DNA of 37,937 bases from an uncultured Hungatella sp. (GTDB taxonomy: Bacteria; Bacillota; Clostridia; Lachnospirales; Lachnospiraceae). The stretch covers positions 1-37,937 of the forward strand of contig CAMTAF010000028.1 in the NCBI GenBank assembly GCA_947066955.1, read 5' to 3'. The translations under genes and the position numbers were made by a program. A model generated the notes under the pieces. That model saw only the letters and a program-made list of their open reading frames with translations, did not search any database and was not told the origin of the DNA. Of the stretch, positions 1 through 37,937 are shown piece by piece. Each line of letters starts with the position of its first letter. Position 1 is the first letter of the stretch.

Positions 1-324
1 CGATTCCGACTCGGACTGGGACGGCCTCTCAGACGACGATTCCGGCTCCGACTGGGACGGCCTCTCAGACGACGATTCCGACTCGGATTCGGACGGCCTC
101 TCAGACGACGATTCCGACTCGGACTCGGACGGACTCTCAGACGAGGATTCCGACTCGGACTGGGACGGACTCTCAGATGACGATTCCGACTCGGACTCGG
201 ATGGGTTCTCGGATGAGGATTCCGACTCGGACTCAGACGGGTTTTCGGACGATGATTCCGATTCAGACTCGGATGGATCCTCTGATGACGATTCCGACTC
301 AGACTCAGACGGTGATTCCTCTGT
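1..324. repeat. 36-bp in-frame minisatellite, nine units
   Basis: Nine head-to-tail units of exactly 36 bp begin at 1, 37, 73, 109, 145, 181, 217, 253 and 289; the last is degenerate at its end. Each encodes 12 residues of Ser/Glu/Pro sequence on the minus strand. Units near the left edge are most alike and those near 300 most diverged. The array continues beyond the window. It is protein-coding DNA, not a CRISPR array, because there are no unique spacers. Confidence 0.9.
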
Positions 325-801
325 GGGCGGTTCCTCCTCCTTCCACACGGGTATAATCCACAGGGCGACTGCCGAGTCCGGCACCTTGTTATAATAGACT
401 TCTGAGGAGACGGATCCGCTGCGGTCTATGCCATCCAGTTCTTCCAGGACAAATCCGCTGTTAACGCTGTACAGCCATAGATTCCAGCCTGCAAGCACGG
501 TCTGTTCAGGTCCCTGGATGCTCCCGTACACCTGCTGTTGTTGGTCAAGAGGGGTATCCAGCTGGATCTGGATCTGTTTCATCTCCTCCTGGATGCTCTC
601 CGTCAGCTCCCAGGGAGATAAGATGTTTTCGGCCCCCGTGTACACATATGCGGCAACAGAGGAGGCCTCCTGTCTGGCAGCGTTTAACGCCGTGGCTCTT
701 CTCATGGATGCGTCATCCGCCGTCACCACCGCGGGCATGGTCTTTATGGCCAGGATGAACCCCAGCCACAGGGCAAACAATCCTTTCCATCTCCTTTTCA
801 T
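1..801 (-). CDS. Exported Ser/Glu-rich repeat protein, 3' end beyond the window
   Basis: The frame is open from ATG at 801 to the left edge (267 codons seen, no stop), so it is a partial gene. The start has a GGAGGA about 8 bases upstream. The N-terminus ([20 protein letters not shown]) is a basic, hydrophobic export signal or membrane anchor. Residues about 30-155 form a globular-looking segment with several Trp and Tyr. From about residue 160 the protein turns into 12-residue repeats of the type [12 protein letters not shown], rich in Ser and Glu with one Pro per unit, which would make a stiff, acidic stalk or spacer on the cell surface. I recognise no family. It is the last visible gene of the minus-strand train, separated from the glycosyltransferase gene by three tandem palindromic repeats. 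Export is well supported; its role is unknown. The Ser residues could be glycosylation sites, which would fit the glycosyltransferase next door, but that is inference. Confidence 0.75.
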
Positions 802-820
802 GATCAGTTCCTCCTCATTT

Positions 821-1075
821 GGTAATGACACGCCCCGCTTGCGCGGAACCTGCCAACACGGAGGAAGGCATCCTAAAAACGCTTACGCGTTTGCCTTCCT
901 CCTCTTCGGTAACGGCACGCCCCGCTCCGCGGGACCTGCCAACACGGAGGAAGGCATCCTAGAAACGCTTACGCGTTTGCCTTCCTCCTCTTCGGTAACG
1001 GCACGCCCCGCTCCGCGGGACCTGCCAACACGGAGGAAGGCATCCTAGAAACGCTTACGCGTTTGCCTTCCTCCT
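821..1075. repeat. Three tandem copies of the palindromic interspersed repeat
   Basis: The GAGGAAGGCA core recurs at 861, 947 and 1033, giving an 86-bp period. Each copy has two hairpins: a short one with GGCA...TGCC ends around a CCCGC/GCGGG stem, and a longer one with GGAAGGCA...TGCCTTCC ends enclosing AAACGC...GCGTTT. On the minus strand each copy begins AGGAGGAAGGC. The copies fill the gap between the glycosyltransferase gene and the Ser/Glu-repeat gene; the rightmost copy supplies the end of the glycosyltransferase frame. Related copies lie at 11991-12070, 14251-14415 and 35321-35400. Confidence 0.9.
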
Positions 1076-1749
1076 AAAATCAGTCTTACGTGGCGGAGGC
1101 CGTCGGGAAGCGCGCGGAGGTGGGAGGGGGCCTTTCTCCGGTCTCGCCTCAGCTTTGCCGGAATCTCGCAGACAGGCTCCCCTGCCTGGGCAAATCTTCC
1201 GATGAGCTCTGTGGCAAACTCCATGCCATCGCAGGACAGGCCCAGGGACAAGGCTTTTTTCCGGTCAAATCCTCTCATCCCGCAGTGAAAATCCCCGATG
1301 TCCACCTGATATCGGATTCTTCCGAGGAAGGACAAAATAGGCACTCCCACATACTGGTGGGAGAAGGGCATGGCCTTTTTTTCTATGCCTCCTTTGTAGC
1401 GGTTTCCCACCACAAGGGCGCAGCCTTGTCTCAGCTTTTCCAGAAAATCCCCTGTTCTGGAGAAATCATAGCTTCCGTCACAGTCTCCCATAACCACATA
1501 CCGTCCTCTCGCTTCCCGGATACCGGTTCTCAAGGCGCTGCCGTAGCCTTTCTTCGGCTCCGGGATGACCCGGACCCCCAGCTTTCTGGCGATCTGGGGA
1601 CTTTTGTCCCGGCTTCCGTTGTCAACGATAAGGATTTCCCCGAAAACGCCGCTTTCCTCGAGATATTTCCTTGCTTCCCTGACGCAGAAAGCCAAACTTT
1701 TCTCTTCATTGAGGCAGGGCATCAGGATGGTCAGTTCCGGCTCAGTCAT
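1045..1749 (-). CDS. Family 2 glycosyltransferase (DPM1/polyprenyl-phosphate type)
   Basis: This 234-residue protein is a GT-A fold glycosyltransferase of the dolichol/undecaprenyl-phosphate sugar synthase type, acting at the inner face of the membrane. Visible motifs are LMPCLNEE (residues 9-16), IVDNGSRDKS for nucleotide binding (about 40-50), the GDCDGSYD metal/donor site (about 88-95), GNRY, and the acceptor-side stretches GDFHCGMRGF and DGMEFATELIGR. Many relatives continue after the DGLRHVRLIL segment into membrane helices. Here the frame stops at once: the last roughly nine residues (GGRQTRKRF) are encoded by the palindromic repeat, so the C-terminus may have been trimmed by repeat insertion. 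The ATG start overlaps the end of the upstream membrane-protein gene by 8 bases, implying translational coupling and a shared pathway: this enzyme would load a lipid carrier and the membrane protein could use it. Confidence 0.85.
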   Translation of the reverse strand: MTEPELTILMPCLNEEKSLAFCVREARKYLEESGVFGEILIVDNGSRDKSPQIARKLGVRVIPEPKKGYGSALRTGIREARGRYVVMGDCDGSYDFSRTGDFLEKLRQGCALVVGNRYKGGIEKKAMPFSHQYVGVPILSFLGRIRYQVDIGDFHCGMRGFDRKKALSLGLSCDGMEFATELIGRFAQAGEPVCEIPAKLRRDRRKAPSHLRALPDGLRHVRLILGGRQTRKRF

Positions 1750-3031
1750 GGCGTCTGGTCTCCAGAACCACGGCTGACAAAACCGCCAGAACAGGACTCA
1801 CCAGAGCACGGTAAGTAAAAAACTCGTGAAGGTAGGAATGGTTGCTCAAAACCATGTACCGAAGGAAAACCATGGATCCCAGGAGAAGCACGGTCTGGGT
1901 TCCCCAGTGGTTTTTATTGTTTTTATAGAAAAGATACCCATAGGAACCCAGGCAGAAAAACACGGCCACAAGCCCTGCGCCTACCCGGGGAAATTCCACT
2001 CTGGCGGTTCCTCCAAAGAACACTGTGAGGTTGGCCGCCACGGCCATGGGCATCCTTATCAGCAGGTTGTCTGGGCCCTGCCCTACCAGTGTGCCTCCCA
2101 GGCGGTTTTGGGCTGATGAGAAGGCGGCCAGGAACCTATTTTCCCCAGAGGCCACAGAGGCGGCGGTCCATTTTGCCAAAAAAGTCCCCCCATACCCCAC
2201 AAGCCAGCAAAGCCCCCATTGGCCCATATGGCTTAAATTCTCCCAAAAGCTTCCCAGACGTCCTTCCAAGGCTCTCACTGCCGCCACCAGGGTCAGAGGA
2301 ACCAACAGGACCACGGTCTCTGTGGTGAGAAAATCAAAAAAAGCGATGAGAACTCCCGCTGCCAGGGACAGAACCCCAAGGTACTCCTCCTTTCTCCTCT
2401 CTGCCCACAAAAATGCGGGGCACAGGAGAAAACAGATCACAAAGGCTGGTTCATATTCCAGGCTGAGGCGGATGTTCCAGACACGGACCGCTGCCAGGGA
2501 CAGGGCCAGGGCTGCCGCCAGGTCTTTGTGCCCCAGCCCCGCAAGCACAGCCATGGTGACTGACCCCAGCACCACCGCGGCCACAAAGCCTGCCGCTTTT
2601 ACCCCCTCCACGTCTGTTACCAGATGGAGGAGGCGGACAAAAATGGCTGACCCGTGCCAGTAGCGGCTGTAGTCCACATTGGGCTCTGTGTCAGGATTGG
2701 TCACCGACAGATACAGTCCCCCGTTTTCTCCCAGTGCCCCGCCGTCAAAGTACCAGGTATCCAGAGAGCTGAGGATGGGCTCTCCCCTCCCCATATTCCA
2801 GCTCACATTCAGCAGGATGGAATCCGCGTAATTGTCGCTGATGCCGCTCCACCTCCTGCCGTTTTCAAAAGAAAACGGGTCTTTATTCTTGTATGTCAAA
2901 GCGCTTTTTTCCATATTGGTTCTGATGGCCTCATTGGGGATGGCCGCGGAGCACACAAGCAGCAGCCACAGGGTCCCCAAAAGTCCGGCAAATACGGCCA
3001 GACAGCAAACACAAGTCTTTCCTCTGCCCAA
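1742..3031 (-). CDS. Polytopic membrane protein, possible GT-C type glycosyltransferase
   Basis: This 429-residue protein has an N-terminal membrane segment (about 8-30), a loop of roughly 100 residues predicted outside (containing the stretch SGISDNYADS), then about eight to nine hydrophobic helices to the C-terminus. The layout of a first helix, a large outer loop and a helix bundle resembles lipid-linked-sugar glycosyltransferases of the GT-C fold, and the next gene makes the matching kind of donor. No diagnostic motif was recognised, so the function is inferred from context only. The start is TTG at 3031, one base after the TAG of the cyclase gene, with GAGGGG 5 bases upstream; a downstream start is possible. 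The 3' end overlaps the glycosyltransferase start by 8 bases. Confidence 0.7.
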   Translation of the reverse strand: MGRGKTCVCCLAVFAGLLGTLWLLLVCSAAIPNEAIRTNMEKSALTYKNKDPFSFENGRRWSGISDNYADSILLNVSWNMGRGEPILSSLDTWYFDGGALGENGGLYLSVTNPDTEPNVDYSRYWHGSAIFVRLLHLVTDVEGVKAAGFVAAVVLGSVTMAVLAGLGHKDLAAALALSLAAVRVWNIRLSLEYEPAFVICFLLCPAFLWAERRKEEYLGVLSLAAGVLIAFFDFLTTETVVLLVPLTLVAAVRALEGRLGSFWENLSHMGQWGLCWLVGYGGTFLAKWTAASVASGENRFLAAFSSAQNRLGGTLVGQGPDNLLIRMPMAVAANLTVFFGGTARVEFPRVGAGLVAVFFCLGSYGYLFYKNNKNHWGTQTVLLLGSMVFLRYMVLSNHSYLHEFFTYRALVSPVLAVLSAVVLETRRHD

Positions 3032-3032
3032 T

Positions 3033-4802
3033 CTATCCCCTCACTTTATCTACCTGATACACAAACACGCCGTTGCTTTTCCCTTTCAGAGGAATCTCGC
3101 CCATGGGACTCACATCCACACGGTCTTTGATGTTGTCGTATACCTGCTGGCTGATGAGAATCTGGCCTGCCTTCGCGTTGCTCTCCAGCCTGGCGGCGGT
3201 GTTCACCGTATCCCCGATAGCGGTGTAGTCCATGCGGAACTGGCATCCGATATTGCCCACCACGGCGTTGCCGCAGTTGACGCCGATGCCAAATGCCACC
3301 TCCGAGAGCCCCCTGGCTCCTTCCTTCATATCCCACGCCGCTTTCACTGCCCGGAAAATGTAGTCATCCAGATCAAAAGGAGCGTTGAACACAGCCATGG
3401 CAGCGTCTCCCACGAATTTGTCCAAGGTTCCTCCATTGTCGAAGATGGCCTTGGTGGTCAGGGCCAGGTACTGGTTTAAGATCTCCACTACCTCCTCGGG
3501 CATAAGGCTTTCCGACATAGTGGTAAAGCCCCGGATATCCACAAACAGAACCGCGATATGGCGGTTCTCTCCGCCTAAAACCAACTTAAAATCCGCGTCC
3601 CTGCTGATCTTGTCAACCACCTGGGGGGCCACATACTGTTTAAATACATTGACCACCCGCCTTCTGCGCTTCCGCTCGGCCACATATCCTTCCAGAATCC
3701 GGAACACGTAGAGAACCGACAGAACCACAGGGACCAGGGTCACGGGAATAAGCATTCCCCTGTGATACAAAAAACTGGCAGTCCCCAAGTCAGACAAGAT
3801 CAAAACAGCCAGGACTCCAAAAGCCCTTGTGATCTTGATGTGGGAGGTACCCAGAAAAAAGAGCCCGCACAGGATCCCCGCCAGCCCTCCGTAGAGCAGC
3901 GGCGGCACAGGCAGCTGGGTCTTTCCCTCCATCAGCGCCTGGATGATGTTGGCGTGGATCTCCACACCGTACATCTGACTGTTGTGGGATATGGCCGGGG
4001 TGTAGGCATCCTGCATGCCCACGGCATAGGCCCCCACCAGCACCATAGCATTTTGAAACAGCCTGGCATCTACGGTCCCGTCCAGCACATCTGCCATGGA
4101 GACCACATTGTATCCTCCGGGCTTTCCTGAGTAAGAAAAATAACAACGGTTTCCCCTGGGGTTTACAGGGGGAAACAAAGCCTCCCTCCCCTGGCTCTCC
4201 TCATAGCGCCTGTAGATTTCCGCGGAAAGGCTGTAGATCCGCTCTCCCTCATAGTCCTGCCATGCCATGACCTGCCGCACCCGCCCGTCGGGGTCCACGG
4301 TGGTGTTGGCGTACCCTTTCGCGGCGGCATCGCTCAGGCTGTCATAGGGGCCTATGATAGATTCTATGTGGTAGGGGTCATAGATGACCCTGCCCCCTTC
4401 CTGTTTCGGCACTTCCTTAAAAGAAAAGCTGAGAGCCGTCACCACATTTCCCGCCGCGGCGCAGGCCCTGGCAAACCGGTCATCCCCCTCTTTGTCTCCT
4501 CTCTCGCTGTAGATGATATCAAAGCCGATCACCGCCGGCTTCACAGACGGGTCCTGGCTAAGCAGTTCCACCAGCCGGGCCGGGATGTCCCGGCTCCAGG
4601 TGTTCACGGGCCCATAGCGGTCTAAAGTCTTGTCGTCGATGGCAATGATGTAGATCTTTTTGTTTGTCACCGACGGCTTCTGGTAAAACCTGTCACAGAC
4701 CCCTAAGTCCCAGCCGCCTAAAGCACCCAGATAAAAAAACAGGGCCGAGGCCGCTGCTGCCAGGAGCGCCCCTGCCCCTCTGGCAAGAGGGGTTCTGCCC
4801 AT
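3033..4802 (-). CDS. CHASE2-domain class III adenylate/guanylate cyclase
   Basis: This 589-residue membrane enzyme should convert ATP (or GTP) to a cyclic nucleotide. Order: a membrane segment (about 8-25); an outer CHASE2 sensor (about 30-285, with IYIIAIDDKTLDRYGP near its start); three helices (about 295-365); a short linker; and a class III cyclase domain (about 400-585). Catalytic features are the metal-binding Asp residues in LFVDIRGFT (about 419) and KFVGDAAMAVF (about 466), the adenine-selecting Lys in TLDKFVGD, Thr in DYTAIGDTVN at the second base-selecting position (Lys/Thr as in class IIIb adenylate cyclases), and Asn/Arg in NTAARLES (about 534). ATP is therefore the likelier substrate. 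ATG at 4802 is preferred because AGGAGG lies 8 bases upstream; a GTG at 4811 would overlap that site. It follows the phosphodiesterase-like gene by 15 bases and the cyclic-nucleotide-gated phosphatase gene closely, forming a signalling cassette. Confidence 0.93.
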   Translation of the reverse strand: MGRTPLARGAGALLAAAASALFFYLGALGGWDLGVCDRFYQKPSVTNKKIYIIAIDDKTLDRYGPVNTWSRDIPARLVELLSQDPSVKPAVIGFDIIYSERGDKEGDDRFARACAAAGNVVTALSFSFKEVPKQEGGRVIYDPYHIESIIGPYDSLSDAAAKGYANTTVDPDGRVRQVMAWQDYEGERIYSLSAEIYRRYEESQGREALFPPVNPRGNRCYFSYSGKPGGYNVVSMADVLDGTVDARLFQNAMVLVGAYAVGMQDAYTPAISHNSQMYGVEIHANIIQALMEGKTQLPVPPLLYGGLAGILCGLFFLGTSHIKITRAFGVLAVLILSDLGTASFLYHRGMLIPVTLVPVVLSVLYVFRILEGYVAERKRRRRVVNVFKQYVAPQVVDKISRDADFKLVLGGENRHIAVLFVDIRGFTTMSESLMPEEVVEILNQYLALTTKAIFDNGGTLDKFVGDAAMAVFNAPFDLDDYIFRAVKAAWDMKEGARGLSEVAFGIGVNCGNAVVGNIGCQFRMDYTAIGDTVNTAARLESNAKAGQILISQQVYDNIKDRVDVSPMGEIPLKGKSNGVFVYQVDKVRG

Positions 4803-4817
4803 ATCCCTCACCTCCTG

Positions 4818-5681
4818 TTAAACAGTCAATTCCATGCCTTCTCTGGCAAACGCAAGGCTCACGCCCCTGTTTTCCGCCTCTTTTGCCGCCTCCCGCTCCA
4901 TCTCTCCAAGCTGCTCATCCGTCCTTTTCCAGTCGTGGTGGCTGATGCAGAGCTTTTTCGCGCCGCACTGGACCGCCATGTCAAGGCCCTGCTGCCAGAA
5001 TCCGTGACCGAAGCCTTTAAAATGGCAATACTCTTTTTCATCATAGGGGGCGTCAAAGATGAGAAGCCCGCAATTTCCGGCAAATCGGCGGTATTTTTCC
5101 CACATCCGGCCAGACTCTTCTCCAGGCTCACAGTCCAGGCCGTAGACCACGGAGCTCCCTTTTTGGTCCAGGCGGTAGATGACGGTTCCGTCGGGATGCC
5201 GGGAGCCCATGACCCTGACTTTGACTTCTCCCGGAAGGTTCCACACATCGCCGTCCCTGGTGTCATGCCACTGTATTTTCGCGGAAACCTGCTCTAAGGA
5301 GATGGGCCAGCAAGGAGGACCTATGACCTTTCCGAGACGTTGGCGGAAGGAGTTCTCCCCTTCCCCGGGGCCGAAAAATTCCATATCCGCCGCTTTCCAG
5401 AACAGAGGGGGAAACAGGGGAAGGCCCATAATGTGGTCTAAGTGGACGTGGCTCACAAAGATGTGGAGCTTCCTGGTTTGATCCCATTGTCCCCTGGCTG
5501 CCGCCTCCTCCAGATGCTGTCCCAGGGCCAGGATCCCTGTCCCTCCGTCAAAGACAGCCATCCCTTCCGGCCACTGTACGGACACAGAGCTTGTATTGCC
5601 TCCATAAACCATGTGGCTGGAAAAAGGAGCGGCCATGGACCCTCTGGTTCCCCAAAATTTTAAACCCAAACCCTCTTCCAT
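4818..5681 (-). CDS. MBL-fold metallohydrolase, probable cyclic nucleotide phosphodiesterase
   Basis: This 287-residue soluble protein starts with the FWGTRGS...YGGNTSS pattern of the MBL-fold family that includes class II cAMP phosphodiesterase-like and RNase Z-like enzymes. The metal site is clear: HVHLDH (about residues 98-103), a further His in GSRHPDGT, Asp in YGLDCEPG, and the late SHHDWKRTD motif (about 247-255). FDGGTG near residue 45 is the usual DAGTG-like turn. The family has several substrates, so cAMP hydrolysis is an inference. Its position between a cyclic-nucleotide-binding phosphatase and a nucleotide cyclase makes removal of the cyclic nucleotide the most economical role. 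ATG at 5681 has GGGAGAGG upstream. The gap to the upstream phosphatase gene is 44 bases and shows no clear promoter. Confidence 0.85.
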   Translation of the reverse strand: MEEGLGLKFWGTRGSMAAPFSSHMVYGGNTSSVSVQWPEGMAVFDGGTGILALGQHLEEAAARGQWDQTRKLHIFVSHVHLDHIMGLPLFPPLFWKAADMEFFGPGEGENSFRQRLGKVIGPPCWPISLEQVSAKIQWHDTRDGDVWNLPGEVKVRVMGSRHPDGTVIYRLDQKGSSVVYGLDCEPGEESGRMWEKYRRFAGNCGLLIFDAPYDEKEYCHFKGFGHGFWQQGLDMAVQCGAKKLCISHHDWKRTDEQLGEMEREAAKEAENRGVSLAFAREGMELTV

Positions 5682-5725
5682 TGCCTCTCCCTTCTATTTT
5701 TCCAGGATCATCTTGCTTTCCAGAA

Positions 5726-6898
5726 TCATCTTGCCAGGATCACCATGGTGATGTCGTCGGACTGGGGCGCTCCTTTGGCAAAGGACTCCACCTCCCGGTA
5801 CATGCTTTCCATCAGCTGCTCCGGGTCCCCTGTCTCGCCCCGGTGACGGTTGAGGGCCTCCTCCATGCCCTGATCCGAGAACATCTCCCCGTCCGTGTCA
5901 AAGGCCTCCGTGGCCCCGTCGGTGTACAGACAGAGACAGTCCCCCGGCATGAGCTGTCCGGTCTGCTGCCTGTAGGGCATATCCTCCATAATGCCCAGGA
6001 CAAAGTCCGCTTTGCATTCCATCTGTGTAAAGGGTCCTCCGCCTCTGCTGACAAAGGGCTTGTTGTGCCCCGCATTGACGTAGGTCAGCTGCCCTGAGGC
6101 CGTATCCAGGACACAGAGAAAGGCTGTGACAAACAGTTCCTCCTCATTGTCCTCGTTGAGGCGGTTGTTTACCAGCCAGGCCGCCTTGTCCACAGGCATG
6201 TCCAGCATCATATAGTTCTTGATGTTGGTCTTGGCAAGGGTCATGAACAGGGCGGCCGGAACGCCTTTCCCCGACACATCTGCCACCAGAAAGCAGAGCC
6301 TCTTTTCATCAATCAAAAACACGTCATAAAAATCTCCTCCCACCTCTTTGGCTGGCTTCATCCTGGCGGTGATCTTCACGTCCGGCAGCCGGCAGAACCG
6401 TTCAAAGGACTTGGGGAGAAAGCCTGTCTGGATCCTGGAGGCGATCTCCAGCTCGGATTTCAGCCTCTCCCGCTCTGTCACCATTTTGGTGGTCTTGGTG
6501 TAGAGAAGATCCAGGAGGGCGCCGTAGACTTTGTGGTTGGTCTGGGCCATGCGAAGAAACAGTTTTCTGGAAATATTGGCGCAGTCTGTCCCAGTCACTG
6601 CCCGGACCGTGGCCTTTCTCACATCCTCTTTGATCAACGCCAGCTCTCCCACCACATCCCCGGGTCCCAGCTCATTGATCAGCAGCCCTCCGTCTGTGAG
6701 CACATGGGCTTCTCCCTCCAGGATAATATACATGCCATCCTCCGGCGGGTCTCCCTGGGTCACCAGGTCCTGTCCCCCCTCAAAGTGTTTCAGCTCCATG
6801 GCCTCTAAAAGAAGCCTGGAACCTTCCGGCATCTGCCCGTCTTCCCGTATCTGGAAAAATTCCCGGACAATTTTCAGATCTTTCCAATGATCATCCAT
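5726..6898 (-). CDS. Cyclic-nucleotide-binding domain fused to SpoIIE/RsbU-type PP2C phosphatase
   Basis: This 390-residue cytoplasmic protein has a CRP-like cyclic nucleotide pocket (about residues 30-140) followed by a linker helix (about 140-165) and a PP2C-like phosphatase of the SpoIIE/RsbU group (about 180-390). The binding cassette is GDVVGELALIKEDVRKATVR: the Glu of GELAL and the Arg of the R-x-A motif, which hold the ribose and phosphate in CRP, are both present, so ligand binding is plausible. Phosphatase motifs are EVGGDFYDVF, VADVSGKGVPAALFM, VNAGHNKP, YTDGATEAFD and SDDITMVIL, with the metal-binding Asp residues intact. Enzymes of this type dephosphorylate STAS proteins; one is encoded in the same gene train at 28549-28824. 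The likely role is to turn the level of the cyclic nucleotide into a protein-phosphorylation output. It starts 3 bases after the kinase-like gene ends, with GGAAGGA upstream. Confidence 0.93.
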   Translation of the reverse strand: MDDHWKDLKIVREFFQIREDGQMPEGSRLLLEAMELKHFEGGQDLVTQGDPPEDGMYIILEGEAHVLTDGGLLINELGPGDVVGELALIKEDVRKATVRAVTGTDCANISRKLFLRMAQTNHKVYGALLDLLYTKTTKMVTERERLKSELEIASRIQTGFLPKSFERFCRLPDVKITARMKPAKEVGGDFYDVFLIDEKRLCFLVADVSGKGVPAALFMTLAKTNIKNYMMLDMPVDKAAWLVNNRLNEDNEEELFVTAFLCVLDTASGQLTYVNAGHNKPFVSRGGGPFTQMECKADFVLGIMEDMPYRQQTGQLMPGDCLCLYTDGATEAFDTDGEMFSDQGMEEALNRHRGETGDPEQLMESMYREVESFAKGAPQSDDITMVILAR

Positions 6899-6901
6899 AA
6901 G

Positions 6902-9766
6902 TCAATTTCCTTCCTCTGCCGGGCAGATATAAAATCTCCCGTATCCGTCCCCCGGAGCGTAGAGTACCATAGAATCCCCTGCCCGGACCTGCTGCTGTCT
7001 GTTGATTCCCCACTGGTTGTCCTTCTCCCAGGCGCTGTAGATGCTCTCTGCCAGAATCTCCGGCGCTGACGAGATCTGACAGGCCATGGCCTTTAAGATG
7101 GGAACTCCTACCCCGGAATCCAGATCCAGGCGGACATCCAGGCGGAACCGCCCCTGGTCCGGTTCCCGGTACAGCCCCAGAAGAACGGTTCTTTTCCCCT
7201 GGGACTGGCGGGTCTGCTCCAGTTTCACATATTCAATCTCCGTCTCCCCTGTAAAAAGGCGGTAAGGGGACTCCTCGCCCAGGTCATAGCTTAAAAGATC
7301 GGAGAGCTTCTCCATCTCTTCCTTCCCGCTCCATCCCTCCCCTGGCAGAACGGCCTTTCGGGGAGCGGTAAAAGAGATGTCCAGGATGTCCTCCCTCCTC
7401 TCATACCAGGCTCCGCCGCTGTCCACATAGTACCCGTCAGGGGTGATCTGGTCTGTGAGGACCAGCCCTCCCTCCAGCACATAGTAGGATTTTCCCTGAT
7501 ACTCGATCCAGCCCCGGGCCGGGCTGTTGTCTTCCAGGTAGCAGTGCCAGCCGTCTTCCTGCTGTCTCCAGGAGATCTCCCCGGCCATGGAGGGAAAGGC
7601 AAAGCCCGCGCCGAGAGCCGCCGCGGTAAGAGCCGCCGCCAGGGCCATGACCGCCGGTCCCTTTTCCTTCGAAGCTTTCTCCGGCTCCCTGCGGTACTCC
7701 CCGAGAACCGGATTCCTGGGAAGCCGGTTCCTTCTCTCCCGGTTTCCATTGGCCTCTGCCTCCCACTTTTTCAGTTCCTGAAAGCTTAGGGCCACCCGTT
7801 CGGGCTCCGCGTCCCTCCGGGCCCTGTAGGCATCCATCTCCTCCCGGATATAGCCGATCTTGTGATTTTTGTCATTCCCCTCAGGGGCCAAAAGGTTCTT
7901 AAGCCCCTTTACATACTTTTTCCCCCTCTCGTCCAGGCTTTCCTCGGGGGCGTCTATGGCGTACTCTTTCAGCTCCCACTGGCCGTCCTTGACCCGGACC
8001 ATGCTGTCCTCCATGTGGCGCTGGAATTTCTCCACCCGCTCCATCATCATGTCGATCTGGTTCTGGGGAATCAAGTCTCCTAAGGCATATTCCAGGGCAT
8101 CCCGGTTCAGCCCCCGGATCCTGTCTGCCAGGGAATCGTCGATAAAGATCAGATCCGACAGCCGCCCCTGGTTTTTAAAGATCTCGATGTTCTCCGCCCC
8201 AAAGGCAAGGTCGCTGTCAATGCCCTGGATGCCCTCGATCAGGTACTTCCCATCCGGGGTGGGCTTGTCGCTCATTTTGTAAAACATGTTTCCCGTGTGC
8301 CGGTCATTCTGAGCGCACAGATAGTCAAAGATCTCCAGGGTGGTCATATCCTTGTTAAAACCTGCCGTAGGTTTTACATCCATATTGTAGAGCTTGTTCC
8401 TTGTCTGGGCTGCCTGGGAATTTAAGTCAGACCCTTGGGCGAACTCCATAAAACAACCTGTCATCACCTTGTCCCCTGCCCGCACCGTCATCTTCTCCGA
8501 GTGGGCGATGATGTTTCCGATGCCTAAAAGCTCCGCGATCCGGGAGGAGGCGATGTTGCGGGAGGTCAGCTCGTCCCCCTGGTCCACGGACAGATTTCCC
8601 GCGTCGGCCGCTGTCTGAGACACTCTGGCCGCTTTTCCGTAATGGACGCACCGCTGAACCAGATTTTCGTTTTGGATCATCCTGTCCACAGCCTCTGCCT
8701 GGGCCATCCCTTTTTCGGAGGTTTTATCCATGGACTCTTTTAACTGGGTCAGCCCCAGTACCACGCACTGCCGGTCTCTCTCGGCCCGGGTCAGCTCCAT
8801 CTTCTCCAAAGGGATTTCTTTCAAAGCCTCTTTATGCTCCTGAAGAAACGCGAATACATCCGGTTTCATCTCCATCCTTTTCAACTTCAGGGCCCGGTTT
8901 ATGGCGTCTTCTTTCTGCGTGGCGTCTGCTGTCCCCTGAAACTCCGTGGTGATTCTGGTGCTGAAATTGTCCAGAACCTGCAAGGCTCCCTCAAACACCC
9001 TCTGGTCCCCCAGGATCCTCTGGCCGATCTTTTGTCTCTCAGGATCCGGATCCTCCAAAAGCTCCCTGCACTTGTCTCCTAAGCGGAGCCGCAGGGAATC
9101 GTTTCTCATGGTATCCCCTGTGACCGCCACATCATCCAATATGGCTTTGATCCTGTCCCGGTGGTCTTGAAAAACCTCACTGAGAGCCAGGTCGCCGCTC
9201 TGTCCGATCTCGGCCTCGTACCGGTTTAACTGGGTATCCACGTTTTCCAGGACAAACTGTTCTGTAAAAAATCCCTTCTTGTCCCCGTAGGTGACCTTGA
9301 TCCTCTGGCTTACGGCCTCCCCTGTGACCTGAAGCTTCTCCGGATCCACTTCCAGGTAAGCGGTGGGAAACCTGCCAACCTCTCTCCAGGTTTTTCCTTC
9401 GTTTTCCCTAACCACTCTCATGTCCCGGGCCTGGTCCAGATTCAAGTCCCTGCGGAATTCCTCCAGCCTTGCCACTGCCCCCAGCCGCTCTTTTCCGGAG
9501 TCGGAATGAGCGTTCCGGCGGTGTTCCTCATAGGCCCGGCAGGCCTCCCGGAGCCTTAAGTCCGCCTTCACCATGTCCATGGCGTTTTTCTCCTCCACAG
9601 GTTCCCTCTGGCAGCGGGCAAAATCCTGGAAAGCCTCCGCCACCTCCTGAAAATAGGAAGAGTTGCCTCTTTTTTTTCCTTCCCTGCGAAAATACCCTTC
9701 CAATTCCTCGAAGGTCCACTTCCGGTCTCCCGGCTCTTCTGTCTTCTTTCTTCCAAACAATCCCAT
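6902..9766 (-). CDS. Transmembrane PI3/4-kinase-like protein with external repeat domain
   Basis: This is a 954-residue paralogue of the next upstream gene. The shared N-terminus (MGLFGRKK, then FEELEGYF and YFQEVAEAFQDFA) leads into a long helical region. A kinase-like core sits at about 400-560: ELTSRNIASSRIAELLG resembles the REVAAYRL...LLG helix of bacterial PI3/4-kinase-like proteins, AQNDRHTGN (about 487) is the catalytic loop and GIDSDLAFG (about 517) the metal-binding turn. The usual helix Glu is Asn here and no clear ATP Lys was found, so activity is uncertain. A single membrane helix (about 703-725, AVMALAAALTAAALGAGFAF) is followed by about 230 predicted external residues with cell-wall/choline-binding-like pieces (GWHCYLED, GWIEYQGKSYY, DGYYVDSGGAWY). 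ATG at 9766 matches the paralogue's start and has GGAAGGGG upstream; a GTG at 9796 overlaps the preceding stop. It may link an outside cue to an inside kinase or scaffold. Confidence 0.75.
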   Translation of the reverse strand: MGLFGRKKTEEPGDRKWTFEELEGYFRREGKKRGNSSYFQEVAEAFQDFARCQREPVEEKNAMDMVKADLRLREACRAYEEHRRNAHSDSGKERLGAVARLEEFRRDLNLDQARDMRVVRENEGKTWREVGRFPTAYLEVDPEKLQVTGEAVSQRIKVTYGDKKGFFTEQFVLENVDTQLNRYEAEIGQSGDLALSEVFQDHRDRIKAILDDVAVTGDTMRNDSLRLRLGDKCRELLEDPDPERQKIGQRILGDQRVFEGALQVLDNFSTRITTEFQGTADATQKEDAINRALKLKRMEMKPDVFAFLQEHKEALKEIPLEKMELTRAERDRQCVVLGLTQLKESMDKTSEKGMAQAEAVDRMIQNENLVQRCVHYGKAARVSQTAADAGNLSVDQGDELTSRNIASSRIAELLGIGNIIAHSEKMTVRAGDKVMTGCFMEFAQGSDLNSQAAQTRNKLYNMDVKPTAGFNKDMTTLEIFDYLCAQNDRHTGNMFYKMSDKPTPDGKYLIEGIQGIDSDLAFGAENIEIFKNQGRLSDLIFIDDSLADRIRGLNRDALEYALGDLIPQNQIDMMMERVEKFQRHMEDSMVRVKDGQWELKEYAIDAPEESLDERGKKYVKGLKNLLAPEGNDKNHKIGYIREEMDAYRARRDAEPERVALSFQELKKWEAEANGNRERRNRLPRNPVLGEYRREPEKASKEKGPAVMALAAALTAAALGAGFAFPSMAGEISWRQQEDGWHCYLEDNSPARGWIEYQGKSYYVLEGGLVLTDQITPDGYYVDSGGAWYERREDILDISFTAPRKAVLPGEGWSGKEEMEKLSDLLSYDLGEESPYRLFTGETEIEYVKLEQTRQSQGKRTVLLGLYREPDQGRFRLDVRLDLDSGVGVPILKAMACQISSAPEILAESIYSAWEKDNQWGINRQQQVRAGDSMVLYAPGDGYGRFYICPAEEGN

Positions 9767-9792
9767 ATGCTGTCCCCTTCCTGATCCGCCTG

Positions 9793-11970
9793 TCACGCCG
9801 TTGGCCCGCTTTTCTGTGCCTGTTTTTTTGCTATGGTCTCCCTGTGATTCCCCAGGGAAATGCCCGAGGCCCGGGACTTTCTCTCAGGCCGGGCCGGGGA
9901 GCCTATAAAATCCTTTACGGATAGGGAAACCCTCTTGGGTTTCTCCGGTTCCCTGGCCGCCTTTTCCCTCTCGGCTTGTTCTTTGGCAATGGTTTCTTTT
10001 GCTTGTTTAAGGGCGACTTTTATGTAAGCATTTTTTGACGGGAGGAGGGTTCCAAAGCGGGCTTCCTTCTTAAGGCCGTCGTCCAGCTTTTTAAGCCCCT
10101 CCACATAGTTTTTGCCTCTTTTATCCAGGCTCTCCGCCGGCTGGTCCAGGGAGTATTCTTTAAGATCCCATCCTCCCGGCTCAATCTCCACCATGTGCTC
10201 TTTCATATGTTTCTGAAACTTCTCCACCCTCTTTGCCATGGCGTCGATCTGATCCTTCCCCAGAAGATCCCCCAGGGCAAACTGAAGGGAGTCTCTGTCC
10301 AGGTCCCGTATCTTTCCCGCCAGCTCTTTGTCAATAAACACCATGTCCTCCATCAGGCCCTGATGCACCGACATCTGGTCTGCCTCGTCGCCGAAGGAGA
10401 GGTCATTGTCAATTCCCTGGATCCCTACGATGGAGCGCTTTCCGTTGGCGTCAGGCTCGCTGAGCTGATAGAGCATGTTAAAGCCGTGGCGGTCATTCTG
10501 GGCGCAGATAAAGTCAAAAGCCTCCAGGGTAGTAAAGTCTTTCACAAGACTGGGCGTGTTGGTCAGCTCCACCTGCTGGATCATGGCCTGGACCTTCTCA
10601 TCCTTTGAGTTTAAATCGATCCCCTTTGCCATCTCCATAAAACACCCCTTCATGACCCTGCCGTCATCGGACAGGACCTGCATTTTCTCCGAATGAGCCA
10701 CGATATGGCCGATTCCCAAAAGCTCCGCCATCCGGGAGGTGGCGATGTTGCGGGCTGTCAGTTCATCTCCATAGCTCAATTTCCCTACAGCCTTGGCCGT
10801 GCTGTCCTTTTCTATTGCCTCGTTTGAGACAGAGGAACATTCATAGGCCAGGCGTCCGTCGGCAATGGCCTGGTCCAGAGCCGCCTGCTGCTTCCTGTCC
10901 TGTGTCATGGCCCGCACCTGGATCAGCCCCAGCTTCGCGCTTCGGTAAACATGTACATCGGCATTGGCTGGCGCGTTCTGGGAATAATCCCAGGCCCTCA
11001 TGAGAAATTCCGGGTTTCTGTCCAAAAGCTTTTTTAAATCCTTATTATTCTCATTGTCCCCCAGAACCCATTCAATGGCTTCCCCCATAAGTTCTTTCTT
11101 CTGTTTTTCTCCTGTGTGTGGCCCTGCCTCCGCCAGCCGGTCCCGGTATTTCTCTATGATTTCGGAAGCTTTTACCAGATTGTCCTCATTCGCCACCACT
11201 TCTCTCCCCAGCTCCCCCTTGGGCATGGACCATCTCTCCATCTGATGCCAAAATTCCCCTATATCGCACATAAGGGACGTAGTAGTGACATATCTGACTC
11301 CATTTTCTATGAATCCCTGGTTCTTGCCTTTCGCTGTGGCCAGCCTGGCCGCGATATATCCGCTGTTCCCTTCCAGAGCCGTTTTTAGATCCCGGTTTGT
11401 CTGCTCGTCGATCCGTCCTGTGATCTTCTCCACTTCCGTGTAGATATCGTTAACGATTTTCTCCTCTGTGAAAAAACCGTCCCTGCCGTCCGCCTCTACC
11501 CGAAATCTCTGGTTAATATTGGCGCCTACTACCTCCCGTTTCCCCTGGGGCAGCTTGGCGGAGGACATGGAAAAACACAAGAGCTGTTCCCAGGTCTTTC
11601 CCTCGTGTTCCCTCATGACCCTCATGTCCCGAACCTGGTCTAGGTTCAGGCCCTCCTGGTACATGGCCAGGCTGTCTATCACCGCCAGCCTCTCCCTGCC
11701 TGATGAGGTGACGGCCCCGGCCCTGGCCTGGGAGTAGGCCCTGCAGGCCTCGGTGAGCTTCTGGCCGGCCTCCACCATCTTTGCCGCGTTCTCCCGGTTG
11801 ATCCGGGTCCCTCTCAGCTTTGCGAACTCCTGAAAAGACCGGGCCACTTCCTGAAATAATTTGGAATTTCCCAGCTTTTTATTTTCCTCCTGAAAAAAAG
11901 CCTCAAACTCCTCAAACTCCCAGACCCTGCCCCTCAAGTCCTGGGGTTTCCTTCCTCCAAAGAGCGCCAT
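9793..11970 (-). CDS. Soluble PI3/4-kinase-like protein
   Basis: This 725-residue protein without membrane segments is the paralogue of the transmembrane protein downstream. It begins MALFGGRK, then FEEFEAFF and LFQEVARSFQEFA, followed by a long charged helical part. The kinase-like core is at about 430-545: GDELTARNIATSRMAELLG, HSEKM, GCFMEMAKG (hinge-like), AQNDRHGFNM with catalytic Asp and Asn (about 493), and GIDNDLSFG with the metal Asp (about 519). The pattern resembles bacterial PI3/4-kinase-like and HipA-like folds, but the N-lobe Lys and partner Glu are not evident. The C-terminus (about 640-725) is Lys/Glu-rich and probably unstructured. ATG at 11970 has AGGAGG 9 bases upstream; another ATG two codons earlier sits too close. 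It could be a secreted effector, a regulator or a chaperone of the neighbouring secretion genes; the sequence does not decide. Confidence 0.75.
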   Translation of the reverse strand: MALFGGRKPQDLRGRVWEFEEFEAFFQEENKKLGNSKLFQEVARSFQEFAKLRGTRINRENAAKMVEAGQKLTEACRAYSQARAGAVTSSGRERLAVIDSLAMYQEGLNLDQVRDMRVMREHEGKTWEQLLCFSMSSAKLPQGKREVVGANINQRFRVEADGRDGFFTEEKIVNDIYTEVEKITGRIDEQTNRDLKTALEGNSGYIAARLATAKGKNQGFIENGVRYVTTTSLMCDIGEFWHQMERWSMPKGELGREVVANEDNLVKASEIIEKYRDRLAEAGPHTGEKQKKELMGEAIEWVLGDNENNKDLKKLLDRNPEFLMRAWDYSQNAPANADVHVYRSAKLGLIQVRAMTQDRKQQAALDQAIADGRLAYECSSVSNEAIEKDSTAKAVGKLSYGDELTARNIATSRMAELLGIGHIVAHSEKMQVLSDDGRVMKGCFMEMAKGIDLNSKDEKVQAMIQQVELTNTPSLVKDFTTLEAFDFICAQNDRHGFNMLYQLSEPDANGKRSIVGIQGIDNDLSFGDEADQMSVHQGLMEDMVFIDKELAGKIRDLDRDSLQFALGDLLGKDQIDAMAKRVEKFQKHMKEHMVEIEPGGWDLKEYSLDQPAESLDKRGKNYVEGLKKLDDGLKKEARFGTLLPSKNAYIKVALKQAKETIAKEQAEREKAAREPEKPKRVSLSVKDFIGSPARPERKSRASGISLGNHRETIAKKQAQKSGPTA

Positions 11971-11972
11971 AA

Positions 11973-14213
11973 TCATTCTCCTCCTAATCTGTATCGGCAC
12001 GCGCCGCTTCGCGTCACCTGCCAGCTCGTCGGAAGGCATCCTGAAAACGCTCCGCGTTTGCCTTCCTCCTCCTTTTCTTTCCACAATTCGAGGGGATCGG
12101 ACTCCCCCTCCCTCCGGGACTCTTCCTCCTGCTTCTGGGCCTCTTTGACAGCCTCCTGCTCTTCTCTTGCCAGGATCTCCTCCAGAGACTTTTTCATGCC
12201 AACGTTGCACAGCTCCGACAGATCATACTCATATACTCTGGCAAAGGCCTGGTCGCTGCTGCTGTAGAAGGCTTCCCCTTTTAGGAACCCTATAGACACA
12301 TATTTGTCTCCAAGCTTCCAGGTGCGAAACCAGGTTCCTTCCTCCAGCACCGCGCTTTTTCCCGACTTGGGGGCATAGTACACCAGCCCCTTGTCACTGG
12401 AAGTCAGCAGAAACCCCTGAGCGCTGTCCTCATCCGCCAGGGCGCTGATCCCCTGGTCTCCTTTTTCCGCCAGGCGGCCTGCCAGAGCCTGGTCTAAGCG
12501 GATCTGCCCGTGGAGCACCTGATCCTCGGTGTAATAATCATTTCCGTAGACGCTCTCTATCTGGGGAAGGTCTTCCTCATACTTTTTCTCCAAAGCCGCG
12601 TCCTCAGCCGAGTCCCCGGCACCATAGCTGCCTGCCAGATTTTTATACAGTATTTCCTGGCGATCCTGGCCGTCCGCAATGGACATGGATTCTCTTCCGT
12701 ATTCCACATAGTAGGTTACCCCGTTTTCCACCAACACCCCGGCCTGGGTATCCTCCGAAACCTCATAGGGAGTGTCCATGAAACTTCCCCCCGGCTGGAT
12801 CCACCGGACCTTTCCATCCTCTCCGGTGCACTGGATGGTATTGTCCACACATTTGCCCAGGGACACGGCTTTTTCAGGGTCCATGACCCAGTAGGACTCC
12901 AGGTAAAGGTTTTCCAGGGGAGCGTACCGCTTGATCCTGATATCTTCTATGGTCTGGGTAAAAACCTGGGAATCTCCGCTGTCAGACTCCCCCTCCTCCC
13001 CCGACGCAAGGGTGTACTGCCGCTCTATGGTCTGAGGGTCATAGTAGATAAAAGTTTTCGTCTTTCCGAACAGATCACTGTACTTTCCATCCACAGGGAT
13101 AAACACATTGGCCAGATTCCAGTTTTCCTTCACGTCCTTAAAGTTCACATAGGAGTCCGCCTCAGGCAGGAAACTTGTGACCCCATCTTCCTTTGTAAAG
13201 GCCGGCTGCCCTTTCCACTGGTAAACCTTGATATCATTCATGCCGCCCAAGTAAGCGCCGCCCCACTCATCCGGGTGGTCTTCCCTGACCTGCTCCCAGT
13301 CAGACAACCCGTCGGGAGGGGTGTCAAATTCCTTCCCCTCTGTCTGGGCTATCCATGCCTCTTTCTGTTTTTCAAATCCTTCGTTTTTCTGGTCTATCCC
13401 GGAGCTGATGCCCCTGCACTCGTACACCAGGATTCTCAGCTGTATATTCTTCTCATACTGCTCATCCAGCTCTTCTGCCTCCTGATCCAGATCCTCCTCT
13501 TCTGTGTTCTCCCCATCCTCCGGAATTACAATCTCTTCCTTCTCAACGGCGACTTCCATATAAATACGGTTCTGTCCGTCTGTCACGGCGTGGACCACGG
13601 AGACCGAGTATGCATCGGTGAACTGTTTTCTCATAAAGGATTCGATATCGCTCTGAAATTTTAATTTGCCGTCGCTGTCATAGATGTGTCCCCACCCATT
13701 GTCGTAGATAAAAATGTCTCCTCCCGGCTCGCAGACCTGGATAAAAAAGGACTCCTCGTCTCCGGCCTCCTGCCCTTCCCTGTCGTAGACATTTTCGTGA
13801 AACACCCTAAAGGCTTCTGTCTCGTAATTGTAAAAAGCCCCGCAGTGTACCATCTTGCCGGAAGCTTCCCTGGTCCCGTAGCCGTAGATAAAGGTTTTGT
13901 TATCTCTCAGTCCGGCTGTCTGGAACACTTCCATGTCCCCGGGGTCCTGGGAGTGGCTGTCTTTGATCCGAAACGCCGGCTTTCCCCCCAAGTCTTTCAT
14001 CCTCTCGGTCACACTGCTGTGGAAATAGTCGGGCATCTCCTTGTCTTCTCCCGTGATTCCAAGGCGGTTCTCCCCGTTTTCATCTGTCACAGCCTCCGCT
14101 GCCGCCGAGGTCTGGATCTCCTTTACGTCCACCTCCATGGAACCTGCCAGGGAGCCGCAGCCTGTGAAAAATACAGTAACCGCCAGGCCTGCCGCCGTTA
14201 TTATCCTTTTCAC
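11973..14213 (-). CDS. Large lipoprotein of unknown function
   Basis: This 746-residue exported lipoprotein starts at a GTG with AGGAGG 8 bases upstream. The signal peptide ends in a lipobox (VFFTGCG, Cys at about residue 19). The body has many Trp, Tyr and Gly motifs such as KTFIYGYG, GDIFIYDNGWGHIYDSDG and RIYMEVAV, suggesting a beta-propeller-like sensor or scaffold on the outer face of the membrane. An acidic linker (EEEDLDQEAEELDEQYE) lies near residue 240. Near the C-terminus a charged helix is followed by about 30 residues encoded by the palindromic repeat; the stop lies just beyond it, so the natural C-terminus was probably different. It lies between the pilin gene and the kinase-like genes. 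No known family was recognised. Confidence 0.75.
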   Translation of the reverse strand: MKRIITAAGLAVTVFFTGCGSLAGSMEVDVKEIQTSAAAEAVTDENGENRLGITGEDKEMPDYFHSSVTERMKDLGGKPAFRIKDSHSQDPGDMEVFQTAGLRDNKTFIYGYGTREASGKMVHCGAFYNYETEAFRVFHENVYDREGQEAGDEESFFIQVCEPGGDIFIYDNGWGHIYDSDGKLKFQSDIESFMRKQFTDAYSVSVVHAVTDGQNRIYMEVAVEKEEIVIPEDGENTEEEDLDQEAEELDEQYEKNIQLRILVYECRGISSGIDQKNEGFEKQKEAWIAQTEGKEFDTPPDGLSDWEQVREDHPDEWGGAYLGGMNDIKVYQWKGQPAFTKEDGVTSFLPEADSYVNFKDVKENWNLANVFIPVDGKYSDLFGKTKTFIYYDPQTIERQYTLASGEEGESDSGDSQVFTQTIEDIRIKRYAPLENLYLESYWVMDPEKAVSLGKCVDNTIQCTGEDGKVRWIQPGGSFMDTPYEVSEDTQAGVLVENGVTYYVEYGRESMSIADGQDRQEILYKNLAGSYGAGDSAEDAALEKKYEEDLPQIESVYGNDYYTEDQVLHGQIRLDQALAGRLAEKGDQGISALADEDSAQGFLLTSSDKGLVYYAPKSGKSAVLEEGTWFRTWKLGDKYVSIGFLKGEAFYSSSDQAFARVYEYDLSELCNVGMKKSLEEILAREEQEAVKEAQKQEEESRREGESDPLELWKEKEEEGKRGAFSGCLPTSWQVTRSGACRYRLGGE
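11991..12070. repeat. Single copy of the palindromic interspersed repeat, inside a coding frame
   Basis: One copy with stem CGC/GCG in the first hairpin and AAACGC-TCC-GCGTTT in the second, framed by GGAAGGCA and TGCCTTCC. It lies inside the last 30 or so codons of the lipoprotein gene and ends just before the start of the soluble kinase-like gene, so it is both coding sequence and an intergenic-type element. Confidence 0.85.
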
Positions 14214-14250
14214 AACCTGCGCCTCCTTCTCCTTCCTAATTTTAACTGTA

Positions 14251-14415
14251 GCGGCACGCGACGCTTCGCGTCACCTGCCACGTCCTCGGAAGGCATCCTA
14301 AAAACGCTGCGCGTTTGCCTTCCTCCTCTTTCATTGTAACGGCACGCGACGCTTCGCGTCACCTGCCACATCGTCGGAAGGCATCCTAAAAACGCTGCGC
14401 GTTTGCCTTCCTCCT
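14251..14415. repeat. Two copies of the palindromic interspersed repeat
   Basis: Copies at 14251-14327 and about 14339-14415 have stems GACGC-TTC-GCGTC and AAACGC-TGC-GCGTTT and are nearly identical to each other. They fill the gap between the pilin gene and the lipoprotein gene. In the minus-strand transcript they would fold into four consecutive hairpins and could block 3'-to-5' decay or slow polymerase after the pilin gene. Confidence 0.9.
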
Positions 14416-14416
14416 A

Positions 14417-14459
14417 TAACAGGGGGACCTCCTGCCTTAGGCTGGGGCCCCGCCTGTTA
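14417..14459 (-). other. Inverted repeat after the pilin gene (possible mRNA-stability or weak termination hairpin)
   Basis: TAACAGG and CCTGTTA arms (7 bp) enclose a GC-rich inner region with GGGGCCCC, starting about 9 bases downstream of the pilin stop on the minus strand. No run of T follows, so a classic rho-independent terminator is not supported. A role in stabilising pilin mRNA or lowering read-through is possible. Confidence 0.5.
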
Positions 14460-14468
14460 CTTTAAGTT

Positions 14469-14798
14469 CTATCTCATAAGTCCAAAAATCCAGGATCCCG
14501 CCGTTGTCTTGGTGGCGCTCTCCATCCAGGTCTTCATGGCTCCCATGCCAAGCTTCAGCACCACAATGAGCACAAAGATCAAAATAAAGCCGATGATGGC
14601 GTTTTTCAGGCTGTTTTTCGCCTTCTCCCGATCCTGGGGCTCCTCGGCCTTGGCCAGCTTTGCCCCCAGGATAATACAGTAGATGGCTCCCAGGGCTCCT
14701 ACAATGGCCAGGGCCGGCGTCAGGGCCATGTTCAAAAGGTCCACAATGGGCGTGCTGACTACCTCAAAGGGGTTTGCCGCTGTCAGTAAAAAATACAT
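14469..14798 (-). CDS. VirB2-type pilin-like conjugation/secretion protein
   Basis: This 109-residue membrane protein has two hydrophobic helices (about 27-46 and 67-88) separated by a charged loop, KLAKAEEPQDREKAKNSLKN. A short helix pair with a basic loop ending in KNAIIGFI is the hallmark of the Gram-positive type IV secretion pilin family (Mbov_0395-like). In that family the subunits assemble into the membrane-spanning channel or pilus. Start ATG with AAGGAGG 8 bases upstream. It sits downstream of the VirB4, VirB6 and Ig-like genes, after an 83-base AT-rich gap, and is followed by a hairpin and two palindromic repeats. That layout could give it its own expression level, as expected for a structural subunit needed in many copies. 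Confidence 0.85.
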   Translation of the reverse strand: MYFLLTAANPFEVVSTPIVDLLNMALTPALAIVGALGAIYCIILGAKLAKAEEPQDREKAKNSLKNAIIGFILIFVLIVVLKLGMGAMKTWMESATKTTAGSWIFGLMR

Positions 14799-14881
14799 TT
14801 CCGTTCCTCCTTGTTAATGAAATTTTTTAATCTATTTATATTCGTCTTCTGCCCCAAAGGACAGGCAGACGATACAAACCG

Positions 14882-16018
14882 TCACAGGACTCTCATATTC
14901 CGCCTGAGAATCACAAGTCTTCCTGCTCCTGCCGCTGCCACAACAAGAATGGCCGCCGCCAGCCTGGGGTCCATCAGGTTATAAGTCTGGCGGATCCGCA
15001 GGTGATAATCTCTCCGGTTTCCTGCCAGGTCCTCCACCGACAGCTCGTAACTGCCTGCCGCTGTCAGCACATTGCCCACAGCGAAGCCTCTGTTCCCGTT
15101 ATAGCTGATATACACCTGGCACTGGGGCTGTGACGGGGTAAACTCTACAGGCCCCGGACATCCTCCCGGTTCCGGCTCTGGCGAAAACTTGAGAAAAGGG
15201 GCCCTGGTGTCCCTGACAAATTCTGTGCTGAGAGAGATGCCCTCTCCCCCCCTGTCCCGGTAGAGAATTTCATAAGACCCGTCTCTTCCGAGAAAATAAC
15301 ACTTGTCGTTTCCCGGCTCCTGAACCTGGCCGTCAAGCTTCACCTGGTCTATGGCGAACCCTTCCGGGGCCGTCACGGCGCCCAGACGGCTGTCCTGGGG
15401 GCTGATGATGGTAAAGCAGAAATTTACTTCATAGATGTTGTAATCCGCGGTCTGCTGCCCTGGGGACCGGAACATGAGAAGCCGCACATGGTAGACTCCC
15501 TTTTCCGTAAACCGCTGCAGCTCAGAAGAAGTGATGATCTCATCATCTTTTCTCAAGATCCCCACGGTTCCCGCCGGCAGCTCCAGCTCAACCCCCTCCG
15601 AGGTGATCATCCCAAAGGGCGCTGATATGACAAAGGAATTGCCGTTTGGCAGGGTGTAGCGAAACCGCCCGTCTTCCTCCTGTTTCATCTCAAGATCCGG
15701 GTCCGTCACCTTGTCTGAGAACCTTTCCTGGCCTTCCGTCTCCGGCCCCATCTGTTTTAAGTAGTCCTCCATGGCCTGCTCAAACTCCTGGTCCGACAGT
15801 TCTTCTCCATCCAGCCCCTCCTGCCCCAGAATCTCCTCCTCCAGAGCCTTTTCTTCCTCCTCAGACACCTGCCAGGACCAGACCTCCTGTGCCGTGTCTG
15901 TGCCTGGCCCGGCTGCCTTAACGGTCTCCCCGTGTCCCAGACACACAAAGGCCGCGGCAAGAACCAGAACCGTCCTTTTTATCCAGTCCGCTCGGAGACA
16001 GAACCCCCTGCCTGTCAT
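14882..16018 (-). CDS. Membrane-anchored Ig-like surface protein (short paralogue)
   Basis: This 378-residue protein has a signal peptide (about 1-36, core VLVLAAAFVCLG), an acidic Glu-rich stretch (about 45-95), beta-rich domains, and a C-terminal membrane helix (about 350-372) with a basic tail. The pattern VRDTRAPFL...SVEDLAGN is typical of bacterial Ig-like folds. It is a clear paralogue of the protein at 23972-25714: both share a NG-x-P-x-G-x-x-ELxxxxG block, an AP-x-GFA-(V/I) block with LDG, a DT-x-x-PxF turn and a final D-x-AGN strand before the helix. The two proteins flank the VirB6/VirB4 genes and may form an outer part of the machine. ATG at 16018 overlaps the stop of the small upstream gene (ATGA); a longer open frame upstream would overlap that gene and reads as low-complexity Gly/Pro sequence, so it was not used. 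Confidence 0.8.
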   Translation of the reverse strand: MTGRGFCLRADWIKRTVLVLAAAFVCLGHGETVKAAGPGTDTAQEVWSWQVSEEEEKALEEEILGQEGLDGEELSDQEFEQAMEDYLKQMGPETEGQERFSDKVTDPDLEMKQEEDGRFRYTLPNGNSFVISAPFGMITSEGVELELPAGTVGILRKDDEIITSSELQRFTEKGVYHVRLLMFRSPGQQTADYNIYEVNFCFTIISPQDSRLGAVTAPEGFAIDQVKLDGQVQEPGNDKCYFLGRDGSYEILYRDRGGEGISLSTEFVRDTRAPFLKFSPEPEPGGCPGPVEFTPSQPQCQVYISYNGNRGFAVGNVLTAAGSYELSVEDLAGNRRDYHLRIRQTYNLMDPRLAAAILVVAAAGAGRLVILRRNMRVL

Positions 16019-16305
16019 AGCCCGGCCCGCCTCTCTCTTGAGGGCTCTGCCGCCTGTTGGACCTTCTCTTTTGCCCTCTCCCGGGCCCTGTCCTTTGTCT
16101 GACGTTTTCCTGCTTCCATGGCCTCCTGCCTTAAAAGTTCCTGGTAGCTTATGGGGATTCTCACGGGCCCGGCCATGGAGGGCTCCTCTGGTCCTCTCAC
16201 CGGGCCCTGGCTCTCCCCAGCCTCCCTGGCCTCCCTCTCTTTCCTCAGCTGGGCCAGGCGGATCTCCCACAGGGCCCTGTTTTTCGAACTGTCAAAATAT
16301 GCCAT
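16015..16305 (-). CDS. Small highly charged protein of unknown function
   Basis: This 96-residue protein starts MAYFDSSKNRALWEIRLAQL and is very rich in Arg, Glu and Ala, with two predicted charged helices (about 8-30 and 55-90) and a Pro-rich link (GPVRIPISYQELLRQEAM). It has no signal or membrane segment. ATG at 16305 lies 3 bases after the stop of the solute-binding gene and has AAAGGAG 6 bases upstream; its stop overlaps the next start as ATGA. This tight coupling supports a real gene. A role as a cytosolic adaptor or chaperone for the secretion ATPases is possible but unproven. Confidence 0.7.
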   Translation of the reverse strand: MAYFDSSKNRALWEIRLAQLRKEREAREAGESQGPVRGPEEPSMAGPVRIPISYQELLRQEAMEAGKRQTKDRARERAKEKVQQAAEPSRERRAGL

Positions 16306-16308
16306 GGG

Positions 16309-17046
16309 CTACTCCTTTTCCAGAAACTGCTGTATGAGGATGTTGATTCCGCTTATTAAGGCAGGATCCTCCCCGGCCGCCACAACCACAAATTCCTCCG
16401 GGTCTAAGTTGACCATGTTCTGTACCTGCAGTTCTTCGTCTTCCAGAAGCTCCCCCGCCTGATTCTCATAGCAGATGTAAGCCCGGATCTTTCCATCCTT
16501 CACCGCCCGGCCTCCCTCTGCGGCTGAATTGTAATCTCCCAGCCGGATTCCATCCACCTGATAAAGGCTGGCCCTGGTGGCCTCGTCTAAGTCCTTGGCC
16601 ACCCCCACGGAGGAATTCTCAAAAGCTCCTATGGTCAGGGCGTAGTCCCCTGTCTTGGTGACTGCGTAAAAATATCCTTTTCCGTAGCTGGTGGAGACCT
16701 GGTATTCTCCTGACAGAGTTCCGGAATTGTTGATGCAGCCCATGGCCACATCCGCCTCCCCGGCGGACACAGCCACTAATGCCTCGTCTCTGGAACACAC
16801 CTGATAGGAAACCGGCACTCCCAGGGCGTCGGCGATGTACCTGGCCAGCTCCGGCTCCAGCCCCACCGGCGTATCCCCTTCCATGGATGTATACCAGCTT
16901 CCGGTGTCCACAATGGCCACTCTCAGCCGTCCCTCGGCCTGAATCCGTTCCACCTGGCCGCTGGTTTTTTTCGCGCAGCCCTGGGCCGCAATCATCAGAA
17001 GCCCAGCCCCGGCCAGGCAGATTTTTCTTAGGAATCCTCTCTTCAT
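16309..17046 (-). CDS. Family 3 solute-binding lipoprotein
   Basis: This 245-residue lipoprotein has lipobox AAQGC (Cys at about 24) and a type 3 periplasmic-binding fold: GRLRVAIVDTG, then PVGLEPELARYIADALGVPV, AVSAGEADVAMGCINNSG and KDGKIRAYICYENQAGELL. Such proteins bind amino acids or small polar ligands outside the cell and usually feed an ABC transporter or serve as a sensor. No permease or transporter ATPase gene lies nearby; instead it sits 29 bases after the VirB4 gene, so a sensory or structural role in the machine is more likely. ATG at 17046 has AGGAAGGAG upstream and gives a proper signal peptide. Confidence 0.85.
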   Translation of the reverse strand: MKRGFLRKICLAGAGLLMIAAQGCAKKTSGQVERIQAEGRLRVAIVDTGSWYTSMEGDTPVGLEPELARYIADALGVPVSYQVCSRDEALVAVSAGEADVAMGCINNSGTLSGEYQVSTSYGKGYFYAVTKTGDYALTIGAFENSSVGVAKDLDEATRASLYQVDGIRLGDYNSAAEGGRAVKDGKIRAYICYENQAGELLEDEELQVQNMVNLDPEEFVVVAAGEDPALISGINILIQQFLEKE

Positions 17047-17075
17047 CCCCTGCTCCTTCCTGTGGACTTCTCCTG

Positions 17076-19769
17076 TCACACCGTAAACAGCCGTTCCATA
17101 TCTTTGCTGGCCGTTATGTTGATCCCTGTCCTGCTGGAAGGGGACGTGACCACAAAGGCCCGGCCTCTTCCGTTGTTGACAATCTCCTCCTGCTCGCTCT
17201 CATTGATGGCCCCTGCCTTCTCATACAGCCGGCACAGGTCGTGCATGTCGTTGGGAGACAGAGGGAAAATAAAGGAGTACTGGCAGGCATTGATGATGGC
17301 CGTGGATTTTCTGGCCAGCTCCTCGGTTCCCACGAAATCCGCGATGTTCTGGGTGATGATGATCTGCATGCCGTTGTACTTGCGGATGCGCTTTGCCAGC
17401 TGGTACATAAAATCCAGGGCAATGGGAAATTTGCTGTCAATAAACACATGAGCCTCGTCGATGACCACGATCACCTTCCTCTGGGCGCTGTAGCGGATGT
17501 TGTAATCCCGGTTTTTGATGATCTCATTGTCCAGCCACTTCAGCACCAGAAGCATCTGGGCGTTGGCGATGGTGTTGTTTTTGTTGGCCAGAAGAGACTG
17601 GAAATTAAACACAATGAAGTTCTCATTGGTGGACACCGAGGCCGGCCCGTTCCACAGAAGGGAGTTTCTTCCCCCAGTGGCAAACTTGGATATGTAGTTT
17701 AACAGCACCCGCAGATTCTCCTTGCTGTACTCTCCCGCCGCGATCTGATAATCATTTAAGATCTTGTCGTAGAGGTCGTCAAAGATGGGGTAGTCCTCTG
17801 GTGTCAGCTTGCTTAAGTCCGTCTCCCCGTCAATGCCCTTTGCCTCGTAGACCCGCATGGTGATGTTGTTCAAATACTCCAGGGCGTCGGCCTCAATGCC
17901 CGGAAGGATCTGCCTGTAAAATTCCTCCAAAAACTGGAGATGGGTGCTGAAACTGGTGTTTATGGTCTCCTCCTCGCCCTCCTCCTCATCGGAAAGGCTG
18001 GCGATGATGTGGAAAGGGTTCAGCCTCCCCTGGGTAGCGCTTCCCACATCAATGACCTTGCCGTTTAAGTTCTGGGCCAGGCCGTAATATTCATTTTCCG
18101 GGTCCAGGATAAAGATCTTGCTGTTGTCTGCCGCCAAGTTGGCAAGGATGGTCTTGGTGGCGTAGGATTTGCCGCTTCCCGACTTGCCGATCACCACCAT
18201 GTTGCTGTTGACCCGGTCCTTGTTTCTCACAAAGAAATCAATAAACACCGGCTTCCCTCCGCTGTTGCCCACGCAGACGCCGCCCGGGTCGCAAAGGCCA
18301 GCGTTGACAAAGGGAAAGGCAGCTGCCACGGAGGTGGAGTGGACGCCCCGGCTCACCCTCTTAAAGGCGTCAAAGCCTGAGATCTGGCTGGAGGCGTAGG
18401 CCTCAAACTGCTGGACATAATTGTCCGAGGAGCGGAAACTCTCCTCAGACAATGCCCGCTTGATCTGCTTTTTTAAGGAGAGCGCCCCGGCGGAGGCTTT
18501 CTTTTTCTCGCTTTCCGGAAGGCTCATCTGCCAGGACAGGTCGTAGTCATAGGCTGTGATGAACACATTGATGTCCAGCAGAGTCTCGTTGTCGCTCTGG
18601 AGCATGGCCAGCACCTCCGCCAGAGTGTCCACATGGGTCTGAAGCTCCATGAGGCGGCTGGTTTTTCCCGTGGAGTTGGCCTGCTCCCGCAGCTCGTCGA
18701 TGGCCCGGTCGATCTGCCGGATGCCCTTGTACCGATCCACCATCCTCATTTTCATCACCGCTCTTGTTCCCGGGCGGTTAAACACATTGCTTCCCCAGGC
18801 ATTTCCCACAATGGTGGGGTAATCCGTGACCCGGAAATTGTGGGTGATCAGCCTGTCATACCAGACGGTCCTGCTGGTGAAGCGGATCTCCTTTGGGATA
18901 ATCCAGTCCATATACTGTTCTTTTGAAAGACCGCGGACCTCCCTCTCGTCAAAGTCCATGGTATAGTTGTACTTGAGAAATACCGCCAGCTCCTTCTCCG
19001 ACAGGATATGGCACTCCATATCGCCGCTCATGGTGCCCACCATGTTCTGGGCCTGGTTCATCAGCATCTCCCTGTCCTTGTGGAAAAATACCATATAGTG
19101 AAAGGGAACATACACTTTGTCTTTTTCGTTGATATAGCGGATCTGCTCCATGCGGTCGTAGATAATCCCCACCCTGGTGGTCAGCTCATTTTCATTTAAC
19201 AGACCGTTGACAAAAGCCTCCTCAAGCTCCCTGATCTTTTTCTCCTCAATGGCAAGGTAGGAGTCGTAGAGCACAGGCCTGTCGATCTTCACCAGAGCGG
19301 CGGACTCGGTTCCGGAAATGGTTCTCAGCACAGAGCCGAAGACCTGGTCGATCATCTGGTTCTGCCGCTGGAGAGTGTAAAACTTAAATTCCACGTCAGG
19401 AATATTGACCACAATCCCATAGTACTCTCCCCCGTACTGGATAAAGGGTCCCTCTATGCCTGTGAAGGGGGTGATGTCTTTCACGGAAGGAGTGTTCTTC
19501 TTTTTGGGCTCTTCCTGAAACAGACGGTACCTGGCTAAGTATTTCAGCCAGTTGTAGACCATCATGTAGGCCTTCTCCCCCTCCACGGGGATGACGGAAG
19601 CGCCGAAGATCACGGCCACGGTCCCTCCGATGGCCAGCTTAAAGGGCAGATTGGAGAAAACCACGGATAGGATGATGGAAATTCCCACAATGCCTACAAA
19701 CACATCCGGAATCTCCACCCCCTTGAAAAATTCCATGGCAACTTTTGTCTTCTTGGGTATAATCCTCAT
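17076..19769 (-). CDS. VirB4-type secretion ATPase with N-terminal PrgI-like membrane region
   Basis: This 897-residue protein starts with two membrane helices (about 22-40 and 45-62) like the small PrgI protein of Gram-positive conjugation systems, here joined to a full VirB4/TraE-type ATPase. Walker A is GKSGSGKSYATK (about 529-540) and Walker B is VIVVIDEAHVFID (about 765-778), followed by the conserved IITQNIADF stretch (about 810). VirB4 ATPases power assembly and substrate movement in type IV secretion. The ATG at 19769 overlaps the stop of the VirB6-like gene (ATGA) and has AGGAGG 8 bases upstream. Closest known family is the Mbov_0397-like conjugal transfer ATPases. The catalytic motifs look intact. 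Confidence 0.95.
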   Translation of the reverse strand: MRIIPKKTKVAMEFFKGVEIPDVFVGIVGISIILSVVFSNLPFKLAIGGTVAVIFGASVIPVEGEKAYMMVYNWLKYLARYRLFQEEPKKKNTPSVKDITPFTGIEGPFIQYGGEYYGIVVNIPDVEFKFYTLQRQNQMIDQVFGSVLRTISGTESAALVKIDRPVLYDSYLAIEEKKIRELEEAFVNGLLNENELTTRVGIIYDRMEQIRYINEKDKVYVPFHYMVFFHKDREMLMNQAQNMVGTMSGDMECHILSEKELAVFLKYNYTMDFDEREVRGLSKEQYMDWIIPKEIRFTSRTVWYDRLITHNFRVTDYPTIVGNAWGSNVFNRPGTRAVMKMRMVDRYKGIRQIDRAIDELREQANSTGKTSRLMELQTHVDTLAEVLAMLQSDNETLLDINVFITAYDYDLSWQMSLPESEKKKASAGALSLKKQIKRALSEESFRSSDNYVQQFEAYASSQISGFDAFKRVSRGVHSTSVAAAFPFVNAGLCDPGGVCVGNSGGKPVFIDFFVRNKDRVNSNMVVIGKSGSGKSYATKTILANLAADNSKIFILDPENEYYGLAQNLNGKVIDVGSATQGRLNPFHIIASLSDEEEGEEETINTSFSTHLQFLEEFYRQILPGIEADALEYLNNITMRVYEAKGIDGETDLSKLTPEDYPIFDDLYDKILNDYQIAAGEYSKENLRVLLNYISKFATGGRNSLLWNGPASVSTNENFIVFNFQSLLANKNNTIANAQMLLVLKWLDNEIIKNRDYNIRYSAQRKVIVVIDEAHVFIDSKFPIALDFMYQLAKRIRKYNGMQIIITQNIADFVGTEELARKSTAIINACQYSFIFPLSPNDMHDLCRLYEKAGAINESEQEEIVNNGRGRAFVVTSPSSRTGINITASKDMERLFTV

Positions 19770-22525
19770 ATGGAATTCCTCCTGGTAATCGGTCTGTTTC
19801 CGTTCTGGTTGCTGTACTTAAGTCCCTGGATGCTTAAGCTCTTGTAGGCCACCTTCTCCCCCTTAGAGGAGGTCACCTTCCTCACTGACGGCACGGCAAC
19901 GCACCGGATCTGATTTCTCGGCACAACGCCGGGAGTCCAGGGCTTCTGCTCTTCTCTCCGGATGACCCCGGACACCCACGGCGTCCCTGTGCCAGCTGTC
20001 CTGGGGCCGGCGCTTCCAAGACTTTCCGATCTGCCGGTTCCCGACACCCCGGCCGTGCTTTCGGGACTTTCCATACTATCCATTCCCAAGATGCCAGGCG
20101 CACTTTCAAGACTTTCCGCCATCCCGGTTCCCGGCACGCCGCCGCTACTTCCAAGGCTTTCCAGTCCCATGCTCCCCGAAACGCCGCCGGCGCTTCCAGG
20201 GCTTTCCGTTCTTCCGGTTCCCGGCGCGCCGCCGGTGCTTCCGAGACTTTCCGTTCTCCCGCTTCCCGTCCATTTTACGGAGACGGCCCCTGTGAATCTT
20301 CCGCTGTTTTCCTTGCCGTCAGACCTTCTGGCAGCTCTCAAATGGCTTCCTATGGCCCTGTTGCCCAAGTTGTTTACCCGGATCCCTCTTCCGGATCCGA
20401 TCCCCATCCGAACCCTCCCGGAATCCGCGGATCCGCCGCTTCCCTGGGCGGCCGGCTGGCCGGCTGTTTTCTGCCCGCCCTCCGGGGCCGAGGGGCTGTC
20501 TGCGGATCCCGGCTCTTTTTCCGGTGTCCTCTGGAATCCCAGCTTGGGAAATTCCCTGGCCAGCACTTCCCCACTGAAATCCGCGGACATGGTGGAGCCG
20601 TTTATATCCACCCTGTGGATTGCCTGGCCAAGCTCCTGTCTGGCTCTTCCCATGGCCTCCCAGGTCTTCTTCCCCTCTTTTCTCACTCCGTATAAATCTC
20701 TTGCCAAGTTTCCTATGCTGCCTGCCTTTTGGGAAAAGGTTCCTTTTCCTTTCAAAGTCTTGTAGGCGTTCTCCAGGCTCCCGGCGCTTTTCATGATGCC
20801 TTCCTGAGTCCTCCCGATGCCCGCGGCAACGGCGTCGCTTCCCTTTCTGGCGGCTTCGATGGTGTTGTTGTACCGGTTCCTCAGCCGCTCTCCTACGCCT
20901 GCCTTAGCCTCTTTCCCCCTGGCCAGTCTTCCGATGTTGGACATGCCGTCCATTGCCTTTAATCCCTGCTTGGCCGCTCCCTTAAAATCTCTGTCAGCCA
21001 GGCTTCTCTTCATTCCCCTAAAGCTGCCTGCAGTGATCTTTCCGGCTGCCATGGTGTTTTTCACCCTGGTTCCCAGCCCGGGCTTTTTGCCGCCCCGGGT
21101 GGCCAGGTCTTTCCCGCTGTTTCCCTTAAATCTCCCTGCCTCGGGGTCAGCCCTGCCCATGCCGCTCATGCCGGCCTTGGACCCTGACCCTGCCCTGGCA
21201 AGGCCTGTGCTTATGGCCTGCTGGCCCTTTGCCATGGCCATGCCTGCGGTGTGGCTAAAGAGCATCCCCCCTGCCACAGAAGCTGTGTTGGATTCTGACA
21301 TCCCGGCCTGGGAGCTTAAAAGGGAGGTGATCATGGAGCCGGACTTGTAGACCGCCCAGGCTCCTCCTGCCAGGAAAAACAGTTTCATCATATAGTCCAT
21401 CTCCGGGCTGGCGGCTGTGCCGAACTTGATCCGGTTGCCCATGATCATGGGGCACACCATGAGGAACAGACGCATGCCTATGACGGACCCGAAACCTGTA
21501 AAGCATTTTCCGATAAACAGATCCCTCCACCTGCCGAATCTCTCCCCGTCGTCTATGGGGATCATGGAGACAAAGTAGGGGGATACCAGGTACAGAAGCA
21601 TCAGCTCAAAGATCCTCTGGACAAAGATAATGAGACATACTCCTATGGTAAACAGGAGAAACACTGCCGCGATAAACCCGATGATATAGTCAAAGGATGC
21701 CAGGTTAAACGCTTCTGTCACCTGTTTGATGTTGCCGTAATCCTTCACCGTCACGCCGTTTCCCCCGATTAAGGTGTAGAACGGGTACCGCACCGTGTCC
21801 GCTCTGGAGGTTCCGAACTGGATGTTTAAGGCCTTGTCGGATCCCACGTTAAATTGGTCGTTTTTTGCCGCATTCAGGGAAGCGATCATAAAAACGATCC
21901 TTCCCAAAGAGGTGGTGTTGCCGAAATTCATCACATTTGTCACGCCTCTCAAGATCACCGCGGACAGCTTTAACATAAAATACACAAAAAACGGCACCGT
22001 GAAAAACTGGATAAAGGTCTTCATCATGGCGGTGAGAACCTTGGATACAGGCTTCTTGTTCTCAAAATCCAAGTCAAAGGCAGACTTGGCTGTGGCGTAG
22101 ATGGTGAGAATCATGGCAATCCCCAGAGCTCCCAGGGTGATGACCCAGAACACGGTGCTCACGGTCTTCTGCTGCGTCAGCACTTCCACCAGGGTTCCCG
22201 TGACCACAGTGCCCCCAGGCTCCGTGTAGGTCACATCCCGAAGACCGATAAACACGTCAAAGGCTGTCTCCAGGTAGTCGATGAGCTTTAAGAGCCCGGA
22301 AAACAGCAGATAGAGGTGGTTGCTGTAGATCTCCAGCCACCGCTTAATAAAAAAATCCAGGGCCTCCTCCAGCACAGGCATGAGAAGGGGAGCCAGAATC
22401 TCCTTAAAGATCCAGCTGAACACGTCCATCAGAAGGCCTGACACAAACCGGTACACCGGCTCAACAATCTTGGCAAGCACCCATTCAAACACCTTTTGAA
22501 ACAGACCCAGATATGCTCTTTCCAA
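19766..22525 (-). CDS. VirB6/TrbL-like polytopic channel protein with long repeat-bearing tail
   Basis: This 919-residue protein has an amphipathic N-terminus, about six to seven membrane helices within residues 1-410, and a long hydrophilic tail (about 410-919). The core carries the RIFELMLLYLVSPYF...IPIDDGERFGRWRDLF signature of Gram-positive VirB6/TrbL (Mbov_0396-like) proteins, which form the inner-membrane channel. The tail is Gly/Ser/Arg-rich and includes 15-residue repeats at about 751-837. The start is TTG at 22525 with AGGAGG 8 bases upstream, and no usable ATG is near. The core is paralogous to the product of 22539-23960. The last codons overlap the VirB4 start. The tail could be a flexible docking arm for VirB4 or VirD4, but this is inference. 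Confidence 0.88.
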   Translation of the reverse strand: MERAYLGLFQKVFEWVLAKIVEPVYRFVSGLLMDVFSWIFKEILAPLLMPVLEEALDFFIKRWLEIYSNHLYLLFSGLLKLIDYLETAFDVFIGLRDVTYTEPGGTVVTGTLVEVLTQQKTVSTVFWVITLGALGIAMILTIYATAKSAFDLDFENKKPVSKVLTAMMKTFIQFFTVPFFVYFMLKLSAVILRGVTNVMNFGNTTSLGRIVFMIASLNAAKNDQFNVGSDKALNIQFGTSRADTVRYPFYTLIGGNGVTVKDYGNIKQVTEAFNLASFDYIIGFIAAVFLLFTIGVCLIIFVQRIFELMLLYLVSPYFVSMIPIDDGERFGRWRDLFIGKCFTGFGSVIGMRLFLMVCPMIMGNRIKFGTAASPEMDYMMKLFFLAGGAWAVYKSGSMITSLLSSQAGMSESNTASVAGGMLFSHTAGMAMAKGQQAISTGLARAGSGSKAGMSGMGRADPEAGRFKGNSGKDLATRGGKKPGLGTRVKNTMAAGKITAGSFRGMKRSLADRDFKGAAKQGLKAMDGMSNIGRLARGKEAKAGVGERLRNRYNNTIEAARKGSDAVAAGIGRTQEGIMKSAGSLENAYKTLKGKGTFSQKAGSIGNLARDLYGVRKEGKKTWEAMGRARQELGQAIHRVDINGSTMSADFSGEVLAREFPKLGFQRTPEKEPGSADSPSAPEGGQKTAGQPAAQGSGGSADSGRVRMGIGSGRGIRVNNLGNRAIGSHLRAARRSDGKENSGRFTGAVSVKWTGSGRTESLGSTGGAPGTGRTESPGSAGGVSGSMGLESLGSSGGVPGTGMAESLESAPGILGMDSMESPESTAGVSGTGRSESLGSAGPRTAGTGTPWVSGVIRREEQKPWTPGVVPRNQIRCVAVPSVRKVTSSKGEKVAYKSLSIQGLKYSNQNGNRPITRRNSI
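20013..20273. repeat. 45-bp in-frame repeats in the VirB6-like tail
   Basis: Five full units of 45 bp begin at 20013, 20058, 20103, 20148 and 20193, plus a shorter sixth at 20238. On the minus strand each encodes a 15-residue Gly/Ser-rich unit of the form GGVPGTGRTESLGS. The units differ at many silent and non-silent positions, so the array is not very recent. Confidence 0.85.
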
Positions 22526-22538
22526 TGCCCCTGCCTCC

Positions 22539-23960
22539 TTATCCTGAAAATCTCTGTCTGTCGTCTTCTTTCAGACTGCCCGCCATATCGCCGGCAGCTC
22601 CGGCCATTTTTGTAAGGCTTCCCAGGCCCCCTCCTGCTCCGGCCCCAGGGCCCCCCGGAACGCCTCCCCCCAGGCCCCCTAAACCCCCCAGGGCTGCCGA
22701 CGAGCCTCCCGTGGCCGCCGCCGCTGCCATGTTTGCCGCGGTGCTGGCGGTTCCCACCACGATTCCTGTCATCAGAGAGCCGGACTGCTGCTCAGCCGCC
22801 GCTGCCTCCTGATTTAAGATCTGCATGATCAGGCTCTGGCTCTTGTACACCGCCCAGGCGCCCCCGATGATCATGAACAGCTTAAGGATACTGTTGATCA
22901 TCACCCCTCCCGGAAGGCTGGGGCTGTAGAGGCATAAGCGGTTGCCCGCGATAGAGGGCACCAGAATCATGTAATACCTCATGGAAAAGATCACCCCGAA
23001 TCCGGAGAAAAACTTTGCCACAAACAGCTCCCGCCACCGGGCAAAGGTGGCCCCGTCGTCCAGGGGGATGGTGGACACGAAAAACGGGGACACCAGGTAC
23101 AAGATCAGAAGCTCAAAGATCCGCCGGATAAAGATGATCACAGCCCCGGCCAGGATCAGCAGGATGAGGATGCCGCTGACAAAGCCCTGAATATAGTTAA
23201 AGTTGGAGGGATAAAAATCCTTCTTCACCGTGGTTAAGTTTCTGTAATCCTTCTCCCCCTTCAGATACGGATTTCTCACATCATCGTCAAAAGAGGGGTT
23301 CCTTTCTGTCTCCGGATCCTCCATCTCCCCTGTCACAGGGTTTTTCCGGCTGGCCGTGGCTTTATCCGCATCCATCCCCGCTGACAGAAACAGAATGGTG
23401 CCCATGGTGGAGGAACCTCCCTGGGCGGCGTCAAAGGCGCTCACCGCCTGGTTGGTCACCAGGCTGGAAAGCTGAAGGAGGGCAACGCACAAAAAGGGGA
23501 TGAGCATAAAGGAGACCGCCGCCTTCATGCCATCCGCCAGCACCTTGCTAACGGGATTTCTGTCCTCCAGGGTCATGTCGGAGATGGATTTGGCTGTCTT
23601 ATAAATGGTAAAGATAAAGGATATGACCACCGCCATCACCGTGATATAGACAAAAGCCGTGGTCACCTCCCCCATCTGGAAAAAGGCGTCCAGAAGGTAG
23701 GTCTGCCGTCCTTCCACCTGCACCGGGCTGATGCCCGCGAAGACATTGAAGATATTTTCCACAAAATCTACCAGGGAACAGAGGACCGTGAAAATACCCA
23801 AAAGCCATTCCGACCACATGGACCAGATCACCGACATGAAATATTCCGCGAAGACTTTCAGGATGTCGGTCAAAATAGGGGCAAACACATTTGACAGCAG
23901 GTCATTGAAAATTTTTCTCAGCCCTTCCTCAAAGGATATGGCCAGACAGCTGACTTCCAA
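22539..23960 (-). CDS. VirB6/TrbL-like polytopic channel protein (second paralogue)
   Basis: This 473-residue protein has about six to seven membrane helices and the same signature as its neighbour: FTIYKTAKSISDMTLEDRNP, then RRIFELLILYLVSPFF, IPLDDGATFARWRELF and GGAWAVYKSQSLI. It ends in a short Gly/Ala-rich tail instead of a long one. It belongs to the Gram-positive VirB6-like (Mbov_0396-like) family. Two adjacent, diverged copies suggest a mixed channel or two functional states. The start is TTG at 23960, preceded by AGGAGG with 7 bases of spacing. Its stop (TAA) forms part of the ribosome binding site of the next gene. Confidence 0.88.
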   Translation of the reverse strand: MEVSCLAISFEEGLRKIFNDLLSNVFAPILTDILKVFAEYFMSVIWSMWSEWLLGIFTVLCSLVDFVENIFNVFAGISPVQVEGRQTYLLDAFFQMGEVTTAFVYITVMAVVISFIFTIYKTAKSISDMTLEDRNPVSKVLADGMKAAVSFMLIPFLCVALLQLSSLVTNQAVSAFDAAQGGSSTMGTILFLSAGMDADKATASRKNPVTGEMEDPETERNPSFDDDVRNPYLKGEKDYRNLTTVKKDFYPSNFNYIQGFVSGILILLILAGAVIIFIRRIFELLILYLVSPFFVSTIPLDDGATFARWRELFVAKFFSGFGVIFSMRYYMILVPSIAGNRLCLYSPSLPGGVMINSILKLFMIIGGAWAVYKSQSLIMQILNQEAAAAEQQSGSLMTGIVVGTASTAANMAAAAATGGSSAALGGLGGLGGGVPGGPGAGAGGGLGSLTKMAGAAGDMAGSLKEDDRQRFSG

Positions 23961-23971
23961 GGTCTCACCTC

Positions 23972-25714
23972 CTACCTTACCTTAACGGTTTTTTTTACGT
24001 GGACCACGAAGACGGCTCCTCCGATGATCACCAGGATGATCAGAACCACTGCCAGGATCCCGTATTTATTGACCCGGTATTTTAGTGTAAAGTTCTGGCT
24101 GGACGCATTGCCTGCCTGGTCTCTGGCCGTGAGAGTGTAATCGCCGGGGGCTGTGATGGTGTAGCCGGAAAATCCGGGCTGAAGCTCCCCGTTTTTCTCA
24201 AGAGAGATCTGGGCGATGTCCTGGGACAAGTACTGAATCTGGGCCGTGCCCCCCTCCACTGTCACCGAAAACTCGGGAGGGCTTGTGTCTTTTTGGAGAA
24301 CCACCTCCATGTTCTCCCCGCCCTGGCCTGCCATGGTGACCTGATACTGGCCATCCTCCTCCATGGGCACGTACCGGCTCCCTTCAAAAGGAACCATGTT
24401 CCCGTCAAGGGTGACCGCCTCAACGGCAAAGCCCCTGGGGGCCAGGAAGCGGTCTATAAGGTTTACATAGGTTCCTATGGTAAAGGACCAGCTCTGCCCA
24501 CCTGCCTCCAGCCGGTAATGTCCCGGCTCTGTCAGGCTGCCGCCTGGTGAGTATTCCACTGCTTCGTCATCCCGGTACAAAACCACATCCCCCTCTGACA
24601 CGGACAGTTCCACGGGGGAGGGCCCCATATATCCTTCCGGCACATTGGCGGTCAGGGTCCTGCCGTTGGAGAATGTGACCAGATACAGTCCTGTCGCCGG
24701 GTCGTAGTCCTGGGTCCGGCTCTCATAGGCTCCGGCAGCGGTTCCCCCAGGGCCGGATAATGTCCCGGACCCGCTCTCTCCTTCCCAAGGGCTTCCATCC
24801 GCTGCGTTTTGACCTTCCCGGGAGGCTTCCCAGGCCTCTCCGCCTGGATTTTGCCCCTCCGGGGAGGCTTCCGAGACCTCTCCGTCTGGATTTTGGCCTT
24901 CCTGAGAGGCTTCGGGCTGAGAGGCTTCCAGGAACTCCTCCCCGGCGTTCTCCCCTTCTTCCGCGGCCTGGCCCTCCCCGGCCCGGCTGGTTTCTGTCCG
25001 GCCCTCTTCCGCGGCTGTGGCTGTTTCCACTTCCTGCCCGGCTCCCAAGGTTCCATTTCCACCCAGGGCTGAGGAAAATCCCTGGCCGTAGCCGGATTCT
25101 CCCACAGAAGCCTGGTAGCTTTCTGACGCCTGCTCCTCTGTCTCCTGGGGAGGTTTCTCCTGTATCCGGAACCGGAACACGGCCCGGTACTCTCTCTGCT
25201 CCGACAAGGGCAGGCTTAAATCTTCCACCACCGACAGCCTGGCTACATAGGTGCCCAAGCCGCTTATGTCCTGTCCCGGCGTGTACGGGATGGGAGCCCC
25301 GTCTTTTTCCAGGACGCAGGTTATATTCTGAGGGATATCTAAGGTTACGGGTTTGTCCGTGATGCCTCCGTTCGCCACATTGCTGTAGAAAAAAAAGGCG
25401 CCGCCTATGGATTCCTCGTAGGTCTTGTACTCCTCATGGTAGCGCTCCCCCAGGGACACCGATGTCACCGAGGGGCCTGACACATTTTCCTCCACCTTGA
25501 GGGTCTCCCCCTCCTGGGTGTCGTAGACCTCCCCCGGGCCAGTGATTCTGGTCAGGCCGTCCTCCCTGTCCTCCTCCTGTCCGCTGTCCGCGTTCCCCTC
25601 CCAGTCGTAGAGGGAGTCGGACACGTACACAGCGCCGAGGGCCGGGAGGGAATTTGCCGCCATCCCCGCGGCCATGAAAATTGCTGCCAAAAAAACTTTG
25701 TGTTCTCTTCTCAT
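23972..25714 (-). CDS. Membrane-anchored Ig-like surface protein (long paralogue)
   Basis: This 580-residue protein has a signal peptide (about 1-28), a beta-rich region (about 70-180), a long Glu/Gly/Ser/Pro-rich spacer (about 180-330) with 14-residue repeats, then the Ig-like C-terminal half shared with the protein at 14882-16018 (ELSVSEGDVVLYRDD, APRGFAVEAVTLDG, KDTSPPEF, TARDQAGN) and a membrane helix (about 550-572) with a basic tail. It would stand on the outer face of the membrane next to the channel. GTG, ATG and ATG codons lie in a row at 25720-25712; the last ATG has the best spacing from GGGAGG. The start region overlaps the VirD4 stop. Confidence 0.8.
   Translation of the reverse strand: MRREHKVFLAAIFMAAGMAANSLPALGAVYVSDSLYDWEGNADSGQEEDREDGLTRITGPGEVYDTQEGETLKVEENVSGPSVTSVSLGERYHEEYKTYEESIGGAFFFYSNVANGGITDKPVTLDIPQNITCVLEKDGAPIPYTPGQDISGLGTYVARLSVVEDLSLPLSEQREYRAVFRFRIQEKPPQETEEQASESYQASVGESGYGQGFSSALGGNGTLGAGQEVETATAAEEGRTETSRAGEGQAAEEGENAGEEFLEASQPEASQEGQNPDGEVSEASPEGQNPGGEAWEASREGQNAADGSPWEGESGSGTLSGPGGTAAGAYESRTQDYDPATGLYLVTFSNGRTLTANVPEGYMGPSPVELSVSEGDVVLYRDDEAVEYSPGGSLTEPGHYRLEAGGQSWSFTIGTYVNLIDRFLAPRGFAVEAVTLDGNMVPFEGSRYVPMEEDGQYQVTMAGQGGENMEVVLQKDTSPPEFSVTVEGGTAQIQYLSQDIAQISLEKNGELQPGFSGYTITAPGDYTLTARDQAGNASSQNFTLKYRVNKYGILAVVLIILVIIGGAVFVVHVKKTVKVR
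24807..24932. repeat. 42-bp in-frame repeats in the spacer of the Ig-like protein
   Basis: Three units of about 42 bp start at 24807, 24849 and 24891. On the minus strand they encode EASxEGQNPxGE-type 14-residue units in the acidic spacer. The last unit is degenerate. Confidence 0.75.
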
Positions 25715-25716
25715 CA

Positions 25717-27726
25717 TCACGCCTCCCGCGCCTCTTCCTCCTGGCCGGCTTCCTCCAAGGATGCCACAATATAATTGCGCTCCTCCAGGTCATAGTACAC
25801 CTCATCCCCGAAAAAGGCGTTCATCCGGACTTCCGACAGGTCCATGGTTCCCATCTGGTACAGGGGACACTTGTAGCTGGGGGTAAATTTTGTCTTCAGA
25901 GGATAATTGCCAAAAGTGACGATAATGGCATTGCCTGTGTCGGTCTTGTTGTTCAGCTTCTGGAGCTCAGACGGATAGATGAGGGGCCTGGTCTGGAGCT
26001 GACTGGACACATTGATGTTGCCCTGTTTGTCTCCCATGGAGGAGGAGATGCTTGAGGTGGACACGGTCATGTTGCCGCAGAGCTTGGAAAACTCCTCGCA
26101 GGTCTCGATGTCATTGGAGCCGATAAACATCTTCATTCCGCAGTTGCTCTTGATGATGTTGGACACCTTGTCGCCGTAGACATTGTCAAGCTGGGCGTAG
26201 GACTGGACCACCATGTTGAACCAGATCTTTCTGGAGCGGCCCACGGTGATCATCTTGTCAAATTTGTCGATCTTAGGCATGTTGCCGAACTCATCCAAAA
26301 TAAAATACACGTTTCTGGGAAGGCTTAAATCCTCCCTGGAAGAGGCCACCTTGATGAGGGCCTTGTAGATGCACAGGATAAAGACCGCCGCCAGGGCATG
26401 GCGGGTGTCCTTCTCGTCAGGGATCTTCAAAAACAGGGCCGTGGGCTCTGCCGCGAACTGTACAGGGTCAATGTCCGTGGCCGATGTCAGGGAACAGAGA
26501 CCCTCGTCGTTGAACATGGACAGCTTGTCAAAAGCAATGGACATATAGCTGGCCATGGTGCTCTCCGCGGCAGACAGCACCTGCTTGGACAGGCCCACTG
26601 CCTTGGATACCGGGGAACGGCCTTTGAAAAATCCTCTCAGGGCCTCGTAGTCATTATCTGAGTTGCCGATGGCCTTGTTGATGTTGTAAAAACAGAATTT
26701 CTCCTTGGTCATCTCCAGCTCTGGGTACTCGCTGTCCTCCATCATGGCCAGGCACACCGCCATAATCAGGGATCGGGCTCCTTTCTCCCACACCGGGTCA
26801 TCCTGGGATTCCACAGGACAGATAACGCTGATAAGATCATTGAGGTCCTCGTAGACCTCGTCGTAGATTTTCTGCCTGCCAATCTTGATGTGGCTCAGCA
26901 GTTCCCGGCGCACGGCCCAGGCTTTGCCTTCATACTCGTACCACTCTTCTTTGTATTGGTCCGGCTCATTGACCAGCTCCAGGCCGCTCTCCATGGCAGA
27001 ATCCCGCCTGAGAAAAATCCCCTCCCCGGTCTTTAAGTACAGCTGATACCGGTCATAGAGATCCGAGAGAGGATTCCAGCGGAAGGAACTGTAGGGATCC
27101 CTCAGGTCCAAGACCATGACCTTGTACCCCCGCTCCTTCAAAAGGCCGCTGTGGAGCTGGAACAGCTCACCCTTGGGGTCCGTGCAGATCATGGAGGATC
27201 CTGCCCCTGAGCGGGCAAGAATCTGGATCATGGGATTGATGAAAGTAGTTGTCTTGCCGCTTCCTGTAGCGCCGATGACCAGTCCATGCATGGGAGAGGC
27301 CAGATTGACATCAAGCTCCCTCCTTTTTTTGTTAAAACAGGCATACACGGGGATTCCGTCTTTAGAGCTTTCAGAAAGTTTCGTGAATTGATAAGGAGCG
27401 AAATTGCTGTCCCGCTCCTTCTCGGTCATGAAACGGGAGTTTTCCAGATTGCTTTCAAAATTTTCCGCTTTGGACTTCATCAGTTTCCTGGCCTGCTTGG
27501 CAGAAGGCCTGGAAAATAAAAGCCCGATCAGGATTACAAGGGCGCTTAAGGCCGCCCCGTACAGATAGGTCTCTCCCCGAAAAAGCAGGGAATAATCCAG
27601 GATCTCCCCCTCGTACAGGCCAAGCAGCGACGGGACGAGCCGCAGGATAAGACAGCTGACGCCAAATCCTGTCAGGATGGCTCCCAGGACAAATCCCAGG
27701 ATTCCCAGAATCACTTTTTTTATCAT
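25717..27726 (-). CDS. VirD4/TraG-type coupling ATPase
   Basis: This 669-residue membrane ATPase selects substrates for type IV secretion. Two N-terminal helices (about 5-27 and 40-65) are followed by a RecA-like domain with Walker A GATGSGKTTTF (about 152-162), the conserved CTDPKGEL stretch (about 180), Walker B FILDEFGNMP (about 475), and YAQLDNVYG with NCGMKMFIGSND in the late motor region. All motifs of an active coupling protein are present. ATG at 27726 overlaps the stop of the protease gene and has AAAGGAGG upstream; the longer frame upstream runs back through the protease gene and was rejected. It is the first secretion gene of the train. No relaxase gene accompanies it here, so the substrate may be protein. 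Confidence 0.95.
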   Translation of the reverse strand: MIKKVILGILGFVLGAILTGFGVSCLILRLVPSLLGLYEGEILDYSLLFRGETYLYGAALSALVILIGLLFSRPSAKQARKLMKSKAENFESNLENSRFMTEKERDSNFAPYQFTKLSESSKDGIPVYACFNKKRRELDVNLASPMHGLVIGATGSGKTTTFINPMIQILARSGAGSSMICTDPKGELFQLHSGLLKERGYKVMVLDLRDPYSSFRWNPLSDLYDRYQLYLKTGEGIFLRRDSAMESGLELVNEPDQYKEEWYEYEGKAWAVRRELLSHIKIGRQKIYDEVYEDLNDLISVICPVESQDDPVWEKGARSLIMAVCLAMMEDSEYPELEMTKEKFCFYNINKAIGNSDNDYEALRGFFKGRSPVSKAVGLSKQVLSAAESTMASYMSIAFDKLSMFNDEGLCSLTSATDIDPVQFAAEPTALFLKIPDEKDTRHALAAVFILCIYKALIKVASSREDLSLPRNVYFILDEFGNMPKIDKFDKMITVGRSRKIWFNMVVQSYAQLDNVYGDKVSNIIKSNCGMKMFIGSNDIETCEEFSKLCGNMTVSTSSISSSMGDKQGNINVSSQLQTRPLIYPSELQKLNNKTDTGNAIIVTFGNYPLKTKFTPSYKCPLYQMGTMDLSEVRMNAFFGDEVYYDLEERNYIVASLEEAGQEEEAREA

Positions 27727-28577
27727 ATGATCTCCTCCTTTCTGTACCAACACAGGGCCCACACGGCCAGAAGAAAGGCCGTCCCTCCCAGAAAGGCAAC
27801 CCGGAGGCTGCTTCCAAACAGAAATTCTTTCCACACCGGATTTTCGTTGATGAAATCCACAGGAACCACGCTTAAATTAAAACCTATGTGGAGGACTATA
27901 GAGTACAGGGTATTGTCCTCCCGTATGGATACCCAGGCCAAAAGCATTCCCATAACCCAGGCGTAGAGGACCCACAGGGGAGATACATGGCAGATGGCGA
28001 ACACTGCCGCAGAAATCCCTATGGCCTGTCTCGGCGCAAACCAGGTAAGAAATCTTCCCAGCATATACCCCCGAAACACGATCTCCTCAGCCACAGGCGC
28101 CAGCAAAACCGTGGATACCAGGGCCAAGATCTGGTCCGTGCCTTGGTTTACCGTCTGGGAGGAGCCGTGGTAGGACTCCTTTAGGCCCGGGGGAAGAGGA
28201 ATCACGGTGATCGCCGCCGAGAAGGCCACTGCCAGCAAAAACCCCGCTGCCAGCAAAAGCCCCGCGCGCTTTCGGTCCGGCCTGACAAGCTCCAGGCCGG
28301 ACTCCTGCCACAGGGAGCTCCCCTTTTTTTGGCTCCTTCTGTACAGCAGCCACACGGTCCCTAAGATTCCCAGGGCATAGTAAAAATTGCCGCTGTCAGA
28401 CAGAACCTTTTGGGAGGTTCTTCCCCCGAACAGCACAAGCCCCACACTGGTGAGGAGCGGCGGAAGAAACAGATACAAAGCCGCCGGCTTAAGCCCCCAG
28501 ACCACCACCCTGCCCGCCTTCCACAGCCGCTCCTGGAAGGACAGTTCCTCAAGTCTCAATGGTGAGCACCCCGGCAA
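27723..28577 (-). CDS. CPBP-family intramembrane metalloprotease
   Basis: This 284-residue polytopic protein has about seven to eight helices and the three CPBP (CAAX/Abi) motifs: EEIVFRG (about 166-172), FAICH (about 191-195) and HIGFN (about 232-236). The Glu pair, His and Asn residues needed for metal binding and catalysis are present. Members cleave membrane proteins or peptides; some confer immunity to bacteriocins. Here it is locked between the STAS and VirD4 genes, so it could process a secreted component such as the pilin. The start is TTG at 28577 with GAGGTGA 6 bases upstream, overlapping the STAS gene by 29 bases; a TTG at 28559 is an alternative. Confidence 0.85.
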   Translation of the reverse strand: MPGCSPLRLEELSFQERLWKAGRVVVWGLKPAALYLFLPPLLTSVGLVLFGGRTSQKVLSDSGNFYYALGILGTVWLLYRRSQKKGSSLWQESGLELVRPDRKRAGLLLAAGFLLAVAFSAAITVIPLPPGLKESYHGSSQTVNQGTDQILALVSTVLLAPVAEEIVFRGYMLGRFLTWFAPRQAIGISAAVFAICHVSPLWVLYAWVMGMLLAWVSIREDNTLYSIVLHIGFNLSVVPVDFINENPVWKEFLFGSSLRVAFLGGTAFLLAVWALCWYRKEEII

Positions 28578-28824
28578 AGCCCGTCACCTCAAAGATCTCC
28601 AGGATGCAGGGCCGGACATTGGTCAGCACCATGGAGCCCCCCGCCTTGTTGATCTTTTTCTGGGCAGACACAAAGGCCCTTAAACCCACAGATGATATGT
28701 ACGTGGTCTCCTCCATGTCCACGGTCAGCCGGGTCTCCCCGGAGGCCAGGATCTCTTTCAGTCTGGCATCCAGCTTTGGGGCCGTCACCCCGTCAATCTT
28801 TTTCTCTGTCTTGATATTGGTCAT
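28549..28824 (-). CDS. STAS-domain anti-anti-sigma-like protein
   Basis: This 91-residue STAS protein resembles SpoIIAA/RsbV. The phosphorylatable Ser lies in TYISSVGLRAF (Ser44/Ser45), preceded by the conserved LTVDMEE strand and followed by GGSMVLTNVRP and FEVTGFAGVLTI. In known systems an RsbW/SpoIIAB-type kinase phosphorylates this Ser and a SpoIIE-type phosphatase removes it; both enzyme types are encoded in this gene train (29196-29651 and 5726-6898). The first strand and loop are short, so the domain is slightly trimmed compared with SpoIIAA. ATG at 28824 with GGGAGA upstream was preferred; an ATG eight codons earlier is an alternative. The start overlaps the DUF1292 gene by 32 bases. 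Confidence 0.85.
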   Translation of the reverse strand: MTNIKTEKKIDGVTAPKLDARLKEILASGETRLTVDMEETTYISSVGLRAFVSAQKKINKAGGSMVLTNVRPCILEIFEVTGFAGVLTIET

Positions 28825-29203
28825 CTTCTCTCCCGCTTTCTGTATCATTGTCAGTCTCCGGGGCCATAAAATAATAGCCATAGGCATCCAGGGCCCTCTC
28901 CTGCTCCTCTTCATCCTCAATGGGAAGCAGGCTTACGTCCCCTTCCTCCCCCTGGCCAAGTCCCATGATCAGGATCTCCCCCTCCTCTGTCTCGAGGGCG
29001 ATGTACTCTCTCCCGCCTTCCAGGAAAACCCCGTCCACCCGGCATTTCATCTCGCCGCCGTCCTGGAGGGTGACGGTGAGCATCACCGGTCCGTCCTCCC
29101 AGACCACCTCATCCTCCAAAAGACCGTCCTCGGCTTCCTCCCAGGAATCCTGATCAGTGCCGAAAACCTGGGCCTCCAAGTCTTCTATGTCATGATCATA
29201 CAT
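28793..29203 (-). CDS. DUF1292 family protein
   Basis: This 136-residue acidic soluble protein carries the DUF1292 core (about 38-105): VMLTVTLQDGGEMKCRVDGV, then EYIALETEEGEILIMGL and a final DAYGYYFMAP stretch. The family is common in Firmicutes and its function is unknown. It overlaps the ATPase gene upstream by 8 bases and the STAS gene downstream by about 32 bases, so it is made together with both switch proteins and may be a partner of one of them. Confidence 0.8.
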   Translation of the reverse strand: MYDHDIEDLEAQVFGTDQDSWEEAEDGLLEDEVVWEDGPVMLTVTLQDGGEMKCRVDGVFLEGGREYIALETEEGEILIMGLGQGEEGDVSLLPIEDEEEQERALDAYGYYFMAPETDNDTESGREDDQYQDREKD

Positions 29204-29651
29204 CTTTCGCGCCTCCGGGGACCAGGACGGCTGTCCGGAATCTCTTCGTGATCACGGTCCTGTTGCATCCCTTTTTATACTCATAATCCACCTGATCCAT
29301 AAACTGCTTTACCATGTAGATCCCCAGACCGCCTACAGGGCGCTGTTCAATGGGCAGAGTCAGGTCCGGGTCTTCCCGCTCCAGGGGATTGTAGGGAATT
29401 CCCTGATCCTGAAAACAGATCATGACCTCTTTAAAGCCCTCCCCCGACCTTTGGATGCGGCACTCTATGTACACCATGCCCTGTCCTCCCTCATAGGCGT
29501 AGGATGCGATATTGGTAAAAAGCTCCTCAACAGAGATCTGGATCAGCCGCCTGTCGTTCTCACCGCACCCCGCCTCTTCTAAGAGGCTGCCGGTGAAGGC
29601 TGTGACCTGTTCCAGATGTTCCATGGAAGCCGGTACGGCTGTCCAGCCCAT
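29196..29651 (-). CDS. SpoIIAB/RsbW-like ATP-binding protein (GHKL fold)
   Basis: This 151-residue HATPase_c protein resembles the anti-sigma factor kinases SpoIIAB and RsbW. Motifs are the N box VEELFTNIASYAY (about 45-57), the D box CFQDQGIPYNPL (about 83-94) and the G box GGLGIYMVKQF (about 107-117), followed by DYEYKKGCNRTVITKR. It should phosphorylate the STAS protein encoded 372 bases downstream and may bind a further target. No sigma factor gene is present in the window, so the target could be a secretion or kinase-like protein, or a sigma factor elsewhere. It is the first gene of the long minus-strand train, with AGGAGGG upstream of its ATG and a good promoter at 29678-29706. Confidence 0.9.
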   Translation of the reverse strand: MGWTAVPASMEHLEQVTAFTGSLLEEAGCGENDRRLIQISVEELFTNIASYAYEGGQGMVYIECRIQRSGEGFKEVMICFQDQGIPYNPLEREDPDLTLPIEQRPVGGLGIYMVKQFMDQVDYEYKKGCNRTVITKRFRTAVLVPGGAKDV

Positions 29652-29677
29652 AGTGATCCCTCCTGGTTTTTCGATTA

Positions 29678-29706
29678 ATCATACTGTGGCTTTCCGTTTC
29701 TTTCAA
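29678..29706 (-). promoter_or_regulatory. Sigma-A-type promoter for the minus-strand gene train
   Basis: On the minus strand, TTGAAA (29701-29706) and TATGAT (29678-29683) are separated by exactly 17 bases, about 27 bases before the ATPase start codon. The match to the housekeeping consensus is strong. It is the only clear promoter found ahead of the secretion genes. Confidence 0.75.
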
Positions 29707-29745
29707 CCCATTTAGCACCAACTGAATCTTTTTCGCATGAATTGT

Positions 29746-29775
29746 TTTACAAGTGATAAGTGAGTCTGATATAAT
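29746..29775 (+). promoter_or_regulatory. Sigma-A-type promoter for the LytTR regulator transcript
   Basis: TTTACA (29746-29751) and a perfect TATAAT (29770-29775) are 18 bases apart. Transcription would start near 29783, giving a leader of about 195 nt before the regulator's ATG. It is back to back with the minus-strand promoter, with 39 bases between the two -35 boxes, so a protein binding there could control both. Confidence 0.75.
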
Positions 29776-29780
29776 ATAGC

Positions 29781-29944
29781 TTATGGGAATCACGCTTTTG
29801 ATTCCCATAAAAGGCACGGTTTTTGTGCCGTCCATCCGATTATAGGAAGCCGGTTTTGCTTCCTATAATATAGGAAATGCGCCGATGCGCACGCAGGTCA
29901 GCACCTTAGCGGGTGGTGACATTGCATATATAAGAAAATGACCT
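29781..29944 (+). promoter_or_regulatory. Multi-hairpin 5' leader
   Basis: Consecutive inverted repeats are visible: 29781-29810 (12-bp perfect stem, loop CGCTTT), 29813-29829 (GGCAC/GTGCC), 29841-29867 (10-bp perfect stem around CGGTTTT), 29878-29891 (TGCGC/GCGCA with loop CGAT) and 29897-29920 (GTCAxCACC/GGTGxTGAC). AGGTCA at 29895-29900 can instead pair with TGACCT at 29939-29944, which excludes the last hairpin, so two alternative folds exist just before the ribosome binding site region. No T-run terminator is present. The first hairpin may begin at or just before the transcription start. No known riboswitch class was recognised. Confidence 0.6.
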
Positions 29945-29976
29945 GAGATTGTGGGTGGATACTAAGGAGAGCGGCC

Positions 29977-30726
29977 ATGAATATAGCCCTGGTAGATGAC
30001 CTGGAATGTGACTTGAAAAATCTTAAGACCTTGCTGTCAGAATATTTTTCCCGGCAGCATGTTCCATGCCGGTTTTCCCTTTACTTAAGCGGAGAACAGT
30101 TTCTGTCTGCCTTTTGTCCCGGAAAGTTTGACGCAGTGTTTCTGGATAATCTTATGGATGGGTTAAACGGCATGGAGACGGCGCGTTCTCTAAGGGATCA
30201 GGATGAGGCGGTCCCCATCATCTTTATTACCACGGAAGAGAGTTTTGCCCTGGACGGCTACATGGTTCAGGCCATGGACTATATCCTCAAACCTGTCTCC
30301 GCCGGCCGCCTGCGCCAGGTTTTGGACCGCCTTACCAGACGCCAGAAATCCAGCCATGTTATCGAGATCAAGGAAAACCGCTTAACCCGCCAGCTGTATC
30401 TGGATCATGTGCTCTATGTCCGCTCCACAGGCCATTTTCTGGAGATCAAGACAACCTCCGGCATCCTGAAGCCCTACATGACCCTGGAATCTTTTTTGTC
30501 CATGCTGGAAAGTCTGGGGGAGTACGGACAGCCCTCCTTAGGGCTGCGGTTTCAGAACTGCTGCCGGGGCTACGTGGTCTGCTTTGACCATGTAAATGGC
30601 CTGGATTCATCGAATTTTTTGATGTCAGACGGCTGCGCTGTCCCCATAAGCCGCCCCAAATACAAGGAAATGAAAGAATCCTACGCTGCCTATCTGTTCC
30701 GCAAGACCAGAAACAATCTTGAATGA
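29977..30726 (+). CDS. LytTR-family response regulator (AgrA/ComE-like)
   Basis: This 249-residue protein has a receiver domain (about 1-120; acidic pair Asp7/Asp8, phosphoacceptor Asp57 in VFLDN, Thr in FITTEE and Lys in ILKPVS) and a LytTR DNA-binding domain (about 140-240, with YVRSTGHFLEIKTT and FQNCCRGYVV...V). AgrA-like regulators bind short direct repeats near promoters. AAGGAG lies 7 bases before the ATG. The histidine kinase gene starts 67 bases downstream of the stop. The neighbouring divergent promoter makes the secretion gene train a possible target, but no clear LytTR binding repeat was identified there. Confidence 0.92.
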   Translation: MNIALVDDLECDLKNLKTLLSEYFSRQHVPCRFSLYLSGEQFLSAFCPGKFDAVFLDNLMDGLNGMETARSLRDQDEAVPIIFITTEESFALDGYMVQAMDYILKPVSAGRLRQVLDRLTRRQKSSHVIEIKENRLTRQLYLDHVLYVRSTGHFLEIKTTSGILKPYMTLESFLSMLESLGEYGQPSLGLRFQNCCRGYVVCFDHVNGLDSSNFLMSDGCAVPISRPKYKEMKESYAAYLFRKTRNNLE

Positions 30727-30793
30727 AACTTCCGACCACCTGGCAGGTGCCGCACAAGAGGCGCATGCCATACAAAAAAGGAGGGATGCCGCC

Positions 30794-32146
30794 ATGTTTA
30801 CCTCTTCCTCTGTGATCTCCGCGCTCAGCTATGGGTTAGAATTTCTTCCCATTCACATATTGGCATATTACCCCTTTCGGAACCATCTGCGCTTTCCTCT
30901 GTGGGTGGTTATCTGTCTCAATATCCTGAACATGACCACGGAGTTTCTCATGGAATGCTACCAGTACAGCCTTGGAAAAGACATCCGGAACTGGGAAATC
31001 CTTTTCGCGGCCATGTCCATGGCTGTCTATCTCACCTGCGTCCGGGCCCAGATTTCCAAGCTGCTTTTCATCTATATCCTGGTTGTGGATTACTTCATGA
31101 TTGTCCGGGGCACCGCCATTTTCCTGGATATCAGTTTTCTGGGAGCCGGCCAGATCCCCTACCGCTTTCTCGGCGCGCCGTCGAACCTGTTGGGGCGCTA
31201 TCTCCTTATCGCCTTGACCGGACCCTTTATGCTTATCTTTCTGGACATTACCAGGAAAAAGGTCTTAAACAGCCATGCTCCCCAGCTGTGGCGCGTCATT
31301 TGGCTCCTTCCCACCCTGACCTCCCTTGTGGTTCTTATTTTTACATGGAACGTGGACATCATATCTGTCAGCGGACTGCCTTTCCTTCTGGCCAGAGTCT
31401 GCCTGCTGATTATGGTCTTCATTGTCTATCATGTGCTGGTATCCTCCCTGGAATCCATCAGGCTCCAGGGGGAAGCTGAGGAGAGGGCCAGGAACCAGGA
31501 GCAGATTATGGCCATGCAGAGGGCCCAGTACTCCATGCTCCGCAAGCAGATCGAGGAGACCCGCTTGGCGCGCCACGATTTAAGGCAGCACTTAAATGTC
31601 ATTCAGCGCTTCCTGGAAAACGGCGACCAGGCCTCTCTGGCAGACTACATCGCCAAATACGGCCAAAAGCTTTCTGCCCTGACCCCCAGAACCTATTGCA
31701 GCAATTACGCCGTGGACGCGGTGGTGCGCCACTACAGTGAACAGGCCATGGAAAAAGGGATCCTGTTTGACTCCCATCTCAGCCTGCCTGCGGATTTATG
31801 GATTCATGAGCCGGACATCTGCATCCTCTTTGGCAATCTTTTGGAAAATGCCCTGGATGCCTGCGCGGACCAGGCCGGGGAATCCGCCTTTGTGCGGGTT
31901 CACGCCAGGGTGGCCGGGGAACGGGCAATCTCCATCACCGTGGACAATACCTGCCTGACTCCGCCTGTGATGAAAAATGGATCTTTTATATCCACAAAAC
32001 ATTCCGGGCAGGGAACCGGCACCATGTCCATCCGCAACATTGCCGCCCAGTATAACGGGATCGCGGATTTTAGATATGAGGACCAGGTATTTTACGCCTC
32101 CGTATTTTTGAATCCTCCCCTGAAAGAATGCCGGGACAAGGTGTGA
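30794..32146 (+). CDS. AgrC-like sensor histidine kinase
   Basis: This 450-residue membrane kinase has six to seven helices (about 10-225), a coiled linker (about 232-265), and a GHKL-type kinase of the HPK10 class: H box RLARHDLRQHLNVIQ (His about 267), N box GNLLENALDAC, and G box STKHSGQGTGTMSI. It pairs with the LytTR regulator just upstream. AgrC relatives sense small peptides, yet no agrB or agrD homologue is in the window, so the signal is unknown. ATG at 30794 with AGGAGG 9 bases upstream is favoured over an in-frame TTG at 30719 that overlaps the regulator's stop. Confidence 0.9.
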   Translation: MFTSSSVISALSYGLEFLPIHILAYYPFRNHLRFPLWVVICLNILNMTTEFLMECYQYSLGKDIRNWEILFAAMSMAVYLTCVRAQISKLLFIYILVVDYFMIVRGTAIFLDISFLGAGQIPYRFLGAPSNLLGRYLLIALTGPFMLIFLDITRKKVLNSHAPQLWRVIWLLPTLTSLVVLIFTWNVDIISVSGLPFLLARVCLLIMVFIVYHVLVSSLESIRLQGEAEERARNQEQIMAMQRAQYSMLRKQIEETRLARHDLRQHLNVIQRFLENGDQASLADYIAKYGQKLSALTPRTYCSNYAVDAVVRHYSEQAMEKGILFDSHLSLPADLWIHEPDICILFGNLLENALDACADQAGESAFVRVHARVAGERAISITVDNTCLTPPVMKNGSFISTKHSGQGTGTMSIRNIAAQYNGIADFRYEDQVFYASVFLNPPLKECRDKV

Positions 32147-32149
32147 TCG

Positions 32150-32178
32150 TTTACAATTCTCTTCATTTATGCTAATCT
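32150..32178 (+). promoter_or_regulatory. Weak promoter candidate for the AraC-family gene
   Basis: TTTACA (32150-32155) is followed after 17 bases by TAATCT (32173-32178), a poor -10 match. The 79-base gap between the kinase and AraC genes is AT-rich, so a separate start here is possible; read-through from the kinase gene is equally likely. Confidence 0.3.
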
Positions 32179-32225
32179 ATCTTCATATCCATAATCGTTT
32201 CTATGACAAAAGGAGGTTCTCTTCT

Positions 32226-33095
32226 ATGAACCCAGAACCGAATTACCGGGTAGGCGAGACGTTCCGCTGGCTTGGCAGCTCCCCCATCGAGCACGCCGAG
32301 CTCTGCCTCACGGTCTGCGGCATTGAGCGCTGTCTTCCCGACAAATCTTACGAACCCACCATCCGGGATGACTACCACGTACATTTTATTTTATCAGGCA
32401 AAGGGACCCTGGAGATCCAGGACCGCTCCTATCATCTGGGGAGGGGGCAGATCTTTGCCATCCCTCCTGATATCGAGACTTATTATTACGCGGACCACTC
32501 TGACCCCTGGCACTACACATGGGTCTCTTTTTCCGGGACCAAGGCTGCCCTTTATCTTGAAAAAGCAGGGATCACGCCGGAGTGCCCTGTGAGGGATACC
32601 TATGTGAGGCCCGAAGATTTTCTGGAACTGACGGAAAAGATCTTAAATCACCATGAGCTCACCATTGCCAACGAGCTCACCAGAACCGCCCTGCTGTACC
32701 AGATCCTGGCTCTGCTGGTAGATTCCCGCAACCAGGACCTTATGGACCACCACCATGTGCCGCCCCACGATTACTCGCCTGAGCTGTACGTGGACCATGC
32801 GGTGAAATATATCCATGACAACTACCGAAATGTCCGCGTCAGCGAGATCGCCTCCTACATCGGCATCACCCGGTCCTATCTTACCCACATCTTTAAGGAA
32901 AAGCTCCAGGTGTCCCCCCAGGAATACCTGCTGACTTACCGCTTAGATCAGGCCTGCCGCCTTCTCCGCTCCACGGGCCTTTCTATCCAGGATGTGGCGG
33001 AGGAGATTGGCTACGCCAATCCCCTCACATTTTCCAAAATATTTAAAAATACTTACGGCCTCAGCCCTACCAATTACCGGAAACAGTATCTATAA
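32226..33095 (+). CDS. AraC-family transcriptional regulator with cupin domain
   Basis: This 289-residue regulator has an N-terminal cupin sensor (about 30-160, with VHFILSGKGTLEIQ and IFAIPPDIETYYYAD) typical of sugar-responsive AraC proteins such as MsmR/RafR, and two helix-turn-helix motifs at the C-terminus (about 190-289: VSEIASYIGITRSYLTHIFK and IQDVAEEIGYANPLTFSKIF). It would activate a carbohydrate uptake operon. The sugar-binding lipoprotein gene that converges on it, with 3 bases between the stops, is a possible target but is transcribed from the far side. ATG at 32226 has AAAGGAGG upstream and fits the family's usual length. Confidence 0.93.
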   Translation: MNPEPNYRVGETFRWLGSSPIEHAELCLTVCGIERCLPDKSYEPTIRDDYHVHFILSGKGTLEIQDRSYHLGRGQIFAIPPDIETYYYADHSDPWHYTWVSFSGTKAALYLEKAGITPECPVRDTYVRPEDFLELTEKILNHHELTIANELTRTALLYQILALLVDSRNQDLMDHHHVPPHDYSPELYVDHAVKYIHDNYRNVRVSEIASYIGITRSYLTHIFKEKLQVSPQEYLLTYRLDQACRLLRSTGLSIQDVAEEIGYANPLTFSKIFKNTYGLSPTNYRKQYL

Positions 33096-33098
33096 ACC

Positions 33099-34382
33099 TT
33101 ACCGCCGCTCCTCCGCGATCTGCTCGTCCATGAAGGCCGCGATATCGCCGCACACCTCCTCCATTGTCATCTGGCCGGTGTAGGCCTTCACCATGGTCTC
33201 CTGAGAGTAATCTTCCCACACCTTGGTGTTTTTGGTGTAGGGGCGGATCACCATGTTGTCGGACATGTCCAGGTAGGCCTGAAGATTGAACTCCGGAGCG
33301 CATCCGATCCAGGTATCGGAGGTTCCCATGAAAGCGGACATGGTAACTCCCAGCTCAGCCTGCTTTTTCTGGGCTTTTTCGCTTCCTAAGTACTCAATAA
33401 GCTTCCAGGCTTCCTCCGGGCGGGAGGTGCCTGCCGCGGCGGACCATCCCAGCCCGTTGTAGATGGAAATCCTGGTTCCGTCCTCTGCCTTGGGAAGCAC
33501 CGCCACATCGCAGTTGGAGACAATATATTCATTGCCCTTCATGGCCGCTACCATCCAGGCCCCCTCAAAGACCATGGCCGCCTTGCCGGATCCCAGCATC
33601 ACGTCAGGAGTGTTCTCCGCCATCACCTGCTGGGTGGGCATGGCCTTTGTCACCAGGTTGTCGTACCACCAGTTCATGGCTGACACGGTCTCGGGCGAGT
33701 TCCACATGGACTTGGTCTTGTCTTCGCTGAGCACGGACCCGCCCATGCTGTAGATCAGATTGTAGTAGCCGTCCTGGTTAAAGCTGGCCGGGGAGGAGAA
33801 ACCGTACTGGCTTCCGTCTTCTTTGGTCAGTTTCGCCGCAGCCTCCGCAAAGGTGTCCCAGGTCCAGGTCTCATCGGGATAGGCAATGCCGGCCTCGTCG
33901 AACATGGTCTTGTTGTACCACAGGCCGATGGTGTCATAGTCCTTGGGGATAGCGTAGATCTTTCCGTCATACTGGTACAGCTGGGCGATATCCTGGTAAT
34001 AATTTGCCATGTCCACGGAGCTGCTCTGGGCGATCCTGTCGGTCAGGTCCAGAAGGATGTCATTGCTCATGAATTTTTGGCTGTAGTTGGAATGCATCCA
34101 GAAAACATCTGGCAGATCGCCTCCCTGGGCTCCTGCCTCCAGAAGGGTCCAGTACTGATCCCAGGGCACCATCTGAACTTCCACCTGGATCCCGGTCTCA
34201 TTGGTAAAGTCCCCGATGATCTCCTTTAAGCCCGGAAGCTGATTGTTATCCCAGATTGCCACTGTCAGGGGTTTGCCTGAATCCTGGCCTCCCTGGCTCT
34301 GACTCTTACCAGTTCCCCCGCAGGCTGCCAGGGCAAGGCACATGGTCATGGATGCTGCTGATAACACGAATCTTTTTCTCAT
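33099..34382 (-). CDS. Sugar ABC transporter substrate-binding lipoprotein (family 1)
   Basis: This 427-residue lipoprotein has lipobox LAACGG (Cys about 21) and a family 1 solute-binding fold: KPLTVAIWDNNQLPGLKEII, DFTNETGIQVEVQMVPWDQY, GDLPDVFWMHS and YAIPKDYDTIGLWYNKTMF. Such proteins bind oligosaccharides outside the cell for MalFG-type permeases. No permease genes are in the window, so it is an orphan component here. ATG at 34382 has GGAGGAG upstream, and an extended -10 promoter lies about 50 bases before it. Confidence 0.92.
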   Translation of the reverse strand: MRKRFVLSAASMTMCLALAACGGTGKSQSQGGQDSGKPLTVAIWDNNQLPGLKEIIGDFTNETGIQVEVQMVPWDQYWTLLEAGAQGGDLPDVFWMHSNYSQKFMSNDILLDLTDRIAQSSSVDMANYYQDIAQLYQYDGKIYAIPKDYDTIGLWYNKTMFDEAGIAYPDETWTWDTFAEAAAKLTKEDGSQYGFSSPASFNQDGYYNLIYSMGGSVLSEDKTKSMWNSPETVSAMNWWYDNLVTKAMPTQQVMAENTPDVMLGSGKAAMVFEGAWMVAAMKGNEYIVSNCDVAVLPKAEDGTRISIYNGLGWSAAAGTSRPEEAWKLIEYLGSEKAQKKQAELGVTMSAFMGTSDTWIGCAPEFNLQAYLDMSDNMVIRPYTKNTKVWEDYSQETMVKAYTGQMTMEEVCGDIAAFMDEQIAEERR

Positions 34383-34429
34383 CTCTTGCTCCTCCTCGTA
34401 TTTTATGTATTTTCCCTTTTCATGTCTGG

Positions 34430-34438
34430 ATTATAGCA
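34430..34438 (-). promoter_or_regulatory. Extended -10 promoter for the sugar-binding lipoprotein gene
   Basis: The minus strand reads TGCTATAAT: a perfect TATAAT with the upstream TG of an extended -10 element. The -35 region is weak (T-rich). It lies about 50 bases ahead of the lipoprotein start within a 102-base gap that otherwise shows nothing. Confidence 0.6.
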
Positions 34439-34484
34439 TGAAAAAATGACAGAAAACCATGACCCAATGTGCTCTCCATATAGA

Positions 34485-35300
34485 CTAATAGGCTTTCTTG
34501 GGGGCTTTTATTCTCTCAAGCACCATCCAAATTCCATCCTCCTCATTGCTTAAGGTTGTGCGCTTTACCTGGGATTTCAGCTTCTCGGACGCATTGCCCA
34601 TGGCGAACCCATAGCCTGCCGCGCAGAGCATTCCCAGATCATTCTCCCCATCACCGAAGGCCGCTGCCTGGCTTAATGGTATTTTGTAGCGGCCGCACAA
34701 AAAACGGACGCCCTCTGCCTTGTCAACAGAACCGTCCATGACCTCCAGATAATAGGGATTGGACCGGAGCACCGACAGCTTCGGGTATTCAGACCGCAAA
34801 AAGGCCTCCCCTCTGGCAATCTCCTCCGGCTCCCCCATGAGGAGGAACTTGTGGATGCCGCCGGCGTCCGCGAACATGTCTCGAACCTCCCCCACCGCGG
34901 ATTTTCCCTCTGTGATCTGTTCTTCCCTGACCACCCACGGATTCTGGTCGTCTTTTACCACCCACAGTTCCCCGCCGTAGGTGTTGCAGCAGAGCCCGGG
35001 ACACTGCCTCTCCAAGTCAGCTTCCACCTGTATTGCCAGCTCCAGATCCATCTGGCGGCTGTAGATCACCTTCTGCTCTTCATCAAGGATCAGGCCTCCG
35101 CTGTAACAGATCAGGGGCCTTTGGTTCCCCAGCTCCCTCTGGATCAGCCTGACGCCCTGCGGCATCCGGGCGGATACCAGAATAAAGGGGATTCCGCTCC
35201 TGTCCAGCTCCAGGATCTTTTCCCTGGTCCTGGGAGAAATATGGTGGTCATCTTTCAGCAGAGTCCCGTCAATGTCACTGTATATGATCCTGATTTCCAT
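34485..35300 (-). CDS. Cof-type HAD-family hydrolase
   Basis: This 271-residue HAD phosphatase of the Cof/YidA group has motif I SDIDGTLL (about 8-15), motif II with Ser in ILVSARMP (about 40-47), the Lys-bearing DGSVDKAEGVRFL (about 190) and motif IV AFGDGENDLGML (about 216-227). The C2 cap between motifs II and III typically acts on sugar phosphates or other small phosphate esters. The gene is flanked by two solute-binding protein genes, which fits carbohydrate metabolism. ATG at 35300 has GGAGGAG upstream. Confidence 0.93.
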   Translation of the reverse strand: MEIRIIYSDIDGTLLKDDHHISPRTREKILELDRSGIPFILVSARMPQGVRLIQRELGNQRPLICYSGGLILDEEQKVIYSRQMDLELAIQVEADLERQCPGLCCNTYGGELWVVKDDQNPWVVREEQITEGKSAVGEVRDMFADAGGIHKFLLMGEPEEIARGEAFLRSEYPKLSVLRSNPYYLEVMDGSVDKAEGVRFLCGRYKIPLSQAAAFGDGENDLGMLCAAGYGFAMGNASEKLKSQVKRTTLSNEEDGIWMVLERIKAPKKAY

Positions 35301-35320
35301 AATCTTCTCCTCCTTTTCGG

Positions 35321-35400
35321 TATCGGCACGCGCCGCTTTGCGGCACCTGCCACGTCGTCGGAAGGCATCCTAAAAAATGCTCCGCATTTGCCTTCCTCCT
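35321..35400. repeat. Single copy of the palindromic interspersed repeat
   Basis: Stems are GCCGC-TTT-GCGGC and AAATGC-TCC-GCATTT. Compared with the other copies both arms have changed together (ACGC/GCGT to ATGC/GCAT, and GACGC/GCGTC to GCCGC/GCGGC). It begins directly at the stop codon of the anchored solute-binding gene, whose TAG overlaps the repeat's AGGAGG on the minus strand. Confidence 0.9.
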
Positions 35401-36727
35401 ACTGCCGCAGCAGGCTGTTGACCTCTCTCTGCAGCTTTAAAAGCCCGCTGTCTATGGACCGCTCTCCGCTGATGATCCATCCGATCTCGCTGTCCGCCAG
35501 ATTCATGGCAGACGGGTAGAGGCGGAAATTCGGTGTCTCCCGGGCTTCCTCCATGACCTGGCAGATGACTTCCACATCCATGTTGCCGTTTCCCGGAATG
35601 TCGTTCCCAAGCACCTGTTTTAACAGGGGAGATTCCACGGCCCGCCGCAGAACAGGCAGCCCCTGGGAAGCTTCCAGCAAGTGAAGCTGAGTTTCCTCCT
35701 CATAGCACAGCTCCTTGATAAACTCCCAAGCCAGCCTCCCCTGCCTGCTCCTGCTGCCAATGCCCATGAGAAGGGTGTCCAGCGCAGACTGGCCGTTGCC
35801 GTCGGGCCCCGAGGGAAGTTTCACGCAGTCCCACTCAAAATCCGAATATTTTTTGATCCTCCACGGGTACGGCTTGTAGGTGCGGTATTCGGAAAAGGCA
35901 AAAGGCCGGAAAGCCACCTTTCCCTGGTCAAACTCCCTTGACGTCACCACATAGCCTTTATTGACCGCGTTTAAGTCTCTCACAAACCGGACAGCAGACT
36001 CTACCTTGGAATCGGCGAAACAGGAGAGGGTCCCGTCCTTTTCAAACAGCTCCGCCCCATTGGAATTCACCGCTTCCCTCCAGCCGTAATCAAAGCACCC
36101 AAACTGGTCAATGACCCCGTCGCCGTCTGTATCCCTTGTCACCTGAGAGCAGATGGAGAGAAAATCCTCCCAGGTCCACTCCTCCCCCGGCATGCTGATC
36201 CCCTCTTTTTCCAGAAGCGTCTTGTTCACAAACATCAGGGTGGGCACGCTCTCATAGGGGAGGGCATACTGGGTGTCCCGAATGTTCCCGTACCGCCACG
36301 CCGCTGGGTAATACTCTTCTTTGTCAAATTCTTTGTCACGCTCCATCAAAGGACCGAGATCCTGCAAAACTCCCATGGAGGCCAGGATATCCAGCTGCCC
36401 GGCAGGGATCATGAACACATCCGGCTCCTTTCCCAGAAGGATCTGCTCTGCCAGCCACTCCGGATAATCCTCCTTTAAAATCCCGCTGGTGTATTCCACC
36501 TTCACCCCTGGATGGGATTCCTCAAACCTCCTGGCCGCCTCGTCAATGACCTCGTAGCAGCTCCCTGTAGGCACATCCCAATAGCTCCCCGCCATCATCC
36601 CGAAATGGATCACCTGCCCCTGCCTCTTTTCCCTGAAATTCTCAACAGCGCAGACCACCCCTATGACAAACAGGATCGCCCCCACCGTGACTGGAATCCA
36701 GACACTCCTCTTATCCGCGCTTCTCAC
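35399..36727 (-). CDS. Membrane-anchored family 1 solute-binding protein
   Basis: This 442-residue protein has one N-terminal membrane segment (about 10-30) without a proper lipobox, then a family 1 solute-binding fold: RFEESHPGVKVEYTSG, EPDVFMIPAGQLDILASMG, YALPYESVPTLMFVNKTLLE and EWTWEDFLSICSQVTRDTDG. The GTG start has AGGAGG 7 bases upstream, and that site overlaps the stop of the response regulator gene. Because it is coupled to a two-component pair and keeps an uncleaved anchor, it may present sugar to the histidine kinase as a co-sensor instead of serving a transporter. Confidence 0.88.
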   Translation of the reverse strand: MRSADKRSVWIPVTVGAILFVIGVVCAVENFREKRQGQVIHFGMMAGSYWDVPTGSCYEVIDEAARRFEESHPGVKVEYTSGILKEDYPEWLAEQILLGKEPDVFMIPAGQLDILASMGVLQDLGPLMERDKEFDKEEYYPAAWRYGNIRDTQYALPYESVPTLMFVNKTLLEKEGISMPGEEWTWEDFLSICSQVTRDTDGDGVIDQFGCFDYGWREAVNSNGAELFEKDGTLSCFADSKVESAVRFVRDLNAVNKGYVVTSREFDQGKVAFRPFAFSEYRTYKPYPWRIKKYSDFEWDCVKLPSGPDGNGQSALDTLLMGIGSRSRQGRLAWEFIKELCYEEETQLHLLEASQGLPVLRRAVESPLLKQVLGNDIPGNGNMDVEVICQVMEEARETPNFRLYPSAMNLADSEIGWIISGERSIDSGLLKLQREVNSLLRQ

Positions 36728-36739
36728 TGTCCTGCCTCC

Positions 36740-37423
36740 TTAAGCCTTGTCAAGATTCCTGGTGGTAACTCCTGTCTGCACCGCCCATATAGCCAGCTGC
36801 GTCCTGTCTCTCAAGTCCAGTTTACCCAGTACAGAGCTTAAGCAGTTGCGCACCGTGCCCTCGGACAGATTCAAGGCTGCCGCAATCTCCTTGTTTGACC
36901 TGCCGTAGCCCACCTGCTGGATCACCTTCCATTCGGTCCTTCCGATGTCTTCTATGCTCCTGTCATCCACCTGGATGGTGTAATTGCCTTTGGCCATCTG
37001 GGAAAAGAGCCGGACCACCTTCACCGCGATGTCCGGGTTGATCATGGCCTTTCCGCTGTACACCGTGCGGATGGCCGCGGACAGCTCCGCCATGGACACT
37101 CCCTTTAACAGGTAACCGCTGGCACCGTATTTCAGCGCATTGTACACGTACTCGTCATCGTCAAAGGTGGTCAGGATGATGATCTTGATCTGGGGATAAT
37201 TTTCCTTGATGATCTGAGTGCAGGAGACCCCGTCCATGCCGGGCATCCTCACATCCATCAGAATCACATCAGGTTTTGCCGAGCGGACAGAGCGGATCAC
37301 CTCCCGCCCGTCCGCCACCGTATCGATCACTTCCATATCCTGATTGGCGGACAAAACAATCTTTAAACTGTCCCTGATCAGCTCCTGGTCATCCGCGATG
37401 ATGATCTTTATCTTCTCTCTCAT
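36740..37423 (-). CDS. NarL/FixJ-family response regulator
   Basis: This 227-residue regulator has a receiver domain (about 3-120; Asp11/Asp12, phosphoacceptor Asp57 in ILMDVRMPG, Thr in LTTFDDD, Lys in YLLKGVS) and a LuxR-type helix-turn-helix (about 160-220, with VGYGRSNKEIAAALNLSEGT). ATG at 37423 overlaps the kinase stop as ATGA and has GGGGGAGG upstream. The kinase and the anchored solute-binding protein form one transcription unit with it. Confidence 0.93.
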   Translation of the reverse strand: MREKIKIIIADDQELIRDSLKIVLSANQDMEVIDTVADGREVIRSVRSAKPDVILMDVRMPGMDGVSCTQIIKENYPQIKIIILTTFDDDEYVYNALKYGASGYLLKGVSMAELSAAIRTVYSGKAMINPDIAVKVVRLFSQMAKGNYTIQVDDRSIEDIGRTEWKVIQQVGYGRSNKEIAAALNLSEGTVRNCLSSVLGKLDLRDRTQLAIWAVQTGVTTRNLDKA

Positions 37424-37937
37424 TGATGTTCCTCCCCCCATCGGATCGGTATCCTGGCGATAATATAAAATCCATCCCGGTTTCCGTATTCTAAGGTTCC
37501 GTCCAGAAGGCTTACCCGCTCCCGCATATGCTTTAGCCCGAAACCTTCCTCCACCTTGCCGCACCCTATCCCGTTGTCTGTCACGCGGATGGTGAGCCAC
37601 TGGTCTGCCTTTGACACCCTAATCCGGATCTTGTCCGCATGGCCGTGGCGTATGGCGTTGGTGGTGGCCTCCTGGACTACCCGGTAAACGGCCTCCTCCT
37701 CATCTTCATGGAACTTGAAGGGATGGACCTGGTTGTCGAACCGGATCTCGGCCCCTGAGGCGGCCCCGGTATCTCTAAGCATCTTTCCAATGGCGTCTTC
37801 TAAGTCCAGCTTTTCCAGGGCATCAGGCCTCAGCTTGCTGACAGAGCGGCGCACGTCGGTCATCCCCTGTCTCGCCACCTCCCCGATCTTCATCAGCTGC
37901 TTTTTTGTGGCCTCCGGGGATAAGTCGATCATGGTCA
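37420..37937 (-). CDS. NarX/DesK-type histidine kinase, 5' end beyond the window
   Basis: The frame is open to the right edge, so only the C-terminal 172 or so residues are seen. They hold the end of the HisKA_3 dimerisation helices (GMTDVRRSVSKLRPDALEKL) and a full HATPase domain: EAVYRVVQEATTNAIRHGHA (N box), TDNGIGC (D box) and GFGLKHMRERV (G box). The phosphorylated His lies upstream, outside the window. An internal ATG at 37932 is unlikely to be the true start because the dimerisation domain would be cut. Confidence 0.9.
   Translation of the reverse strand, partial: TMIDLSPEATKKQLMKIGEVARQGMTDVRRSVSKLRPDALEKLDLEDAIGKMLRDTGAASGAEIRFDNQVHPFKFHEDEEEAVYRVVQEATTNAIRHGHADKIRIRVSKADQWLTIRVTDNGIGCGKVEEGFGLKHMRERVSLLDGTLEYGNRDGFYIIARIPIRWGEEHQ

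Follow-up and report, generated by a model that had tools for sequence, protein, structure and literature searches.

Does the type IV secretion (T4SS) locus of an uncultured Hungatella sp., which shares one gene train with its own signalling genes, serve to deliver proteins, to transfer DNA or to build a surface structure? The window analysed here is the entire contig C28 (37,937 bp) of a 4.22 Mb draft genome (240 contigs, 92% complete). Domains were searched with Pfam on 30 open reading frames and with NCBIfam on 10. The minus strand carries all T4SS and signalling genes, between position 29,651 and the contig end; 21 genes span positions 1045-29651, overlapping at 11 of the 20 junctions, with a widest gap of 255 bp. 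The first-pass annotation had described a single-strand train of VirD4, two VirB6-like proteins, VirB4 and a pilin together with a cyclase, a cNMP-binding SpoIIE-type phosphatase, a STAS protein and a SpoIIAB-like kinase, and this set was confirmed by Pfam and NCBIfam. Further members of the train are a CAAX protease, a DUF1292 protein, an SBP3 lipoprotein and a large lipoprotein, two surface proteins anchored at the C-terminus, a small protein of about 96 residues and two kinase-fold proteins. With a probability of roughly 55%, the locus encodes a chromosomal, non-conjugative T4SS of Clostridia that is gated by a partner switch and most likely delivers proteins.

Relatives were the best 80 loci of 478 candidates (Clostridia where named), 39 of which, each at least 21 kb long, form the long-flank set. 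Controls were 20 VirB4 loci of lower identity from 13 genomes (12.9-20 kb), two of which (L060, L150) score nearer the family. Locus counts are not independent, because 11 of the 80 contigs double as loci with G handles and some are near copies. The features of the window are as follows, with counts out of 39 referring to the long-flank set.

29977..32146, plus strand: LytTR response regulator and GHKL sensor kinase, divergent (Pfam)
29196..29651, minus strand: SpoIIAB/RsbW-like serine kinase, HATPase_c_2 (Pfam 1.7e-22)
28793..29203, minus strand: DUF1292 protein (Pfam 9e-8)
28549..28824, minus strand: STAS anti-anti-sigma-like protein (start probably at 28824, with an ORF extending to 28920; Pfam 7e-15)
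27723..28577, minus strand: CAAX/Rce1-like membrane protease (Pfam 4e-20; kept near STAS in 33/39 loci)
25717..27726, minus strand: VirD4 coupling ATPase of CD1115 type (start probably at 27726, with an ORF extending to 27834)
23972..25720, minus strand: surface protein with C-terminal membrane anchor (weak Ig-like Pfam match, 0.013, under cut-off; family in 35/39 loci)
22539..23960, minus strand: VirB6-like polytopic protein (NCBIfam NF045848, 273.1 bits)
19766..22525, minus strand: VirB6-like polytopic protein (long hydrophilic tail; NCBIfam NF045848, 263.5 bits)
17076..19769, minus strand: VirB4 ATPase with N-terminal membrane segment (NCBIfam Mbov_0397 1.7e-158, under cut-off)
16309..17079, minus strand: SBP_bac_3 lipoprotein, like the N-terminal part of MltF without the lytic domain
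16015..16305, minus strand: conserved protein of about 96 residues with C-terminal motif (motif score 19.3, family in training set)
14882..16018, minus strand: second surface protein with C-terminal anchor (start probably at 16018, with an ORF extending to 16270; family in 36/39 loci)
14469..14798, minus strand: VirB2-type pilin (PF18895 3.3e-12, 46.7 bits, cut-off 26.6; 35/39 loci)
11973..14213, minus strand: large lipoprotein (no Pfam match; by gene order in the place of the propeller protein of the Spiroplasma module)
9793..11976, minus strand: PI4K/CtkA/HipA-fold kinase g08 (ORF to 12210; basic low-confidence tail, C-terminal motif)
6902..9796, minus strand: second kinase-fold protein, g07 (fusion with a hydrophobic segment and a choline-binding domain)
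5726..6898, minus strand: cNMP-binding SpoIIE-type phosphatase (Pfam 2.8e-49 and 7.1e-19)
4818..5681, minus strand: metallo-beta-lactamase-fold hydrolase
3033..4811, minus strand: CHASE2-class III cyclase (nearest solved relatives are adenylyl cyclases)
1742..3031, minus strand: polytopic membrane protein (no Pfam match; homologue in G016)
1045..1749, minus strand: GT2 glycosyltransferase (Pfam 2.1e-27)
1..831, minus strand: Ser/Glu-repeat surface protein g01, truncated at the contig end, which is the left edge of the window

The LytTR/GHKL pair is also divergent at the locus in G016a, L066, L067 and L068; in H. hathewayi and H. effluvii it is oriented in the same way as the T4SS genes. A GA-cis RNA was considered as regulator of the locus and rejected, with at least 125 matches across the genome.

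VirB4 and VirB6-like proteins occur in one locus, with VirB6 in 37/39 long-flank loci, and the scores of both VirB6-like proteins exceed the MMCAP2_0566 cut-off of 90 bits. VirD4 matched PF02534 at 3.4e-51 and the CD1115-family VirD4 model with 296 bits (cut-off 250). VirB4 scored 529 bits against the mycoplasma-ICE model Mbov_0397, short of the curated cut-off of 590. It had been annotated as PrgI-VirB4; the VirB4 part stands, and no separate PrgI domain was found by Pfam at E<=0.1. Residues 1-85 read as membrane segments, and the Mbov_0397 alignment begins at residue 4. As had been noted, no cell-wall hydrolase was detected by Pfam among the window proteins. An M15 peptidase is present in one sub-clade (L128/G046). 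Anchored surface proteins and pilin in 35-36/39 loci, large lipoproteins in 25/80 and choline-binding proteins in 20/80 loci (by clustering) would also suit a surface organelle (pilus, adhesin or cell-cell sensor) derived from a reduced T4SS and moving nothing, with the kinases as receptors or regulators; g07 indeed has the architecture of a transmembrane receptor kinase. The substrate-coupling ATPase VirD4, kept in 37/39 loci, would be needless for a mere organelle, and we regard such a structure as improbable.

The chromosomal setting proposed earlier was borne out by the complete Hungatella hathewayi chromosome, which carries the locus beside rplU with kinase, two STAS and SpoIIE genes inside; the nearest PF03432 relaxase is 340 kb away. 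Pfam searches around three loci (H. hathewayi, G016, G046) showed housekeeping genes as their surroundings. With a model built from 10 PF03432 relaxases, and thus for that MOB type only, relaxases were found in 0/80 named and 0/24 extended loci, in agreement with the first-pass annotation, and in 0/39 long-flank loci versus 6/20 controls; PF03432 is also absent from the window's own draft genome. The recombinase search covered tyrosine integrases and serine recombinases, the window being cut at both ends. Tyrosine integrases were found in 0/80 named loci, in 0/39 long-flank loci versus 2/20 controls, and in 1/24 extended loci (G011, 11.8 kb away); a serine recombinase was found in one locus (L134, same gene train) and in 3/20 controls. 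At the locus of the window, neither a relaxase (PF03432 model) nor an integrase or recombinase (tyrosine and serine types) was found. Two observations had been named in advance as pointing to an ordinary integrative element: a relaxase, oriT or integrase just past the left edge, and signalling genes lacking from homologous loci. A relaxase in that place was looked for in long relatives and not found; in the closest (G016, contig 14) the left edge is followed by the rest of g01, a 563-residue protein of unknown type, a peptidase M32 and a glucosamine-6-P isomerase. As to the signalling genes, STAS is present in 33/39 long-flank loci. As signalling genes occur in homologous loci and the PF03432 relaxase model gave no match, neither a relaxase of that type past the edge nor a lack of signalling genes was observed. 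A plasmid or phage origin was rejected: VirB4 matches in plasmids and phages were all below 60% identity, none at 80% cover, and 72,556 plasmid records gave no match of at least 60% identity or at least 80% cover.

The reading as what is left of an ordinary ICE, with neighbours there by chance, could draw on the serine recombinase beside L134 and the tyrosine integrase near G011. It is already disfavoured by conservation and very improbable: STAS is widely kept in the clade and absent from the 20 controls, no relaxase was found, and the VirB4 reading frame is open nearly everywhere listed (stops in 2/25; L141 fragmented). The main rival is a machine for DNA transfer whose relaxase escaped recognition; it would derive from a mycoplasma-ICE-like element that settled in the chromosome and would act by distributive chromosomal transfer as in mycoplasmas. 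Because the nearest VirB4 relatives lie in DNA-moving mycoplasma ICEs, the missing recognised relaxase is by itself not decisive against DNA transfer. In a quick VirB4 tree, a branch with SH-aLRT 100 sets 27 sampled rows apart, and mycoplasma-ICE VirB4 is adjacent in sister position. A Spiroplasma plasmid has the order propeller-pilin-VirB6-VirB4-VirD4, and none of its 10 listed features is named as a relaxase; the M. agalactiae ICE transfer model includes a relaxase, yet no ICE gene is named as one in the available text (PMC6030558). The patchy spread, 24/392 genomes of the order and 9/26 of the genus including its own (two candidates scored per genome in the order scan), fits as well. Against this stand the empty PF03432-type searches in the extended loci, the housekeeping surroundings of the three checked loci and the fact that the most widely kept accessory gene is a signalling gene. 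Overall, DNA transfer appears rather unlikely.

The components of a partner switch are present: a STAS protein with its serine, a HATPase_c_2 kinase with N, G1 and G2 boxes, and a SpoIIE phosphatase. The STAS serine is found in 47/47 aligned proteins, at the position of the SpoIIAA phosphorylation site, and the N-box Asn is kept in 21/23 aligned SpoIIAB-like proteins, including that of the window. PDB matches of the cNMP-SpoIIE phosphatase are PKG/PKA regulatory chains and SpoIIE chains. The reading of the 4818..5681 product as a probable phosphodiesterase was not borne out: it matched Pfam Lactamase_B_2, Lactamase_B and, weakly, SapA, with no class II cNMP phosphodiesterase match at E<=0.1, and the solved structures related to it in sequence at E<=0.01, three in all, are RNase Z/ELAC (best 2.4e-4). 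The window has neither an evident sigma factor nor any other evident output of the switch. Elsewhere, one family of ECF sigma factors was found at 8/79 searched stretches, with 1 weak match among 20 controls.

STAS and CAAX protease genes each occur in 33/39 long-flank loci versus 0/20 ordinary VirB4 loci, STAS being unseen in L075, L077, L096, L099, L105 and L141, some of which end where it would lie. Among the 24 extended loci, STAS was found in 22, SpoIIE in 13 and SpoIIAB-like proteins as separate genes in 14 (not 15, since the place in L076 is that of its SpoIIE gene); flanks are short in L126, L134, L113, L120, L122, G008, G011 and on the left of G027, and L141 is fragmented. The gene caller overlooked STAS in L068 and CAAX in G016a, both visible in other scans. 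STAS extends to the branches drawn deepest in the tree (L134, L140) and is present in G027 too. Cyclase and MBL genes are found in 5/24 extended loci, in the window and in the cut loci G005 and G009. STAS is thus the shared signalling part, and the cyclase branch occurs only in close relatives and in H. effluvii. Of the signal-gated circuit proposed at first, the switch core is widespread as far as STAS shows, and the full cyclic-nucleotide circuit is not general; the combination as such exceeds chance, as the set recurs in relatives and is absent from the 20 control loci.

Candidate substrates are the two predicted kinases, which show a PI4K/CtkA/HipA fold with D-R-H-x-x-N and D residues. A PDB sequence search with g08 gave nothing beyond one chance match (E 1.5). 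The choline-binding part of g07 was modelled at pLDDT 92.9, with matches only to the repeat part (about residues 5-66). Its hydrophobic segment and outer-type domain are odd for cargo and were counted against protein delivery; T4SS membrane effectors are known (PMC12981334). A tail motif, R-x-[IV]-[ST]-[FLY]-x-E-L, sits about 45 residues before the C-terminus of both kinase-fold proteins, of the conserved protein of about 100 residues (26 + 6 loci; 48 complete copies scanned) and of some soluble proteins that are unrelated and encoded at other loci. With 47 windows of small proteins and kinases as training set, a profile scored at least 6 in 10/74 other soluble gene-train proteins versus 2/211 outside soluble proteins, and in 0/97 soluble signalling proteins; some test proteins had already been read before the pattern was fixed. 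Thresholds of 5 to 8 gave Fisher values of 3e-4, 4e-5, 1e-4 and 5e-3. Counted by family, the contrast was 7/52 versus 2/153 (Fisher 0.001), and among tails of like composition 7/34 versus 1/18; it was weaker with the plain pattern (13/74 versus 17/211). Of the ten train proteins scoring at least 6, that of L068 has the look of an ABC ATPase, and that of L081 is similar to an outside protein. Large soluble locus proteins had no Pfam match in 8/9 and 6/7 cases, the remaining two being under cut-off. Train proteins show a moderate statistical excess of the motif, which is a candidate cargo or docking tag.

In the favoured protein-delivery reading, an outside signal would act on the CHASE2 cyclase and raise cAMP, which would bind the cNMP-SpoIIE phosphatase and cause removal of phosphate from the STAS serine. 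Unphosphorylated STAS would then capture the SpoIIAB-like kinase and free a hidden partner, possibly an ECF sigma factor where encoded, else perhaps the CAAX protease or a component of the machine. This would cause the machine to be made or opened, and VirB4 and VirD4 may drive soluble, basic-tailed motif proteins, including the PI4K-fold kinases, through the VirB6/pilin channel. The protein secretion or contact machine of the first-pass annotation would accord with this. Only tentatively do we propose the stricter version, a first dedicated protein-injection T4SS of Gram-positive Clostridia: chromosomal, equipped with a VirB2-type pilus of its own and opened by cAMP via the SpoIIE-STAS-kinase switch. 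Its cargo would range from PI4K-fold kinases to very large proteins outside any known family and would be tagged by R-x-[IV]-[ST]-[FLY]-x-E-L-x-x-x-E about 45 residues from a basic C-terminus.

Among known systems, the mycoplasma/Spiroplasma ICE module (Mbov_0395 pilin, Mbov_0396, Mbov_0397 VirB4, VirD4) has the VirB4 and VirB6 families, the pilin, the gene order and a propeller protein or lipoprotein next to the pilin in common with the Clostridia locus. The Clostridia locus differs by a walled host, duplicated VirB6, anchored surface proteins, partner switch, kinases and no relaxase found; the window VirB4 is 27-29% identical to the listed Spiroplasma proteins. The Patescibacteria T4SS is likewise monoderm, chromosomal, mostly without relaxase and thought non-conjugative, with VirB2-type pilins searched by PF18895 among others; VirB3-VirB4 fusions were not found in it, and it is essential for epibiont growth in one species and comes with no mention of a partner switch or cyclase in the available text (PMC12102498). 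The Streptococcus suis 89K T4SS is also a Gram-positive T4SS tied to protein export, but lies on a pathogenicity island with VirB1, 3, 4, 6, 8 and VirD4 as signature genes and, in the sections at hand, no partner switch mentioned (PMC12857230). The same 2025 review, as far as its available text goes, calls it a long-standing question whether Gram-positive T4SSs evolved as dedicated effector translocators, and gives VirB2-type pilins of Gram-positive T4SSs as known only from Patescibacteria (PMC12857230). The present clade, from gut and rumen Clostridia and including the named strains DSM 13479, DSM 24995, WCD3002 and 1XD21-72, is a candidate for both points, and the built-in switch and candidate substrate list make the translocator question directly testable. 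In open-access PubMed Central, without preprints, no description of a T4SS combined with a partner switch and cyclase was found. The conjugation module of Exiguobacterium plasmid pEYLC1.2 shares the CD1115 VirD4, an annotated pilin and a VirB4-like ATPase, but has a MobP3 relaxase and is on a plasmid. Partner switching is known from RsbU/RsbV/RsbW-type systems and from Bordetella, where BtrU/V/W controls type III secretion. Both share SpoIIE phosphatase, STAS protein and serine kinase with the Clostridia locus, which differs in that its switch is placed within the T4SS operon, has a cNMP-binding phosphatase and, in the window, comes without a sigma factor. To our knowledge no other T4SS is tied to partner switching, and the Clostridia locus would be the first.

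The window makes up one entire contig (C28, 37,937 bp) in a draft genome of 4.22 Mb. The type IV secretion system (T4SS) genes formed a single train on its minus strand, from 29,651 to the contig end. Overlaps were found at 11 of its 20 junctions.

Features of the window, with the genes of the train in order of reading
29977-32146, plus strand: LytTR regulator and GHKL kinase, divergent, upstream of the train
29,651 to contig end, minus strand: SpoIIAB-like kinase, DUF1292, STAS, CAAX protease, VirD4, anchored surface protein;
then two VirB6-like proteins, VirB4, SBP3 lipoprotein, small protein of ~96 aa;
then second anchored surface protein, PF18895 pilin, large lipoprotein, two kinase-fold proteins (g08, g07);
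then cNMP-SpoIIE phosphatase, metallo-beta-lactamase (MBL) protein, CHASE2 cyclase, membrane protein, GT2;
last, Ser/Glu-rich surface protein (g01), cut by the contig end
11986-12073, minus strand: GA-cis RNA (RF02987) match
35315-35403, minus strand: GA-cis RNA (RF02987) match

Close relatives and Hungatella likewise carry a LytTR/GHKL pair, possibly an Agr-like input, next to the locus; its orientation in H. hathewayi and H. effluvii differs from that in the window. GA-cis RNA gave at least 125 matches in the same draft genome, frequently adjacent to each other, and thus acts here like a dispersed intergenic repeat.

VirB4 was searched in 61 genomes, 392 genomes of the order, 398 of the phylum, and GTDB contigs. 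Positive genomes numbered 24/392 in the order (E<=1e-120) and 2/398 in the phylum, the window's own genome included in both counts. GTDB contigs yielded 478 relatives among 508 candidate stretches, and the best 80 of the 478 were retained. Within the genus, 9/26 genomes held the close VirB4 type. Named locus holders included Hungatella hathewayi DSM 13479 (complete chromosome), H. effluvii DSM 24995, Butyrivibrio sp. WCD3002 and Clostridiaceae bacterium 1XD21-72, and relatives extended to records labelled Oscillospiraceae and Peptococcaceae. One draft genome (G016) carried two differing versions on contigs 14 and 6, their VirB4 proteins being 89% and 64% identical to that of the window. No close VirB4 copy was found among 72,556 plasmid records. 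This patchy spread suggests that the cluster moved between genomes at times. In Clostridia bacterium UC5.1-1D2 the locus was split into many short frames, probably owing to poor sequence or decay.

For the conservation test, profiles of the window proteins and their first relatives, together with relaxase and integrase models, were applied to the 80 loci and to 20 ordinary VirB4 loci (controls; stretches of 12.9-20 kb) drawn from 13 genomes. Among the best 80 of 478, 39 loci spanned 21 kb or more; these retained VirD4 (37/39), VirB6 (37/39), pilin (35/39), SBP3 (35/39), the anchored surface proteins (35/39 and 36/39), STAS (33/39) and CAAX (33/39), and less often SpoIIAB (15/39), kinase-fold (7/39) and SpoIIE (6/39) proteins; relaxase and tyrosine integrase profiles were both at 0/39. 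Controls contained VirB4 (20/20), VirD4 (12/20), relaxase (6/20) and integrase (2/20), and the remaining ten families of the profile set were at 0/20. In the window more than 10 kb separate the phosphatase from VirB4, and 10-kb flanks can conceal it. A set of 24 loci was extended on each side as far as the available sequence allowed, by roughly 9 to 50 kb. These contained STAS (22/24), CAAX (20/24), SpoIIAB-like (14/24), SpoIIE (13/24), kinase-fold (9/24), cyclase (5/24) and MBL (5/24) proteins, one integrase (1/24) and, by search with the PF03432-based profile, no relaxase (0/24). We consider DNA transfer through a relaxase of unrecognised type unlikely.

The chromosomal location proposed in the first-pass annotation was borne out in H. 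hathewayi, where the locus lies between the LytTR/GHKL pair and rplU and where ~340 kb separate it from the closest of ten PF03432 matches. PF03432 relaxase had no match in the window's own draft genome and occurred somewhere in 18/34 genomes examined. A relaxase or integrase just beyond the left edge, named at first pass as the mark of an ordinary integrative element, was not seen in G016 (contig 14, the closest long relative); there, past the point corresponding to that edge, the rest of g01 and a protein of 563 aa give way to chromosomal genes. Pointing the other way, recombinases were present at single loci: in L134 (an Oscillospiraceae-labelled locus) the SpoIIAB-like gene is followed within the train by a serine recombinase of 505 aa (extended-locus positions 17789-19303), and a tyrosine integrase lies 11.8 kb from the locus in genome G011; serine recombinases occurred in 3/20 controls. 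We regard a remnant of an integrative and conjugative element as very improbable. In one sub-clade a Peptidase_M15_4 protein, possibly a wall hydrolase, is encoded within the locus (L128:18280-19278).

The STAS counts in the 39 and 24 loci identify STAS as the common signalling part, and it was also found in the deepest VirB4 branches as the tree is drawn. Of the dedicated signalling circuit assumed at first pass, the STAS component was thus widely kept, and the cyclase branch proved not to be general: only the window-like group and H. effluvii have it. All 47/47 STAS proteins carried serine at the position that we equate with the SpoIIAA phosphorylation site, and the N-box Asn was present in 21/23 SpoIIAB-like kinases. 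The H. hathewayi locus contains the kinase, two STAS proteins and the phosphatase. It also encodes a 578-aa protein (chromosome positions 3624119-3625852) whose sequence resembles a transporter of the multidrug-efflux type and ends in a degenerate SpoIIAB-like tail; the tail was assigned by a search hit and the transporter part by sequence reading. Because the nearest solved relatives of the cyclase are adenylyl cyclases and the sensor part of the phosphatase is nearest to PKG/PKA cNMP domains, a chain leading from cAMP via the phosphatase to STAS is plausible in loci that have these genes. An ECF sigma factor of one family, possibly the switch output, was found at 8/79 stretches searched (L100:19626-20150 and seven further loci), with one weak match in the 20 controls and none evident in the window.

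The kinases and the small protein have a tail motif in common, R/K-x-[IV]-[ST]-[FLY]-x-[EQ]-L, ~45 residues from the C-terminus. At that position the plain pattern occurred in 46/48 small proteins, 5/12 kinase-fold proteins and 13/74 other soluble train proteins (shuffled tails: mean 2.2, max 6), as well as in 17/211 soluble proteins outside trains and 1/97 signalling proteins. A motif profile whose training set was 47 small-protein and kinase windows (including the window's small protein and g08, excluding g07) scored >=6 in 10/74 other soluble train proteins versus 2/211 outside, 0/97 signalling proteins and 0.47% of shuffled tails. Counted by family, this was 7/52 versus 2/153 (Fisher 0.001), and for tails of similar composition 7/34 versus 1/18. 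The ten high scorers include one protein with ABC ATPase-like first residues (L068) and one similar to an outside protein (L081). Window scores were 19.3 for the small protein, 14.4 for g07 (ahead of a hydrophobic segment), 11.0 for g08 and 8.1 for the CAAX protein (close to the N-terminus). Pfam scanning of 16 large soluble locus proteins left 14 without a match and two with a sub-cut-off match. The motif evidence is moderate, as some test proteins were inspected before the pattern was fixed, and marks a candidate cargo tag or docking element. We slightly favour (probability about 0.55) a non-conjugative T4SS gated by the partner switch and moving proteins. A surface organelle without transport would accommodate the conserved pilin and anchored surface proteins; we regard it as quite improbable.

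The machine parts have known relatives. In a quick VirB4 tree of 53 rows, the 27 family rows formed one side of a branch (support 100) and joined three Mycoplasma/Spiroplasma rows (support 97); the exact sister relation is unsure because the branches are long. No description of a regulated, relaxase-less T4SS assembly was found among the papers listed in searches of the open-access literature (PubMed Central, without preprints). On a Spiroplasma plasmid the gene order is propeller protein, pilin, VirB6, VirB4, VirD4. According to a passage of one review, VirB2-type pilins are absent from Gram-positive T4SSs except Patescibacteria (PMC12857230). An Exiguobacterium plasmid that encodes a MobP3 relaxase also has an annotated pilin adjoining CD1115 VirD4 and a VirB4-like ATPase, so that statement, as worded in the passage, is too strict at annotation level. 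The T4SS signals covered in part of another source are basic C-termini, E-blocks and FxxxLxxxK (PMC12981334); the tail motif is similar in kind to these and identical to none of them.
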